Source of the DNA: Vreelandella sedimenti
GTDB taxonomy: Bacteria > Pseudomonadota > Gammaproteobacteria > Pseudomonadales > Halomonadaceae
Length of the DNA stretch: 64,000 nt
Assembly: GCF_013416325.1 (NCBI RefSeq)
Contig: NZ_JACCGK010000010.1
Coordinates: 65,766-129,765, forward strand
Direction of reading: 5' to 3'
The first letter of the stretch is position 1; every line of letters begins with the position of its first letter. The notes below the pieces were generated by a model. The model saw only the letters and a list, made by a program, of their open reading frames with translations, made no database searches and had not been told where the DNA came from. The position numbers and the translations under genes are program-made. Shown here piece after piece: positions 1 through 64,000 of the stretch.

Positions 1-965
1 CCAGCCACTTTGAACACCAGTGCGCCTATGGAGAGGATGTGCTTGAAGTGCTGCCCGAAACTGATAACGACGAGGTCGCCTATCTCCGTGTTCGTTCACG
101 AGATGAGAGTGGCGCGGTGCAGGAAAGGCTCACCCGTTCATTGGTAATTAGCGTGGGGGGTGCGCCCAATGTGCCTGAATGCTTCGCCGGGCTAAAAGAC
201 GACCCACGGGTCTTCCACTCCAGCCACTACCTCCGGGAGTTGGCGAAGCAAGACGCCCCCAAACGCATCGCGGTGATCGGTGCGGGCCAGAGCGCCGCTG
301 AGATATTCCTGGATCTGCACGGCCGTGAAGGCATTCAGGTGGATCTTATTAGCCGGGCATGGGCCTTTAAACCCTCGGACGATAGCCCTTTCGTCAACGA
401 AATCTTCAATCCCGAATACACCGACTACGTGTTCAACAACCCCACCGGCCAGCGGGAAGCACTGCTGCAGGAGTACAAAAGCACCAACTACTCAGCCCCT
501 GACTTGGCGCTGATTCAGGAGATTTACGATGTGTTCTATCAGCAAAAAGTAACCGGCCAGGCCCGCCACCGCTTCCGCCGCCGCCATGAAGTTATTGGTA
601 GTCAAGCAGGCCCCGAAGGTATTGAGCTAAATGTTCGCGATTTAGAGAGTGGTCATACGGAGTCCACTCGCTACGACGCAGTGGTATTAGCAACAGGCTA
701 TATACGCGACACCCATAAACAGCTATTGGCCCCCGTCGCGGACTACCTGCCTGACTTTGCCGTTAACCGCCACTATCAGCTCTACACCAAGCCTGCGTTC
801 AAACCGGCTATTTTCCTGCAAGGCAGCTGCGAGCCCACCCATGGTTTAAGCGACACCCTGCTGTCGATTTTGGCAGCCAGGACAAGTGAGATCTGTGCTG
901 CTCTAGAGCAGACAACGGCCTCTTATGCCCCCTCTCCCTGTAAACAAGAAGTCACCGCTCCATAA
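1..965 (+). CDS. L-ornithine N5-monooxygenase (siderophore hydroxylase), 5' truncated
   Basis: This is the C-terminal part of a flavin-dependent, NADPH-using ornithine hydroxylase of the PvdA/SidA/IucD family. These enzymes make N5-hydroxyornithine, the hydroxamate precursor of peptide siderophores, in the cytosol. The reading frame is open from base 3, and the residues before the first possible GTG start (base 39) already match the family, so the true start lies left of the window. Visible motifs are the NADPH-binding IGAGQSAAE (about residue 80 of the visible part), the ATGY motif near the C-terminus and the family-typical HGLSDTLLS. About 320 residues remain of a usual 430-450. It lies upstream of, and co-directional with, a siderophore receptor and binding protein, and opposite an NRPS operon that needs hydroxyornithine. 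Lysine hydroxylation cannot be excluded from the sequence, but the NRPS context favours ornithine. Confidence 0.9.
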   Translation, partial: SHFEHQCAYGEDVLEVLPETDNDEVAYLRVRSRDESGAVQERLTRSLVISVGGAPNVPECFAGLKDDPRVFHSSHYLRELAKQDAPKRIAVIGAGQSAAEIFLDLHGREGIQVDLISRAWAFKPSDDSPFVNEIFNPEYTDYVFNNPTGQREALLQEYKSTNYSAPDLALIQEIYDVFYQQKVTGQARHRFRRRHEVIGSQAGPEGIELNVRDLESGHTESTRYDAVVLATGYIRDTHKQLLAPVADYLPDFAVNRHYQLYTKPAFKPAIFLQGSCEPTHGLSDTLLSILAARTSEICAALEQTTASYAPSPCKQEVTAP

Positions 966-975
966 CGTTCGGCCG

Positions 976-1010
976 CCCCGAGGCTCACACGATGTTGACT
1001 TCGGGGTTTA
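976..1010 (+). terminator. Possible weak terminator after the hydroxylase
   Basis: CCCCGA (976) can pair with TCGGGG (1001-1006) across a long loop, followed by a short T/A-rich run. The stem is only 6 bp, so termination may be partial and read-through into the receptor gene is possible. Confidence 0.25.
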
Positions 1011-1028
1011 TATACTCATAATACAAAC

Positions 1029-1047
1029 AATAACAATTAGCATTTAC
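1029..1047 (+). promoter_or_regulatory. Possible Fur box upstream of siderophore receptor
   Basis: AATAACAATTAGCATTTAC matches the 19-base Fur consensus at 12 of 19 positions by hand count. It lies 38 bases before the receptor start in an A/T-rich promoter-like stretch. No TAAAT-N16-CGT iron-starvation box is seen here, so direct Fur control is the simpler reading. Confidence 0.4.
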
Positions 1048-1084
1048 ATAAAATTAGAACGCCCCCTATTCAAGGAGAACATTC

Positions 1085-3253
1085 GTGAACCAACCCACTT
1101 TCCGCAAGCGGTGGCTAACGGCCGCCATTGCTATTGCTGCCTGCAGTACGTCGGCAGCTGTGCTTGCTCAGCAAAATGCTACGTCGACAAACCACTCGAT
1201 TGACAATGATGGCAGCGAGCTGTCTACACTCACTGTCACCGGGGATCGCCTGCCCTATGGCATGACCGAAAACAGCAATTCCTACACTAGCGAAAGCACT
1301 AGCATTGGCTTAGTTTCACAATCTGTGCAGGAAACGCCGCAATCTATTAGCGTTGTTACACGAGATCGCCTCGATGATCAAGGGACTACCACGCTGTCTG
1401 AGGCCCTACGAAATGTCACAGGCATCACCGTAAATGAGTACGGTCCTAATCAGTATGTTATCAAGGCTCGAGGCTATAATATTGATTCCTTTCTCATGGA
1501 TGGCAGTCCAGTTCAGAGCGCGGGCAGTGCCTGGGAAAGCGCCGGAGTATTTGACCCCGCATTGCTTGATCGAATTGAAGTATTGCGCGGGCCTACGGGC
1601 ATTCTCCATGGATCCGGCGAACCTGGCGGCACTATCAACCTAGTTCGTAAGCGTGCTTTAGCTGAGAGCCAAGCCTCTGTATCTATTTCTGCAGGTACGG
1701 ACGATGCCTATCGGGGTGTTGTTGATGTTACCGGCGCGTTAGACAGCGAAGGGCAAGTACGGGGCCGTTTCGTCGGTGTCTACGATGATCGAGACTCTTT
1801 TATTGATCACGTTTACTCAGAGAACCAAATCGGCTATGGCACGCTTGAGTTTGACTTGTCTCCCGAAACGACACTATCAATGGGAGTTACTGTACAAGAT
1901 GAAGAGTTTCGACCGCACTCCGGATTACCAGCTTACAGTGATGGCACCCTCCCCAATGTAGACCGCTCTACCTATATCGGATCTGACTGGGATAAGCAGA
2001 CAGGAGACGCACAACGCTATTTTATAGAACTTGAGCATCGCCTAGCTAATGGAGGCGAAATAGTCTTTAAAGCTAATCGTTTGGATCGCGATGCAAGCCT
2101 AAGAAAAAGTAGTGAAGGAGTTCTAGTCGCTGATCAAAATACCGGCGAGTTTGCGATTCGTCAGATCGCTTGGGATCTGGAGAAGCAGGACGATTATTTG
2201 GAGGCCCAGTTTAGCACCCCATTCCAACTAGCTGGAGCAACTCATGAAGCCGTATTCGGCACCAGCTATCAGAGTAGTGAGCTAAGTAATCAATGGGTCT
2301 ATGGTGCTCCTCAATATCTTCCTCAGAATCTGTTTGACCCAATACATAACCGTACAGAACCAGATTTCGATGGCACACCTGGTAGGACTGAGCTTAATAT
2401 CGAACAATATGCCTCTTACGGCCAGTTTCGATTCAATCTTATGGATGATTTTACACTTGCGCTTGGTGGCCGTATAAATTGGTGGGAAACCAATAACTTT
2501 CTTGGTGGTGAAACGTCCGGTGATGATGGCACTGAGTTTATCCCCTACGCAGGATTGATCTATCGCCTCAACGAAGGGCTCAACTTATACACAAGCTACA
2601 CTGGCATTTTTGAGCCACAAACGGCTGTAGGAAGTGACGGCAACCCTATCAAGCCAAGAGAGGGTGAGCAATACGAGGCCGGTATTAAAGGCTCACATGC
2701 CGAGGGTAGCTTGAACTGGCATGCTGCAGTTTTCCGTATCGAAGACACCAATCGCGCATATTCTGATCCTAATAATCCTGGCTTCTCGATTCCTATCGGC
2801 GAAGCAAAAAGTGAAGGCTTCGAGCTAGAAGTTAGCGGCGAACTGTTGCCTCGCTGGGATCTCAGCGCTGGTTATGCCTATACACAGACAGAGTTCGTAA
2901 GAGATGCTAATTCGGAAGGACTCACACTCTCGCCGGACACGCCGGAGCATAACTTCAACCTATGGTCACGCTATCGATTCAGCGATAATCCAAATCAGGG
3001 CTGGCGCCTTGGTGCTGGCATAAATACAGTCAGCAGTGTTTATGCCGAAAGCGGAGATACGCGTATAGAGCAAGGAGGCTATACCACCGTGTCAGCCATG
3101 GTCGGCTATCGAGTCAATGAGAACTTGGATATCTCTTTTAACGGCAACAACCTAACCGACAAAGAGTATTACTCCTCAGTTCGGGGAGAAACCCGACATA
3201 ACTATTACGGTGCACCACGCAATTTCATGATGACGATGAAATATGACTTTTAA
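1085..3253 (+). CDS. TonB-dependent ferric-siderophore receptor
   Basis: A 722-residue outer-membrane gated channel of the FhuA/FpvA-like siderophore receptor family, which imports a ferric siderophore using TonB energy. The start is GTG at 1085, preceded by AAGGAG. An N-terminal signal peptide ends near AVLAQQ (about residue 29). The plug domain follows (QETPQSISVVTRDRLDD, then RIEVLRGPTGILHGSGEPGG at about 160-180), then a beta-barrel ending in the typical C-terminal aromatic residue (MKYDF). There is no N-terminal signalling (STN) domain, so this receptor should not feed a FecR-type cell-surface signal. It is followed at 3416 by a periplasmic binding protein and faces the siderophore NRPS operon, so it is the leading candidate receptor for the locus's own product. 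That assignment is inference; xenosiderophore uptake is possible. Confidence 0.92.
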   Translation: MNQPTFRKRWLTAAIAIAACSTSAAVLAQQNATSTNHSIDNDGSELSTLTVTGDRLPYGMTENSNSYTSESTSIGLVSQSVQETPQSISVVTRDRLDDQGTTTLSEALRNVTGITVNEYGPNQYVIKARGYNIDSFLMDGSPVQSAGSAWESAGVFDPALLDRIEVLRGPTGILHGSGEPGGTINLVRKRALAESQASVSISAGTDDAYRGVVDVTGALDSEGQVRGRFVGVYDDRDSFIDHVYSENQIGYGTLEFDLSPETTLSMGVTVQDEEFRPHSGLPAYSDGTLPNVDRSTYIGSDWDKQTGDAQRYFIELEHRLANGGEIVFKANRLDRDASLRKSSEGVLVADQNTGEFAIRQIAWDLEKQDDYLEAQFSTPFQLAGATHEAVFGTSYQSSELSNQWVYGAPQYLPQNLFDPIHNRTEPDFDGTPGRTELNIEQYASYGQFRFNLMDDFTLALGGRINWWETNNFLGGETSGDDGTEFIPYAGLIYRLNEGLNLYTSYTGIFEPQTAVGSDGNPIKPREGEQYEAGIKGSHAEGSLNWHAAVFRIEDTNRAYSDPNNPGFSIPIGEAKSEGFELEVSGELLPRWDLSAGYAYTQTEFVRDANSEGLTLSPDTPEHNFNLWSRYRFSDNPNQGWRLGAGINTVSSVYAESGDTRIEQGGYTTVSAMVGYRVNENLDISFNGNNLTDKEYYSSVRGETRHNYYGAPRNFMMTMKYDF

Positions 3254-3299
3254 AAAATCAGCATAGCACTCCCCAACATCTCGATTTACATGTATTTTA

Positions 3300-3330
3300 T
3301 TCGGCCCTGCTTAGGTAGGGCTGAATTTTT
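3300..3330 (+). terminator. Rho-independent terminator after receptor
   Basis: A 9-bp stem (3302-3310 with 3315-3323, two G-U pairs, TTAG loop) is followed by AATTTTT. It would end the receptor transcript and leave the binding-protein gene at 3416 with its own promoter. Confidence 0.65.
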
Positions 3331-3349
3331 GATAGTGAGTATCTATCAT
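3331..3349 (+). promoter_or_regulatory. Weak Fur-box-like repeat before binding-protein gene
   Basis: GATAGTGAGTATCTATC is an imperfect inverted repeat lying between the terminator and the gene at 3416. It resembles the Fur consensus only partly (about 11-12 of 19), so it is listed as a candidate operator because of position and context. Confidence 0.25.
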
Positions 3350-3415
3350 TTTTTATACACTAATATTTAATCAGTCTTTTTTTGGGAATTTTTATTTTTT
3401 CTAAAGGAGTTCGCT

Positions 3416-4303
3416 GTGAGTTTTTTACGATTTCTGCCTAGGTCTTGGCGTACCCCTGTTTATTTAGTTGGTTTTATTTTAACCACTAACCCAGCACTGG
3501 CAACTAAATTGCCTCCATCTGTTGCAGTCTTTGACTGGACAATTGCAGAAACACTTCTCTCTCTTGATCCTAGCGCTGTCTCATTGGGCAATATCGCAGC
3601 CTTCCATAAATGGACTGGCGATAACTACAAAGATGTCGATATCATGGATATTGGAACACAGACATTTCCAAACATGGAACTACTAAGCAGCATCGAACCT
3701 CATCATATCCTTCTGTCTCCTAGCCAAGTTCGCCTCGGGCAAAGGTTAGCTAACATTGCACCTTATACCATCATCCAATCTTATCCTTATGTCGGAAATA
3801 GGAGTGGCCGTCTGTGGTCAAGCTTTGATGCATTTGCTCTTGAAATTGGTGTATCAGTCGATCAAAAAGCTGTAGCGGAACAGCTAATTATGGACACACG
3901 ATCTCATCTTGAAGAATTGCGAAGTAACCTAAGCTCACAGCCACCACTGCTAGTTATTCAACTAGTAAATGAGCACTATGTCCGAGTATATGGCGAGAAT
4001 AGTATGTTTCAGGAGGTGCTTCGGCAGTTAAATTTAAGCAATGCATGGACAGAAAAAACCAATCAGTGGGGCTATTCACTAGTAAGCATCAGAGAGCTTT
4101 TCAATGTGGAAGAAGCGAGACTGATTGTCATCGAAAGTGCATTCCCCATAGGTATAGAAAATAATATCGAGACTAGCGGCATGTGGCGTTACCTCCCCAG
4201 TGTCCAGCAAGGAGATTCTGTTGTTTTGTCGTCTTCTTTCTGGATAGCGGGTGCCCTCCCCTCCGCTCAACGCTTTGCCAATGCCTTGGTGAAAGCCCTA
4301 TGA
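3416..4303 (+). CDS. FhuD-like periplasmic iron-siderophore binding protein
   Basis: A 295-residue periplasmic solute-binding protein of the FhuD/BtuF type that would pass ferric hydroxamate siderophores to an ABC permease. The GTG start at 3416 has the strong site AAAGGAG. The N-terminus is a signal peptide ending near ALA (about residue 29). Family landmarks are VAVFDWTIAETLLSL at the mature N-terminus, the LLSPSQ segment, and VYGENSMFQEVL near residue 195. It is clearly paralogous to the protein at 37574 (both share DWxIAETL, RVYGENS and TNQWG motifs). No ABC permease or ATPase gene follows it. The NRPS operon runs convergently and the two are separated by a strong palindromic terminator. 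Confidence 0.88.
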   Translation: MSFLRFLPRSWRTPVYLVGFILTTNPALATKLPPSVAVFDWTIAETLLSLDPSAVSLGNIAAFHKWTGDNYKDVDIMDIGTQTFPNMELLSSIEPHHILLSPSQVRLGQRLANIAPYTIIQSYPYVGNRSGRLWSSFDAFALEIGVSVDQKAVAEQLIMDTRSHLEELRSNLSSQPPLLVIQLVNEHYVRVYGENSMFQEVLRQLNLSNAWTEKTNQWGYSLVSIRELFNVEEARLIVIESAFPIGIENNIETSGMWRYLPSVQQGDSVVLSSSFWIAGALPSAQRFANALVKAL

Positions 4304-4378
4304 TAGACACAATTTTAATGAGCATACTTTTTTTACTTTCATCCTAACCAGTTCACGCAAGTAGAATACTATAGATGA

Positions 4379-4410
4379 AATAACTGTAGCGGCATGCCGC
4401 TACAGTTATT
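4379..4410. terminator. Bidirectional terminator between binding-protein gene and NRPS operon
   Basis: A perfect 32-base palindrome (left arm starting AATAACTGTAGCGG). It lies between two convergent genes, 76 bases past one stop and 30 bases past the other, and is A/T-rich at both ends. It should end both the binding-protein transcript and the 30-kb NRPS transcript. Confidence 0.75.
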
Positions 4411-4439
4411 CTATAGGCAAGAGGTCATAAAACCTTTAC

Positions 4440-7400
4440 TCAAGCTGGCACCTGCTCACCGATATACCGATGAGCACTTGCTTCCAGTAGCTCCTCCACC
4501 TGAGATATCAGATCCTCATCCCCAACAATTGAGAAGTGGTCATGGGGAGTCTCAATTGAGGTTCTCGGGATTCGATTTAACTGGTTCGCTAACGCCTGTC
4601 GCTCTTCCCAACCTCTTTTCGATTCCCACCAGCAGTCCACGTCACAGTCCAATGCAGGCAAGGCATCAAGCTGTAGTGAAAGGTACTTCAAATGCCGCGC
4701 CACGCAGAATATTCTAGCAAGCTCCTCGCTACCCAATGTTGCGTAACCCTCACGACCATATGCATCGAATGACGCCATTAGCTTCGACAGCTTAATGGCA
4801 ATCTCCTCCTCACTCGGTTCCTCCTTGCTCTCCTCCTTACCATCCCGAGCTTCAAGCGAAACACTTGGCAGTATTACCGATGCAAAGTTTGCAAAATCTC
4901 GCTGCCAGCTATCCTCGCTGTGCAGTTCACCGCCAGGTATATAGGGATCTATCAAAGCCAGTTGGCTCACATCTTGCCCCAGCCCTTCAAGTCGAGCCGC
5001 GATCAGTGCTGCCAATGCTCCACCAAGAGACCATCCCAATAGGCGATAGGGTCCCACGGGTTGTATGCGACGTATCGTCTCCACATAGTCATCAGCCATT
5101 GTTTCAAGTGAGGTATCTCGATGCTTTGGGTCGGTCAACATTCGGCAAGACAGACCGTAAACCGTGCATACTCCCTGCAAGCGCCGAGCCAACGGTTGAT
5201 AGTCAAAAACCGTTCCCATCACGGCATGAATGCAGAATAGCGGCGGCTGAGTGCGACACTCGCCATTGAGCATGAGAGCCCCTTTGGGCAGAACCTCAGT
5301 GTGATTCCTCACTTCCAGCAGATCAGCAATGGTCGGCTTCTGCATCAGGTCGAATAGCTTGAAGTCGAGTTTAGGTTCCCGCAGCGCTTGCACATGGTTC
5401 ATTACTTTTAGGCTTAGCAAAGAATCACCACCTAATTCGAAGAAATTATCGGTTTCGCCGACCCGCTCAACGCCCAGCACTTGCTGCCAAATCTCGGCGA
5501 GTTGGTGTGCCTCTGGTGTGGAAGGTGCCACGTACTCCCGGGCTTCCCCTAGATGAGGCTCAGGCAATGCTTTGCGCTCCACCTTACCGTTAGCATTCAG
5601 CGGCAGTGCATCGATCGTGACTATTACTCTCGGCACCATATAGTCCGGCAACTGTTGACCCAGTCGCTCTCGTAATGCGCTCGTGTCAAGTTCGATGCCA
5701 GCTTGGGGAACCACATAAGCCACCAGTCTCGAACCGCCGGGGCCTTCTTGTGTTACTACTACTGCCTCGCGAATCTCCGGTTGCGATAGCAGTTCCGCTT
5801 CGATCTCACCTAGTTCTATGCGTAATCCTCGGATCTTAACTTGGTGATCAAGACGCCCCAAGTACTCGAGCTGGCCATCTTCCCGCCAGCGGACCAAGTC
5901 GCCGGTACGGTAGAGACGTTCTCCCGTTGTAAACGGATCAGCAACAAAACGATCTGCGGTTAAATCACTCCGGTTTAGATACCCACGAGCCAGACTTACC
6001 CCGCCCAGGTAAAGCTCACCCGCTACACCCTGTGGCACTAGGTTGAGCTCGCCATCTAACACATAGGTGCGGGTGCCGCTAATGGGCCGCCCAATAGGTA
6101 TCTGGCGTTGAGCGTCATCACGACACCACCAGTGCGTGACATGAATCGTGGTTTCGGTGGGGCCATACAGATCATGCAGATTGGCGCCATCAAGACATTC
6201 AGCTACATCTTGCTGCAGCGACGCTGGAACGGCTTCGCCACCACACATAATATGTTTGAGGCGCGTTTTGGCTCTAACATCGGGATAGGCCAGGAAGGCC
6301 TTGAGCATTGAGGGCACAAAATTGAGCGTGGTGACTCCGTGCCGCTGAATTAGCTCAATGATGCGCTCTGGATCCCGGTGGTCGCCTGGCTGGGCAATCA
6401 CCAAACGTGCCCCGACACTCAGCGGCCAGAAAATCTCCCATACCGAAACATCGAACCCAAACGGCGCCTTGTGCAGTACGGCATCGGTATCGGTGAGTTG
6501 ATAGGTCTCCTGCATCCAGACCATGCAGTTGGTCAAGGCATCATGGCGGATGGCGGCGCCCTTGGGCCGCCCAGTGGAGCCCGAAGTGTAAATCACGTAG
6601 GCGAGGTGCTCGCCGTGCAGCTCCACCGCAGGATTGGAAGATGCATGATGCGCAACGTCCAGACGATCCAACTCAACAACGCTGAGTTTATCAGCTATCG
6701 GCAATGACTCGCGCAAGTGGTGCTGAGTCAGTAGCAGCTCAATGCCACTATCGTCGGCGATGAACGCCAGCCGCTCCGAGGGGTACTCAGGATCCAGCGG
6801 CACATAGGCGCCCCCCGCCTTGAGAATCGCCAACAGCCCCACCACCATTTCGATGGAGCGTTCCATGGCGATGCCCACTCGAGTTTCAGGACGAACACCC
6901 AAACCAATCAAATAGTGCGCCAAACGGTTCGAACGAGTATTAAGCTCGTCATATCTGAGTCGCTGCTCAGCGAAGATTAGTGCCGTGGCCTCAGGCGTCT
7001 TCATGGATTGGCGTTCAATCAGTTGGTGGATTGATTGACCACCGAGATGCAGGTGAGAGTTTTCTCCCCACTCACTCAACAGTTGCCGTTCGTTTTTTCC
7101 TAGCAGACTGATCTCGCTTAATAATTGCTCTGGCGCCGAGTGAAGGCTTTCCACAATGCCGACTACCGCCGCGCGCATGTAGTCACATAGCCGCTGAGCA
7201 CCGACCGAACGGCTCACCTGCCCCACCAATTGAAAGCCTTCTCCCAAATCATCTACCGCCATACCGATGGGATAGTTAGTACGCTCCTGGCCGCCCAATA
7301 CCTCCATGCCTTCCCAGGTATGAACGGAACTTTCATCTTGTTGAGGTGCGCTGTAACGATAGTTCAGTAAACTGGTAAAGAGTGGCGTCCCACCAGGCAA

Positions 7401-10400
7401 TCCACTACAGCGCTGTGCTAGGCCGAGGCTGGCATGCTCGTGGTGCAGTAGTTCAGATAAAGCATTATGAGTATCGCGCAGGCACTGATCGACCCACTGT
7501 GAACCTGTTTTGATGCGCACCGGTAATGTATTGATAAACATCCCCAGCGCTCGTTCGGCCCCTTCCATGCCCTGCATACGCCCAAACAACACAGTGCCGA
7601 ACACGACGTCGTCCTGCCCAGTAGTTTTACTCAGCACCAAGGCCCAGGCTAGGTGGAACAGGCTGGCCGTGCTGACACCATGCCGCTGCGCCTGTCGCCG
7701 CACCTGCCGGGCTAATTCCGATTCAAGAGGAACGCGCACTTCTTCGATATCGCTGCCATCGCCGCGCACTTCCAGCAGCCCAAAGGGCGCCGTGGGTTCC
7801 TTTACCTCACTCAGTTGCTCTCGGAAGAAATTCTCATGCGCTTCTGTACTTACACCCAGCCGGGCCTCCGCTACAAAGTTGCGGAATGGTAGCGGCTTGG
7901 GCAACGCGTCCTCACGCCCTTGCTGGATCAGGGCGATCTCTTTAACCAGTAGCTCAAGGGTGGTGTGATCCATCACTAGGTGGTGACTGGGTAACTGTAG
8001 CAACCACCGCTGTTGCTCGGCATCGTATGCAGCCACCGCCCGTAACATAGGTGCCTGGCGAACATCGAGGCGACGATATTCAGGATCCACCTGAGTGTAT
8101 AACCATTCGGCTAAACGGCCGGTTGACTCATCCGGCACCACTGACCATTCGATTTCCAGCACAGCATGTCTGGAAACCACCTGCACCGGCTCTCGGAGCC
8201 CTTCCCAGAGTACGGCAGTACGCAGAATATCGTGTCGGGCAATAAGCTGGTTAAAACCGGCTATAAAGGCTTCCAGCCGTTCTCGGCTGTCGAAACCTAG
8301 CAAGCGAGGAGCCACGTAGGCATCACCCTTTTGCTGTAACCGGTGGTGAAAAAGGATCCCTTCCTGCAGCGGTACCAGAGGGTAGATATCCTGGATGTTA
8401 GCAGCACCACTCGGCACTGCTGCTTCAATCGTACTGATCTCCTCGGCGTTGAGTTCAATCAAGGTCAACATCTCAGGCTCAATAGCCTGGCACTCACGGG
8501 GGATCCGATTAGGCGGGATGACGATTTCCTGCCGCAATGGCTTTTGTGCAATGGCCTGGACAAAGGCCGCCAATGCTGGGAACTGAAACAGGGTTCGCAC
8601 CTGCGTCGTCAGTCCCAGATGCCGCATTTGCTCCAGCACTTTTAGAGCCAACAGCGAATGGCCCCCCAATTCAAAAAAGTTGTCGTGACGGCCGACACGC
8701 TCAACGCCAAGGACTTCAGACCAGATTGCCGCTAATGCTTCTTCTACCTCGCCCTGAGGCGTCTCGTACTGCAAGCCACTGGCCAAATCCGGCTCGGGCA
8801 GCGCCTTGCGGTCTACTTTGCCGTTAGCATTCAGTGGCATTGCATTAAGGGTAACCACAACTCCTGGAACCATATAATCCGGGAGCTTTTGGCCCAGCGC
8901 TTCACGTAGTGAGCTGGTGTCGAGTTCACTGTCAGCTTGGGAAACCACATAAGCGACCAGCCTCGAACCGCCGGGGCTTTCCTGGGCGACCACCACCGCC
9001 TCGCGAACCGCCGGCTGAGCGAGTAGTTCGGCTTCGATCTCACCTAGCTCGATCCGCAAGCCACGGATTTTCACTTGATGATCAAGGCGGCCCAAGTACT
9101 CGAGCTGGCCACCCTCCCGCCAGCGCACCAGATCGCCCGTACGGTAGAGGCGCTCGCCCTGCGCAAACGGATCAGCGACAAAACGTTCTGCGGTAAGGTC
9201 AGGCCGGTGCAGGTAGCCCCGCGCCAAACCCATACCTCCGAGATAGAGTTCACCTTCGACTCCGGGCGGCGCCAAGTTAAGATCGCTATCCAATACGTAA
9301 GTGCGGATACCGGCGATAGGTTGGCCGATAGCTACCTGGTTGCGCCCATCGTCTTGGCAAGTCCAGTGGGTAACATCGATGGCGGCTTCGGTGGGGCCAT
9401 AGAGGTTGTAGAGTGCCACTTGAGGTAAGCGGGCAAATACCTGATTCTGCAACTCTGCCGGTAGCGCTTCGCCGCTACACACCATGCGTGTCAGGCTGGT
9501 GCAGGCTTCTATCTCTCCATGCGCCAAGAAGGCCTGCAGCATTGAAGGTACAAAGTGCAGTGTAGTGATGTCATGGGTACGGATTAGCTCGACCAATTGT
9601 GACGGTTCGCGATGGGCTCCCGGCGGCGCCATCACCAGGCGCCCCCCCTGCATCAGCGGCCAGAAGAACTCCCACACCGAGACATCGAAGCTGAAGGGCG
9701 TCTTCTGCAGCACCGCATCGTCAGCCGTTAGGCCATAGGCATCCTGCATCCACCGTAAGCGATTAGTCAGTGCATGGTGACGGTTGGCCACTCCTTTGGG
9801 TCGCCCGGTGGAACCCGAGGTGTAAATCACGTAGGCGAGGTGCTCACCATGCAGGGCTACTCCGGGATTATTCGAGGCATAGTGCGCTACTTCTAGACGA
9901 TCCAGCTCGATAACGCTCAGACTCTCAGCTATCGGCAACGTATCGCGAAGATGCTGCTGGGTGAGAAGCAACTCGATGCCGCTGTCTTCGACCATATAGG
10001 CCAGCCGCTCGGAGGGGTAATCCGGATCCAGTGGCACATAGGCGCCACCCGCCTTGAGAATCGCTAGTAGACCCACCACCATCTCGATGGAGCGTTCCAT
10101 GGCGACACCCACCTGGGTTTCGGGCCTTACACCTAGGCCAATAAGATAATGAGCCAAGCGGTTGGCGCGGGTATTGAGTTCGGCGTAGCTAAGTGACTGA
10201 TCTTCGAATACTACTGCCGTGACCTCGGAAGTTGCCAAAGCCTGCTGCTCAATCAGATAATGGACTGGAGAAGTGTCAGAATACTGTTGCTTATCCTCTC
10301 CCCACTCTCTCAACAACTGCTGCTCGTCTGTTCTGAGTAGGCTGATCTCACTTAATGATTGTTGAGATGCAGCTTGCAGACTTTCTACGATGCCTGCAAT

Positions 10401-13400
10401 TGCTGTACTCAGATAGTCACACAGCCGCTGAGCACCGACTATACGGCTCACCTGCCCTACCAACTGGAAGCCGTTACCTAGATCGTCCACCGACATCGTG
10501 ATCGGGTAGTTGGTGCGCTCCTGACTATCCAGCAAAATCATGCCCGAGCTAGGCTGAGAGTCTTCATCCTTTGTCGGGCTATAGCGGTAGTTAAATAGAG
10601 TTGTGAACAGCGGTGTTCTTCCAGGCAGACCGCTGCAGCGTTGCGCCAGGGCGAGGCTCGCATGCTCGTGTTGCAACAGCGCAGACAGGGCCTCGTGGGC
10701 CTGGCGTAGGGAGTTCTCGATGCCTTGGGAACCCGTCTTAATACATATGGGCAGCGTATTGATAAACATCCCCAAAGCCCGTTCGGCACCCTCGGCGCCT
10801 TGCATGCGCCCGAATAACAGGGTGCCAAACACCACATCGTCCCGCCCAGTGGTTTTGCTCAGCACCAACGCCCAGGCCAGATGGAACAGGCTAGCCGTGC
10901 TCACACCATAACGCTGTGACTGTTGCCTCATCTGCTGGGCCAGCTCCACTGGCAAAGGAAGGCGAACTTCCTCTATCTCACTGCCATCGCCGCGAACGTC
11001 TAACAGACCGAAGGGCGCGGTAGGTTCTTCAACATCGCCCAACCGCTCGCGGAAGAAGGCCTCATGCTCTTTCTGGCTTACCCCTAGTCGGGTCTGGGCA
11101 ACGAAATTGCGGAATGGGAGCGGTTGGGGTAATTCATCTTCGCGGTCTTGCTGGATCAGGGTAATCTCTTCCACTAGTAGCTCAAGGGTAGTGTGATCCA
11201 TCACCAAGTGATGACCAGGCAACTGCATTAGCCATCGATCCTGTCTAACATCGTACGCAGCCAGCGCCCGAAGCATCGGCGCTCGCCGCACATCAAGGCG
11301 ATGATGCTCAGGATCCACTTTCGCATTCAGTTGTTCGGCAACGCTTTGTGATGAGGCGCCATCCACGTTTAGCCATTCGAGGGCTAATTCGGCATGCCGG
11401 TATACCACCTGTACCGGCTCGCGCAGGTTTTCCCACAACACCGCTGTACGTAAAATATCATGACGGGCAATCAGCTTATTGAAACAGGCTATAAAGGCTT
11501 CCAGTCGTTCTCGGCTGTCGAAGCCAAGCAGACGCGGGGTGACATAGGCATCGCCTTCTTCCTGCAGCCTATGGTGGAAGAGAATGCCCTCCTGCAGTGG
11601 TGCCAACGGATAAACATCCTGAATATTGCTAGTAACGCCGGGCACTGCCGCTTCGATGGCGCTGATCTCTTCGTCATCGAGTTCAATTAAGGGCAGCATC
11701 TCAGGCTGGAGAGCCTGACAATCTTGGGGGATCCGGTTGGGCGGGATGATTACCTCCTGCCGCTCTGATGTCTGCGTCAGTGCCTGGGCAAAGGTCGCCA
11801 ATTCCGGGTATTGGAACAGCGTGCGTACCTGCGCCGTTAGTCCCCGATGCCGCATTTTCTCCAGCACTTTTAGAGCTAGCAGCGAATGCCCCCCCAGCTC
11901 AAAGAAGTTGTCATGACGGCCCACACATTTGACACCAATCACCTCTGACCAGACTTCCGCCATCGCTTCTTCCACTTCGCCCTGGGGCGGCTCATACTGC
12001 GAGCCACTGGCCAAATCCGGCACGGGCAGGGCCTTACGGTCTACCTTGCCATTGGCATTCAACGGAAGCGACTCCAATGGGATCACAACGCTCGGCACCA
12101 TATAGTCCGGCAGTCGTTGCCCCAGCGCCTCACGTAGTGAGCTAGTGTCGAGCTTGATGTTAGCCTGGGGAACCACATAAGCGACTAACCTAGAGCCGCT
12201 AGAACCTTCCTGAGCTACCACTACCGCTTCGCGAACCTCTGGCTGGGATAATAGCTCGGCTTCGATCTCCCCCAGTTCGATACGTAGGCCACGTATTTTT
12301 ACTTGATGGTCGAGGCGCCCCAGGTACTCGAGCTGGCCATCCTCCCGCCACCGCACCAGATCGCCGGTGCGGTAGAGGCGCTCGCCCTCTGTGAACGGAT
12401 CAGCGATAAAGCGCTCCGCCGTAAGATCACTGCGATTGAGATAGCCACGGGCCAGACTGATCCCACCCAGGTATAACTCTCCAGCCACACCCGGTGGCGC
12501 CAGGTTGAGCTCACCATCCAAGACGTAGGTGCGGGTACCGCTAATGGGCCGCCCAATGGGGATCTGGCGATGAGCGTCATCACGACACCACCAGTAAGTG
12601 ACATGAATGGTGGTTTCAGTGGGGCCATAAAGATCGTGGAGGTGGGCACTATCAAGACACTCAGCCACATCCTGCTGTAGCGTGGCTGGCACGGCCTCGC
12701 CACCGCACATGATATGTTTGAGACGCGTTTTGGCCTTAACATCGGGATAGGCCAGGAACGCCTTGAGCATAGAGGGCACGAAATTGAGCGTGGTCACGCC
12801 GTGCCGCTGGATCAGCTCAATGATGCGCTCAGGATCTCGATGGTCGCCCGGCTGGGCGATCACCAAACGTGCCCCAACACTTAGCGGCCAGAAAATCTCC
12901 CATACCGAGACGTCGAACCCAAATGGCGCCTTATGTAGTACGGCATCGGTATCGGTGAGTTGGTAGGTCTTCTGCATCCAGACCATGCAGTTGGTCAAGG
13001 CATCATGGCGGATGGCCGCGCCCTTAGGACGCCCGGTAGAGCCTGAGGTGTAAATCACATAGGCGAGGTGTTCGCCGTGTAGCGCCACCGCTGGATCGGT
13101 AGCGGCGTGATGTGCCACGTCCAGCCGATCCAACTCAACGACGCTTAGGCCATCAGCGACCGGCAATGACCTACGCAAGTGGTGCTGAGTCAGCAGCAAC
13201 TCGATGCCACTATCGTCAGCGATGAACGCCAGCCGCGCCGAGGGGTACTCGGGATCCAGCGGCACATAGGCGCCGCCCGTTTTGAGAATCGCCAACAGCC
13301 CCACCACCATTTCGATGGAGCGTTCCATGGCGATGCCCACCCGGGTTTCGGGTACTACGCCTAGACCGATCAGATAGTGGGCCAGCCGGTTGGCACGTGT

Positions 13401-16400
13401 ATTAAGCTCACCATAGTTGAGTAACTGCTCTTCAAATATTAAGGCAGTAGCCTCGGGCATTACTGCGGCCTGGCGCTCGATCAACTGATGAATTGGTGCA
13501 GCCTCGGAATACTGTTGAGTCTTCTCTCCCCAGTCGCTCAACAACTGCTGCTCGTTTTTTCCTAGCAGGCTGATCTCACTTATCGCTTGCCTCGGTACCG
13601 TTTGCAGACTTTCCACAATGCCGGCTACAGCGGCTTCCATGTAATCACATAACCTTTGTGCACCAATCGTGCGAATCACCTGCCCCACTAGCTGGAAGCC
13701 CTCTCCCAGATCATCTACCGCCATACCAATCGGATAGTTGGTACGCTCCTGGCCGCCCAGCACTTCCATCCCCTCCAAGGTATGAATGGAACGACCTTCG
13801 TGCTTAGGTGCGCTATAGCGATAGTTCAGCAAACTGGTGAAGAGCGGCATGCCACTCGGTAGCCCACTACAGCGCTGAGCAAGTCCAAGGCTAGCGTGCT
13901 CGTGATAAAGCAGTGCAGATAGGGACTCGTGGGTTTGGCGCAAGGACTGCTCGATACCTTGAGTGCCCATTTTGATACGCACAGGCAAAGTGTTGATAAA
14001 CATCCCCAGTGCCCGCTCAGCTCCTTCAGTGCCCTGCATACGGCCGAACAAAACGGTGCCAAATACCACGTCATCCCGCCCGGTGGTTTTGCTTAGCACC
14101 AAGGCCCAGGCCAAGTGGAACAGGCTAGCCGTGCTCACACCATGGCGTTGTGCCTGCTGCCGCACCTGTTGAGCCAACTCTGGCTCTAGCGGCAGCCGCA
14201 TTTCCTCGATATCGCTGCCATCGCCGCGGACCTCCAGTAGTCCGAAAGGCGCGGTCGGTTCTTCCACATCGCCCAACCGCTCGCGGAAGAAGGTTTCATG
14301 CTCTTCCTGGCTTACCCCTCGTCGGGTCTGAGCAACGAAGTTACGGAATGGGATAGGCTTGGGCAGTTCGTCTTCGCAGCCTTGCTGGATCAGGGTAATT
14401 TCATCCACCAGTAGCTCGAGAGTGGTGTGATCCATGACGAGATGGTGGCTAGGCAACTGCAGCAACCAGCGTCCCTGCTCAGCATCGTGGGCCGCCAGCG
14501 CCCGAAGCATCGGCGCTCGGCGTACATCGAGGCGGTGGCGCTCAGGATCCACCTCGGCATTCAGCCGTTCGACAACGCTTTGTGATGGGACGCCATCCAC
14601 GATTAGCCACTCGAGGGCTAATTCGGCATGCCGGTATACCACCTGCACCGGCTCGCGCAGGTTTTCCCACAACACCGCGGTACGCAGAATATCGTGACGG
14701 GCAATCAGCTTATTGAAACAGGCTATAAAGGCTTCCAGCCGTTCTCGGCTGTCGAAACCAAGTAAGTGTTGGGTCACATAGGCATCTCCTTCTAGCTGCA
14801 GCCGGTGGTGGAAGAGAATACCCTCCTGTAACGGTGCTAGTGGGTAGATATCCTGGATATTGCTGGCCCCACCCGGCACGGCCGTTTCGATGGCGCTGAT
14901 CTCTTCGGCATTGAGCTCGATGAGTGTCAACATCTCAGGTTGGAGAGTCTGACAATCGTGAGGGATCAGATTGGGCGGGATATTGATTTCCTGCTGTCCT
15001 GATGTCTGCGTCAATGCCCGGGCGAAGGCCGCTAGTTCCGGGCACTGGAACAGCGTGCGCACCTGCGCCGTCAAGCCCCGGTGCCGCATTTGCTCCAGCA
15101 CTTTTAGAGCCAGAAGCGAATGCCCCCCCAGCTCAAAGAAGTTGTCATGACGGCCCACACGTTCGACGCCAATTACCTCTGACCAGATTCCCGCCAGCGC
15201 TTTTTCCACCTCTCCCTGAGGCGGCTCATAGTGCGTGTTACTGGCCAAGTCCGGCTTGGGCAGGGCCTTGCGATCCACCTTGCCATTAGCATTCAGCGGC
15301 AGTGCTTCGAGCATGACCACGACGCCCGGCACCATATAGTCTGGCAGTCGTTGCCCCAGCACCTCACGTAGTGAGGTGCTATCGAGTTCACTGCCAGCCT
15401 GGGGAACCACATAGGCCACCAGTCTCGAACCAGTGGAGCCTTCTTGCGCTACCACTACCGCCTCGTGAACTGTCGGCTGAGAGAGTAGTTCGGCTTCGAT
15501 CTCACCTAGCTCAATACGTAGGCCGTGGATCTTAACCTGGTGATCGAGGCGGCCCAGGTACTCAAGCTGGCCATCCTCCCGCCAGCGCACTAGATCGCCG
15601 GTACGGTAGAGGCGTTCTCCCTGCGCAAACGGATCAGCGATAAAACGTTCTGCTGTAAGGTCGGTACGATTCAAATAGCCCCTCGCTAGACCAGCGCCGC
15701 CCAGGTAAAGCTCACCTGCTATGCCGACCGGTACAAGATTCAGATCGGCATCCAGCACCAGTGCCTTACGTGCCCCAATTGGCTGGCCGATCGGCACTTG
15801 AGGCGACTGCCCCAACCCAGCATCGTCTGACCATAGCGTCGGCGAGATAACGGTTTCGGCCGGACCATAGGCATTGAACAGTCGCTCTGGCTGGCAAATT
15901 CGACGAACTCCCTCAAACTCATCTCGCGACCAGGCTTCGCCACCGGCAATGCATAGGCGCACTGGCAAGGAACCTGCCGACAAGCTTTGATAGAGGTGGC
16001 GTAAATAAGCCGGCGGCAGATACAGCACGCTAACGGCATGCTGCCGCACCAGAGTGGCTAGCGTCTCGGTTCCTAGATGGCGTCCTTGTGGTAGCACAAG
16101 GGCTGCTCCTGCTAGCAGTGGAAGCAACCACTGTTCCCCAGCGGCGTCAAAACTGATCGAAGCGAACTGAAGCAGCCGGTCTTCGGGCGTCAGTCCATAG
16201 CGCGCGCCAATCGCTTGAAGATGCATCGACAGCGGGCCATGACTCACCCCAACGCCCTTGGGCCGCCCAGTGGAGCCCGAAGTGTAGATCAAATAGGCGA
16301 GGTGCTCGCCATGCAGCGTCACCTCAGGATTGGTCGAGGCATGCTGCGTGACGTCCAGCCGACCCAGCTCGATAACTCTCAGGCTCTCAGCCACAGGCAA

Positions 16401-18263
16401 CGTATCGCGAAGATGCTTCTGGGTGAGCAACAGCTCGATGCCGCTGTCTTCGGCCATATAGGCCAGCCGCTCGGCGGGGTAGTCCGTATCCAGTGGCACA
16501 TAGGCGCCACCCGCCTTGAGAATCGCCAGCAGTCCCACCACCATCTCGATGGAACGCTCAACAGCGATTCCCACCCGCGTCTCAGGTTTTACGCCTAGGC
16601 CAATTAGGTAGTGAGCCAACTGGTTGGCGCGGATATTGAGTTGGGCGTAGCTGAGTGTCTGATTTTTGAATACTAGTGCCGTAGCCTCTGGGGTTGCCTC
16701 AGCCTGCCGTTCAATTAGGTGATGGATTGGCTGGGCAGCGGGATGCCGTTGTGTGTTTACACCCCATTTCTGTAATTTTAGCTGTTCATCTTTATCTAGC
16801 AGTTCGATATCGCTCAACGCGCATTCAGGCACCTCTGCCAGTGCCTGAAGAATGACCGTATAGTGCTGAGCTAGACGTTTAATGGTGGTTGCATCAAATA
16901 GCTCTTCTGCATAAACGAAGCTTGCCTCCAGGCAGTCATCATTGCGTTCTACCACATTTAGCGTCAGTTCTAACTGCGCTCTTCCATGCTCCAGCGGCCA
17001 GTTTCTCAATTCCAGTCCTGGTAGCGTCTTCAGCGATCCATGATCTTGCCGCTGGTGGTTGAACATCACCTGGAACAGCGGCGTGTGGCTCAAGCTACGC
17101 TCGGGCTGCAGCGCTTCCACTAATTGCTCGAACGGCAGATCTTGATGCTCTTGTGCCCCCAGAGCTGCACGTTTGCTCTGTTCCAGCGCCTCAGCCAGGC
17201 TAAGGCGTCCACATAACGTATTGCGCAGTACCTGGGTGTTGACGAAAAGCCCCACCACGCCTTGGGTCTCCATCCGGTGGCGGTTGGCAATTGGCACGCC
17301 GACCCGGATATTTTCCTGTCCCGTATATCGATACAGCAGCGCTTGGAAACCGGTGAGTAACGTCATAAACAGGGTGGCGCCCTTCGCCTGAGCCTGATGA
17401 CTCAATCCGCTCACCATCGAGCCAGGAAGCATTATTTCGTGGCTTGCTGCTTGATAGTGTCCATCGCTGCGACGTGGGCGATCGGTCGGCAACTTCAGTA
17501 CCGGGTGTTCGTTGCCAAGTTCCACCTGCCAGTATGCGAGCTGGCGTTCTTTCTCGCCCGCTTCCATCCATTGACGCTGCCAGAGTGCATAATCAGCGTA
17601 CTGTATCGGCAGGGCTGGCGGCTGCCACGTTTCACCCGTTACCCGAGCGGAGTAGTCCGCTGCAAATTCATCGATGATCAACTGCATCGACCAACCATCG
17701 GAGACGATGTGGTGCATTACCACTACTAACAGGTACTCCTCTTCAGCTAAACGCAGTATCCCCACGCGCAAAAGTGGCCCCTGCTCCAAATCGAAAGGAT
17801 CGTTGCAAAGCCGATCAACCTGATTTTCTATTGCCCCTTCTCGTTCAGCCTTCGGCATATGACCTAGGTCGACCTCATGCAATGCGAAGTTGCTATCAGC
17901 CTGCACCACCTGCATCACACCACCCTCGCCATCGTCGCGGAACACCGTCCGCAATGTTTCATGACGAGATATTAAGGCGGAGAAGCTACCCCGGAGTGCT
18001 TCAGTATCCAGCGAGCCCTTAAGGGTCAGAGCACCAGTAATATGGTAAGCGCTGCTTTGAGGATCCATGCGCCACAGAAACCACTGGCGAAGTTGGGCAT
18101 AAGAGGGTGAGCAAGCTGTCTGTTGTGATACAGGACGAGAAAGAATTGGGAACTGGCCAATGCCTAACCCCTGAGTGCGAATCTTGTCGTAAACTGCGCG
18201 ACGCTGCTCAACAGGTAATCCGGCAAAGCGTTCCGCAATACGACGGGTATCTATGTTACTCAT
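4440..18263 (-). CDS. Four-module NRPS with terminal thioesterase (siderophore assembly, modules 4-7)
   Basis: A 4607-residue cytosolic megasynthase, the last protein of the assembly line. Domain order is C-A-T, then three C-A-T modules, then thioesterase. The first C domain carries HHIVSDG (about residue 184). The next three C domains carry HHLVMDH plus an N-terminal HHRLQxxGD motif (about 1152, 2229 and 3306), which is the dual epimerisation/condensation signature. Carrier serines in GGHS/GGDS are near 1049, 2127, 3203 and 4281; the thioesterase nucleophile in GWSLGG is near 4412. My hand-read A-domain codes are DAEYCAAISK, DVWNMGLIHK, DVWHVSLIDK (serine) and DVWNMGLIHK. The second and fourth resemble threonine and hydroxyornithine codes equally. 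A domains 2 and 4 are nearly identical in sequence. The start codon overlaps the previous stop as ATGA. The thioesterase should release a linear acid or a cyclised hydroxyornithine terminus. Confidence 0.95.
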   Translation of the reverse strand: MSNIDTRRIAERFAGLPVEQRRAVYDKIRTQGLGIGQFPILSRPVSQQTACSPSYAQLRQWFLWRMDPQSSAYHITGALTLKGSLDTEALRGSFSALISRHETLRTVFRDDGEGGVMQVVQADSNFALHEVDLGHMPKAEREGAIENQVDRLCNDPFDLEQGPLLRVGILRLAEEEYLLVVVMHHIVSDGWSMQLIIDEFAADYSARVTGETWQPPALPIQYADYALWQRQWMEAGEKERQLAYWQVELGNEHPVLKLPTDRPRRSDGHYQAASHEIMLPGSMVSGLSHQAQAKGATLFMTLLTGFQALLYRYTGQENIRVGVPIANRHRMETQGVVGLFVNTQVLRNTLCGRLSLAEALEQSKRAALGAQEHQDLPFEQLVEALQPERSLSHTPLFQVMFNHQRQDHGSLKTLPGLELRNWPLEHGRAQLELTLNVVERNDDCLEASFVYAEELFDATTIKRLAQHYTVILQALAEVPECALSDIELLDKDEQLKLQKWGVNTQRHPAAQPIHHLIERQAEATPEATALVFKNQTLSYAQLNIRANQLAHYLIGLGVKPETRVGIAVERSIEMVVGLLAILKAGGAYVPLDTDYPAERLAYMAEDSGIELLLTQKHLRDTLPVAESLRVIELGRLDVTQHASTNPEVTLHGEHLAYLIYTSGSTGRPKGVGVSHGPLSMHLQAIGARYGLTPEDRLLQFASISFDAAGEQWLLPLLAGAALVLPQGRHLGTETLATLVRQHAVSVLYLPPAYLRHLYQSLSAGSLPVRLCIAGGEAWSRDEFEGVRRICQPERLFNAYGPAETVISPTLWSDDAGLGQSPQVPIGQPIGARKALVLDADLNLVPVGIAGELYLGGAGLARGYLNRTDLTAERFIADPFAQGERLYRTGDLVRWREDGQLEYLGRLDHQVKIHGLRIELGEIEAELLSQPTVHEAVVVAQEGSTGSRLVAYVVPQAGSELDSTSLREVLGQRLPDYMVPGVVVMLEALPLNANGKVDRKALPKPDLASNTHYEPPQGEVEKALAGIWSEVIGVERVGRHDNFFELGGHSLLALKVLEQMRHRGLTAQVRTLFQCPELAAFARALTQTSGQQEINIPPNLIPHDCQTLQPEMLTLIELNAEEISAIETAVPGGASNIQDIYPLAPLQEGILFHHRLQLEGDAYVTQHLLGFDSRERLEAFIACFNKLIARHDILRTAVLWENLREPVQVVYRHAELALEWLIVDGVPSQSVVERLNAEVDPERHRLDVRRAPMLRALAAHDAEQGRWLLQLPSHHLVMDHTTLELLVDEITLIQQGCEDELPKPIPFRNFVAQTRRGVSQEEHETFFRERLGDVEEPTAPFGLLEVRGDGSDIEEMRLPLEPELAQQVRQQAQRHGVSTASLFHLAWALVLSKTTGRDDVVFGTVLFGRMQGTEGAERALGMFINTLPVRIKMGTQGIEQSLRQTHESLSALLYHEHASLGLAQRCSGLPSGMPLFTSLLNYRYSAPKHEGRSIHTLEGMEVLGGQERTNYPIGMAVDDLGEGFQLVGQVIRTIGAQRLCDYMEAAVAGIVESLQTVPRQAISEISLLGKNEQQLLSDWGEKTQQYSEAAPIHQLIERQAAVMPEATALIFEEQLLNYGELNTRANRLAHYLIGLGVVPETRVGIAMERSIEMVVGLLAILKTGGAYVPLDPEYPSARLAFIADDSGIELLLTQHHLRRSLPVADGLSVVELDRLDVAHHAATDPAVALHGEHLAYVIYTSGSTGRPKGAAIRHDALTNCMVWMQKTYQLTDTDAVLHKAPFGFDVSVWEIFWPLSVGARLVIAQPGDHRDPERIIELIQRHGVTTLNFVPSMLKAFLAYPDVKAKTRLKHIMCGGEAVPATLQQDVAECLDSAHLHDLYGPTETTIHVTYWWCRDDAHRQIPIGRPISGTRTYVLDGELNLAPPGVAGELYLGGISLARGYLNRSDLTAERFIADPFTEGERLYRTGDLVRWREDGQLEYLGRLDHQVKIRGLRIELGEIEAELLSQPEVREAVVVAQEGSSGSRLVAYVVPQANIKLDTSSLREALGQRLPDYMVPSVVIPLESLPLNANGKVDRKALPVPDLASGSQYEPPQGEVEEAMAEVWSEVIGVKCVGRHDNFFELGGHSLLALKVLEKMRHRGLTAQVRTLFQYPELATFAQALTQTSERQEVIIPPNRIPQDCQALQPEMLPLIELDDEEISAIEAAVPGVTSNIQDVYPLAPLQEGILFHHRLQEEGDAYVTPRLLGFDSRERLEAFIACFNKLIARHDILRTAVLWENLREPVQVVYRHAELALEWLNVDGASSQSVAEQLNAKVDPEHHRLDVRRAPMLRALAAYDVRQDRWLMQLPGHHLVMDHTTLELLVEEITLIQQDREDELPQPLPFRNFVAQTRLGVSQKEHEAFFRERLGDVEEPTAPFGLLDVRGDGSEIEEVRLPLPVELAQQMRQQSQRYGVSTASLFHLAWALVLSKTTGRDDVVFGTLLFGRMQGAEGAERALGMFINTLPICIKTGSQGIENSLRQAHEALSALLQHEHASLALAQRCSGLPGRTPLFTTLFNYRYSPTKDEDSQPSSGMILLDSQERTNYPITMSVDDLGNGFQLVGQVSRIVGAQRLCDYLSTAIAGIVESLQAASQQSLSEISLLRTDEQQLLREWGEDKQQYSDTSPVHYLIEQQALATSEVTAVVFEDQSLSYAELNTRANRLAHYLIGLGVRPETQVGVAMERSIEMVVGLLAILKAGGAYVPLDPDYPSERLAYMVEDSGIELLLTQQHLRDTLPIAESLSVIELDRLEVAHYASNNPGVALHGEHLAYVIYTSGSTGRPKGVANRHHALTNRLRWMQDAYGLTADDAVLQKTPFSFDVSVWEFFWPLMQGGRLVMAPPGAHREPSQLVELIRTHDITTLHFVPSMLQAFLAHGEIEACTSLTRMVCSGEALPAELQNQVFARLPQVALYNLYGPTEAAIDVTHWTCQDDGRNQVAIGQPIAGIRTYVLDSDLNLAPPGVEGELYLGGMGLARGYLHRPDLTAERFVADPFAQGERLYRTGDLVRWREGGQLEYLGRLDHQVKIRGLRIELGEIEAELLAQPAVREAVVVAQESPGGSRLVAYVVSQADSELDTSSLREALGQKLPDYMVPGVVVTLNAMPLNANGKVDRKALPEPDLASGLQYETPQGEVEEALAAIWSEVLGVERVGRHDNFFELGGHSLLALKVLEQMRHLGLTTQVRTLFQFPALAAFVQAIAQKPLRQEIVIPPNRIPRECQAIEPEMLTLIELNAEEISTIEAAVPSGAANIQDIYPLVPLQEGILFHHRLQQKGDAYVAPRLLGFDSRERLEAFIAGFNQLIARHDILRTAVLWEGLREPVQVVSRHAVLEIEWSVVPDESTGRLAEWLYTQVDPEYRRLDVRQAPMLRAVAAYDAEQQRWLLQLPSHHLVMDHTTLELLVKEIALIQQGREDALPKPLPFRNFVAEARLGVSTEAHENFFREQLSEVKEPTAPFGLLEVRGDGSDIEEVRVPLESELARQVRRQAQRHGVSTASLFHLAWALVLSKTTGQDDVVFGTVLFGRMQGMEGAERALGMFINTLPVRIKTGSQWVDQCLRDTHNALSELLHHEHASLGLAQRCSGLPGGTPLFTSLLNYRYSAPQQDESSVHTWEGMEVLGGQERTNYPIGMAVDDLGEGFQLVGQVSRSVGAQRLCDYMRAAVVGIVESLHSAPEQLLSEISLLGKNERQLLSEWGENSHLHLGGQSIHQLIERQSMKTPEATALIFAEQRLRYDELNTRSNRLAHYLIGLGVRPETRVGIAMERSIEMVVGLLAILKAGGAYVPLDPEYPSERLAFIADDSGIELLLTQHHLRESLPIADKLSVVELDRLDVAHHASSNPAVELHGEHLAYVIYTSGSTGRPKGAAIRHDALTNCMVWMQETYQLTDTDAVLHKAPFGFDVSVWEIFWPLSVGARLVIAQPGDHRDPERIIELIQRHGVTTLNFVPSMLKAFLAYPDVRAKTRLKHIMCGGEAVPASLQQDVAECLDGANLHDLYGPTETTIHVTHWWCRDDAQRQIPIGRPISGTRTYVLDGELNLVPQGVAGELYLGGVSLARGYLNRSDLTADRFVADPFTTGERLYRTGDLVRWREDGQLEYLGRLDHQVKIRGLRIELGEIEAELLSQPEIREAVVVTQEGPGGSRLVAYVVPQAGIELDTSALRERLGQQLPDYMVPRVIVTIDALPLNANGKVERKALPEPHLGEAREYVAPSTPEAHQLAEIWQQVLGVERVGETDNFFELGGDSLLSLKVMNHVQALREPKLDFKLFDLMQKPTIADLLEVRNHTEVLPKGALMLNGECRTQPPLFCIHAVMGTVFDYQPLARRLQGVCTVYGLSCRMLTDPKHRDTSLETMADDYVETIRRIQPVGPYRLLGWSLGGALAALIAARLEGLGQDVSQLALIDPYIPGGELHSEDSWQRDFANFASVILPSVSLEARDGKEESKEEPSEEEIAIKLSKLMASFDAYGREGYATLGSEELARIFCVARHLKYLSLQLDALPALDCDVDCWWESKRGWEERQALANQLNRIPRTSIETPHDHFSIVGDEDLISQVEELLEASAHRYIGEQVPA

Positions 18264-21200
18264 TGAACGGTATCCATGCTGTCGATAAAGGAATCAATAT
18301 CGGAGAGCGACTGCTCTAAGGAGTGCCCGCTGCTTAGCGTGGCAATACACTCTGCCAGGTCGCGCAGCAGTGGTTTCCTAAACACCTCGGATAGTTGGAG
18401 CTCAACTTGCATATCAGCTTGAACGCGAGCCGCCATTTGCATCGCAAGTAGCGAGTGCCCCCCCAACTCGAAGAAATTGTCGTGACGCCCCACTTGATCC
18501 ACGCCCAACACATCAGCCCAGATTTCCGCCAGCGCTTCTTCCACCTCGCCTTTAGGCGGCTCGTATTGCGAGCCACTGGCTAAATCCGGCGCAGGGAGTG
18601 CCTTACGATCCACCTTGCCGTTGGCATTCAGCGGCAGTGACTCAAGCGTAACCACAACGCCCGGCACCATATAGTCCGGTAGCTTTTTACCGAGTGCTTC
18701 ACGTAATACGGCGGTATCGAGTTCACTGCCAGCTCGGGGCACCACATAAGCGACTAACCTAGAACCACCGGGTCCTTCTTGAGCGACTACTACTGACTCG
18801 CGAACCTCCGGCTGAGATAATAGCTCGGCTTCGATCTCACCCAGTTCGATACGCAGGCCGCGGATTTTCACCTGGTGGTCTAGGCGACCCAAGTACTCGA
18901 GCTGGCCATCCTCCCGCCAGCGCACTAGGTCGCCGGTGCGGTAGAGGCGCTCGCCCTTGGCAAACGGATCGGAGATAAAACGTTCTGCAGTAAGCTCTGG
19001 GCGGTGTAGGTAGCCCCGCGCCAACCCAATGCCTCCAAGATAAAGCTCACCCGCGACCCCGGGAGGCGCCATGCTGAGATCGCTGTCTAGTACGTAGGTG
19101 CGGATACCGGCGATCGGTTGGCCAATCGCTACCTGATTGCGCCCATCGTCTTGGCACGTCCAGTGGGTAACATCGATAGCTGCTTCTGTGGGGCCATAGA
19201 GGTTGTACAGTCCCGTTTGAGGTAACCGAGCCAATACTTGGTTCTGCAGTTCAGCCGATAACGCTTCGCCGCTACATACCAGGCGCGTCAGGCTGGCACA
19301 GGCATCTAACTCGCCATGCGCCAGAAAGACCTGCAGCATTGAAGGTACGAAGTGCAGCGTGGTGATCTTGTGGGTACGGATCAGCTCGACCAGTTGTGCC
19401 GGTTCGCGATGAGCACTTGGTGGCGCCATTACCAACCGCGCGCCCTGCATCAGCGGCCAGAAGAACTCCCACACGGAAACGTCAAAGCTGAAGGGCGTTT
19501 TCTGTAGCACCGCATCGTCGGTCGTTAGGCCATAGGCGTCTTGCATCCACTGCAGGCGATTGGACAGTGCATAGTGACGATTGGCCGCGCCCTTAGGCCG
19601 CCCGGTGGAGCCTGAGGTGTAAATGATATAGGCAAGGTGTTCACCATGCAGGGCCTCTTCAGGGTTGGTTGACGAATAAGGCGTCACATCCAACTGATCC
19701 AGCTCAATAACGTTCAAGCTTTCAGCTACTGGTAACGACTCGCGAAGATGTTGCTGAGTGAGCAGTAGCTCGATATCGCTGTCTTCGACCATATAGGCTA
19801 ATCGATCGCTCGGATAATCTGGATCCAGCGGTACGTAAGCGCCACCTGCCTTGAGAATGCCCAGCAGCCCTACCACCATCTCGATGGAGCGTTCAACGGC
19901 AATGCCTACCCGAGTTTCGGGTTTTACACCTAGACCGATAAGGTAGTGGGCCAACTGGTTGGCGCGGTTATTGAGTTCGGTGTAGTTGAGCGACCGATCT
20001 CCGAGTACTAGTGCAGTAGCATCGGGGATTTCCGCAGCCTGCTTCTCAATCAGTTGATGGATTGGTGCAGCCTCGGAATAATGTTGGGTATTTTCTCCCC
20101 ACTCGCTCAACAGTTGCTGTTCGTCTGTTCTGAGTAGGTTGATCTCACTTAATGGTTGTTGAGGCACCGCTTGCAGATTGTCTACAATACCTACAATGGC
20201 TGAGTTCAAATAATCACAAAGCCGCTGTGCTCCGATCGCACGGCTCACCTGCCCTACCAATTGGAAGCCGTTACCCAGATCGTCCACCGACATCGTGATC
20301 GGGTAGTTGGTACGCTCCTGGCCACCCAGTACCTCCATACCTTCCCAAATATGAATAGGATTTCCCTCTTGTTGAGGGGCGCTATAACGATAGTTCAGCA
20401 GACTCGTGAATAGTGGAGTTCCGCTTGGTAACCCGCTGCAGTGCTGTGCGAGGCCAAGACTGGCATGTTCATGGTGCATTAGCACAGATAGAGCGTCGTG
20501 GGTTTGGCGTAAGCACTTATCGACACCTTGAGCACCCACTTTGATACGCACCGGTAGCGTATTGATAAACATACCCAGCGCCCGCTCGGCCCCTCCAGTG
20601 CCTTGCATACGCCCAAACAGCACCGTTCCAAATACTACGTCGTCATGCCCTGTGGTCTTGCTTAGCACCAAGGCCCAAGCCAAGTGGAATAGACTAGCCG
20701 TGCTTACACCATAGCGCTGAGCCTGCTGCCGAACTTGCTGGGCTAGTTCCGTAGTCAAAGGAACGCGCACTTCTTCGATATCGCTGCCATCGCCACGAAC
20801 GTCTAGCAGCCCGAAGGGCGCTGTCGGTTCTTCAACATCGTTCAACTGCTCTCTAAAGAAGACTTCGTGCTCTTCCAGGCTTACTCCTAGCCGGGCCTGC
20901 GCCACGAAGTTGCGGAAGGGTAGCGGTGGAGGTAACTCGCTCTCGCGGCCTTGCTGGATCAGGGAAATTTCTTCTACCAGCAGCTCAAGAGTGGTGTGAT
21001 CCATGACTAGATGATGACTAGGTAACTGTAGCAACCAGCGTCCCTGCTCAGCATCGTGGGCAGCCAGCGCCCGAATCATAGGTGCTTGGCGCACATCAAG
21101 GCGATGGTGCTCAGGATCCACCTGGATATTCAGCCGTTCAGCGGCGCAGTGAGAACCACCACCATCCAAGTCTAGCCATTCGAGAGCTAATTTGGCATGC

Positions 21201-24200
21201 CGGTAAACCACCTGCGCCGGTTCGCGAAGCCCTTCCCAAAGAACCGCGGTACGTAAAATATCGTGACGGGCAATCAGCTTATTAAAACCGACAATAAAGG
21301 CTTCCAGCCTCTCCCTGCTATCAAAGCCCAGCAGGCGAGGCGTCACATAGGCATCGCCCTCTTCCTGCAACCGGTGGTGAAAGAGAATCCCCTCCTGCAA
21401 CGGCGCCAGCGGGTAGATATCCTGAATATTGCTAGCACTGCCGGGCACTGCCGCTTCGATCTCACGAAGCTCTTCGGCATTGAGCTCGATGAGTGTCAAC
21501 ATCTCAGGCTGGAGAACCTCGCAATAGTGAGGGATCAGATTGGGCGGGATGTTTACCTCCGCTTGCTCGGGCGCTTGCATCAACGCGTGAGCAAAGGATG
21601 CCAGTTCCGGGTGTTGGAACAGAGTACGCACCTGCGCCGTCAGGCCCCGATGCCGCATTTGCTCCAACACCTTCAGAGCCAACAACGAATGGCCCCCCAG
21701 CTCGAAGAAGTTGTCGTATCGGCCCACACGTTCGACGCCAATTACCTCTGACCAGATTTCCGCCAGCGCTTCTTCCACTTCGCCCTGGGGCGGCTCATAC
21801 TGCGAGTTACTGGCCAAGTCCGGCTTGGGCAGGGCCTTGCGATCTACCTTGCCATTGGCATTCAGCGGCAGCACATCGAGGGTGACCACGACGCCCGGAA
21901 CCATGTAATCTGGCAACTGTTGACCCAGTCGATCGCGTAATTTACTGGTGTCAAGTTCACTGTCGCCTTGGGGAACCACATACGCCACCAGCCTCGAGCC
22001 ACTATGGCTTTCTTGGGCAACCACCACCGCCTCGCGAATTTCCGGTTGCGATATCAGTTCAGCTTCGACCTCACCTAGCTCAATACGTAGGCCGCGTATT
22101 TTTACCTGGTGATCAAGGCGGCCTAGGTACTCGAGCTGGCCATCCTCCCGCCAGCGCACCAGATCGCCGGTGCGATAGAGGCGTTCGCCCTGCTCAAATG
22201 GATCCGCGACGAAACGCTCTGCCGTTAAGCCACTACGATTCAGATAACCGCGGGCCAACCCCATACCCCCCAGATACAGTTCACCCCCTATGCCAGTTGG
22301 CACAAGATTCAGATCGGGATCCAGCACTAGCGCCTTACGCGCCCCAATTGGCTGACCGATCGGCACTTGGGATGATTGTCCAAGGCCCGCATCATCCGAC
22401 CATAGTGTCGGAGAAATAACCGCCTCGGCCGGGCCATAAGCGTTAAACAGGCGTTCCGGCTCACAAGTTCTACGTATGCCTTCGAAGTCTTCACGCGACC
22501 AAGCTTCGCCACCGGCGATACAAAGGCGCACCGGCAGGGAGCCTGCCTGCAAGCTTTGATGGAGATGGCGCAGATAGGCCGGCGGCAGGTAGAGCACGCT
22601 AACGGCATGCTGTCGCACTAATGTGGCTAGCGTCTCAATTTCCAAGTGTCGACCCTGAGGAAGCACGAGGGCTGCACCTGCCAAGAGTGGAAGCAGCCAC
22701 TGTTCTCCAGAGGCGTCGAAACTGATCGAAGCAAACTGCAGCAGCCGGTCTTCGAGCGTCAGACCATAGAGCTTTCCAATCGCTTGGAGATGCATCGAAA
22801 GAGGGGCATGACTCACTCCAACTCCCTTAGGTCGACCAGTGGAACCAGAGGTATAAATTACATAGGCGAGATGTTCGCAGTACAGGGGCACCTCTGGATT
22901 GGCCGATGCATGGTGCGCGATATCCAACTGATCCAACTCAATAACGTTCAGGCTCCCTACCACCGGTAAGATGTCGTGCAGGTGCTGTTGGGTAAGCAGC
23001 AGTTCAATGCCGCTGTCTTTGACCATATAGGCCAACCGATCACTCGGATAATCTGGATCTAGTGGCACATAAGCGCCACCCGCCTTGAGAATACCCAAAA
23101 GCCCCACCACCATCTCGATGGAGCGCTCCATGGCGATGCCCACCCGGCTCTCTGGCTTTACGCCTAGACCGATCAGGTAGTGGGCCAACTGGTTGGCACG
23201 GGCATTGAGCTCGGTGTAGTTGAGCGAATGGTCTTTGAATACTAGTGCCGTAGCCTCTGGGGTTGCCGCAGCTTGGCGCTCTATGACGTGATGGATGGGT
23301 TCGACCGGACTATCGGTTGCTGCGTGGCTTCCCCAGTCGAGCAGCAATGCTTTTTCCGTATTCTCAGGTAGTTCGATAGAGGAGAGCTGTGTTTCCGGCT
23401 TTTCTAATAAAATTTTCAGTACTTTCTGGTAATAACCTATCAAACGTTGGATGGTATGTTCTTCAAACAGATCGGTATTGAATTCTAGAGCACCAACTAC
23501 TTGCTCCTGTTCAATAAACATATCCAGGGATAGCTCAAACTTTGCACTCGTCTGAGGAAGATCGATTAGTTCGACAGACACATCATCTAACTGCAGCTGC
23601 TCGTCATCAGAGCTGAACTGGAGGCCAAACATGACCTGAAACAGCGGCTGTCGAACGGGATCCCGCTTTACTTTCCGTTGTTCGAGCAAGACCTCCAATG
23701 GCATATCAGCGTAATTGAGCGATCCCACTGCATCTTTTTTAACCTGTCGGCATACGTCACCCAGCGTCATAACTGAATTTACTCGTACTCGAAACGGCAG
23801 TGTCGTGATGAAAAAGCCCACGACCTCCTGAAACTTCTCCTGCTGGCGACCTGACGACGGCACACCAATGGCGAAATCTTGCTGTCCACAATAGCGGGCC
23901 AGCACTACTTGCCAGGCAGCGAAAAGTGGCACGAAAGGAGTAAAGCGCTGTTGTTGGCAAAAGGCTTTTAGGGAACTGGTGAGGCTGCTATCCAACACGA
24001 AACGCTTTGTGGCTCCCCGAAATTCTTGCTGTTTGGGATAGACTCGATCCGTGGTGATTTCCAGCGGCGGGACATCATCCCCTAGGTGTTCATTCCAATA
24101 CTTAAGTTCCTTGTCAATATCGCCCGACGCCACTCTCTTCTGTTGCTGCAGAACATAGTCACCATACTGCATGGGCAAGCTTGGAAGCTGCGCATCTCCG

Positions 24201-24775
24201 TTTTGGCCCAACGCCTGACGATAGGCTTCACTCAGATCGGATTCGATGATGCGGTTAGACCATGCATCTGAAATGATGTGGTGAAGGCAGACAACCAGAA
24301 CGTGTCGGCGCTCTTCCATCTTTATCAACCGAGCCACTAGCAACGGTGGCTCACCAAGATCGAAGACATGCTGCGCGACTTCCTCGATCGAGCGCGTCCG
24401 CCTTTCGTCCTGCGCTGGTGCAGCCAGCTCAGAGAGATCCTGTCTATGAATAGAAAAAGAGACGCCGGGGAGTACGACCTGCTGCGGTACGCCGTTGCTC
24501 TCAAAGAATCGTGTTCTTAATACGCTATGGCGTTGAATTAGTGCTTGAAAGGCTCGTTCTAGCGCCCCTGCGTCCACGTTTCCGGTAAGCCGGTAAGCAC
24601 GCGGCTGGTTGTAGGCGGTAAGATCCGGCGAATAACGATGCAGGAACCAAAGCTGCTGCTGAGAATATGACAGAGGCAATGCCTCACCTTCACGAACTGC
24701 TTCCGGTACTCCAGCTTGCACTTCCCTGTCATCAATAGGTGCTGCCACATCTTGTGGATGAGCCAATTCCTTCAT
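18260..24775 (-). CDS. Two-module NRPS (siderophore assembly, modules 2-3)
   Basis: A 2171-residue NRPS with order C-A-T-C-A-T. The start chosen is the ATG at 24775, preceded by GAGGA; a TTG 48 bases upstream is the alternative. The first C domain has HHIISDA (about residue 165), so the usual final Gly of HHxxxDG is Ala. The second C domain has HHRLQEEGD and HHLVMDH, marking the dual epimerisation/condensation class, so residue 2 is predicted to become D. Carrier serines lie near 1030 and 2108. Hand-read A codes are DAEYCAAISK (no confident substrate; Glu at the third position is also seen in ornithine/lysine codes) and DVWHVSLIDK (serine). There is no terminal release domain. The protein hands its chain to the overlapping downstream gene. 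Confidence 0.94.
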   Translation of the reverse strand: MKELAHPQDVAAPIDDREVQAGVPEAVREGEALPLSYSQQQLWFLHRYSPDLTAYNQPRAYRLTGNVDAGALERAFQALIQRHSVLRTRFFESNGVPQQVVLPGVSFSIHRQDLSELAAPAQDERRTRSIEEVAQHVFDLGEPPLLVARLIKMEERRHVLVVCLHHIISDAWSNRIIESDLSEAYRQALGQNGDAQLPSLPMQYGDYVLQQQKRVASGDIDKELKYWNEHLGDDVPPLEITTDRVYPKQQEFRGATKRFVLDSSLTSSLKAFCQQQRFTPFVPLFAAWQVVLARYCGQQDFAIGVPSSGRQQEKFQEVVGFFITTLPFRVRVNSVMTLGDVCRQVKKDAVGSLNYADMPLEVLLEQRKVKRDPVRQPLFQVMFGLQFSSDDEQLQLDDVSVELIDLPQTSAKFELSLDMFIEQEQVVGALEFNTDLFEEHTIQRLIGYYQKVLKILLEKPETQLSSIELPENTEKALLLDWGSHAATDSPVEPIHHVIERQAAATPEATALVFKDHSLNYTELNARANQLAHYLIGLGVKPESRVGIAMERSIEMVVGLLGILKAGGAYVPLDPDYPSDRLAYMVKDSGIELLLTQQHLHDILPVVGSLNVIELDQLDIAHHASANPEVPLYCEHLAYVIYTSGSTGRPKGVGVSHAPLSMHLQAIGKLYGLTLEDRLLQFASISFDASGEQWLLPLLAGAALVLPQGRHLEIETLATLVRQHAVSVLYLPPAYLRHLHQSLQAGSLPVRLCIAGGEAWSREDFEGIRRTCEPERLFNAYGPAEAVISPTLWSDDAGLGQSSQVPIGQPIGARKALVLDPDLNLVPTGIGGELYLGGMGLARGYLNRSGLTAERFVADPFEQGERLYRTGDLVRWREDGQLEYLGRLDHQVKIRGLRIELGEVEAELISQPEIREAVVVAQESHSGSRLVAYVVPQGDSELDTSKLRDRLGQQLPDYMVPGVVVTLDVLPLNANGKVDRKALPKPDLASNSQYEPPQGEVEEALAEIWSEVIGVERVGRYDNFFELGGHSLLALKVLEQMRHRGLTAQVRTLFQHPELASFAHALMQAPEQAEVNIPPNLIPHYCEVLQPEMLTLIELNAEELREIEAAVPGSASNIQDIYPLAPLQEGILFHHRLQEEGDAYVTPRLLGFDSRERLEAFIVGFNKLIARHDILRTAVLWEGLREPAQVVYRHAKLALEWLDLDGGGSHCAAERLNIQVDPEHHRLDVRQAPMIRALAAHDAEQGRWLLQLPSHHLVMDHTTLELLVEEISLIQQGRESELPPPLPFRNFVAQARLGVSLEEHEVFFREQLNDVEEPTAPFGLLDVRGDGSDIEEVRVPLTTELAQQVRQQAQRYGVSTASLFHLAWALVLSKTTGHDDVVFGTVLFGRMQGTGGAERALGMFINTLPVRIKVGAQGVDKCLRQTHDALSVLMHHEHASLGLAQHCSGLPSGTPLFTSLLNYRYSAPQQEGNPIHIWEGMEVLGGQERTNYPITMSVDDLGNGFQLVGQVSRAIGAQRLCDYLNSAIVGIVDNLQAVPQQPLSEINLLRTDEQQLLSEWGENTQHYSEAAPIHQLIEKQAAEIPDATALVLGDRSLNYTELNNRANQLAHYLIGLGVKPETRVGIAVERSIEMVVGLLGILKAGGAYVPLDPDYPSDRLAYMVEDSDIELLLTQQHLRESLPVAESLNVIELDQLDVTPYSSTNPEEALHGEHLAYIIYTSGSTGRPKGAANRHYALSNRLQWMQDAYGLTTDDAVLQKTPFSFDVSVWEFFWPLMQGARLVMAPPSAHREPAQLVELIRTHKITTLHFVPSMLQVFLAHGELDACASLTRLVCSGEALSAELQNQVLARLPQTGLYNLYGPTEAAIDVTHWTCQDDGRNQVAIGQPIAGIRTYVLDSDLSMAPPGVAGELYLGGIGLARGYLHRPELTAERFISDPFAKGERLYRTGDLVRWREDGQLEYLGRLDHQVKIRGLRIELGEIEAELLSQPEVRESVVVAQEGPGGSRLVAYVVPRAGSELDTAVLREALGKKLPDYMVPGVVVTLESLPLNANGKVDRKALPAPDLASGSQYEPPKGEVEEALAEIWADVLGVDQVGRHDNFFELGGHSLLAMQMAARVQADMQVELQLSEVFRKPLLRDLAECIATLSSGHSLEQSLSDIDSFIDSMDTVQ

Positions 24776-24833
24776 CGCTAAATCCTCTTCCTGTACCGCG
24801 TTACAAATGATGTTACTAGGCAAGTTTGTCTAC

Positions 24834-27800
24834 TCAGTTGCTATCAAGCTCGGCTAGACCGCTCGTGCTGGCCTCAGCACAACTCTCGCGTAGAGCGGCA
24901 CCCAGCTCAGCGGCAGTGGGGTGATCGAACACCACGCCGGGAGCTATCTCGATGCCGAACTGCTTACGAATGCGTGCCACCAGCTTGATCACCAGCAAGG
25001 AGTGCCCACCCAGCTCGAAGAAGTCGTCATCAATGCCTACCTCATCACGACCAAGCAGCTCAGCCATGGCCTGACACAGGTTGGCTTCCACGGCATCCCG
25101 GGGCTTCACCAAGGTTTTTCTTTCCGCTGTTTTTTGGGCCAAGGCTTCCAGCGCGGGGGTGTCTACCTTGCCGTTACCTAGGCGAGGGAAATGCTCAACA
25201 GGGATAAAACGAGAAGGACGCATGGGCTCAGGCAGTAGCACAGCCAGCTGCTCGCGAAGCTGGGCTTGGCCCTCAACGGACGTTACCTCGGAGTCAGCGA
25301 TCAGGAACGCTACGAGTTCCTGGGTTTCACCGCCCCGACCCATCAGGCGAACCAGGCTCTGTTTAACCCCTGGCTGTGCTTGCAACATGCTTTCGATTTC
25401 CGCCGGTTCGATCCGGAAACCGCGCAGCTTGATCTGATCGTCGACTCGCCCAATAAGGCGTACGCCACCCTCGGGCAGCACGCACGCCAGATCGCCGGTG
25501 CGATAGAGACGCTCACCGGCAATAAAGGGATCTTCGACAAACGCGGAAGCATCGCTATTGAGATAGCCGCGCGCCAGTTGGGCGCCGCCCAGATACAGCT
25601 CACCTACGGCACCGGTGGGGGTCGCATGCAAGTTATCGTCAAGCACTCGATAGCGGCAATTCGGCAGCAACTGGGTTAACGGCAGCGGGCACTCAACGTC
25701 TTGCGACAGCGATACCGGGTGTACCATAACGCCCACCGTGGCTTCTGTGGGGCCATAGTGGTTGTATAGTTGGCACTCGGGCGAAATCCGCGCAATGCTC
25801 GAAAGTAAGGTAGATGAAGTTGCCTCACCGCCTAAAATCAGTGTTTTCGGCAACCGGGGAGCTTCGCACTCCAGCAGGGCCCCCAGATGGGACGGCACTA
25901 TTTTGAGCGCTTCGATATCGGCCGCCGACATAAAATGCGCAAAGTGGTCGCCATCCTGCATATCGTCAGGTGCGGCGATCACCAGGCGAGCACCATTAAA
26001 CAAGGCGCCGAACAGTGCCGTATTGCCCAGGTCAGTAGCCAGCGACCCGGTTAATGCCCAGCTCTGGCATGCCGATAGCCCCATGGCCTTTGTGGCACCG
26101 GCGACGTAATTGAGCAGTTGACCATGCTCGATTACCACACCTTTTGGCGTGCCCGTGGAGCCAGAAGTATAGAGAAGGTAAGCCACGTCGCCGAAGTCTG
26201 GCTCTGGAAACGACAAGGCACTACCCGCTTCATCCACTTCCTGTGGCAGCCTCACACTGCGGGTGCTCGGAAGGTTAAATGCTGCGGGTTCCGCCTCGGC
26301 GTTTTCAGCGCTCACTACTAGTACGGGCTGGGCATCCTCAAGCACCCGACGTTTACGGGCTACGGGCCACTCTGGATCAAGCGGCAGGTAGGCGGCACTT
26401 GCACGCCATACTGCCAGTAGCAGCACGACCAAATCGGTAGAACGGGGCAAATTAAGCGCTACGTAATCTCCAGGCTTGACGCCCTGACCATCCAGCCACC
26501 GAGCGATATCATTAACGCGGGCTTCCAGCTGAGCGTAACTCAGCGTACGGCCCTGCTCCTCAATGGCAATGGCATCCGGCATCGAAGCCGCCCAGGCAGC
26601 AATATGGGCCGCTACGCTACGCTCACCCACGTCAAGCACACTGTCCTCACACGACAGCAATTCCTGCTGTTGCTCAGGGGAGATAAGCGGCACCGAAAAT
26701 AGTTTTTGCGCGGGGTCGGCTAGGCCCGCCTGTAGCAACGTATGGTACTGATCCAGCAGACACTCGGCCGCCGCGCGGCTATAGCAAGATGGGTCGGTGT
26801 AGAGGGCCGCCACTGCGCCGTTCTCGTTGCGGCTAACGTGTAAGGCAAGTTCAAATTCTGCCGATGGCCCAGGCAGTTCTCGCAAGCGCCACTGCAAACC
26901 CGCCGACTTTAACTCACTCACCCCCTCTGAAAATGCGAACCCCGCTGCGAGGTGGCGCTTATCGGGCAGCGCGTCAACCGACCAATACTCTTGAGCCTGG
27001 GTATGCGCCTCTAGCTGCTCTGCTAAACGGGCGATACAACTAGAGAAGTCGCTATCAGCAACACCTTCAACCAGCACCGGCAGCACCTTGTCGAAGAGAC
27101 CGATCGCCCCCTGCATCACCTCGTAGTCGTGGCGGCAGTCGTGTTGCCAGCCGCCAATTACACTCTCATTGCCGCTAATCCTGGCGAGTAACGCCCACCA
27201 AGCCGCCTGCAGCACTGCCTCTGCGGATACTTGAAGCTCATCTGCTAGGCTATCGATACGCGCTACTAGGTCTGGTTCGAGCGGACAGGCCACATATTCA
27301 TGCTCTGCCCGCACGTCATGGCGATGCGCTTGCCTTGCAGGTAAACGGCATGCGCCTGCCTGCTCGGCATGCTGCTGGTGGTTTTGCCAATACTCACGAC
27401 CCTCTTCGGCGTCATCGTCGTTTTCGAGAGAAGCGCGCCACTCGATGAATTGGGAATACTGCAGCGCCGACTCATCATCGGCTCCTCCGCTCTGATCGTA
27501 AGCATCCGCCAACGCCGAGAGCAACGACTGCAGACTGCCGCGATCCGCCACCAACGCCGAAACAGCCAGTACTAATACCCAGGTTATTTCACCCGTTTGC
27601 AGCAGCGCTGGACGCAGCAGTTCGCCACTCTCGACGGCCATGGGCCGGTGTTTCAGTGACTCTCTATAGTTTTTGAGAGCGTCGTTGAGCAGTGGTTCCT
27701 GGTCATCGCTGCCGCGTAAGTCCTCATACCGCCACTCAATAGCAGGTAGTTCTTCAAGCGCCTGGTGTCGCAGCCCGCGATACCCCGCCACGCTCTTCAG

Positions 27801-28022
27801 AGCCGTCGATAGGGCTTCATGCTGTTGCCTAAGATTACTCAGTGCGCTCTCTAGCCGTGAGCTATCAAGCGCACCCTGAATATCTACCACCATGACGTTG
27901 ATCTGCGTCGACGCTGCCTGCTGGGTGCCACCTTCATTAGTTTCCGCCGCTGTCAGTACCGCGCGCTGCTCAGGGCTAAGCGGCCAATGGGCAAGATCCT
28001 GCTGTTCCGTTATCGCATTCAT
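24834..28022 (-). CDS. Aspartate-activating NRPS with inactive N-terminal condensation-like domain
   Basis: A 1062-residue protein with order C-like, A, T. The N-terminal roughly 430 residues resemble the condensation superfamily, but the catalytic HHxxxDG is replaced by VSALVADRG (about 155), so it should not form peptide bonds. The A domain (LLYTSGSTGTPKG) gives the hand-read code DLTKIGHVGK, one residue from the pyoverdine aspartate code DLTKVGHVGK. The carrier serine in GGHS is near 1008. Siderophore NRPSs that make beta-hydroxyaspartate can carry a condensation-superfamily interface domain that recruits the hydroxylase; I infer a related role here. The working C domain and the hydroxylase sit on the preceding protein (gap 25 bases), so this module appears split across two genes. 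The ATG start is preceded by GGGAG. Confidence 0.92.
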   Translation of the reverse strand: MNAITEQQDLAHWPLSPEQRAVLTAAETNEGGTQQAASTQINVMVVDIQGALDSSRLESALSNLRQQHEALSTALKSVAGYRGLRHQALEELPAIEWRYEDLRGSDDQEPLLNDALKNYRESLKHRPMAVESGELLRPALLQTGEITWVLVLAVSALVADRGSLQSLLSALADAYDQSGGADDESALQYSQFIEWRASLENDDDAEEGREYWQNHQQHAEQAGACRLPARQAHRHDVRAEHEYVACPLEPDLVARIDSLADELQVSAEAVLQAAWWALLARISGNESVIGGWQHDCRHDYEVMQGAIGLFDKVLPVLVEGVADSDFSSCIARLAEQLEAHTQAQEYWSVDALPDKRHLAAGFAFSEGVSELKSAGLQWRLRELPGPSAEFELALHVSRNENGAVAALYTDPSCYSRAAAECLLDQYHTLLQAGLADPAQKLFSVPLISPEQQQELLSCEDSVLDVGERSVAAHIAAWAASMPDAIAIEEQGRTLSYAQLEARVNDIARWLDGQGVKPGDYVALNLPRSTDLVVLLLAVWRASAAYLPLDPEWPVARKRRVLEDAQPVLVVSAENAEAEPAAFNLPSTRSVRLPQEVDEAGSALSFPEPDFGDVAYLLYTSGSTGTPKGVVIEHGQLLNYVAGATKAMGLSACQSWALTGSLATDLGNTALFGALFNGARLVIAAPDDMQDGDHFAHFMSAADIEALKIVPSHLGALLECEAPRLPKTLILGGEATSSTLLSSIARISPECQLYNHYGPTEATVGVMVHPVSLSQDVECPLPLTQLLPNCRYRVLDDNLHATPTGAVGELYLGGAQLARGYLNSDASAFVEDPFIAGERLYRTGDLACVLPEGGVRLIGRVDDQIKLRGFRIEPAEIESMLQAQPGVKQSLVRLMGRGGETQELVAFLIADSEVTSVEGQAQLREQLAVLLPEPMRPSRFIPVEHFPRLGNGKVDTPALEALAQKTAERKTLVKPRDAVEANLCQAMAELLGRDEVGIDDDFFELGGHSLLVIKLVARIRKQFGIEIAPGVVFDHPTAAELGAALRESCAEASTSGLAELDSN

Positions 28023-28047
28023 TTATTGACTCCCAATACCCGTGACT

Positions 28048-31000
28048 TTATTGACCGACCAACTCGGCATCGGCACTTGCCCCTTGAGCCTCTTCCAGCG
28101 CCGAACGCTCATAGATGTCTCCCATCGCCACCACAATCTTGCGTGGCCCCTCGTAGGGATCCCGGGCATGGGCCGCTAACATATTGTCGACCATCACCAC
28201 ATCACCCCGGCGCCAGTCGAAGCGCACGGCACAGGCTTCGTAAGCATCACCGACAACCTTCATCATCTCGTCGCTAATCACGGAACCGTCGCCGAAATAG
28301 ACATTGCGTGGCAGGCGCTCCTGGCCAACCATGCCAAGCAGGTCTTCTTTCACATCAGGCTCAAGGCAGCTGACGTGATGGAGCTGCACCTGATTGAAGA
28401 ACACTCGGTCACCGGTCACGGGATGGGTGACTACCGCAGGACAGTGCGTACGCGTCTGCAGCTCATCATCACCCAACCACTGCCACTCGATTCCCGCTTC
28501 TTTGAGCCGCGCTTCCACCTCTTCCCTGCTATCGGTTTTGAAAAAGTCTCGCCAGCTCACGTCCAGGTTGCGGGTGAAGGTGCGCACATAAAGCAGCCCT
28601 TTGCGTTCGAACTCTTCCACCACATCGGCGGGCAGTTGGCGCAACATCTCCCGGCAGTCAACGATCGGGGTGGCGCCTCCCACGGGAGAGGGGAATTCGC
28701 AGAAGAACAGTTGCTTGCGCGGCCAGCGCTCCAAATGCGAACTTTCGTTGTGATAGAGAATCATCTGGCGCTCGGGATAGGGGGTTGAACGGTAGGTATT
28801 GCGCCCCCCTTCTTTCTTGGGCAGGTCACCATAATTACCGTAAAGGCCCGGCTGGATAGCCTCGGCAAAGGCTTCAAACTCTTGCGGTGTGGTCAGACCA
28901 AAATTACGGAACAGAATGCCTGCATGCGTGCGTAAGTGTTGCTCGATAAAGTCACGCTGGGAGGTTGCCCACGCCACCGCATCAAGGTCAGCGTCCGCCG
29001 CTTCGATCACCAGAGGAAAGACTCTTTTTTCGTCGAGCAGCGCCGTTCGTATCGGTGAGTCGCTATTGGTCGAGGGCCGCGCATTTGGCTGGGATTTCAG
29101 GCTGCCAAGCTTGTTGAGTTTGGAACCTTTTGAAAGCTTGTTTTGCATAGCGTGTTTCTCCATTTGGGGTAAGCGAAACTCCTCAACGGGCATGTTGGGA
29201 GCTTCCACGATCTGCGCTAGTAGCGACTGCCAGGCACCGGTTAAGTGCTCAATGGTTTCGCGTCGGTACAAGGCGGTGGCGTAGACCCACTCGACTGATA
29301 GTCCGGTGTCACTCTCATTGACGAATACCGCCATATCGAACTTCGACTCCTGCCTGGGCTGAGGCATTACCTCCACTTCCAAGCCCGGAATTGAGAACCG
29401 CTCGGTTGGCGTGTTTTGTAGTACGAAGAGGGTTTGTATCAGGGGGGAACGGTCGCGCTCACGACCAATCCCCGAAAGCTCGACAATTCTGTCGAAGGGA
29501 ACATTTTGATGATCGAAGGCATCCAGCACGCTGGTCTGTACTTGCTCAAGCCAGTGGCCGAAATCAATCTGGCCATCAGACAAACGAGACCTCAGCGGGA
29601 TTACATTGACAAAAAAGCCAATTAACGGCTCAACATCGGGATGGCTACGGCCAGCGACATCGGTTCCCACAATCAGGTCGTGTTGACGGGTCTGGCGATG
29701 CATCAATAGCTGAAAACTCGCCAATAGAAGCGTAAATAGCGTGGTGCCATGCTGTGCGGCAAGCTTGTTCAACGCTTGTGATAGGTCTGGACTCAGTGTC
29801 ATGCTCAGGGCACTACCGGTATGCGATACTTGGCTAGGCCTAGCGAAATCCCCCGGTAGTGTTGAGAGCGGAGGAACATCACTTAGATAGCGGCGCCAGA
29901 AGGTTGCGCTTTGCTCGAAGGCCTCTCCCGACAGTGCTTTTTCATGCCAAGCGGCGTAGTCCACGTACTGAATACCAAGCTCGGGTAACCCAGATTCCTT
30001 CCCTTCCAGCAATTCCCCATACAGAGAGGCAAATTCCCGGATGAATACGCTCGTGGACCAGCCGTCGAAGACGATGTGGTGAATCACCAGGATCAGTGCG
30101 TGCTCTTGTGCACCAAAACGCAGTAACCCCGCCTTAATTAAAGGTCCAGTGGCAAGATCTAACGGTGTGTTCGCATACTCGGTAAAAGTATCTTGCAGAT
30201 ATCGCTGTTGCTCCGGCTCTGCAAGATCGCTGCAGTCCAAAACAGGAAGTTCGATGTTTCGCTGATCCTCTACAACCGCGATGGGATCACCGCTCTCGCT
30301 TTCAGGGTAGTGGGTACGCAATGCTTCATGCCGCGCAACGATGGCATTAACGGTTCTTTCTAGAACCTCTATATTCAACTCCCCTTTCAGGGAAAACAGC
30401 GCTGGAAGGTTATAGGCGGCACGCTCACGGTCGCCCGCCTGACTCGCCAAACGATCAACTAACCAGAGCCGGCGCTGGACAGGTGCCAAAGGTAGTTCCG
30501 AATTCCGGGGAATCGGCATCAGTGGATTTTGGATAGCTCCCTGACGAAAAGCCGAAGGCTTCGCTAACCGGCGCTCTACTTCATCAACCACATCACTAAA
30601 GCGCGGCTTTTCCATGACCGATCTGGTCGGGAAATCAATCGCCCAATGATCGCTAATGCGTGAAGCCAACTGCACCGCCGCCAGCGAATTACCCCCGCTG
30701 GCGAAGAAGTGAGCATTGCTCCCCAGTGGCGTTACCTTGTTGTCTCCCAGCACTTGGCGCCAGAGCGTCGCTAACGCCTGCTCCGTTTCGCTCCCTGCTT
30801 CCGCAGTAGATTGCGATGACTTTCCACCACCAGCATCCCCATCGCTGCCGCCACTGACAAAATGCCCAAAGGCGTGAATGGCGTAGGCATCCAGGCTACC
30901 CGCTTCCCAGCCTTGGCGGCAGGCGCTGCGCTGCAGTTTGCCGCTAGAGGTTTTGGGAAGGCCTCCAGAGTTAAGCAGTAACACTACCGAAAGCGGCTGA

Positions 31001-32655
31001 TGGCAAGTGCTCCCCACTGTCTCGCTTAGCGCTTCGACCAACTTATCGGCGAGCACTAGTTTCTGCATACCGCGGGAGACTTCTGCCGCGACGCCAATCC
31101 CTTCAGCGCCTTCGGGGGTGGTCACTGCAAAGGCCGCCACGCGCCCTTTGCGCACTGCTTCCACCTCGGCTTCGATAGCGCTCTCGATATCCTGGGGGTA
31201 GACGTTATGGCCGCGCAGAATGATCAGGTCTTTAATACGCCCGGCGATATACAGCTGCCCTTCGTGCAGAAAGCCTAGATCGCCAGTGCGCAGCCAGCGA
31301 TCATCGCGGGCATCGTGGTTCTGTGCATCAGTATCATCGGTTCGCTGCCAACTGACCCCATCGCGGGTGACAAAGGTTTGAGCTGTTGCTTCTGGGTTCT
31401 GCCAATACCCATGTGCCACGCTGGGCCCATTGACCCAGATCTCGCCGACGTCACCACTGGGCAGCGAGTGAAGCCCCTCAGGATCGACAATATCGATAGC
31501 GTGACCGGGTTCCGGTGTACCGCAGCCCACCAGGGTGTTGCCTTCAACCGCTGAGGCAGCCTTTCCCTCGGCCAGCGACTGTTGAGAAAAAGCCGTGCCC
31601 ACCATGCCCGTACCGCGCGAATTACAGCTAACCAATAGCGTCGCTTCAGCCAAGCCATAACAGGGTGCTGCGGTATCAGCGGCAAAGCCCGCTGGGCGGA
31701 AGCGTTCAATAAAGCCAGTGAGGGTTGCGTGGCGTACCGGCTCGGCGCCTGAGAACGCGACCCGCCAGCTGGATAAATCGAGTGTCTCAATCTGTTCGTC
31801 GCGAATACGATCAAGGCACAGCCGGTAGGAGAAATCGGGGCCACCACTGATGGTACCCCGGAAGCGCGAGATCGCCTCTAGCCAGCGTACCGGCCGCTGC
31901 AGAAAGAAGGTCGGGCTCATCAGCACGGAGGGAATGCCACGATAGATGGGCTGCAGCAGGCCGCCAATCAGCCCCATATCGTGGTAAAGCGGTAGCCAAC
32001 TAACGAAGACATCGTCAGCACCAATCGAGAAACCTGTCTCGATAGCGCGCTCGTTGGCCATTAGGTTGCCATGGCTCACCATCACCCCTTTGGGCGTGGC
32101 CGTGGAGCCTGAGGTGTACTGTAAAAAGGCGATATCACCACGCTTTGGGTGATGCTCAATCCAGTGTTCAGCGCGGCTCTCATCCACGGCATCCACGGGG
32201 ATCAGTTCAGTGCTGCCGAAGCCTTCGCTTGCGGATGCGACCACATCGATAATCGTTGTAGAGGTAAGCACACAGGCAGCCTGGGAGTCGGCGGCAATGG
32301 CGAGCAGGCGCGCCAAGTGCTGCTGCTTAGCCGACTCCGGCGGAAAGACCGGCACGGCAATCATCCCGGCATATAGGCAGGCGAAGAACGCCACCACGTA
32401 GTGCTCATCATTATCCAGCAGGATCAAGGCACGCTCACCAGCCGGGAACCGCTGCTGTAGCTCGCTGGCCAAAGCACGCGAACGCTTCTCCAAGGTGGCG
32501 TAATCAAGGGTGGTATCACCTTGAGCGTTCACCACAATTAGCGCCCTGTCATGGGGCCTTTCCTGGGCTAAGCGAATTAAATGCTCTACAAAGTTGTTAG
32601 AAACACCGTTGTGGGGCGAGCTACTGCAAGTTGTCTGGGCGTGCCTTGTATCCAT
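28048..32655 (-). CDS. FAAL-ACP-condensation-beta-hydroxylase fusion NRPS (starter module)
   Basis: A 1535-residue starter protein. Residues 1-590 are a fatty-acyl-AMP ligase (YTSGSTATPKG, WLPLYHDMGLIGG) that activates a fatty acid. A carrier domain follows with its serine in SGGNS near 657, then a C domain with intact HHIVFDG near 859, which should acylate the first amino acid. After a short Lys/Ser-rich linker, residues about 1210-1510 form a TauD/TfdA-type non-haem Fe(II)/2-oxoglutarate oxygenase like SyrP. It has HNE (about 1299) as the metal HxE pair and a distal AAHARDPYxGPR for iron and co-substrate binding. The hydroxylase is inferred to act on carrier-bound aspartate of the next protein, giving beta-hydroxyaspartate, an iron ligand. 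It is fourth in the operon, 11 bases after the phosphopantetheinyl transferase stop. The acyl tail predicts an amphiphilic siderophore. Confidence 0.93.
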   Translation of the reverse strand: MDTRHAQTTCSSSPHNGVSNNFVEHLIRLAQERPHDRALIVVNAQGDTTLDYATLEKRSRALASELQQRFPAGERALILLDNDEHYVVAFFACLYAGMIAVPVFPPESAKQQHLARLLAIAADSQAACVLTSTTIIDVVASASEGFGSTELIPVDAVDESRAEHWIEHHPKRGDIAFLQYTSGSTATPKGVMVSHGNLMANERAIETGFSIGADDVFVSWLPLYHDMGLIGGLLQPIYRGIPSVLMSPTFFLQRPVRWLEAISRFRGTISGGPDFSYRLCLDRIRDEQIETLDLSSWRVAFSGAEPVRHATLTGFIERFRPAGFAADTAAPCYGLAEATLLVSCNSRGTGMVGTAFSQQSLAEGKAASAVEGNTLVGCGTPEPGHAIDIVDPEGLHSLPSGDVGEIWVNGPSVAHGYWQNPEATAQTFVTRDGVSWQRTDDTDAQNHDARDDRWLRTGDLGFLHEGQLYIAGRIKDLIILRGHNVYPQDIESAIEAEVEAVRKGRVAAFAVTTPEGAEGIGVAAEVSRGMQKLVLADKLVEALSETVGSTCHQPLSVVLLLNSGGLPKTSSGKLQRSACRQGWEAGSLDAYAIHAFGHFVSGGSDGDAGGGKSSQSTAEAGSETEQALATLWRQVLGDNKVTPLGSNAHFFASGGNSLAAVQLASRISDHWAIDFPTRSVMEKPRFSDVVDEVERRLAKPSAFRQGAIQNPLMPIPRNSELPLAPVQRRLWLVDRLASQAGDRERAAYNLPALFSLKGELNIEVLERTVNAIVARHEALRTHYPESESGDPIAVVEDQRNIELPVLDCSDLAEPEQQRYLQDTFTEYANTPLDLATGPLIKAGLLRFGAQEHALILVIHHIVFDGWSTSVFIREFASLYGELLEGKESGLPELGIQYVDYAAWHEKALSGEAFEQSATFWRRYLSDVPPLSTLPGDFARPSQVSHTGSALSMTLSPDLSQALNKLAAQHGTTLFTLLLASFQLLMHRQTRQHDLIVGTDVAGRSHPDVEPLIGFFVNVIPLRSRLSDGQIDFGHWLEQVQTSVLDAFDHQNVPFDRIVELSGIGRERDRSPLIQTLFVLQNTPTERFSIPGLEVEVMPQPRQESKFDMAVFVNESDTGLSVEWVYATALYRRETIEHLTGAWQSLLAQIVEAPNMPVEEFRLPQMEKHAMQNKLSKGSKLNKLGSLKSQPNARPSTNSDSPIRTALLDEKRVFPLVIEAADADLDAVAWATSQRDFIEQHLRTHAGILFRNFGLTTPQEFEAFAEAIQPGLYGNYGDLPKKEGGRNTYRSTPYPERQMILYHNESSHLERWPRKQLFFCEFPSPVGGATPIVDCREMLRQLPADVVEEFERKGLLYVRTFTRNLDVSWRDFFKTDSREEVEARLKEAGIEWQWLGDDELQTRTHCPAVVTHPVTGDRVFFNQVQLHHVSCLEPDVKEDLLGMVGQERLPRNVYFGDGSVISDEMMKVVGDAYEACAVRFDWRRGDVVMVDNMLAAHARDPYEGPRKIVVAMGDIYERSALEEAQGASADAELVGQ

Positions 32656-32666
32656 ATGCGTACCTA

Positions 32667-33443
32667 CTAAAAGTTCGAATCCTGGAGATAGTGAGTCAGT
32701 AAATGACGTTGGTAATTTGGCAGTGCCGCGGGGTACTCACGCTTTATAGCCCCAACCCCGCAGGCAACATGCGCCATATCGACATAACCCAGGGCAGCGG
32801 CATAGCCACTCGGCGCTGGCAGCGGCCATGCCTGCAAAGGTGATGACACGGGAAGTGAGTGCTTAAGGTGATAGGTGCCTGGCGGCCCTAAAGAGGAAGT
32901 GATCGAGAGCGACCGCAAATGATCAGCAATGCCCAGGCCCAAAGCTTTGAGCACCGCCTCTTTAACCACCCAGCGCTCCATGAAGGGCAGCGCGGAGCTG
33001 TCGCGTGCGTGGTCGAGCTGCTCACTCGGCGATTGCACCAGCCCTTGCAGCGGCGCCAGTTCGGCCTCGGGTCGGCAACGCTCAATATCGACCCCCACCG
33101 CGCCGCCGGGAGCAAGCGCGATCAGGGCGACATGGCCAGAGTGGGAGACATTGAAAGCAGGCCCATCAGTGTTTTCCAACGCTGGTTTGCCGTAAGCGTT
33201 CTGAGTGAACACCAACTTTTCAGGCGCCACGCCGGTGCGCGCTGATAGCAGTCGCCGCAGGGCAGCGCGTGTCGCCACGGCGCGTACGACATCGGCGTGA
33301 TGGCGAAGCCGCTGGGCACGCTGCCACTCGGCTTGACTCAGCAACCGATCATCTTCGTCAGCCACCGGGGCGTTCAGGTCGAGCGCTAAGCGCCATACCT
33401 CAAGCCCCTCGGGCACCCCTTCAGCTAACCGCAGGCGCTGCAT
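32667..33443 (-). CDS. Sfp-type 4'-phosphopantetheinyl transferase
   Basis: A 258-residue enzyme that moves the phosphopantetheine arm from CoA to the carrier-domain serines of the NRPSs. Motifs are FNVSHSG, the metal-binding GVDIE and WVVKEAVLKALG, in family order. The ATG at 33443 is chosen because GAGGAGG lies just upstream; the longer frame starts with TTG. It overlaps the thioesterase gene by 23 bases, so translation is probably coupled. The size fits the Sfp/EntD group. In this operon its targets are the eight carrier domains encoded downstream. Confidence 0.92.
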   Translation of the reverse strand: MQRLRLAEGVPEGLEVWRLALDLNAPVADEDDRLLSQAEWQRAQRLRHHADVVRAVATRAALRRLLSARTGVAPEKLVFTQNAYGKPALENTDGPAFNVSHSGHVALIALAPGGAVGVDIERCRPEAELAPLQGLVQSPSEQLDHARDSSALPFMERWVVKEAVLKALGLGIADHLRSLSITSSLGPPGTYHLKHSLPVSSPLQAWPLPAPSGYAAALGYVDMAHVACGVGAIKREYPAALPNYQRHLLTHYLQDSNF

Positions 33444-34161
33444 GAGGCACCTCCTCAAGCCGTCGGGCCAGTGCCCGCTTTATGGTTTCCAGCACTTGAG
33501 ATTGCTGCTGGCGAATAAAGAAGTGCCCTCCTTCGAACCAGTCTAAAGAGAACGCCCCACCCGCTTCCCGCTGCCACGCTTCCAGGCGCTCTTGCTCAAT
33601 ATCGTCTTCACGCCCGGCGAGTACCTGTAGGGGGTAAGCAAGCGGCGACCCGCCGCGATAACGAAAACTGCGACAGAGGCGATAGTCCGCTGCCAACACA
33701 TCAAGAGTGAGGCGCAGCAGTTCCGGGCTTTCGAACACTTCCTCTGGGGTGCCGCCCTGCTGGCGTAGATCCGCAATCAGGGCCTTATCGTTATCAAGCC
33801 CCGCCAAGCGCTCTGAGTCGCGCATTGAGGGCGCCGTGCTGCCTGAGGCGAACAGCATCCGCGGCTGAGGTCGCCCTACATCGCGCAAGCGAGCTGCCAT
33901 GCCGTAGGCCAACAACGCCCCCATGCTGTGACCGAACAGGGCAAAGTCGCCGCGCATCCGTGTTGCCTGCTCTTCGCACAGCCGCACGACCTGGGTCTCG
34001 AAGTCGTCGATCAGCGGCTCGCCCAGGCGTTCGCCACGCCCAGGTAGTTCGACGGGATATACCTCGATCCAGGCGGGCAACTGACGCTTCCAGCGCAGAT
34101 ACATGGTGGCGCTAGCCCCGGCACAGGGCAGGCAGAGCAGCCTTAAACGCTTAACCTGCAT
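33421..34161 (-). CDS. Type II thioesterase (NRPS editing)
   Basis: A 246-residue alpha/beta hydrolase of the GrsT family that clears wrongly loaded carrier domains. The start at 34161 ([17 protein letters not shown]) gives the standard length and begins at the family N-terminus; the upstream extension in the open frame has no family resemblance. The nucleophile is in [11 protein letters not shown]. The LPGRGER motif is typical of the family, and the catalytic His is in EGGHFFI near the C-terminus. It overlaps the end of the mbtH-like gene by 11 bases and the phosphopantetheinyl transferase by 23, forming a tight operon. Confidence 0.92.
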
Positions 34162-34396
34162 CCACCTGCTCCGCCTCAGCGTTAGCCTGCTCATCCATCC
34201 ACTGGCGCAGCGACAGTGGCCGCATGTCAGTCCAGGTCTTTTCGACGTAGTCGAGGCAGGTTGGCTTATCGCCGAGTACACCGGTATCGGTCCAGCCAGC
34301 GGGAATCGCTTTCCATTCTGGCCAGAGGGAGTACTGCTCTTCGTGGTTGACTAATACGCGGAAGACACCATCTTCACGATCAAAACAGCTTGTCAT
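34151..34396 (-). CDS. MbtH-like NRPS accessory protein
   Basis: An 81-residue MbtH-family protein, a small partner that binds and activates NRPS adenylation domains. The family core is visible: [17 protein letters not shown], then IPAGWTDTG, then [14 protein letters not shown]. The ATG at 34396 is preferred over an upstream TTG in the same frame because it gives the usual MbtH N-terminus ([10 protein letters not shown]). It is the first gene of the biosynthetic operon, about 66 bases after an exact iron-starvation sigma box, and it overlaps the thioesterase gene. Confidence 0.95.
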
Positions 34397-34461
34397 GGGA
34401 CTAATCTCATCGTTGCCAAAGGAATGAGAAATAAGATGCAATTACTTCTCATTACTCAATG

Positions 34462-34485
34462 ACGAGTGAGGCGTCAGAAAATTTA
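34462..34485 (-). promoter_or_regulatory. Iron-starvation (PvdS-type) sigma box for the NRPS operon
   Basis: Reading the minus strand, TAAAT is followed by exactly 16 bases and then CGT, the established box for PvdS-type ECF sigma factors. It lies about 66 bases before the mbtH-like start, and an ECF sigma gene is encoded 0.5 kb upstream. I found no other such box before the iron genes in this window, which suggests the sigma factor is dedicated to this operon. Confidence 0.7.
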
Positions 34486-34650
34486 ATGCTGGGGGAGGAA
34501 AATAGGAAAAATAAGGGGAGGGGCCGCTAGGGCGTCGGCATAGAATTACTTATGCCAGGCTAAGAATTGCACCAGTAGGAGGCAGCTTTAGCTCGCGACC
34601 ATTTAGTTAGCCTGACAACCGAAGGAGGAGAGTAAAAAAACAGTGGCTGA

Positions 34651-34857
34651 TCAGTTGCGCTCATCACCACTTGGAATCATCCCCGTTAGCAGCCATAGCT
34701 GTTCGGCTTCACGAAATACACGGCGGTGCTGAGAAGAAGCCGCTAACCACGCATGAAGCGCCTCGCGATCAGCGTCGCTCAACGTCTCTTCATGCTCACG
34801 CATCAGCCAGTCTAGCGCCGTTTGCCAAACGGCATCATCGCCGCTGTCGTTATCCAT
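34651..34857 (-). CDS. Small DUF4880 (FecR N-terminal-like) protein, possible anti-sigma factor
   Basis: A 68-residue protein that matches the N-terminal cytoplasmic domain (DUF4880) of FecR/FpvR sigma regulators: WQTALDWLMREHE, then SDADREALHAWLAASSQHRRVFREAEQLW. A full FecR protein would continue with a membrane segment and a periplasmic receptor-sensing domain; both are absent, and the frame ends cleanly with a stop. It lies 123 bases downstream of the ECF sigma gene in the same direction. The start is uncertain: ATG at 34857, or TTG at 34869 for 72 residues. It could be a soluble anti-sigma (or pro-sigma) factor, or a remnant of a full-length gene. No downstream remnant of the missing part was recognised. 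Confidence 0.7.
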   Translation of the reverse strand: MDNDSGDDAVWQTALDWLMREHEETLSDADREALHAWLAASSQHRRVFREAEQLWLLTGMIPSGDERN

Positions 34858-34980
34858 CGTTACTGTCAAACCTCGCTACTGCTGCCTGCTGAACACCTGT
34901 CTCGGGAAGCGTGTAATATTATCAACGCTATTTGCTGACAGTGTAACAAAGCGACAACAAAGAAGGGACGGAACGTGGGC

Positions 34981-35508
34981 TTACCGATCTGGCAACGTCT
35001 GACCTCGTAGCGATTGGCGGCAATGAGTTAGCGCATCGCGAATCATAAAATTAACTAACGTGGTGGAAATACCTAACAAGTGGGCCACTTCCCGCTGCGT
35101 ATGACTTCCCGAACGATAGAGCTCAAAAGCGCGCCGCGTACGCTCGGGCAGCTCGCCCAAAGCGTTAACCACCTGGGCCAAGGCCTGGCGGTCAATCGCG
35201 ATCACCTCTGGGGAGTGTGATGCGTAAGAGGCGGCCTCCCCCTCCTCTTCTTTTGCAAACAAAGTTGACTCAAACGCCGAACGGCGGCAGCGGTCAATGG
35301 CGAGGTTGCGCACCACACGTGACACGTAAGATATAGGCTGCTTCACCTCAAAAAGCCTGGTTGCTTCCGAAATTTTTAGATAGGCGTCCTGCACGACATC
35401 ATCGGCTTGATCAGCATTGCCCAAGACTCTTGCGGCGACACAGCAGAGCCGGGGCCGCTGATTAACGAAGATATCTTCTAACTCAGCGCTCCAGGTCTGG
35501 GTATCCAC
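34981..35508 (-). CDS. ECF RNA polymerase sigma factor, iron-starvation type (PvdS/FecI-like)
   Basis: A 175-residue extracytoplasmic-function sigma factor. Region 2 is seen as DDVVQDAYLKISE followed by PISYVSRVVRNLAIDRCRR; region 4 as LPERTRRAFELYRSGSHTQREVAHLLGIS with its helix-turn-helix. The GTG start at 35508 is chosen for the strong GGAGG site in front; the longer frame adds a hydrophobic stretch not seen in the family. It is preceded by an A/T-rich Fur-box palindrome (35548-35566) and followed by a DUF4880 gene. The exact TAAAT-N16-CGT box before the NRPS operon is its likely target. Confidence 0.88.
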   Translation of the reverse strand: MDTQTWSAELEDIFVNQRPRLCCVAARVLGNADQADDVVQDAYLKISEATRLFEVKQPISYVSRVVRNLAIDRCRRSAFESTLFAKEEEGEAASYASHSPEVIAIDRQALAQVVNALGELPERTRRAFELYRSGSHTQREVAHLLGISTTLVNFMIRDALTHCRQSLRGQTLPDR

Positions 35509-35547
35509 AGCTCGGCCTCCTGCCTTGATTAACACCACGAAATAAAT

Positions 35548-35566
35548 GGCAATAATTATTATTTGC
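35548..35566 (-). promoter_or_regulatory. Fur box at the ECF sigma promoter
   Basis: The core AATAATTATTATT (35551-35563) is a perfect 6-1-6 palindrome. The 19-base window matches the Fur consensus at 13 positions on the minus strand by hand count. It lies 40 bases upstream of the sigma start, so iron-replete Fur would block sigma synthesis. Confidence 0.65.
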
Positions 35567-35812
35567 GTTAGAGTCTGACAAGTCAACTGGTGAGAGCTAA
35601 CTCACTTTTTATAACGATATGCTTGTTGATTTTTGTTGACTCAGTTAATAGCGACATATAGCGGGGGCATCTCTCATACGCCAAATGCATAGATGATTTA
35701 CCATTAAACCAACTTGACTCCTGTCATCTCCGCGTCATGAATGGTTAGTTACATTGAATAGATACAGTTTTTGCCATTCACTAAGACACGATGCATGCCC
35801 AGGGGAAATACA

Positions 35813-36613
35813 ATGCTCGATAGCAGTAATGACCTACTCGAAACGGTGAAGCAGGCGGCGTACGAGGCAGGTGCGCTGTTACGCGAGGGATATTCGCTAA
35901 AGGGAAGAATTGCCTTTGAGCAAAAGGGGGCGTCAGACTTTGTCAGCTACTACGATACGGCCGCCGAGAACATCATTATCGACTGTATCAACAGCGCTTT
36001 TCCCGATATCGCTTTCCTTGGTGAAGAGAGCGGGCTTACGCCCACCGATAGTGACTATACCGTCATCATTGACCCTCTCGATGGCACCAGCAACTTTCTG
36101 CATGGGGTGCCTCACTTCTCAGTCTCCATCGCGATTACTAAGGGCGATGAGCTGATCATCGGTGTTGTCTATCAACCGCTGCTTGATGAAATGCTTTGGG
36201 CCAGCCTTGGCACCGGCGTCTTCCTCAACGATACACCGCTCACTACGCCTGAACCGCGCCCACTGAACGAGATGCTGATAAGCACCTGCCTGCCCTACCA
36301 CGCTAAAGGCGACTGTACGACGGCCCTAGATCAACTCGCTGCTCTAATGCCCCAGGTGGCCGGTATCCGCAGCCCAGGATCGGCGGCGCTGGAGATCGCC
36401 TACACCAGCCTGGGCCGGTTTGATGCTTTTTGGTCTCAAGGCGCTAAGCTCGACTTTTGGGATATCGCCGCCGGCATTGTGATTGCCAGAGAAGCTGGCT
36501 ACACCGTCACGGATCTCACTGGCGAGCCGAATCCCTCTCAATGGAACAGTTTACTTGCGGCGCACCCCGAGAAGCATGGACAACTGCTAGCGTGTTTAGC
36601 GTCTTGCGGATAA
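35813..36613 (+). CDS. Inositol monophosphatase family phosphatase
   Basis: A 266-residue Mg-dependent phosphatase of the IMPase/FBPase/CysQ superfamily. Metal-site motifs are GEES (about residue 77), DPLDGTSNFLHG (about 97) and WDIAAG (about 215). The ATG at 35813, preceded by AGGGGA, is preferred over an upstream TTG. The substrate cannot be told from sequence; SuhB-like inositol-1-phosphate and CysQ-like 3'-phosphoadenosine phosphate are the usual options. It is divergent from the ECF sigma gene and sits inside the iron island, but no motif ties it to siderophore synthesis. Confidence 0.85.
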   Translation: MLDSSNDLLETVKQAAYEAGALLREGYSLKGRIAFEQKGASDFVSYYDTAAENIIIDCINSAFPDIAFLGEESGLTPTDSDYTVIIDPLDGTSNFLHGVPHFSVSIAITKGDELIIGVVYQPLLDEMLWASLGTGVFLNDTPLTTPEPRPLNEMLISTCLPYHAKGDCTTALDQLAALMPQVAGIRSPGSAALEIAYTSLGRFDAFWSQGAKLDFWDIAAGIVIAREAGYTVTDLTGEPNPSQWNSLLAAHPEKHGQLLACLASCG

Positions 36614-36639
36614 ACGATCAACGTCATCTCTAATCGCAC

Positions 36640-36668
36640 CGGTTAGCCAATCAAGCAGAGGCTAACCG
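36640..36668 (+). terminator. Hairpin after the phosphatase gene
   Basis: CGGTTAGCC and GGCTAACCG form a perfect 9-bp stem with an 11-base loop, 27 bases after the stop. There is no clear T-run, so it may be a weak terminator or an mRNA-stabilising hairpin. Confidence 0.4.
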
Positions 36669-36744
36669 CCTGAGATCTACCCCTTGCCTGCTTTCCCCAA
36701 GCGGCGTTTACTCTCTATCACGGAAATCTTTTCATTTTTTTGTT

Positions 36745-36763
36745 AAAAATGAGAACCATTAGC
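36745..36763 (+). promoter_or_regulatory. Fur box before the siderophore ABC genes
   Basis: AAAAATGAGAACCATTAGC matches the Fur consensus at 14 of 19 positions by hand count. It ends 46 bases before the ATP-binding protein start and would repress the two-gene importer unit when iron is plentiful. Confidence 0.65.
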
Positions 36764-36809
36764 ACTAGAATGGAGGCATTATCATCAACCCTATCGCCAG
36801 GAGTCATTC

Positions 36810-37577
36810 ATGTTCGAGGTCAAAGGCGCCACCTTTGAAATCAATGGTAAGCAGATTTTAAATCCCATTGACCACAGCTTTCATGAGGGCAAGGTTTACG
36901 GCCTGATTGGCCATAACGGCTCGGGTAAGTCGACGCTGATCAAGCTCATGGCCCAGCAGCAGCCGGTAAGCCAGGGGGAGGTTCACTTTGATCAGCGCCC
37001 GCTGAGTGACTGGGGAAATCGTGAGTTTGCCCGTCAGGTGGCTTACCTGCCCCAGCATTTACCGAGTGCAGAAAGTCTTACCGGGCGCGAGCTAGTCGCC
37101 TTTGGCCGCTACCCATGGCACGGGCTGCTGGGCCGCCACACCCAGAAAGACAAAGATGCCATTGATCGCGCCATTGCCCTGACCCACACAGAGGCCTTTG
37201 CCGACCGCTTGGTCGACACACTCTCTGGTGGTGAACGTCAAAGGGTGTGGTTGGCGATGTTGCTAGCCCAGGGCAGCCGATTCCTGCTGTTGGACGAGCC
37301 GTTAGCGGCGCTGGATATCGCCCACCAAATCGAAGTGCTGGCGCTGATCCGTAAGCTGTGCGATGAACTAAATCTTGGGGTCATTATTGTACTGCACGAT
37401 ATCAACATGGCCTCGCGCTACTGCGACGAGCTGATGGCACTGCACAGCGGTCGCTTACTGGCCCATGGCAGCCCGGGTGATTTGATGAGCTGCAGCACCT
37501 TAGAGGCGATTTATGGCCTACCGATGCAGGTCATGAAGCACCCCAATGGAGAGCACAATATCGCTGTTGCACAATGA
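36810..37577 (+). CDS. Iron-siderophore ABC transporter ATP-binding protein (FhuC-like)
   Basis: A 255-residue ATPase that powers periplasm-to-cytoplasm import of ferric hydroxamates. It has Walker A GHNGSGKST (about residue 34), a Q-loop in YLPQHLP, the signature LSGGERQR, Walker B FLLLDEP and the switch His in LHDINMA. Size and sequence fit FhuC/FecE. A good ribosome site (CAGGAG) precedes the ATG. It overlaps the following FhuD-like gene by four bases (ATGA). A Fur box lies upstream. No FhuB-type permease gene is adjacent, so the transporter is incomplete within this window. Confidence 0.93.
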   Translation: MFEVKGATFEINGKQILNPIDHSFHEGKVYGLIGHNGSGKSTLIKLMAQQQPVSQGEVHFDQRPLSDWGNREFARQVAYLPQHLPSAESLTGRELVAFGRYPWHGLLGRHTQKDKDAIDRAIALTHTEAFADRLVDTLSGGERQRVWLAMLLAQGSRFLLLDEPLAALDIAHQIEVLALIRKLCDELNLGVIIVLHDINMASRYCDELMALHSGRLLAHGSPGDLMSCSTLEAIYGLPMQVMKHPNGEHNIAVAQ

Positions 37578-38431
37578 GACGCTGCTTTCGCCGTGGCTTT
37601 TTAGCGTTGGCCTGCCTTGGCACACTAGCATCCAGTGGAGTCGCTGCTTCAGCAAAGGTAGTCACCCTGGATTGGGCAATAGCCGAAACGCTGATCGCTT
37701 TAGATAATCCGCCCGTTGGGTTAGCAGAGATTCCCCAGTACCAGCGATGGTCTGGTGCCGAGCGATTACCGTGTGGCGTTCTTGATATCGGCCTGCGCGC
37801 TCAGCCCAATCGCGAGCTTATTGCTCAGCAGGCACCCGATCACGTCCTTCTCTCACCGCTGTTTATGCGGCTGATCGACCAGTTAAATACCATTGCTCCC
37901 GTCACTGCGCTGGGCACTTACCAGCTTGGCGACCCACTCTGGCAACGTCTGCAGCGCACAACGCATACCCTGGCCGCACTGAGCGGCAATCACGAGCAGG
38001 CGGTTGCAATGCTCGACGCCATCGAAGCGGCCCTGGATCAACAAAAGGCGCAGTTAGAAGCGCAGCCGCCGCTAATGGTGGTGCAGTTTATCGATGCGCG
38101 GCACCTGCGAGTATATGGCGAAAACAGTCTATTTCAGTCGGTACTGGAACGCTTGGGGCTAATCAATGTTTGGCAACAGTCTACCAATCAATGGGGGTTT
38201 TCGACGGTGGCGCTGGAAGAGCTGTTGGCTTACTCCGATGCGACTATTGTCGTCGTTGAGCCGCTGCCTTTAGAAATGCGCGATGGGTTTGAGAGTAACG
38301 CGCTGTGGCAGCATTTGCCTGCGGTAAAAGAAAACCGCGTTGTTCGCCTACCGCCAGCGTGGAGTTTTGGTGGCTTTCCATCTGCAGCACGCTTCGCTGA
38401 ATTACTCAGCGAAGCGCTATTAGCCCGTTAA
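37574..38431 (+). CDS. FhuD-like periplasmic iron-siderophore binding protein (second copy)
   Basis: A 285-residue binding protein with a signal peptide ending around AAS (residue 26). The mature N-terminus VVTLDWAIAETLIAL and the later VYGENSLFQSVL match the protein at 3416, so the two are paralogues. It is translationally coupled to the FhuC-like ATPase. It should capture ferric siderophore delivered by an outer-membrane receptor. It ends 21 bases from the convergent receptor gene, leaving no space for a permease gene, which must be encoded elsewhere. Confidence 0.9.
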   Translation: MRRCFRRGFLALACLGTLASSGVAASAKVVTLDWAIAETLIALDNPPVGLAEIPQYQRWSGAERLPCGVLDIGLRAQPNRELIAQQAPDHVLLSPLFMRLIDQLNTIAPVTALGTYQLGDPLWQRLQRTTHTLAALSGNHEQAVAMLDAIEAALDQQKAQLEAQPPLMVVQFIDARHLRVYGENSLFQSVLERLGLINVWQQSTNQWGFSTVALEELLAYSDATIVVVEPLPLEMRDGFESNALWQHLPAVKENRVVRLPPAWSFGGFPSAARFAELLSEALLAR

Positions 38432-38452
38432 AGAAAGCTCTGTAACGAAAAC

Positions 38453-40621
38453 TTAGAAGTCCAGTGACGCCGAGAGTTTCACCGTGCGCGGCTCGCCTTG
38501 AGTTAAATAACCACCGGTTGCTGAGGCCCAATAGTTCTCATCGGTAATATTTTCGATATTAGCGCGCCAAGTAAGCGTATTGCTGTTGAGCGGCATGGCA
38601 TAACGTACGCCGAGATCCCAGCGCGTCCAGGCGTCAACTTCAAGCTGATTGGCAGCGTCTAGATACTGGCTGCCATTACGCACCGCACGGCCACTGAGTG
38701 TCCAACCTGGTGCCTGGGGAATATCCCACTCGCTGCCTAAGACTAGCCGATAATCGGGCACCCCAACCGCATCGTTACCCTGGTTAGTGCCATCGTCAGT
38801 ACGTGTCAGTTCAGGATCTATCCACATCGCACTGCTTAGCAAGCGCAAACCGTCTACCGGTTCACCATAAACGCTCAACTCCACACCACGATTCCGCTGT
38901 TGGCCGTAATAGCCATAAACGCCGGTTTCAGTGTTAATAAAGGCATTGGGTTGTTCAATTTCAAACAAGCTTAAGCTGCCACCCAGGCTACCCAGATCGA
39001 GTTTGGCACCGACCTCGTTCTGTTTAGCTTCGACCAAACCAATACTCTGCCCAGCATTTATCGCCGTGGTAGGAGCCGTATCACCCGGCTGTAATGCCTC
39101 AATATGGTTGGCGTATAGCGATAGGGATTGGGTCGGTTTTACTACAACGCCATACACAGGCGAAAGCCGCGTATCGCTGAAGTTGTTGTCAAAATCACCC
39201 TCATAGTCATAATTAGTGACGTCGACTTCCTGATAGCGGGCGCCCAGGGTAAACAGCAGTCGATCATCCAGAAAGCCCAGCGTATCGGAAAGCGATACAC
39301 CACTGTTGCGGGTGCGGCTACGTAGATTAGGATCATTCATATCCCCCCCTGCAAATACAGGTTCGCGCACCGAGATGTCGGAAGGCTGATAAATATTGGT
39401 GGGTAAACCAGGCGAAGCCATTTCATAAGCCGAACGAGTGGTGCGATAAACGCTAGAGTAGCCAAGATCCAACTGATGGCTAACCGCGCCTGTATCGAAT
39501 GCACCACGCAAACCAGCCTGCCCACCAATACTTTCAGCACGATAAGGCACTTCCATCTGGCCGATAGTGGATGAGCCGTCCACTGCATTAACCGTAGGCG
39601 TTGCATAAATGCCGCTTTCACGAGTGTCGTTACCACCCAGAGCCACATAGGCAGTCCAACTGTCGGCAATATCGTACTCGCCACGCAGCATCGCGAAGCT
39701 GGTCTCTAGCTCGGTATTGACCCACTCCGGCGCATGGTTGCTACTTGCTGAGGGGGCACCTGGCACCCGGCTTAATCCGGATCCTACGCGTACCACTGGA
39801 CGGCCACCGTTCACAGTATGACTTTGGTGACCGATATCCAACGAGGCACGACCACGCTCACCGCGATAATCCAGCCCAATAACGGCGGAGGTCGCACGGC
39901 GTTCTTCATCGTCAATCGCTGTGTCGCCGCGCCCACGCATGACATTAGCGCGCACGCCAAACTGATTTTCATCACCAAAACGCCGCCCAAGCTCGATGCC
40001 GCTTTCGACATAGCCGCTATCCGACACCCCAGTAGTAAGCCGATTGAGGGGGGCATCGGCGGCGCGTTTAGGCTCAATGTTAATAGCACCACCAACGCCA
40101 GAACCACTGGGCGAAACACCATTAGCGAAGGCGTTGGCGCCCTTAAATAGCTCCACACGCTCGGCAATATTGGTCGCGACTATCTGGCGAGGTAGTACGC
40201 CATACAGACCGCCGTAAGCAATGTCTTCGCCATCGAGTTCAAAACCGCGGATCTGAAACTTTTCAGCGTAGTTGCCGAAGCCAAAACCGCTTTGTACCGA
40301 TGCATCATTGATTAACACATCGGCCAACGTCTCAGCCTGCTGGTTTTCGATCAGCTCAGCGGTAAACCCAATCACATTGAACGGCACATCGGCCGCATTG
40401 CGCTGCCCCCAGGTGCCAACGCGGGCACCGGCAGCCACTTGGCCACCGGCAAATGCAGGCGCCGGAGTATCACCTCTCGCGGTAGCCTCCCCGATCACCG
40501 TTACGGTCTCCAGCGAAGCACTGTCGTTGGAAGATGCTTGCGCCCAGACAGAGCTGGGCAAAGGGAACGACCCCAGCAATACGAACGTGAGCGCACGCCA
40601 GGAGGGAGAAGGTAGTGACAT
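38453..40621 (-). CDS. TonB-dependent siderophore receptor (second receptor)
   Basis: A 722-residue outer-membrane receptor of the FhuA/FhuE/FcuA group. It has a signal peptide ending near VWAQA, a plug with the segment RVELFKGANAFANG followed by GGAINIEPKRA, and a barrel ending ASLDF. It lacks an STN signalling domain. The ATG at 40621 is preceded by AGAGGAAC. It is convergent with the fhuC/fhuD-like pair and divergent from fhuF, with a Fur-like site in the shared promoter region. It is distinct from the receptor at 1085 and may take a different hydroxamate siderophore; substrate identity is not readable from sequence. Confidence 0.92.
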   Translation of the reverse strand: MSLPSPSWRALTFVLLGSFPLPSSVWAQASSNDSASLETVTVIGEATARGDTPAPAFAGGQVAAGARVGTWGQRNAADVPFNVIGFTAELIENQQAETLADVLINDASVQSGFGFGNYAEKFQIRGFELDGEDIAYGGLYGVLPRQIVATNIAERVELFKGANAFANGVSPSGSGVGGAINIEPKRAADAPLNRLTTGVSDSGYVESGIELGRRFGDENQFGVRANVMRGRGDTAIDDEERRATSAVIGLDYRGERGRASLDIGHQSHTVNGGRPVVRVGSGLSRVPGAPSASSNHAPEWVNTELETSFAMLRGEYDIADSWTAYVALGGNDTRESGIYATPTVNAVDGSSTIGQMEVPYRAESIGGQAGLRGAFDTGAVSHQLDLGYSSVYRTTRSAYEMASPGLPTNIYQPSDISVREPVFAGGDMNDPNLRSRTRNSGVSLSDTLGFLDDRLLFTLGARYQEVDVTNYDYEGDFDNNFSDTRLSPVYGVVVKPTQSLSLYANHIEALQPGDTAPTTAINAGQSIGLVEAKQNEVGAKLDLGSLGGSLSLFEIEQPNAFINTETGVYGYYGQQRNRGVELSVYGEPVDGLRLLSSAMWIDPELTRTDDGTNQGNDAVGVPDYRLVLGSEWDIPQAPGWTLSGRAVRNGSQYLDAANQLEVDAWTRWDLGVRYAMPLNSNTLTWRANIENITDENYWASATGGYLTQGEPRTVKLSASLDF

Positions 40622-40687
40622 AGAGGTTCCTCTTTAGATAAGAGCAAGCAGTAATATAAACAGCGATATGGGAACGTGAACTTTACA

Positions 40688-40706
40688 TCAAAACACAATC
40701 ATTTTC
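40688..40706. promoter_or_regulatory. Possible Fur box between receptor and fhuF
   Basis: TCAAAACACAATCATTTTC matches the Fur consensus at 12 of 19 positions by hand count, with the conserved AATCATT half intact. It lies 67 bases before the receptor start and 147 before fhuF. Confidence 0.4.
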
Positions 40707-40852
40707 ATTTAGCATAGAGACGCGTTTAATACACATAAGCTATTTTAGTGATATGCATTATCGTTTATGATGGTCTCAGCCTTATTTCTCAGTGCGCTGT
40801 GTCAAAACCTATGTGAAAGCCCTGTTTGAAAGCCCTGTGATGGAGCCTCGCG

Positions 40853-41641
40853 ATGCCCTCTGCTCTGCGTCAGCCACAACTGTTCGAGCCTTCGTTAGCG
40901 TCCTGCTACATCGGGCCGTTGGCGAACTTTACGCCGCCGTTAATAGGTGGAACGCCACCGCTGGAAGCGTTCAAAACAGCCCGTTGGCGGAATGCCGATT
41001 GGCTCAAAGAGGATCTCTCCTGTTTCGCTGAACAGTACCCAGACGGAGACCAGCGGGCAGTGGTATCGATCTGGTCGAAGTGGCACTTAAGTGCGCTAAC
41101 CGTTCCCACACTGACAGCCAACCTGCTGCTTAACCGTGACCTGCCGGTGGAACTGGACGACATGCAGGTTATCTTTAACGACAAGGGCGCCACCTCGCGG
41201 CTGTGGCTGCCCCACGAAGGTACGCCGATAACCACTCAAGATCCGTTTGAGCGTTTTGCTACCCTGATTGAGCAGCACTGGGCACCGTTGATTGAGCAAT
41301 TAGCGGCTATCTCCGGCGCTGCACAGCGGGTGTTCTGGAGCAATGCCGGTGGCTATCTGGACTTTTATGTCAACGCGCTGGGCGAGCACCCGCTTGCTAA
41401 TCGGCAGGCGTTTGAGGCCGCCAAGGCATTGCTGGAAGCGCGCAACCTGCCCAACGGCAAGCGCAACCCGCTGTTTCAGCCGGTGCGTTACTTTACGCCC
41501 AAGGGTAGTGAGGAAGTTAAGCGGGTGCGCAAGCTTTGCTGCCTGCGCTATTTACTGGATGAGTTTGATACCTGCGGCACCTGCCCGCTAGAGGGCTGCG
41601 ACCTGGAAGCGCGAAAGCGCGCCAAACAGGTCGCCCGTTAA
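40853..41641 (+). CDS. fhuF: Ferric-siderophore reductase FhuF
   Basis: A 262-residue cytosolic [2Fe-2S] protein that reduces iron in imported hydroxamate siderophores so that it can be released. The diagnostic C-terminal cysteine set is present: CC at about 229-230, then ten residues, then CGTC, followed by another cysteine. The ATG is preceded by GGAG. Its place between a receptor and a siderophore exporter supports the role. It ends 24 bases from the convergent exporter gene. Confidence 0.9.
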   Translation: MPSALRQPQLFEPSLASCYIGPLANFTPPLIGGTPPLEAFKTARWRNADWLKEDLSCFAEQYPDGDQRAVVSIWSKWHLSALTVPTLTANLLLNRDLPVELDDMQVIFNDKGATSRLWLPHEGTPITTQDPFERFATLIEQHWAPLIEQLAAISGAAQRVFWSNAGGYLDFYVNALGEHPLANRQAFEAAKALLEARNLPNGKRNPLFQPVRYFTPKGSEEVKRVRKLCCLRYLLDEFDTCGTCPLEGCDLEARKRAKQVAR

Positions 41642-41665
41642 AACGTTAGCTATTTTTAACACTGT

Positions 41666-43318
41666 TTAGATATTAATTTGCGCAACTGCATCTTCGCTTG
41701 CCCGCGCACGCTGCTCGCCTTTCAGCTCGCTTAGTTGTCCCTTCGACATCTCCAGCAGCCGATCAGCGTGGACGAAGTAGCTGTCGTCATGGCTGATAGC
41801 AAACACGGTTTTACCCATTGCTTTCAAGTGCGGTAACAGCTCGCGGTAGAACAACCGCCGGAACTGCGGGTCTTGATCTGCCGCCCACTCGTCGAGCAGC
41901 AAGATATCGCGCTTTTCGGCAATTGCTAGTAGCAGTGCCAGGCGCTTACGTTGCCCTTGTGAGAGCTGGGTGTTGATGACGCGATCCCCCTCCCACTGCA
42001 ATTTGTGCTGCATCTGCAGCCGCTCAAGCCAGGTATCAATGACCTGCGGATCAGCAGGCAGGCCTTCAGGGCCCATGGTCTGATCAAACTGATGGAAATC
42101 GGTAAACACGCTGGCAAAACGAGCGCGGAACGCTTCCCACTGAGCAGCAGTGACCACCTGCCCATCAATCTTAATGGTGCCGCTTTGGGGGCGGTATAAC
42201 CCAGAGAGTAGCCTTGCCAGGGTCGACTTACCGCTGCCATTGCCACCAATCAAGAACACCTGCTCACCGCGCTCTAGGGTCATATTGAGTGGCCCCACCT
42301 GGAAGCCCTCGCCCTGGGCAGTGTCCGGGTAGTGATAAGTGACTTCCTCCAGCTCCAGACGCTGCCAATCAGCCAGTGTATCGTCGACGGCAAAGCTTGA
42401 TTGGTATTCGGCTAGCTCCAGGCTGCTCAATTTATCAAAAGCGACCTGGGCACTGATCAGCGTTGGCCAAGCGCCCACCGCCTGAATCAGCGGCGTACGC
42501 AGGAATAGCAGCGTCAACGCAAAGGTGGAAGCCACCGTGGTATTCGCCCACCCCAATCCATTAGAGAGGAAAAACACCACCCCGATGGCGCCCAACATCA
42601 TAATGTTAGACCAGTTGTTAGCGCTTAAATGGTAGGTATCGGCGCGGATGATATGGTGACGGTAGTCACGGGCATTGGCGGTATAGCGCTCATCATAAAA
42701 GCGCCGGGCACGGTCTCGGTTCAGCGCCAGCTCTTTGCGTCCTTCAATGGCCGCCTGGAAATCTTTATACAGACTGTCTTCGCTTTCACGCACGAGGCGA
42801 AAATGGCGATACACCCGCGACACCAGCACCCAGCCCACGCCCATGGTGAACGCGATCCACAATACGGTGATCACCACCATTTGCGGAGACAGCCATGCCA
42901 AATAGGCCACCGAGGCGAGCGTTAGCACCACGCCCTGAATCAGTTCCGGCAGACGCACAAAGCCAATGGTGATGTTGCGCACATCGCTGGACAGACTGGC
43001 CAGCAATGTGGCGTTGCCCAGCAGCTCCAAGCGCTCAATATCGGTGTCGAGAATACGCTTCACCAGCCGCGAGCGAAGATCAAACACAAAGTGGTGCCCC
43101 AGCACGGTCAGCGCCAATTGCGTACTGAGTGTGACCGCCAGTAGCACCGCCAGCAGGCCGAGAAATTGCGGCAGCGCCGCCATACTGCCTACCTCAATAA
43201 GCCGCTGATTGATAAAGGCAATCACCCCGACCCCTAAGCCAGCGCTCAATAGGCTCAAAGCAATAGCGCCTAAAAAGGGCCAGCGGTAGTGATGAAATAC
43301 TAAGCGCAGCAGTTCCAT
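41666..43318 (-). CDS. PvdE/SyrD-like ABC exporter for siderophore (precursor)
   Basis: A 550-residue half-transporter with about six N-terminal membrane segments (residues 15-290) fused to an ATPase domain. It belongs to the cyclic-peptide/siderophore exporter group typified by PvdE, which moves acylated pyoverdine precursor to the periplasm. Walker A is GGNGSGKST; the signature is LSQGQRKR, as is usual in this group; Walker B is ILLLDEW. The start chosen is ATG at 43318, with GGAAGG upstream; a GTG 45 bases earlier is the alternative. A Fur-like site lies in the divergent promoter. The likely cargo is the acyl-peptide siderophore of this island. Confidence 0.88.
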
Positions 43319-43382
43319 TATTACCTTCCACCATTGTTGTATAAGCGCCGAATTGTGCCGCACTGCTGGGGCAAGTCAATAA

Positions 43383-43401
43383 TGAATTGATTTTCATTTG
43401 C
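43383..43401. promoter_or_regulatory. Possible Fur box in exporter/regulator intergenic region
   Basis: On the minus strand GCAAATGAAAATCAATTCA matches the Fur consensus at 12 of 19 by hand count. It lies 65 bases before the exporter start and 71 before the divergent LysR-type gene, so it could serve either. Confidence 0.45.
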
Positions 43402-43471
43402 TTTAGTGTGCATTTGTTAAATTACCTCTTTTTAATTAACGTCATTACTCTTCTGGACTTGGAAAACCGTC

Positions 43472-44338
43472 ATGTTGGATTACAAACTACTTCATGCCTT
43501 GGCGACCGTTGTGGAGTGCGACGGTTTTGAGCGCGCAGGCGATGTGCTGGGGCTTTCACAATCAGCTGTCTCCCAGCGCATTAAGTCACTGGAAGTTCGC
43601 CTTGGGCAGCCGGTGCTTATACGCCACCCTCATCTAGCGCCGACCCCTGCGGGTCAGCGGCTGTTGACCCATTACCAGCAAGTACAGCTATTAGAGCGCG
43701 ACCTCCGCGGTTCTCTACCCACGCTGGATGACCAGGCGCCGCGTCTGCGGATCGCTATCAATGCGGATAGCTTGGTCACTTGGTGGGCCGAGGCCGTTGC
43801 CACGATCTGCCAAGAGGAGGGTTTACTGCTGGATTTGGTGATTGAAGACCAGGATGTCGGGCTCAAGCGCCTGCGCGATGGCGATGTGGCAGCCTGTCTA
43901 TGCGCCACACCGCAGCCAATAGCCGGGGCACGCAGTGTTGCATTGGGAGAAATGCACTACCACCCTTTGGCGACTCCGACTTATATCGAACGTTACTTTC
44001 CAGAAGGCCCTTGCAAAGCGAGCTTTCAATCCGCGCCAGCCATCGTCTTCGGCCCTCACGATCAGTTGCAGCATCGCTTTCTTGCTCAGTGCGGCTACCA
44101 CGGCCACTTTCCTTATCACCTCTGCCCATCTTCAGAAGGGTTTGTGCGCTTAGCCGCAGCCGGGATAGGTTACGGCATGATGCCCCAGTTGCAGGTCGGC
44201 GAATTAATGGCCAGTGGCCAACTAGCCAGTGTTGCTCCCGGTCATTTTTTAGCAGTGCCCTTATACTGGCATTTTTGGCGCCACAGCGGACAACTCATTC
44301 AACGGCTTACGCAACATTTAAGTCGTGTTATGACTTAA
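43472..44338 (+). CDS. LysR-type regulator, ArgP/IciA-like
   Basis: A 288-residue regulator with an N-terminal winged helix-turn-helix (LDYKLLHALATVVECDGFERAGDVLGLSQSAVSQRIKSLE region) and a substrate-binding effector domain starting LRIAINADSLVTWW, both typical of ArgP. ArgP in Escherichia coli controls the ArgO exporter in response to arginine and lysine. Here no LysE/ArgO gene follows. It is divergent from the siderophore exporter, and arginine/ornithine metabolism supplies the siderophore's hydroxyornithine, so a link is conceivable but unproven. Confidence 0.85.
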   Translation: MLDYKLLHALATVVECDGFERAGDVLGLSQSAVSQRIKSLEVRLGQPVLIRHPHLAPTPAGQRLLTHYQQVQLLERDLRGSLPTLDDQAPRLRIAINADSLVTWWAEAVATICQEEGLLLDLVIEDQDVGLKRLRDGDVAACLCATPQPIAGARSVALGEMHYHPLATPTYIERYFPEGPCKASFQSAPAIVFGPHDQLQHRFLAQCGYHGHFPYHLCPSSEGFVRLAAAGIGYGMMPQLQVGELMASGQLASVAPGHFLAVPLYWHFWRHSGQLIQRLTQHLSRVMT

Positions 44339-44544
44339 GCATGAGAGTTTTCAACGTTTCCTTTCACCAAAGCCAACTACACTCAAAGAGCTTATCGTAC
44401 GGCGCAAGGAAATTTGAGCTGCTTTTGGGCGGGGCGGCATGCAAGCCGCGTCTGAGCGCTATGTCGACGAATTAGCGGCCCCCGGCGGGTAAGGGAACCC
44501 AGGGAACAGCGAACGGGGTAAAAAAACGAAAAAAGCGAGACCCT
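44339..44544 (+). other. Intergenic stretch upstream of the diguanylate cyclase
   Basis: A 206-base gap. The right half is GC-rich with repeated GGGAAC/GGGAAC-like elements (44490-44516) and ends in an A-rich tract before the start codon. It could be a structured leader, but it does not match the c-di-GMP or other riboswitch consensus I know. No gene is seen. Confidence 0.3.
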
Positions 44545-46350
44545 ATGCATGCACAACGTTTAACAGCGGGTGTTTACACCGGCTTATTGCTGCTGATTGC
44601 GGTTTTATCTGTGCCATGGGCACAAGCAAGCTCCCCTCTATCCACATCGCCAGACCAGGCGAGTCACTCGCTTGCCCCCTATAGCGGATTTTGGCACGCC
44701 GATGAACCATCTCTAACGATTAACGACATACTCGCGCAGTCAATTACTTTTACGCCAACGCACCATGCCGAAGACCTGAACTTTGGCTACACCCGAGGTG
44801 ACGTATGGCTGCGCACTCAAGTATACAACGACTCGCCGCAGCCCCAGCGTTGGATGGTGGAGTTTGAATACCCGTTTTTGGATTACGTTACCCTTTATAC
44901 GCTTCGCCAACAGCTAAGCAGTGTGCAACGAAGCGGCAGCGCGGTTCCCGTTGAACAGCGTGCGCTTGCCCACCGTCAGGCAGTTTTCCCATTGGAGCTG
45001 GCCGCCTTTGAAACCGTCACGCTGTACACTCATGTGGCTGCCTCAGGCAGCAAGATGCTGAGCTACAACTTATTAACGCCAGAGAGATTTTATACCCAGA
45101 ACGATCGCCATAATTTTTGGCTGGCGACTTACTTCGGCATGCTACTGGCGATGGGGTTATATAACTTACTGCTTTTTTTTGGTTTAAAAGAGCGCGTATT
45201 TCTTTACTACTCGCTTTTTGTTGCTGGCTTTGGGCTTGCCATTCTGGCGTTTAACGGCATTGGCACATTGATGTTTTGGAGTTTTTTAGCTGAGAATACA
45301 TCACGGTTGGTGGCGCTCGGTTTCACGTTTGCTTCCGCCATGGCCACGCTGTTTGCGCAGAGTTTTCTTAATACAGAGGATTACTGTCCACGCTGGCACC
45401 AAGTATTAAATACCTTTCGCAGCTACTGTTGGCTCGCCGTCATTGCCTCGCTACTGCTGCCCATTCCTTCGGCGCTTCACATCATGGATGTGACGGGGTT
45501 TATGGCCGCCTTACTGCTCCTGATCTGTGGCAGCTACTGCAGTTTGCGACGCATACCCAGCGCTCGATTGTTCGTGTTTGCTTGGTCGCTATTCCTGCTG
45601 GGCGCAGGTGTCTTTGCACTGCGCAATCTGGGCATACTGCCAGCTAATTTTATTACCCTACACGGCATTCAAATTGGCTCAGCGCTAGAAATGTTATTGC
45701 TTTCGTTTGCGCTGGCGTCGCGCTTTAATAAACTTAAACGGCAAAAAGAGCGTGCTCAAGCTGCTATGTTAGCTGCGCTTAAAAAGCAGGAAGCCATGCT
45801 GGAACAAAAAGTCGCTGCCCGAACTAAAGCGCTAGAGCATTTAGCCAACTGCGACATGCTAACCGGTTTATTAAATCGTCATGGCCTAGCGCGCTGCACC
45901 GAAGAAGCTCTGGAGCGTAATCGTCGAAACGGCCATCGCTTGGCACTACTGATGCTTGACCTGGATCGTTTCAAACCCATTAACGACTGCTATGGCCATG
46001 AGGCAGGTGATTTTGTCTTACAACAAATTGCCAATCGTATTGCCCATATGGCGCGTACCGGTGACCACTGTGCACGCTTTGGAGGCGATGAGTTTATTAT
46101 TATCATGGAGAACATTGAACCTCACGATACGCTTGAGAATATACAGGCACGTATCGACGAAGCCATTCGCTCACCCATCAAACTCCCCTGCGGCGAGCGG
46201 GTTAGTGTTAGCGTGAGCGTTGGGGTAAGCACTTGTCAGGGAACAGAGGACGCCACTCTTGAGAGTTTACTGCGTGAAGCCGATAGCCATATGTACGCCG
46301 TCAAATCACGCCAAGCAACAGCGTGCTATCGCTACGGCTCGACGAATTAA
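44545..46350 (+). CDS. Membrane diguanylate cyclase with 7TMR-DISM sensor
   Basis: A 601-residue inner-membrane enzyme predicted to make cyclic di-GMP. It has a signal peptide (about 1-28), a periplasmic 7TMR-DISMED2 domain (about 40-170), seven membrane segments (about 185-400), a Lys/Ala-rich coiled coil and a GGDEF domain. The active-site motif GGDEF is intact near residue 513. An RTGD inhibitory-site motif sits five residues before it, so product inhibition is expected. DISM domains often bind carbohydrates; the ligand here is unknown. The ribosome site is weak. It stands alone between ArgP-like and cytochrome b561 genes. Confidence 0.9.
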   Translation: MHAQRLTAGVYTGLLLLIAVLSVPWAQASSPLSTSPDQASHSLAPYSGFWHADEPSLTINDILAQSITFTPTHHAEDLNFGYTRGDVWLRTQVYNDSPQPQRWMVEFEYPFLDYVTLYTLRQQLSSVQRSGSAVPVEQRALAHRQAVFPLELAAFETVTLYTHVAASGSKMLSYNLLTPERFYTQNDRHNFWLATYFGMLLAMGLYNLLLFFGLKERVFLYYSLFVAGFGLAILAFNGIGTLMFWSFLAENTSRLVALGFTFASAMATLFAQSFLNTEDYCPRWHQVLNTFRSYCWLAVIASLLLPIPSALHIMDVTGFMAALLLLICGSYCSLRRIPSARLFVFAWSLFLLGAGVFALRNLGILPANFITLHGIQIGSALEMLLLSFALASRFNKLKRQKERAQAAMLAALKKQEAMLEQKVAARTKALEHLANCDMLTGLLNRHGLARCTEEALERNRRNGHRLALLMLDLDRFKPINDCYGHEAGDFVLQQIANRIAHMARTGDHCARFGGDEFIIIMENIEPHDTLENIQARIDEAIRSPIKLPCGERVSVSVSVGVSTCQGTEDATLESLLREADSHMYAVKSRQATACYRYGSTN

Positions 46351-46372
46351 TCTTTAGCAAATATCTTGGCTA

Positions 46373-46930
46373 TTAATCAAACAGGCTCATACGCTTCATA
46401 ACGTTATCGCGTTTGATTTTCCAATGGAACATAGCACCGGCGACGTGCAATACCACCAAGCCTAAAATGGCCCACCCCAGGCGCTCATGCCACATAAAGA
46501 GTTGTTCAGACAGTTGCTCGCGCTCGCCAATCAAACCGGGTAAATGCCAGTGAAAAAACTCCACTGGAAAACCGCCGCTTGCGGTAGCCGCCCAGCCCAA
46601 TAAAGGCATAACGACCAACGCCAAGTAGAGCAAATGGTGAACGCTGGTACTCACTACCCTCTCGAAGGCATTTAGAGGCGGTTCATGGTCAGGCACCACA
46701 AAGGTCAAGCGGGTAATAATACGTAGCGTCATTAGCAACAGGATCAGCACGCCCAGCGTCTTATGGCTGGTATACAGCAAGTTCGTCAACATATTGCCGA
46801 CTAGAGCGACGGTGCGTTCATAGCCCAAAAAGCCTAATGTCAAACCGCTGACCAAGGAGAGCAACACCGCGCCAGCTACCAGCCAGTGCAGCACCCGATG
46901 CGGGTAGATATAGTGATCCAGTTCGTGCAT
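46373..46930 (-). CDS. Cytochrome b561 family protein
   Basis: A 185-residue integral membrane dihaem cytochrome of the bacterial b561 (CybB) family, with four membrane helices. Candidate haem-ligand histidines are in HRVLHW (helix 1), TSHKTLG (helix 2) and MWHERLGW / LHVAGAMFHW (helices 3-4). Escherichia coli CybB is a superoxide:quinone oxidoreductase; electron partners here are unknown. The ATG is preceded by AGGAG. It is convergent with the diguanylate cyclase gene. Confidence 0.88.
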   Translation of the reverse strand: MHELDHYIYPHRVLHWLVAGAVLLSLVSGLTLGFLGYERTVALVGNMLTNLLYTSHKTLGVLILLLMTLRIITRLTFVVPDHEPPLNAFERVVSTSVHHLLYLALVVMPLLGWAATASGGFPVEFFHWHLPGLIGEREQLSEQLFMWHERLGWAILGLVVLHVAGAMFHWKIKRDNVMKRMSLFD

Positions 46931-47059
46931 GTAGTGCTCCTAACAACCAATTCATTTGTTCTTCATTCTAGTCAGTAACGCTCCCATACGCTGATTAAAG
47001 CACTACACGGCCATCAACGCTAAACATTACTTAGGCTCTACTTGGGCTAAAAAACCACT

Positions 47060-47932
47060 TTATAGCGCTTGTTCGGGCACTGCCAACTGATCGCGTATTA
47101 ACTCTGCCAAACGGCGCGCAGGCTCCGAAGGTCGGTGTGGCGCCCGGTGCAGCGCTAACTCAATCATCGGCAGCGCAGGCAGTCCACTGCTCTCATCCAG
47201 CGGCCTCAGTGCAGGGGTTAGCATACTGCGAGTCACCACCACGATAGCCAGACCGGCGGTCACAATAGGCGCCAGCCCCGCCATGGATTGGCTGGTATAG
47301 GCCACGCGCCAGCTGCGCCCCGCCGATTGCAGCGCCTGCTCGGCCACTTCACGGAATACGTCAGCCCCCGGTGAGTAGAGCGCCAATGGTAGCGGATCGC
47401 TTAGCAGCGGCTGCTGGTTCATACCGACTGCCCACAGCAGCGGTTCCCGGCGAATTACATCGCCTCCCGGCGAGTTACGCTGCCGGGTCACCAAGGCAAG
47501 ATCCAGCTCTTTAGCCTTAACCTGCTCAACGAGATGTGCGCTGGTGCCGCAGATCACCTTTAACCCCACGGCGGGGTAGAGCTGATGAAAGTAGGCAAAC
47601 ACCGAGGGCAGCAGCGAGGCGTAATCTTCAGGTATGCCGAGGGTAAGATCGCCTGTTACCTGACGCGCCTGCATATCGCTCCACGCTTCATCGTTAAGCG
47701 CTAATAGTCGCCGGGCGTGGTTAAGCAAGCGTTCGCCTTCTGAGGTAAAGCGTATTCGCCGCCCTTCCCGCTCGTGCAGCGTGAGCGAGAGCTGCGCTTC
47801 TAACCGCTGGAGCTGCATGCTCACAGTGGACTGAGTATACGCCAACCGTTTAGCAGCTGCGGTCACACTGCCGGTGTCCGCAATCGCTACCAAGGTGCGT
47901 AGCAGGGTTAGGTCTAACGTGGGGGCACGCAT
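47060..47932 (-). CDS. LysR-type transcriptional regulator
   Basis: A 290-residue regulator with an N-terminal HTH (LDLTLLRTLVAIADTGSVTAAAKRLAYTQSTVS region) and an effector-binding domain beginning GDLTLGIPEDYA. It is divergent from the DMT exporter at 48034 with a 7-bp inverted repeat between them, the usual arrangement of a LysR gene controlling its neighbour. The effector is unknown. Confidence 0.88.
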   Translation of the reverse strand: MRAPTLDLTLLRTLVAIADTGSVTAAAKRLAYTQSTVSMQLQRLEAQLSLTLHEREGRRIRFTSEGERLLNHARRLLALNDEAWSDMQARQVTGDLTLGIPEDYASLLPSVFAYFHQLYPAVGLKVICGTSAHLVEQVKAKELDLALVTRQRNSPGGDVIRREPLLWAVGMNQQPLLSDPLPLALYSPGADVFREVAEQALQSAGRSWRVAYTSQSMAGLAPIVTAGLAIVVVTRSMLTPALRPLDESSGLPALPMIELALHRAPHRPSEPARRLAELIRDQLAVPEQAL

Positions 47933-47952
47933 ATATCACCAAACTTGATGAA

Positions 47953-47972
47953 ATCGATCATAAAAGATCGAT
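47953..47972. promoter_or_regulatory. Inverted repeat, possible LysR operator
   Basis: ATCGATC-N6-GATCGAT is a perfect 7-bp inverted repeat in the 101-base divergent promoter, 21 bases upstream of the LysR start. Position and symmetry suit an autoregulatory operator. Confidence 0.45.
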
Positions 47973-48033
47973 ATTGTGATGCATTGATGATGAGTATGCT
48001 GCTCGGCACATGCTCAAATCAAGGAGAACTCTT

Positions 48034-48912
48034 ATGCATCCCGTTCACTCCCCCGCGTTATTTCCACGTTGGTACAGTGTTGGTGCGGCGCTGGTGGCCG
48101 TGATGCTTTGGAGTGGGGCACCGCTGCTGGCTGAGTTTGCCAAAGCAACACCGCCCTTGCAGCTTACCGCCGTTACCCTATTAGCGGGATCATTGGCGAC
48201 GCTACCGTTAAGCCGCCGCGTTAATGTCGCTGCCTGCGGCGCGGGCTGGCAACTCAGCGTTTGGGTGGGTATCCCACTACTCATCTTTGGCGCCGTCAGC
48301 ACCTACTTTATTGGCATGCGGTTAGCGCCCGCCGCCGAAGCGGCGCTAATTACCTACACCTGGCCCGTGCTGTTCGTGCTGCTCAGCCAATGGAGCCGTT
48401 TTGGCCGCTTACGCATCGCGGGGGTTGTCGGCGCCCTTATAGCGTTTTCAGGCGCGGCGCTATTGTTGGTTCCTCAAGCTATCAGCGGGGGATTGGGTGG
48501 TGCCACCACGGGCTACGCACTAGCACTGCTGGCTGCCTGCTGCTGGGCGATCTATTCATGGTTAAGCCAAGCTGCACCAGTGGCCCTAACATCATTGCTG
48601 CCGCGGCTACTGCTCATGGCCTGCGCTATTGCCGTGGCCGCCAGCTTAATACTGGAAGGCACCCTCGCCCTCCCCAGCGGTGAAGCGTTATTAGCGGGCA
48701 TCGCGCTGGGCTTAGGGCCTTACGGAGTAGCCATGGTGGCGTGGGATAAAGCGCTACGCTGGGGGCACGCGAGCCTTGTGGGCAGCTTGGCGTATGGTGT
48801 GCCGATTCTGGCCGCCCTACTGCTGGTGCTGGCAGGCATGAGCGTGCTCGACTGGCGTCTACCCGCCGCGGCAACGCTGGTGGTGGTAGGCTGCCTCAAA
48901 GCGAGCCGTTAA
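48034..48912 (+). CDS. EamA/DMT-superfamily exporter (YddG-like)
   Basis: A 292-residue inner-membrane protein with about ten helices in two EamA repeats. It is related to the aromatic amino-acid exporter YddG (TYTWPVLF in helix 4; GPYGVAMVAWDKAL in the second half). The ATG at 48034 has AAGGAG upstream and is preferred to an ATG 24 bases earlier. It is probably controlled by the divergent LysR gene. The substrate is unproven. Confidence 0.82.
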   Translation: MHPVHSPALFPRWYSVGAALVAVMLWSGAPLLAEFAKATPPLQLTAVTLLAGSLATLPLSRRVNVAACGAGWQLSVWVGIPLLIFGAVSTYFIGMRLAPAAEAALITYTWPVLFVLLSQWSRFGRLRIAGVVGALIAFSGAALLLVPQAISGGLGGATTGYALALLAACCWAIYSWLSQAAPVALTSLLPRLLLMACAIAVAASLILEGTLALPSGEALLAGIALGLGPYGVAMVAWDKALRWGHASLVGSLAYGVPILAALLLVLAGMSVLDWRLPAAATLVVVGCLKASR

Positions 48913-48916
48913 CCTC

Positions 48917-48963
48917 CTCACGCCTCACTATTTACACCTCACGCCTCACTATTTACACCTCAC
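48917..48963. repeat. 21-bp tandem repeat, 2.2 copies
   Basis: Two exact copies of a 21-base unit (CTCACGCCTCACTATTTACAC) at 48917 and 48938, followed by the first five bases of a third copy, directly after the exporter stop. Confidence 0.7.
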
Positions 48964-48973
48964 CATCGACCAA

Positions 48974-49001
48974 CGCCCCTATCACGGTAAGCAACAGGGG
49001 C
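48974..49001. terminator. Possible bidirectional terminator
   Basis: GCCCCT pairs with AGGGGC across a 15-base loop between two convergent genes. The stem is short and lacks a good T-run. Confidence 0.35.
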
Positions 49002-49029
49002 GCAGGGTATTATCGATTAACGCTAACAA

Positions 49030-50475
49030 TTAAAGCTCTGGGGGAATATCCGCCGGCTCCATTTCAAGGCTCAGTTCAAATAAGCCGCTACCGGTAGCAC
49101 TAAAGCCGCGTGCGCTTACCGTGTAAGTGCCGGGCAGCAACTGCTCTTGAAGCCGTGAGTCGGTACCGCCCGCGCCGTCGTCATCGCTGGCGACAAAACC
49201 TTGGCCACTGATCTCGATAAAGGTATCAAAATCGTCAGAGCGCATTTCCAGCGTCACTAACGAGCTCTCTTCTACCTCCAACTGATACGTCAGCAATTCA
49301 CCACTATACCAACCGTTAAGCGCGTCACCAGGGGTAAGCGTGCCTTCATTGCGCAGATCAACATCTGGCATATCACGTGGCGCCATGGAGAGCGTAAACA
49401 TACCACTGCTCTCGCCATAGGCAGTACGTGCCGTTAACTGATATTCACCGGGAGCAAGAAAATCAGCGATGCTAGCATCCAGGTTGCCGGCACTGTCATC
49501 ATCTTCGCGGTAGTAACCGTTAGGCCCTTCAAGCACCAGGTAGGAATCGATGTCGCTGGAGCGCATCTCAATTTGGTACATGCCAGCTTCTTCTACTTCT
49601 ACTTGGTAACTAAGCTCCTGGCCACTAAACCAGCCGTTGAGAGAGTCATCGGGCGTCAGCTCTCCATCATTGCGCAGCTCACCATCACCTGGTAACTCGT
49701 GAGGCTCTACTGAAAGCGTATAAACGCCATTGCCATCATCGTAGGCGCTACTTGCCGTCAGCGTATATTCACCGGGCTCAAGGAAATCAGCAATGCGTGC
49801 GTCTAAATCACCAGCACTGTCGTCGTCTTCGCGGGCGTAGCCGTTCGGCCCTTCAATCTCCAGGTAAGCGTCGAAGTCGTCAGAACGCATTTCCAATTGG
49901 TATAGGCCTGCCTCTTCTATATTCAAGGTGATTTCACGGGCATCCCCTTGCAGCCAACTATCGATGGGTTCGCCCACCGCCACCGTGTCGGCATCCGTCA
50001 GCTCAACTGTTCGGCTGTCAACGGTAAACGGGCCATAACTGTGGGCATCGGCACCGCTAACCACCACTACATAGTCGCCGCTCTCTTCAATACGGTGACG
50101 AACGATAGAGGCATTATCGAGCAGCTGTAGCTGATCATCATAAAGCGCCACAACACCTTGCAAGGCTCCATTGAGAGATATCTCGACAATCTCATCCTCT
50201 TCCAGTGCGATGGCGTAGCGCATGAAGCGGCTACCATCGTTACCGTTCAGCTCGCTGGCCGAGGTTATTTCACCACGCATGAGCTCATCAAGCGTGAGCT
50301 TTTCAAGGCCAACAATAGCCTCGGCAACAGACGGCTGATCAGTTGTCTCAGCAGTTTCGGCAGGTGCTTCATCGACGGTTTGTCCCGGCAAGGGAATAAT
50401 TTGAGCGGCGAGAAAACCAACGGCTGCGCCACCGATCGCCACCAATACAAACGTAAACGAAGAAGATCTAGCCAT
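49030..50475 (-). CDS. Membrane-anchored protein with triple PPC-like repeats
   Basis: A 481-residue protein of unknown function. The start chosen is ATG at 50475 (AAGGAA upstream), because the longer frame begins with TTG. Residues about 5-27 form a hydrophobic signal or anchor. The rest is acidic and contains at least three successive roughly 105-residue repeats resembling bacterial pre-peptidase C-terminal (PPC) domains. Each has L[NE]GW[FY]SG or SWLQG, then a YQLEMRS[DS]D[FI]D motif, then ED or SDDDGAG, then a G[ET]Y.[LV][TS]A strand. There is no peptidase domain. A Fur-box-like sequence overlaps the promoter, hinting at iron-regulated expression. A cell-surface or periplasmic binding role is possible but unproven. 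Confidence 0.75.
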   Translation of the reverse strand: MARSSSFTFVLVAIGGAAVGFLAAQIIPLPGQTVDEAPAETAETTDQPSVAEAIVGLEKLTLDELMRGEITSASELNGNDGSRFMRYAIALEEDEIVEISLNGALQGVVALYDDQLQLLDNASIVRHRIEESGDYVVVVSGADAHSYGPFTVDSRTVELTDADTVAVGEPIDSWLQGDAREITLNIEEAGLYQLEMRSDDFDAYLEIEGPNGYAREDDDSAGDLDARIADFLEPGEYTLTASSAYDDGNGVYTLSVEPHELPGDGELRNDGELTPDDSLNGWFSGQELSYQVEVEEAGMYQIEMRSSDIDSYLVLEGPNGYYREDDDSAGNLDASIADFLAPGEYQLTARTAYGESSGMFTLSMAPRDMPDVDLRNEGTLTPGDALNGWYSGELLTYQLEVEESSLVTLEMRSDDFDTFIEISGQGFVASDDDGAGGTDSRLQEQLLPGTYTVSARGFSATGSGLFELSLEMEPADIPPEL

Positions 50476-50494
50476 GAGCGGTTCCTTGTTGAGT

Positions 50495-50513
50495 CGCAAT
50501 GACAATCATTAAT
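50495..50513 (-). promoter_or_regulatory. Fur box upstream of the PPC-repeat gene
   Basis: CGCAATGACAATCATTAAT matches the Fur consensus at 13 of 19 by hand count, with an unbroken AATCATTA. It lies 20 bases upstream of the chosen start. Confidence 0.5.
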
Positions 50514-50799
50514 TAGATAAGCATCGGTGATTATAAGATGCTTACTCAATTAAAGTGAGCGTTTCATGAAAAACGTTGCATTGCACAAAGTGTTTTCTGT
50601 ACTCAATCCATACTTGGGCTGATAAGTCACTGAAACCCAAGGCCTCATAAGTAGAGACTAAAAAATCGCGAAATTGAACCTATTTGCATCGATCTTCTCA
50701 AAGCTTGCTGACTCGTTGCGACAAGGGTAGTATCGACAAGCCTATCAGGCACCTCATCAAGAGTGCGGGATTCGCAACACGCAAAACTGAGGTACTCCT

Positions 50800-51180
50800 A
50801 TGGGAGCCCAAAAACGACTGATCCGAACGATTTGTTTGGCAGCAGTAGTAGCAAGTAGCGCTGCCAATAGTGCTTTTGCACACGAGACAGAAATACAGGA
50901 AGGCGTCGCCTCTTTTTATAGTGACCGCTTTCAAGGAGCGACCACTGCCAGTGGAGAGCCCTTTGACCAGCAGGCGTTGACCGCCGCCCACCCGAGTTTG
51001 CCGTTTGGCACCAAGGTGTTGGTGACACGCCCGGATACGGGGCAAGAGGTAGAAGTACTGATCAATGATCGTGGCCCTTTCATTCAAGGACGCATTATTG
51101 ATTTATCTAAACGCGCGGCAGCGAAGCTTGGCATGATTCGCCGCGGTACAGCTCCAGTGATGGTAACGCTGTTGGATTAA
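50800..51180 (+). CDS. RlpA-like septal ring lytic transglycosylase family protein (DPBB)
   Basis: A 126-residue exported protein with a signal peptide ending AFAHE (about residue 29) and a double-psi beta-barrel domain: [22 protein letters not shown], then [15 protein letters not shown], then VLINDRGPF and [13 protein letters not shown]. These are RlpA hallmarks. RlpA cleaves naked glycan strands at the septum, but this short form has no SPOR domain or lipobox. The ATG is preceded by GAGG. It ends in a strong terminator and stands alone. Confidence 0.85.
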
Positions 51181-51270
51181 CGGATAACACATCCTTGGTT
51201 GTTGTGTGATACCCATTAGCCTAATCAATGCGACAGCACACGAAGCATCGTTATCTTAAGCAGTCAACAG

Positions 51271-51303
51271 ACAGGGCGACCAGCAATGGTCGCCCTGTTT
51301 CTT
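51271..51303 (+). terminator. Rho-independent terminator after the RlpA-like gene
   Basis: A perfect 11-bp stem (51271-51281 with 51288-51298, loop AGCAAT) followed by TTTCTTT. Confidence 0.8.
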
Positions 51304-51406
51304 TATGTGGCTACTTTCCAATACATTAACGAACTTGCAAGCAGGCTAATGGTCACTATGCTGCAAGGAGTTCGATACACGCCAAGTATTTGCAGGAGGC
51401 ACATCT

Positions 51407-52405
51407 ATGCAGTCACAATTCTATACGCTTACCGATTATCCCAAAGGCCTACCCAATCGCACGCTCTTTAAGCTGGAAACACAACCCCTACCCGACCTAG
51501 CCGAAGGCGAAGTACGTATTCGCAACCGCTGGCTTTCCGTCGACCCTTATATGCGTGGTCGCATGAGCGGCATTCGCACCTATGTGGATCCGTTTGAACT
51601 CGGCAAGCCGATGGAAGGCGGCGCCATTGGAGAGATCATCGAGACCAATGATTCAAGCTTAAAAGTGGGCGACAAAGTAAGCCATATGGGCGGTTGGCGG
51701 GATATTGCCCAACTGCCTGCGCAGGGCGTCACGCCGCTACCCGATATCGATGTTCCCGAACAGGCCTATCTGGGCGTACTCGGCATGCCTGGCATGACCG
51801 CCTGGACTGGCCTCAACCTGATTGCCGAATGCAAGCCGAGTGACAATGTGTTGGTTAGCGCGGCTAGCGGTGCCGTAGGCTCCCTGGCAGTGCAGTTGGC
51901 CAAAGCCAAAGGTTGTCATGTGGTCGGTATTGCCGGGGCTGCGCATAAGCTGGCCTGGCTTGAATCATTGGGCGTTGAACCGGTTAGCTACCGTGACCGT
52001 ACCGCACAGGAGTTAAGCGACGCCATTAAGCTCGCCAGCCCCAACGGTATCGATGTGTATTACGAAAACGTCGGCGGTACCTGCCTAGAAGCGGCATTGA
52101 GTCAATTGAATGAAGGCGCGCGGATTGCCGTATGCGGCATGATCGATAGCTACAATGCAAAAGAGCCTGCCCCCGGCCCGAGCAATCTATCTCAGTTGGT
52201 AGTGCGCAAGGCCAAAATGCAGGGCTTTATTGTGGCCGACCATTGGTCTAGCTACCCCTATTTTCTGAACGAAGTAGCCCCTCAAGTAGCGGAAGGTAAG
52301 CTGGTATATAAAGAGACAGTGAAAGAAGGTCTGGAGAACACCCCCGATGCATTCCTGTCCCTGTTTGACGGCGGCAATACCGGTAAAATGCTGGTCAAGC
52401 TATAA
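51407..52405 (+). CDS. NADP-dependent medium-chain oxidoreductase (CurA/leukotriene B4 reductase type)
   Basis: A 332-residue zinc-free medium-chain dehydrogenase/reductase, a soluble alkenal/enone double-bond reductase such as Escherichia coli CurA (YncB). Motifs are the N-terminal LSVDPYMRGRM, GMPGMTAW, the nucleotide-binding SAASGAVGSLAVQLAKAKG and YYENVGG. The ATG follows AGGAGG. The substrate cannot be read from sequence. It is not evidently linked to neighbours, having its own terminator-rich flanks. Confidence 0.88.
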   Translation: MQSQFYTLTDYPKGLPNRTLFKLETQPLPDLAEGEVRIRNRWLSVDPYMRGRMSGIRTYVDPFELGKPMEGGAIGEIIETNDSSLKVGDKVSHMGGWRDIAQLPAQGVTPLPDIDVPEQAYLGVLGMPGMTAWTGLNLIAECKPSDNVLVSAASGAVGSLAVQLAKAKGCHVVGIAGAAHKLAWLESLGVEPVSYRDRTAQELSDAIKLASPNGIDVYYENVGGTCLEAALSQLNEGARIAVCGMIDSYNAKEPAPGPSNLSQLVVRKAKMQGFIVADHWSSYPYFLNEVAPQVAEGKLVYKETVKEGLENTPDAFLSLFDGGNTGKMLVKL

Positions 52406-52538
52406 ACCTCACGCCTTCTGGCTAACCCTACCGCGAAATCAACGATCCTGGCGGTAGGGCGCCCGTCTTAGAAAAAAACATCAAATCGTTAGACCAATAG
52501 CGAATTGATTATTAAAATCATCCACCATAGCGGTGTGT

Positions 52539-52569
52539 TTTAACCCATCGGCGCCGCCGATGGGTTAAA
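52539..52569. terminator. Strong hairpin between oxidoreductase and dehydrogenase genes
   Basis: A perfect 14-bp stem (TTTAACCCATCGGC, loop GCC) with A/T ends. Another complementary pair, CCCTACCGC/GCGGTAGGG, lies just upstream (about 52427-52460). Together they probably end the oxidoreductase transcript. Confidence 0.55.
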
Positions 52570-52666
52570 GCGCGTTGTGGATTCGTCGCTTGGCACTTAT
52601 TGCTTGAATTTAGGGTTTAAGCGGCATGCATTAACGTATTAAGTACGTTTCACTAGGGGACCTCTC

Positions 52667-55213
52667 ATGGAAGAAAGCACGCGCGATCACAGTAAATGGC
52701 CAGCTATAATAGTTGGCCTGCTACTATTTATTATCGGCTTGGTGCTTGCTTTTGGCGGCAGCAAGCTCGTCAGCGTAGGCGGCAGCGCCTACTACTTAAT
52801 TGCCGGGCTTAGCATTATTGCTTGCGGCGTTCTATTTACCCTGCGCAAAGGCGCCGCTCTGTGGCTCTACGCGCTGATTCTTTTTGCCACATTAGTGTGG
52901 GCGCTGTGGGAGGTTGGTCTCGACTGGTGGCAGTTAGTGCCCCGCGTTGCCATTCTCTGTTTAATAGGTATTCTGCTGCTCCTGCCCTGGTGGCGTAAGC
53001 CACTACATTCAAAAGGCGGCAGCCTGGCGCTTGTTGGGAGCATTGCTACCGCCGTTATCGTGGCCATTGCCAGTCAGTATAACGATCCCGGCGCTATCGA
53101 AGGGTCGCTAGCCACTAATAACCAATCAACGGCCGATAGCACTAACCCAGCCCAAGTGGCGGGCGATAATTGGCCTGCCTATGGCGGCACCAATGCGGGC
53201 ACCCACTACTCCTCGCTCGATCAGATCACGCCGGACAACATCGGCGAACTTGAAGAGGTATGGCGCATTCAAACTGGTGATGAGGCGGGCCCCAATGCGC
53301 CCCCGGAAATCACCAACCAGAATACCCCGCTAAAAGTGAACGACAGCCTGTATATCTGCACGTCGCACAGTCGGGCGATGGCGCTCTCGCCTGAAACCGG
53401 CGAAACCCTGTGGGCGTTTGACCCTGAAATCAGCACCATGGGGGCAGATGACTTCTCCGGCTGGGCACACATGACCTGCCGTGGCCTCGCCTATTACGAT
53501 GCCGCCAACTATTCAGCTACTGAGAGCACGCCTGACGACCAAGCGGCAAACAGCGACGCTGCGCCGAGTAGTGCTACAGCGCTCTCTTTCGACATCTTCG
53601 ATGACAGCGATATTTTCAGTCTGGATCTCTCCTTCTTGTCACTGCTGTTTGGTGTTGAAGAAGAAAACGGTGCCCCGCAGCAACCCATGCTCAGCGAGAC
53701 CGACGTCATGTGCCCACGCAGGCTCTACCTACCCACGGCAGATGCACGCTTGATTGCGCTAAATGCAGATACGGGTGAGCGGTGTGCCAGCTTTGGCAAT
53801 AACGGCGAAATTGATCTCACCAACAATATTGGCGATTTCGCACCGGGCGGTTACTACTCTACATCCCCTGCGACGGTAACCGAAAACCTGATCATTCTGG
53901 GCGGCCATGTCACCGACAACAGCTCCATTGACGAGCCCTCAGGCGTTATTCGTGCCTTTGATGTGCATACCGGTGAGCTGGTATGGAACTGGGATAGCGG
54001 CAACCCTGACGACACCGACCCATTAGCCGAAGGCGAGACTTACACCCGCGGCTCCCCTAACGTGTGGGCACCCATCAGCGTTGATGAAGAACTAGGCATG
54101 GTTTACCTGCCGATGGGTAACGCCACGCCTGACCAGTATGGCGCTGACCGCTCCGAGAACGATGAAACCTACAGCGCGGGTCTAGTGGCACTCAACCTGG
54201 AAGATGGTCAGGTTGAGTGGGTTTACCAGTTCGTACACCACGACCTATGGGATATGGACTCGCCTGCGCAACCGGTACTGATTGACCTGGCCACTAGTGA
54301 TGGCATCCAGCCCGCGGTTATTCAACCGACCAAGCAGGGCAGCCTATATGTATTGAACCGTGAAACCGGTGAGCCGATTGTGCCCATCGAAGAGGTCCCT
54401 GCACCACAAGGCGCCGTGGAAGGCGACTGGACCGCCGAGACTCAACCGCGTTCAGCGCTTAACCTTCTACCACCGCCGCTCACCGAGCGCGACATGTGGG
54501 GCGCTTCACCGTTTGATCAAATGATGTGCCGCATTCAGTTCAACTCCTTGCGCTATGAAGGCCAATACACGCCACCTTCGCTGGAAGGCAGCATTGTTTA
54601 TCCAGGCAATGTCGGTGTGATGAACTGGGGTGGTGTGGCCGTTGATCCAGAGCGGCAAGCACTCTTCACCGGCGCTAAATACCTGGCGTTTGTGTCTACG
54701 TTAATTCCTCGTGAAGAGGTAACAGAAGGCCAAGGCTCTGCTAGCGAACAGGGTTTGCAAGCCAATGAAGGCGCACCTTATGCCGTTGAGCTTGGCCCTC
54801 TGCTTTCAGTGCTCGGTCTGCCCTGCCAAGCGCCCTCCTGGGGCGATGTAGCCGGTATCAACCTGCAAAGTAACGAGGTGGTGTGGAAGCACCGCAATGG
54901 TACTACACGTGACAGCATGCCGTTTGATCTTCCGATTGGCTTGAACGTCGGCGTTCCTGCGCTAGGCGGCCCGCTGACGACGGCTGGCGGGGTGTCGTTC
55001 TTGAGCGGCACGCTGGATCAGTACCTGCGCGGCTACGACATCACTACTGGCGAGGAGCTGTATAAAGCACGCCTGCCAGCGGGAGGCCAAGCCACGCCGA
55101 TGACCTACACCGGTGAAGATGGCCGTCAATATGTGGTCGTCACCGCAGGTGGTCACGGCACCTTTGGTACCAAGATGGGCGATTACGTGATTGGTTACGC
55201 GCTACCGGAGTAA
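52667..55213 (+). CDS. gcd: Membrane-bound PQQ-dependent dehydrogenase, glucose/quinate/shikimate family
   Basis: An 848-residue quinoprotein. Five N-terminal membrane helices (about residues 10-145) anchor an eight-bladed propeller in the periplasm, where PQQ-linked oxidation of glucose (or a related polyol or quinate) passes electrons to ubiquinone. Family landmarks are WPAYGGTNAGTHYSSLDQI, QNTPLKV, YQFVHHDLWDMD, TKQGSLYVLNRETGEP and the C-terminal TYTGEDGRQYVVVTAGGHG. An acidic, Ser/Ala-rich insertion of about 60 residues (about 280-345) interrupts the usual tyrosine-to-cysteine stretch between blades. The ATG is preceded by GGGGACC. It is convergent with a PqqU-like receptor. Glucose is the default guess; the exact substrate is not shown by the sequence. 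Confidence 0.87.
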   Translation: MEESTRDHSKWPAIIVGLLLFIIGLVLAFGGSKLVSVGGSAYYLIAGLSIIACGVLFTLRKGAALWLYALILFATLVWALWEVGLDWWQLVPRVAILCLIGILLLLPWWRKPLHSKGGSLALVGSIATAVIVAIASQYNDPGAIEGSLATNNQSTADSTNPAQVAGDNWPAYGGTNAGTHYSSLDQITPDNIGELEEVWRIQTGDEAGPNAPPEITNQNTPLKVNDSLYICTSHSRAMALSPETGETLWAFDPEISTMGADDFSGWAHMTCRGLAYYDAANYSATESTPDDQAANSDAAPSSATALSFDIFDDSDIFSLDLSFLSLLFGVEEENGAPQQPMLSETDVMCPRRLYLPTADARLIALNADTGERCASFGNNGEIDLTNNIGDFAPGGYYSTSPATVTENLIILGGHVTDNSSIDEPSGVIRAFDVHTGELVWNWDSGNPDDTDPLAEGETYTRGSPNVWAPISVDEELGMVYLPMGNATPDQYGADRSENDETYSAGLVALNLEDGQVEWVYQFVHHDLWDMDSPAQPVLIDLATSDGIQPAVIQPTKQGSLYVLNRETGEPIVPIEEVPAPQGAVEGDWTAETQPRSALNLLPPPLTERDMWGASPFDQMMCRIQFNSLRYEGQYTPPSLEGSIVYPGNVGVMNWGGVAVDPERQALFTGAKYLAFVSTLIPREEVTEGQGSASEQGLQANEGAPYAVELGPLLSVLGLPCQAPSWGDVAGINLQSNEVVWKHRNGTTRDSMPFDLPIGLNVGVPALGGPLTTAGGVSFLSGTLDQYLRGYDITTGEELYKARLPAGGQATPMTYTGEDGRQYVVVTAGGHGTFGTKMGDYVIGYALPE

Positions 55214-55242
55214 CCGGCTAACTTAGCGTTATCACCCACGAG

Positions 55243-55287
55243 AACGGGCGGCCTCAGCAATAATGAATGAGCGCCGCCCGTTTTTAT
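55243..55287. terminator. Bidirectional terminator between gcd-like and pqqU-like genes
   Basis: AACGGGCGGC (55243-55252) pairs perfectly with GCCGCCCGTT (55273-55282), followed by TTTATTT, between two convergent stops. Confidence 0.75.
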
Positions 55288-55306
55288 TTACTTGCAGCAT
55301 TTCGAT

Positions 55307-57367
55307 TTAAAAGCGTACTTCTAAACCGCCATACACACTGCGCCCCGGAGCAGGTTCATAGAAACGGCCAAAGGTGCCGTTCAAGCGCACGTTGGCGTAG
55401 TGTTCTTCATCTAAGAGATTGCGCACGCCCACATACGCATTCAGCCGTGTATCGCTTCCCAACTGCCAACCATCGCCCACCCGCAGGTTCACCAGCCAGT
55501 AGCTATCGACCTCTGTCTCATTGGCGTTGTCCGCCACCATATCGCCCACGTACTGGGTTTCCAGCGTGGCAAAGCGCCCATCCAGCCCCTGCCAAGTGAG
55601 TTGATTGACCCAGGTTTGCTCGGGCAGGCCAGGAATGCGATTCCCGCCAAAGCTTTCAGTGGGTGTAGCAAATTGATCAAACTCATAGCTCGCCAGCGTA
55701 AGGGCACTATCCAACCGCCATTGGTCGGCGAGCTGCCAGCCTAGCGCCAGCTCAATGCCGTCGCGGTCGGTGTCGCCTGCGTTTTGGTAGAAGGTGCGAC
55801 CGCCGTCATCATACGGCACGAGTTCGTCACGCACGCGCACCGAAAATAGCGCCAGATCGTAATCCATGGCCAACGGTTCAACGTAGCCCCGCAGCCCCAC
55901 TTCACGATTCCAGGCTTTTTGCGGCGATACCGACGGGTTAAAACCACCGCCCGCCGGATTGGCAAACTCGGAGAACGTCGGCGTTTCAAACGCCGTACCG
56001 GTATTGATATAGGCTTGATGCTGCGGACGATAACGGTAACTTAACCCCGCCGAACCGCTCCACTCATTGAAGGTCTGATCACCGCTTTGATCACCATCGT
56101 CCAAATAGCGATCATCTACTTCTAGCTCCACTCGATCAAAGCGCGCACCAAGCGAGAGCGTCACCTGCTCGGTCAGCGCTAAATCGCCCTGAGCAAATAC
56201 TCCAGCGGAGGTAGCCGTTTGGGTCTCTTCCGCCAACTGCTCACCGACAACGCCTTGGCCATTGACATCGTTCCTAAAGCGCTCGTCGTCTTGGCGCGCC
56301 ACATCGACACCGGTGATATAACTCAGCGGCAGATTGCCCAAGCTGACTTCATGATGATACTCAGCACTCGCGCCCAGATAATCACGCTGGTAGCCGATAC
56401 GGCTATCACCCACATAGGGCAGTTGCTGCTCAAAATCGCGCTGCGCAACAAAGCCTTTTAGGTAGAACTCGCCAGGGCCTGCGGACAGATCTTCGTACTG
56501 TAAGCCCAGAAGCTGCTGATCTACGTTCTGCCCTGCATCCAACGCCAATGAGTTCGGCGCTGCTTGATCACGGCCACTGGCCACTTCACCCGCGTTCAGC
56601 GCGCCGGGGTCTTCGGAACGGGGGTTGTCCAGCAGGTTGATAATCGCGGTTAACGCCCGATCACTGCCTAACTCTCTTCGCAGTTTGGCATTCAGCAGGT
56701 ATTTCTCTGTAGAGCTCTGCTCCCGATAACCATCCACATTGAGTGCCGAGAAACTGACGTGGTGCGACCAATCACCCTGGGCTCCACCGGTTTGTACGAC
56801 TGCCTTACGATAGCCATCACTGCCCACCTCGGTGCGCACGCTTGAGCCAGGGTTATCGCGACCATCGGCGGTGGTCACATCAATTACCCCACCCGCCGCG
56901 TTGCCGTAAAGTACCGAAGAGGGCCCGCGGATAACTTCGATGCGCTCAGCGCTGTCCAAATCAATGGCATCTAACTGCGCCTGGCCATCGGGTAACGTAT
57001 ACGGAATGCCATCCACCATCACGGTAATACCGCGAACGCCAAACGGCGCACGAGCACCGAAGCCGCGAATGGAGATTCGCTGGCCTTGGGCAAAATTATC
57101 GCGGTTCTGCAAAAACACGCCAGGCACTCGCACTAACGCCTCATCCAGCCGTGTGCGCTGCTGCCCCTGAGCAATCGCCTCGCGGTCGAGCGTTGAAACC
57201 GCAGCGGGCGTGGCGTACAGCTCTCGCGATAGTCGTGGCGCCGTCACTTGAAGTGTGGCCAGCGTGTTATCAGTTGACGAATTCTCTTGTGCCCAACTCT
57301 GGCCAGCGCCAAGACAGCTTAATAAACAAAAAGACGTGGTGGTTACTTTCAGTGGTATTTTGAACAC
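55307..57367 (-). CDS. pqqU: TonB-dependent receptor resembling the PQQ importer PqqU (YncD)
   Basis: A 686-residue outer-membrane receptor. The GTG start at 57367 follows GGGAGG, and the signal peptide ends near SWAQE. The plug resembles Escherichia coli PqqU/YncD as I recall it: TPAAVS, VPGVFLQNRDNFAQG, SIRGFGARAPFGVRGI, VDGIPYTLPDGQ, IEVIRGPSSVLYGNAAGGV. The last strand, with GRFYEPAPGR, is also alike. PqqU imports the cofactor pyrroloquinoline quinone. The neighbouring convergent gene encodes a PQQ-dependent dehydrogenase and no PQQ synthesis genes are seen, which supports cofactor scavenging. No STN domain and no Fur box were seen. An alternative is a generic siderophore receptor. Confidence 0.82.
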   Translation of the reverse strand: MFKIPLKVTTTSFCLLSCLGAGQSWAQENSSTDNTLATLQVTAPRLSRELYATPAAVSTLDREAIAQGQQRTRLDEALVRVPGVFLQNRDNFAQGQRISIRGFGARAPFGVRGITVMVDGIPYTLPDGQAQLDAIDLDSAERIEVIRGPSSVLYGNAAGGVIDVTTADGRDNPGSSVRTEVGSDGYRKAVVQTGGAQGDWSHHVSFSALNVDGYREQSSTEKYLLNAKLRRELGSDRALTAIINLLDNPRSEDPGALNAGEVASGRDQAAPNSLALDAGQNVDQQLLGLQYEDLSAGPGEFYLKGFVAQRDFEQQLPYVGDSRIGYQRDYLGASAEYHHEVSLGNLPLSYITGVDVARQDDERFRNDVNGQGVVGEQLAEETQTATSAGVFAQGDLALTEQVTLSLGARFDRVELEVDDRYLDDGDQSGDQTFNEWSGSAGLSYRYRPQHQAYINTGTAFETPTFSEFANPAGGGFNPSVSPQKAWNREVGLRGYVEPLAMDYDLALFSVRVRDELVPYDDGGRTFYQNAGDTDRDGIELALGWQLADQWRLDSALTLASYEFDQFATPTESFGGNRIPGLPEQTWVNQLTWQGLDGRFATLETQYVGDMVADNANETEVDSYWLVNLRVGDGWQLGSDTRLNAYVGVRNLLDEEHYANVRLNGTFGRFYEPAPGRSVYGGLEVRF

Positions 57368-57520
57368 GGGGCCCTCCCAAATAGCGTAGAGCGGAAATCA
57401 ATGGCGGAATTGAACGATTTTCTACTCGGCTAGTCACAGGGAATTCGCCAAGGCATGGATAAATAAGTTGATCGTGCCTACACTTGTACAAGTTACACCA
57501 ATGAAAGCAAAGGAGGCTTC

Positions 57521-57694
57521 ATGGCGTTTACAGCGACTGATCCAATCAAAATGATTTTTGCCGTAATACTTCCCCCGCTCGGCGTATTTTTTGAGGTCGG
57601 TTTTAAAGGGCATTTCTGGCTGAATATTATTCTAACGCTATTTGGTTTCATACCGGGCATCATTCATGCATTTTATGTGATATTGAAACACTAG
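57521..57694 (+). CDS. Pmp3/YqaE family small membrane protein
   Basis: A 57-residue peptide with two membrane helices, around MIFAVILPPLGVFFEVGF and NIILTLFGFIPGIIHAFYVI. This is the compact pattern of the UPF0057/Pmp3 family, associated with membrane potential and salt or cold stress in other organisms. A strong AAAGGAGG site lies eight bases before the ATG. It ends before a strong terminator and is transcribed alone. Confidence 0.88.
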   Translation: MAFTATDPIKMIFAVILPPLGVFFEVGFKGHFWLNIILTLFGFIPGIIHAFYVILKH

Positions 57695-57750
57695 CTTTAA
57701 TAGCCAGGTTTTAATAACTAGGTTTAATAGCCAAGTTTAGTGAATACGAC

Positions 57751-57783
57751 GCCGCCTAAGCTAACGCTTAGGCGGCTTTTTTT
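57751..57783. terminator. Strong rho-independent terminator
   Basis: A perfect 11-bp stem (GCCGCCTAAGC, loop TAAC) followed by seven T. It lies between the Pmp3-family gene and the convergent deaminase gene. Confidence 0.88.
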
Positions 57784-57793
57784 ACGTCTTCTT

Positions 57794-58285
57794 TTATGTC
57801 TTAAAAGTAGGGCTGGCATGGCGCCGTATATGTAATGCGTGAACGCGTTCATCCAGCTCGTCTATTGGGCCTTCTACCTTGAGCCCTGGGACAATCTGTT
57901 GAATAGACAAGCTCGCAACTGGAGAAGGCCCCACGCCCAAACCTGCAAGCCAGCGTCCCAACTGTTCAGACGAACTGGCGTAGACAATTCGCCCTAGCCC
58001 TACCCAACCGTGGGCAGCGGCACACATGGGACAGTGCTCACCCGAGGTATAAACTGTAGCCTTTGCTCGCGCCTCGGGCGCCATATTCTGAGCAGCCCAG
58101 CGCGCCAGGAAAAACTCAGGGTGCTGAGTAGAATCTCCACCGGCGATGCGGTTACGGTCTTCGGCCAAAATATCTCCTTCGGCACTTACCAGTACGCTGC
58201 CAAAGGGTTCATCACCCGCCTCAAGGGCTTCTTCAGCGAGCTCAACGGCACGCGTTAAGTAAGCGAACTCACGATCATTCAACAC
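57794..58285 (-). CDS. Nucleoside/guanine deaminase family protein
   Basis: A 163-residue zinc deaminase of the cytidine/deoxycytidylate deaminase superfamily. The GTG start follows AAGGAG at good spacing. The zinc motifs are HPEF (about residue 55, in place of the common HAE) and SGEHCPMCAAA (about 81-91, PCxxC-like with HC). Size and N-terminal FGSVLVSAEG suit guanine deaminase or TadA-like purine deaminases. TadA function is less likely because the HAE motif is altered. Substrate unknown. Confidence 0.8.
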   Translation of the reverse strand: MLNDREFAYLTRAVELAEEALEAGDEPFGSVLVSAEGDILAEDRNRIAGGDSTQHPEFFLARWAAQNMAPEARAKATVYTSGEHCPMCAAAHGWVGLGRIVYASSSEQLGRWLAGLGVGPSPVASLSIQQIVPGLKVEGPIDELDERVHALHIRRHASPTFKT

Positions 58286-58320
58286 GTGTTCTCCTTGTAG
58301 TCGTCATTGTCCTACTGCAT

Positions 58321-59583
58321 TTATCCCTTTACCGCCGCGGGTGCTTCTTCGACAAACTCCTCTTGCAACTCCTCTCCTTCACTACGGGCTATCACGGAGG
58401 TGCCGACCAAATCGCCTGTCACGTTCAGCGCCGTACACCCCATTCCCACCAGTGCATCGATAGCGGTGAGCAACGCGACGGTTTCAATTGGTAGGCCCAC
58501 CTGGGCAAACACCGTGGCGATCATGATGATTCCGGCCCCCGGCACCCCTGCCGTGCCCACCGACACTAGCGTGCCGATCAACACTATTTGCACCATGCTG
58601 ATGAAATCCAGCGGTGCACCAATCACGTTGGCGGCAAATACCGCCGAGATGGCGATACGAATCGCCGCCCCATCCATATTTAAAGTAGCCCCTAACGGCA
58701 GACTAAAACCATAGATGCTTTTGGAAATTCCTAAGCGGTGAGCAGCATTAACCGTTAGCGGTAACGTACCCGAGCTACTTTGGGTGGCAAACGCCGTGGC
58801 CATTGGCGTACGGGCTTCGCGAAAAAAGGTGCGCAGCTTCACACCGAACAGCCGCATGATGCCGCAATAAATCAGCAGTTGGGTTGCCAGGGCGATATAC
58901 AGCACAACCACCATATCGCCCAGTGAGAGTAGCGTTTCCAACCCCTGCTGACTCACCGTTTCGGCAACAATCGCAAACACGCCGATGGGCACGTAGTGCA
59001 ATACCCCCGACATTACTTTTAGAGTGACCTCATTTAGCGATTCAATCACCCCATAAAGGCGTTCACCCATAGCATGCTGGCGCTCCGACTGGCGCATCTT
59101 TAGCAATGCGATGCCAAACACCAGCGCCGTAAAAATAATGCCCAACATATTGAGTTCGGCAAACGCACCAATAATATTATCCGGCACTATATTCAGCAGC
59201 GTATCGACAACGCCTGGATTCTCGGGCACCGAGAAACTGGCACTTTCATCCAACGTCATACCGCTGCCGGGGCTAAACAGTGTGGCAACCGCTAAGCCCA
59301 CCATGATCGCCAGCGTGGAAGAGATAAGGTAATAACCAAACACCTTGCCGCCTACACGGCCAGCGCTTCCCTCCCGGGACTGATTCACCCCCACCATCAG
59401 CGTAAACAGCACAATCGGGACAATCAGAAAAGTGAGCAGCCGAAGCAGCAAATCGCCTAACGGCGCTAACCAAACCGCTACCTGCTCCCCGCCCACCAGC
59501 CCGACCACAACGCCCAACATAAGTGCGATGGTGACGCGTAAAATCAACGACGCCTGACAATAGGCCTTCCATATACGTGTCAT
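58321..59583 (-). CDS. Dicarboxylate/amino acid:cation symporter (DAACS family)
   Basis: A 420-residue inner-membrane carrier of the GltP/DctA family that takes up glutamate, aspartate or C4-dicarboxylates with protons or sodium. Characteristic motifs are the serine-rich hairpin ATQSSSGTLPLT, GATLNMDGAA, GVPGAGI and the C-terminal MGCTALNVTGDLVGT. About eight helices and two re-entrant loops are expected. It lies 35 bases upstream of the deaminase gene in the same direction, so the two may be co-transcribed. Confidence 0.92.
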   Translation of the reverse strand: MTRIWKAYCQASLILRVTIALMLGVVVGLVGGEQVAVWLAPLGDLLLRLLTFLIVPIVLFTLMVGVNQSREGSAGRVGGKVFGYYLISSTLAIMVGLAVATLFSPGSGMTLDESASFSVPENPGVVDTLLNIVPDNIIGAFAELNMLGIIFTALVFGIALLKMRQSERQHAMGERLYGVIESLNEVTLKVMSGVLHYVPIGVFAIVAETVSQQGLETLLSLGDMVVVLYIALATQLLIYCGIMRLFGVKLRTFFREARTPMATAFATQSSSGTLPLTVNAAHRLGISKSIYGFSLPLGATLNMDGAAIRIAISAVFAANVIGAPLDFISMVQIVLIGTLVSVGTAGVPGAGIIMIATVFAQVGLPIETVALLTAIDALVGMGCTALNVTGDLVGTSVIARSEGEELQEEFVEEAPAAVKG

Positions 59584-59979
59584 TTAAGTCCCTATAGGTT
59601 TGCATGTGTGAGCGGGTCTAATGTGAGCAGCACGTGTCCCATATATACGTCTCATTCTATTAGTGTGGCACAGCGATATCGATAAGACAGGAGGCGGCAA
59701 TAAATCAAGGCGGTACGCACTTCCTCTGCAGACAGCCAGAGAAACAGCCCATCACTGTGGCAGGCCCGGTGGCTTTTTATAGAACGCAGACTCCTCCAAC
59801 ATTCACAGCTTTGTGGTTGCTTGTTAATTTAGCGATTACTTTATGAAAACTGATGGCGTTAACATACACTGGAAAGCCAAATACCCTCATTCAAGCATTG
59901 AGGTATTGTTAGCCCTAACGAAGCCCTCTGCAGCTAACGTATCAAGTCAGATTATCTTTACAAGACAAGGAGCTTTTGC
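59584..59979. other. 396-base intergenic region
   Basis: This region separates the divergent symporter and lipoprotein genes and should hold both promoters. A weak hairpin (ATACCCTCA/TGAGGTAT, about 59881-59908) is the only structure noted. No convincing gene or operator is seen. Confidence 0.5.
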
Positions 59980-60468
59980 ATGCGTTTTTCTATCACCTGT
60001 TTAACGGTATCCACACTGGCGCTGATGACAGCGGGCTGCGCGCAGCATTCCGCCACGACCAGCGAAAACAGCCTGGCTGAAATCCGTTATGAAGTAGGCC
60101 CTTGCTACGGCACCTGCCCTGTCTATAGCGTTGCGGTTGAGGAGGATGGTACGACCCACTACACAGGTGAACGTCACACTGCCGTAGAAGGTGAGCGCAC
60201 TCAGGCAGGCAATACGACTGTTTTTCGTTCGCTGCAAGAGCGACTAGCTGCAATGCAACCCGACATGGGAACAACGCAGCAAACCCTTGATTGCGACCCC
60301 CGTGCCACCGACCTGCCAAACTACACAGTGACTTGGGTTAACCAGGATGGCGCACAAGCGGTGCTTGAACACGATACTGGCTGTCACTCTGAAAACGGTC
60401 GCGAACGAACTGAGATCCTAAGGAGTCTCAATGAAGAGCTTGGCATTGAAAATTGGGTACAACAGTAA
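59980..60468 (+). CDS. Lipoprotein with DUF6438 domain
   Basis: A 162-residue predicted lipoprotein of unknown function. The N-terminus ends in the lipobox LMTAGC (Cys 20). The next section, EIRYEVGPCYGTCPVYSVAVEEDGTTHYTG, is the recognisable start of DUF6438, with a conserved CxGxCP pair. Two more cysteines (LDC and TGC) may form a second disulfide. AAGGAG precedes the ATG. No role can be assigned. Confidence 0.8.
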   Translation: MRFSITCLTVSTLALMTAGCAQHSATTSENSLAEIRYEVGPCYGTCPVYSVAVEEDGTTHYTGERHTAVEGERTQAGNTTVFRSLQERLAAMQPDMGTTQQTLDCDPRATDLPNYTVTWVNQDGAQAVLEHDTGCHSENGRERTEILRSLNEELGIENWVQQ

Positions 60469-60533
60469 GTGCGATAGCCAGTGCATAATCACTGATGGCA
60501 GCTAACACGCGATATCGTTGCCAAGGAGCGTCA

Positions 60534-60752
60534 ATGCATACGATCAATCCGAGCAAGCTACACCACAGCAAATGGACGGCTGCCCAGCCAAGCAATAAAG
60601 AGATGCACTTTATGGTTACCCAGCTGCTGCGCGATGATGAAGAAGAGAACCTAGTAGAGGTCGTGATTGAGGCTGTGTACTCTCATCGCGAGCTCATTTT
60701 GCCGTGGCAAAGCTTAAAAGATGACAGCGTGTGGAAAGTGGGCTGGCAATAG
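60534..60752 (+). CDS. Small tryptophan-rich protein (TIGR02450 family)
   Basis: A 72-residue protein of unknown function. The start at 60534 follows AAGGAG; the longer open frame lacks family similarity. It shows the family pattern: NPSKLHHSKWTA, KEMHFMVT, VVIEAVYSHR, LPWQSLKDDSVWKVGW. It lies 65 bases after the DUF6438 gene and may share its transcript. Confidence 0.85.
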   Translation: MHTINPSKLHHSKWTAAQPSNKEMHFMVTQLLRDDEEENLVEVVIEAVYSHRELILPWQSLKDDSVWKVGWQ

Positions 60753-61007
60753 AGGCTGTTTAGTGGGCACAACGGTAAGATAGTCAACAAAGGCTTTGAC
60801 ATACGCTACATTTCATGACAATGTAGCGCCAGTTGGTTAGCAAGCAAGCATGGTTTCAGAAGTGTACGAAAAAGATTTAGAAATGTACGAGATAGACGTG
60901 TACAAAATCTTTCGGCAAGACTGTAATTGTATTCCTTGTTTTATCCGCTATTAATCTGGGTGATACCAGGAACTTTACAAAGCGCATTGCGCGAAAGGAT
61001 TTTTACT
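60753..61007 (+). other. Leader/promoter region of the cold-shock gene
   Basis: A 255-base gap with three TGTAC[GA]A repeats (about 60861-60905). Cold-shock genes often have long structured leaders, so part of this may be 5' untranslated RNA. A 34-codon open frame here has no support as a gene. Confidence 0.35.
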
Positions 61008-61214
61008 ATGTCTACTGGCACAGTTAAGTGGTTCAACGATACTAAAGGCTTCGGTTTTATTGCTCCTTCTGACGGCGGCGATGACCTGTTTGCCCATTTC
61101 TCTGAAATTCAAGCAGACGGCTTCAAAACCCTGCAAGAAGGCGCTAACGTTTCTTTTGACGTTACCCAGGGTAAGAAAGGCCTTCAAGCTTCAAACATCA
61201 AGCAAATTTCCTAA
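61008..61214 (+). CDS. Cold-shock domain protein (CspA family)
   Basis: A 68-residue single-stranded nucleic-acid chaperone. RNP1 is KGFGFI and RNP2 is DLFAHF, in a complete OB fold from TGTVKWFN to the end. The ATG at 61008 follows GAAAGGA; the longer frame upstream lacks similarity. It ends in a strong terminator and is monocistronic. Confidence 0.95.
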
Positions 61215-61287
61215 GCCTAAGCTTTTTAAGACTAAGTCTATAAGACATAGCGCTTAAGAATTTGCTCGAACCTTTCGAGGTTCGGAT

Positions 61288-61315
61288 AACAAGGCCCGCT
61301 TATGCGGGCCTTGTT
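61288..61315 (+). terminator. Rho-independent terminator after the cold-shock gene
   Basis: A perfect 12-bp stem (AACAAGGCCCGC, loop TTAT) with T-rich flanks, between convergent genes. Confidence 0.8.
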
Positions 61316-61372
61316 GCGTTTGGCTGTACAAAAGTTGCGCTAGAAGTGTATGAACGCTGCGTTTGAAAGCGA

Positions 61373-62239
61373 CTAGAGACGTCGCCACTGCACCACCCGC
61401 ACATCCACCGTTACGGACAGCATTTCAAGTGCCGCTGCGCGAGCACGACCCTCAGCGCTGGCTCGGTAAAGATGCGGCGTCATCGCCAACAGATCGGCAA
61501 TTTCGTCACTTCCGTTTAGTGCAATTGAGTAGCTTACCCTCTCGCTGCCATGGTGAATAAAGCCATCGGGCACTACCGTCTCACTCGCACGCTCAGCTTT
61601 TAACGTGGGGTAGATAATCTCCCGCAGCTCCCTCAAGTGATTAGCCCCCGCTTCAACCTGCAGTAGTACGCCACCGGTTTTCAACACACGAGCAAACTCG
61701 CTTACCACTGGAAAGCCAAACATACACAGCACGCTATCCAACGTTCCCGTCTGCACCGGCAAGTGCGCATTACTCCCCACGACCCAACTGCTTAGCGGTG
61801 CCTGCTTAGCATCCTGTTTTGCTGCGGCCAATACCGACCATTTAGAGATATCCAACCCCGTCAGTGAAAGTGGCTGCTCGTTAGTCGCCGCGTCAGCTAA
61901 TTGGCGAAGGTAATAACCTTCACCGCAGCCCGCATCCAGGCAGCTAAAAGGCAGGCTGTCTGCCTTTTGAACCTCGGCATGGCCCAACACAGCATGACTG
62001 ACAGCTTCGGCAATAGGTTGATAGTACTCTGCTTTAAGAAAACGCTGGCGAGCAGCCACCATCGCCTTGCTATCACCCGGATCGTGGGAACGTTTTTGCT
62101 GCACAGGCAGTAAATTAACGTAGCCCTGCTTAGCAATATCAAAGCTGTGACCATCAGAGCAGCGCCAAGCACTATCCGACCGACTGAGTGGTTTTCCATC
62201 TAGCGGGCACGCCAGGGCTTGAAAAGGGGTAATGCTCAT
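61373..62239 (-). CDS. rlmA: 23S rRNA (guanine-745-N1)-methyltransferase
   Basis: A 288-residue S-adenosylmethionine-dependent enzyme that methylates G745 of 23S rRNA. An N-terminal zinc-finger region (ACPLDGKPL, then WRCSDGHSFDIAKQGYVNLL) is diagnostic of RlmA. The SAM-binding motif CLDAGCGEGYYL lies near residue 100. The ATG at 62239 is chosen for a modest GAAGA site; an ATG 33 bases upstream without a site is the alternative. It lies 37 bases after the permease gene in the same direction. Confidence 0.9.
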   Translation of the reverse strand: MSITPFQALACPLDGKPLSRSDSAWRCSDGHSFDIAKQGYVNLLPVQQKRSHDPGDSKAMVAARQRFLKAEYYQPIAEAVSHAVLGHAEVQKADSLPFSCLDAGCGEGYYLRQLADAATNEQPLSLTGLDISKWSVLAAAKQDAKQAPLSSWVVGSNAHLPVQTGTLDSVLCMFGFPVVSEFARVLKTGGVLLQVEAGANHLRELREIIYPTLKAERASETVVPDGFIHHGSERVSYSIALNGSDEIADLLAMTPHLYRASAEGRARAAALEMLSVTVDVRVVQWRRL

Positions 62240-62276
62240 ATCGGTGTCTTCGCAGATGGTAGATAGGTGCATGCGT

Positions 62277-63206
62277 TTAGCGAGTCACCAGAATGATGCC
62301 AACTAAAATAACGCCACCGCCGATTATAAAATTAATGCTCAGCGGCTCATTGAGCAGCAGTGTACCAAACAGAATACCGAAAAGCGGCGCCAAAAAAGAA
62401 AACACGCCTAACTGCGAAGCGCGGTAGCGGCGCAACAAGGTAAACCATAACAGCAGCGCTGCAAACGAAATGATCAGCGTCTGAAAACCAAGACTGGCTA
62501 TCGCCATCGGGGTAAACTGCGCGCTCATTAGCTGCCCGGATATAGCCGCCATCGGCAGGAGCAACAACACCGTCACGCTCAATTGATAGCTCAGAGTGAG
62601 TTCTGCTGGCGCCTCAGAAAGCGAGGTCTTGCGGATCACGACGGTCGTGGCCGCCCATGAGAGGCCAGCGAACAAGCCCAGCGTATCCCCAATAAGAATC
62701 TCGATGCTGTAAGCACCGCTTGGCGCCATGGCAACCACCATTCCCAGAAATGCCAAGCCAACGCCCCACCACTGGCGAATGGAGAGTTGCTCGCCAGGTA
62801 CCCAAAGATGCAACCCCAGGGCAGCGAAGATGGGCGCAGTATACAGAAAGACCGACATGTGGGACGCCAAGGTATAGGTTAATCCCCAGGCGATAAAACC
62901 GAACTCAGCCGCAAACCCCAGGCCCACCAGCAACCCAGGGCCCCAATGATGACCCACATCTGCCCAGCGAATACCTCGCCAATAAGCCAGCCCGCCGACC
63001 AGACACACCGCCAAGGTTGAGCGCAGAGCCATCTGCACCACGGGTGAGATATCCTCAGCCACACCTTTGATCGCTACCTGCTGAAAACCCAGCACCAGGC
63101 AAAATAGCAGCATCAACGATGCTGCCGTTGCGTCCACTGACTTTCGCTGTGATCGACCAACCATGCAGGCAGCTTGGGTGGTGGAGGCTATTCTTTGATT
63201 ACTCAT
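62277..63206 (-). CDS. EamA/DMT-superfamily permease
   Basis: A 309-residue inner-membrane protein with ten helices in two EamA repeats (LVLGFQQVAIKG in helix 1; SFLAPLFGILFGTLLLNEPLS near the end). The ATG at 63206 follows AGGAG; the longer frame is not supported. Such proteins export metabolites or amino acids; the substrate is unknown. It is divergent from a LysR gene that probably controls it. Confidence 0.88.
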   Translation of the reverse strand: MSNQRIASTTQAACMVGRSQRKSVDATAASLMLLFCLVLGFQQVAIKGVAEDISPVVQMALRSTLAVCLVGGLAYWRGIRWADVGHHWGPGLLVGLGFAAEFGFIAWGLTYTLASHMSVFLYTAPIFAALGLHLWVPGEQLSIRQWWGVGLAFLGMVVAMAPSGAYSIEILIGDTLGLFAGLSWAATTVVIRKTSLSEAPAELTLSYQLSVTVLLLLPMAAISGQLMSAQFTPMAIASLGFQTLIISFAALLLWFTLLRRYRASQLGVFSFLAPLFGILFGTLLLNEPLSINFIIGGGVILVGIILVTR

Positions 63207-63303
63207 TGCGGGCTCCTGTAACATATAGGTGCCCATTTCAGCAGTAAGCGTCATTGCATACAAACGATTACTTATCGGGCCTAGGCTTAGGAAAACTCAC
63301 TCT

Positions 63304-64000
63304 ATGAGAATAGAAAGGCTACCGCTGAATGCATTGCGCGCGTTTGCCGAGGCCGTGCGAGAAAATAGCTTCAAAGCCGCCGCTTATCGCCTCGGGGTGA
63401 CGCCTGGCGCCGTTAGCCGACAGGTCAAACAGTTGGAAGATCACTTAGGCGTGGTGCTGTTTGAACGTCATGCCAATGGGGTATGCGTTACCGAAGCAGG
63501 TCGGGTACTGGCTGAAGATGTGCAGGCCGGCCTTTTGCGCATCGCCAGCGGCGTACAGAACGTCACCGAGCGTTCAGAGGAGGCCTTTCGATTGTTACTG
63601 AGTGCACCGCCCTCCTTCCTACAACTCTGGCTACTCCCCCGCTTACCCCGCTTTGAAGCCAATGAACGGCAAATAGAAATCTCTCTGGATGCCGAGGCGC
63701 GCTTAACGCCACCGCTGTGGTTGCCCAACAGAGCACGCTTATCATTGCGCTACGGCCTGGGCCCTTGGCCCGGTGTCACCAGCCTGCGCCTGTTTGAAGA
63801 CACGCTATTCCCGGTTTGTTCGCCCTCTCTATTAGCGCAGGCAAACATGCAAACCCCCGACGATTTGCTGGCACAGACGCTGCTCACCGTGGATTGGTGC
63901 AGCCACGCAGGCCACCCCATTCCAAGTTGGAGCGATTGGTTTAAAAGCGCCGGAGTAGCGCTAAACAAGATGCCCAACCAACGGCAATACTCGCTTTACA
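63304..64000 (+). CDS. LysR-type regulator (GcvA-like), 3' truncated by window edge
   Basis: The first 232 residues of a regulator. The HTH is seen as LPLNALRAFAEAVRENSFKAAAYRLGVTPGAVSRQVKQLE region, very like GcvA-type proteins, and the effector domain begins around residue 95. The frame is open to the window end. It is divergent from the DMT permease across 97 bases, which suggests it regulates that gene. Confidence 0.88.
   Translation, partial: MRIERLPLNALRAFAEAVRENSFKAAAYRLGVTPGAVSRQVKQLEDHLGVVLFERHANGVCVTEAGRVLAEDVQAGLLRIASGVQNVTERSEEAFRLLLSAPPSFLQLWLLPRLPRFEANERQIEISLDAEARLTPPLWLPNRARLSLRYGLGPWPGVTSLRLFEDTLFPVCSPSLLAQANMQTPDDLLAQTLLTVDWCSHAGHPIPSWSDWFKSAGVALNKMPNQRQYSLY

Follow-up and report, generated by a model that had tools for sequence, protein, structure and literature searches.

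An intact lipopeptide operon beside siderophore genes

The window, by which we mean the whole 64,000-nucleotide stretch that was analysed, carries an intact minus-strand operon at positions 4440–34396. Genes, order, strand and coordinates were checked and all frames are open; Pfam and motif scans bore out the gene set, order and limits proposed in an earlier note on this DNA.

34154–34396, minus strand: MbtH-like protein (PF03621)
33421–34281, minus strand: type II thioesterase (PF00975); the actual start is probably more internal
32667–33458, minus strand: 4′-phosphopantetheinyl transferase (PPTase; PF01648)
28048–32655, minus strand: NRPS A, FAAL-ACP-C-TauD, starter and Asp β-hydroxylase (Pfam, motifs)
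24834–28022, minus strand: NRPS B, C*-A(Asp, DLTKIGHVGK)-PCP, C* lacking HHxxxD (Pfam, code, motifs)
18260–24823, minus strand: NRPS C, C-A(X1)-PCP-Cdual-A(Ser1)-PCP (Pfam, codes)
4440–18263, minus strand: NRPS D, C-A(X2)-PCP-Cdual-A(Z1)-PCP-Cdual-A(Ser2)-PCP-Cdual-A(Z2)-PCP-TE (Pfam, codes, motifs)

The line contains a lipid starter (FAAL-ACP), an Asp module paired with a TauD-type hydroxylase, and then two modules and four modules with the TE, giving a residue count of seven. According to Pfam, NRPS A has no amino-acid A domain; it matches fatty-acyl-AMP-ligase models strongly, yet under their curated cut-offs. Its C domain carries HHIVFDG and its TauD domain HNExxH, and the motif scan found eight carrier serines and the TE motif GWSLGG along the line. 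All eight PF00668 matches in the 5.06-Mb genome lie within this assembly line. Pfam found no ketosynthase in the four NRPS proteins, so a variochelin-type PKS module is absent. The starter, the seven modules and their codes support the fatty-acyl heptapeptide siderophore that had been proposed from this DNA.

Ferric-siderophore uptake genes adjoin the operon, as do genes for tailoring, regulation and export.

1–965, plus strand: L-ornithine N5-monooxygenase, C-terminal part (PF13434; whole gene G000:C2:65351–66727, starting left of the window)
1085–3253, plus strand: TonB-dependent receptor (Pfam)
3416–4303, plus strand: periplasmic binding protein, siderophore type (PF01497)
34651–34869, minus strand: 72-aa DUF4880 protein (PF16220)
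34981–35586, minus strand: ECF-type sigma factor (Sigma70 r2/r4)
36810–38431, plus strand: ABC ATPase and second periplasmic binding protein (Pfam)
38453–40621, minus strand: second TonB-dependent receptor (Pfam)
40853–41641, plus strand: FhuF-type ferric reductase (Pfam)
41666–43363, minus strand: ABC exporter, candidate for product export (Pfam)

The monooxygenase scores 410.7 bits against PF13434 and the next best protein of the genome 38.8, which makes it the sole strong match to the family. A GNAT acetyltransferase gene lies just left of the window edge, near the monooxygenase start, and an exporter, a siderophore-interacting protein and a FecCD permease are encoded further left. Because this GNAT is the only acyltransferase in the stretch read around the line, we assign an acetyl group to the predicted hydroxyornithine. 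Genes for a monooxygenase and an N-acyltransferase are thus present together with predicted hydroxyornithine modules, the identity of the latter coming from the comparison of lines described below.

A C domain without its catalytic motif

The C domain preceding the Asp A domain (C*, in NRPS B) lacks HHxxxD, which could suggest that the assembly line is degenerate or silent. We consider this scarcely credible, since every frame is open, the eight carrier serines and the TE motif GWSLGG are intact, and the motif is likewise missing in all 16 TauD-partnered Asp-module C domains best matched by the C* query. The C domain preceding TauD, in contrast, keeps HHxxxD in the lines read. This division suggests that the C domain of NRPS A performs the acyl-Asp condensation and that C* serves as a docking element. 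Reitz and colleagues reportedly introduced, in 2019, the name Interface-type C domain for a member of the C superfamily that lacks HHxxxDG and is tied to a siderophore Asp hydroxylase.

Residue order and stereochemistry

Codes were read from an alignment of 148 A domains from this line and related lines. As a check of register, the alignment returned Ser DVWHVSLIDK, Asp DLTKIGHVGK and Thr DFWNIGMVHK, which equal or nearly equal published codes (PMC4786211 Table 2; PMC12283262, available excerpt). The codes run Asp, X, Ser, X, Z, Ser, Z, with the pockets that follow Asp lying as follows.

22340–22861, minus strand: A(X1), DAEYIGAISK; identity to the Halomonas socia homologue is low here, where that protein has a Ser code
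19106–19627, minus strand: A(Ser1), DVWHVSLIDK
15771–16292, minus strand: A(X2), DAEYIGAISK; predicted Arg
12537–13058, minus strand: A(Z1), DVWNMGLIHK; predicted N5-acetyl-N5-hydroxyornithine
9309–9830, minus strand: A(Ser2), DVWHVSLIDK
6075–6596, minus strand: A(Z2), DVWNMGLIHK; C-terminal residue

The Z code is the same as previously reported, but the X code had been given wrongly as DAEYCAAISK, one residue out of register at positions 299/301. Literature searches by code string matched no paper for DVWNMGLIHK, DAEYCAAISK or DAEYIGAISK, nor for their eight-letter beginnings DVWNMGLI and DAEYIGAI, although tables that hold codes in separate cells (as in PMC4786211) would escape such a search. 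PDB searches with the X and Z pockets returned general A-domain matches.

Four C domains of the line carry HHxxxxxGD as well as HHxxxD in the motif scan. Dual C/E domains are marked by such an additional N-terminal HH(x)nGD motif along with HHxxxD. The four are classed by these motifs as putative dual C/E domains, so that X1, X2, Z1 and Ser2 are predicted to be D and the remainder L. Together with the codes, this upholds the residue order and D/L pattern read earlier. The β centre of hydroxyaspartate is uncertain, since L-threo-OH-Asp is assigned to the fused TauD type in the available part of PMC7100376 whereas the fused domain of variochelin reportedly yields the erythro form (PMC10999976, excerpt).

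Z modules and hydroxyornithine

The Z modules almost certainly load a hydroxyornithine-derived residue. The earlier note had reasoned that either X or Z could be hydroxyornithine; the codes of relatives, an exchange of acyltransferase genes and a published modified-ornithine code single out Z. Related lines were drawn from a search of 275 Halomonadaceae genomes, this one included, in which Z pockets occur in 20, the monooxygenase in 28 and DGE-type pockets in 9. All 20 genomes with Z have the monooxygenase. Eight others have it without Z: five carry a DGE-type code (G214, G247, G258, G151 and G192), and three have neither, namely G267 and G012, whose lines are cut by contig ends, and G245, which is represented by one cut monooxygenase contig. 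By itself the association with Z is weak, given that the monooxygenase is a usual component of siderophore lines in this family.

Greater weight falls on the 20 complete lines (G000, G010, G023, G024, G027, G193, G202, G207, G208, G210, G214, G220, G237, G242, G247, G251, G256, G258, G259 and G269). In five of these (G210, G237, G242, G251 and G269) the codes besides Z are Asp, Ser and Gly only. Counting Asp, Z and DGE-type modules gives three or four in every complete line (20/20), with the caveat that not every Asp is necessarily hydroxylated, and leaving Z out brings the count of iron-binding modules below three in 17 of 20. This code comparison supports the single β-hydroxyaspartate and two hydroxamates that had been postulated for hexadentate iron binding. 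Four iron-binding modules are expected in many relatives, and three is therefore no rule. In two relatives sharing one residue order, the line ends Z-Z (G251) or with DGEACAGVTK twice (G247). Among the complete lines, G024 has its last module in a separate frame, G214 has its monooxygenase on another contig, and the G237 monooxygenase contains one in-frame stop.

The genes beside the monooxygenase vary while Z persists. A GNAT gene adjoins it in 16 of the 20 complete lines; G193, G220 and G256 have no GNAT and instead carry a gene of the formyl-transferase family (by Pfam in G193 and G220, by similarity in G256), and the fetched stretch of G237 ends inside the monooxygenase. Both genes are present in G202, as in the incomplete lines G267, G223 and G151. 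The Z pockets of the three formyltransferase-only lines are 90–97% identical to Z1. The acyl group thus seems to be set by whichever acyltransferase gene lies nearby, the Z domain being retained, as expected if Z loads N5-acyl-N5-hydroxyornithine.

A code that differs from Z by one residue, DVWNIGLIHK, is among fifteen codes named for Nδ-modified ornithine in the available part of PMC12283262, where the exact modification cannot be told. Massilia atriviolacea has this code close to genes for a monooxygenase and a formyltransferase, and a Methylosinus trichosporium plasmid on which a monooxygenase is encoded has it three times. Neither is a clean exclusion case: the first also has DLKNVGSDVK and an X-like domain, and the second DGEDHGTVVK and DIWELTADDK.

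The converse assignment, in which X is hydroxyornithine and Z threonine, would give acyl-OHAsp-AcOHOrn-Ser-AcOHOrn-Thr-Ser-Thr and would likewise be hexadentate. It was our initial reading, following PMC4786211, and was overturned by the survey of relatives. The malleobactin hfOrn code of that paper, DGEYTGGITK, matches X at 6 of 10 positions, and the X clade stands next to the DGE clade in a tree of pockets. Furthermore, an older in-silico label for DVWNIGLI is Thr (PMC3358349, excerpt). Of two residues reported to be typical of Thr domains (PMC11267755, excerpt), mapped here to 236 and 331, Z carries the His (His331) and not the Phe. However, under this assignment the five relatives with only Asp, Ser and Gly besides Z would be left with a monooxygenase and no module for its product, and DVWNIGLIHK is named as a modified-ornithine code in the PMC12283262 excerpt. 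In the tree, which used 119 of 186 rows with at most eight non-own rows per code and gave long-branch warnings, Z groups with Ser domains (100/99) and is separate from the Thr domains found in the genus. We regard the exchange of roles as highly improbable. The earlier view that Z resembles threonine and hydroxyornithine codes equally does not hold, given that Z is placed with Ser and separately from the Thr domains found in sister lines. The Z-type code thus looks like a hydroxyornithine code that arose from Ser domains.

Residue X is probably arginine

With hydroxyornithine placed at Z, X is probably Arg. The Arg consensus, D, A/V, E, D, I/V/L, G, A, V/I, T/D, K (PMC12283262, excerpt), is matched by X at 8 of 10 positions, the exceptions being Tyr278 and Ser331. 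X also shares Glu239 and Tyr278 with the malleobactin code (PMC4786211). In the pocket tree, the X clade includes a Massilia domain, DAEYIGAITK (99/93), located between a FAAL and a PKS, which is the position of Arg in variochelin (PMC10999976, excerpt) and is counted in favour of Arg. Variovorax-type domains in this same place, from lines that contain Thr and are not variochelin, read DAEDLGAITK, 10/10 with the consensus, but the one included in the tree does not belong to a group of weak support (89/66) in which X is united with the DGE clade of hydroxyornithine domains, and we hold the Arg assignment less firmly for that reason. A true variochelin line, sought to fix the Arg code, was not found in 399 genomes of one family (three matches at E 1e-200). 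FAAL-A-PKS-TauD starts occur in G522 and L098, whose lines contain Thr and were read up to the stretch or contig end, with a Pro beyond possible.

That X is another basic residue (Lys, Orn or Dab) while Z is hydroxyornithine we consider unlikely. Tyr278 stands where the consensus has Asp278, and the tree leaves X apart from Variovorax; yet Ala236, Glu239, Ile299, Gly301, Ala322 and Ile330 fit the Arg consensus in the PMC12283262 excerpt, and the closest non-Halomonas domain (Massilia DAEYIGAITK; pocket 0.70 identical) agrees with it at one further position. If X and Z were both of hydroxyornithine type, as the neighbourhood of the X clade and DGE domains might suggest, the product would have five bidentate groups. 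This is very unlikely, as five such modules would stand against the three or four counted, leaving X aside, in the 20 complete lines. At 85% identity or more, X occurs in G000 (twice), G024, G214, G267 and G151. No second genome with two X pockets was found among the 275 at E 1e-40, except for weak matches in G192 that are its DGE domains.

The C-terminal end

The Ser2 and Z2 codes at the end of the line agree with the C-terminal Ser-(hydroxy)ornithine proposed earlier. Potashchelin and loihichelin, both Halomonas compounds, end in a cyclic residue (PMC7100376 and PMC6836290, excerpts), and terminal Z might similarly be released as cyclic N5-hydroxyornithine, a possibility with a real but lesser chance of being right. 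Against it, a distinct code, DGEAVGGVTK, adjoins the TE in G258, G259, G222 and G151 and is terminal in a broken frame in G223; Z is also present in G222, G223 and G259, which suggests a separate domain for the cyclised residue. Moreover, the Z1 and Z2 pockets are 92–98% identical by window. The potashchelin end, Thr-Ser-cyclic OH-Orn in the available text of PMC7100376, matches the Thr-Ser-DGEAVGGVTK end of G258, so that in our reading DGEAVGGVTK specifies the residue that cyclises and Z the one that is acylated. We therefore lean towards a linear end for the predicted product.

A model for the product and its use

Class, residue order, mechanism, Z and Arg taken together, our favoured reading, held with reasonable confidence, is a fatty-acyl heptapeptide that would act as an amphiphilic mixed α-hydroxycarboxylate/hydroxamate siderophore. 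The exact structure, acyl-L-threo-β-OH-Asp-D-Arg-L-Ser-D-Arg-D-AcOHOrn-D-Ser-L-AcOHOrn, is offered tentatively. With two Arg and a linear AcOHOrn end, the calculated [M+H]+ would be 1162.643 for a C12:0 tail and 1190.674 for C14:0; a cyclised end would bring these to 1102.621 and 1130.653, and a linear C12:0 form bearing two Lys would have 1106.630.

In the proposed mechanism, FAAL would put a fatty acid onto the ACP of NRPS A, whose C domain would couple it with Asp carried on NRPS B, where the HH-less C* would be a non-catalytic docking platform and the fused TauD would hydroxylate the Asp. Further residues would be added collinearly, dual C/E domains would epimerise four of them, and the TE would release the finished acyl heptapeptide. 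The adjacent monooxygenase and GNAT acetyltransferase would make the N5-acyl-N5-hydroxyornithine loaded by the Z modules. Fe(III) would be bound hexadentately through OH-Asp and two hydroxamates, and the ferric siderophore would presumably re-enter by way of the TonB receptors, the FecCD permease and the FhuF/SIP reductases encoded nearby.

Comparison with known siderophores

The potashchelin line of Halomonas sp. MG34 (ptc; PMC7100376, excerpt) likewise begins FAAL-ACP-C-TauD followed by C-A(Asp)-PCP, and also has MbtH, TEII and PPTase genes, dual C domains, a monooxygenase with an acyltransferase, and a TE. Potashchelin differs in its nine residues, among them two OH-Asp and a single cyclic OH-Orn, as against seven with one Asp, two hydroxamate modules and two X here; its order, OHAsp-Ser-Gly-Ser-Ser-OHAsp-Thr-Ser-cOHOrn, is not matched by our codes. 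The loihichelins of Halomonas LOB-5 share OH-Asp, AcOHOrn, Ser by a terminal hydroxyornithine and a fatty tail, but are octapeptides with Gln and dehydroaminobutyrate and without a basic residue, unlike the predicted product (PMC6836290, excerpt). The prediction matches neither compound, and its newness is set against these two named Halomonas compositions as far as the excerpts give them. Variochelin (PMC10999976, excerpt) has in common the acyl starter, Arg (predicted here), a fused TauD for OH-Asp, Ser and two AcOHOrn, but also has a Pro and an Arg extended by a PKS, whereas the present line has no KS domain.

Marinobactins, aquachelins and amphibactins have an AcOHOrn-Ser-AcOHOrn-style C terminus, with other residues ahead of it. 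An amphibactin-like plasmid line of A. chroococcum reads DGE-DGE-Ser-DGE, with a hydroxyornithine code of a different lineage from Z. By its sequence, the predicted product looks like a siderophore of the marinobactin/potashchelin type and apparently a further member. The same residue order is absent from the other Halomonadaceae lines read. Halomonas socia CKY01 (G024/L100) has equal codes at 6 of 7 positions, with NRPS A 81% and NRPS B 75.5% identical; it differs in having a Ser code at residue 2, where X stands here, and its last module in a separate reading frame.

Exchange of A-domain cores

Compared with the Ser and Z modules of the same line, X1 has A-domain flanks that are roughly 0.6–0.95 identical by window and a core of 0.27–0.41. 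X1 and X2, in turn, are 0.86–0.93 identical in the core and only 0.2–0.45 in their C domains. Against its Halomonas socia homologue, NRPS C shows 0.63–0.95 identity by window, except at the extreme N terminus and in windows beginning at residues 652–800, where identity is 0.24–0.57; the latter correspond to the A1 core (X here, Ser there). The one-residue difference from Halomonas socia is, on these identities, the apparent outcome of a swap confined to the A-domain core. That core exchange can generate diversity is already documented (Baunach et al. 2021, PMC8097286, excerpt).

On balance we slightly favour the view that this line makes an undescribed, doubly Arg-bearing cationic lipoheptapeptide siderophore, within a Halomonadaceae series re-specified residue by residue through A-core swaps. 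Its hydroxyornithine A-domain lineage would derive from serine-type domains rather than the Glu239 lineage of malleobactin and the amphibactin-like line, and one pocket would accept acetyl- or formyl-hydroxyornithine, depending on which acyltransferase gene lies nearby. The analysis replaces an ambiguous reading by a testable structure that has predicted masses, and it supports a second, Ser-derived hydroxyornithine code in Halomonadaceae. The natural one-residue swap between two species would also mark a site at which A domains can be exchanged while the reading frame of the line is kept.

Exchange of the adenylation-domain core at residue 2

The two-module gene NRPS C (window 18260–24823) matches its homologue in Halomonas socia CKY01 (L100) except at the N-terminus and in one internal segment, the core of its first adenylation (A) domain, which sets residue 2.

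22340–22861, minus strand: core of the first A domain of NRPS C, differing from H. socia

Judged from this comparison, the change between Ser and X (code DAEYIGAISK, predicted Arg) at residue 2 between V. sedimenti and H. socia is a natural swap of A-domain cores.

Condensation domains preceding hydroxylated Asp

The condensation domain of NRPS B precedes an Asp predicted to be hydroxylated and lacks the HHxxxD motif, as do all 16 of the domains of this type that were compared.

26655–27989, minus strand: condensation domain without HHxxxD

A related line in genome G242 (L041–L043) carries two fused C–TauD units, and its product is predicted from sequence to contain two β-hydroxyaspartates: Asp Ser Gly Asp Z Ser Ser Z, where Z has code DVWNMGLIHK.

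Regulation and uptake genes

34651–34869: 72-amino-acid DUF4880 protein, adjoining an ECF sigma factor
55310–57367: third TonB-dependent receptor, roughly 12 kb past the siderophore genes

DUF4880 is linked with the N-terminus of FecR-type anti-sigma factors, and the small protein may be such an N-terminus with the remainder missing.

Acyl-group tailoring and related lines

Beside the ornithine monooxygenase, a formyltransferase replaces the hydroxyornithine acetyltransferase in G193, G220 and G256, with the same Z pockets; both enzymes are present in G202, G267, G223 and G151.

L080:4415–5260: formyltransferase of G193
L085:13896–14753: formyltransferase of G220

Asp is followed by DIWQLTADDK, which is similar to diaminobutyrate codes, in G193, G207, G220, G023, G256, G202, G208 and G027; these lines of the Halomonadaceae possibly carry marinobactin-like OHAsp-Dab heads. 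The many-piece reading frames of both NRPS and monooxygenase in G223 (L086, L087 and L138) reflect either a decaying line or an error-rich assembly. Plasmid pOB3b3 of Methylosinus trichosporium OB3b (L119) encodes a FAAL-A(DGEDHGTVVK)-PKS line; three of its modules have the code DVWNIGLIHK, and TauD is also present. The plasmid carries a monooxygenase as well, and the product of the line is probably a lipopeptide siderophore.
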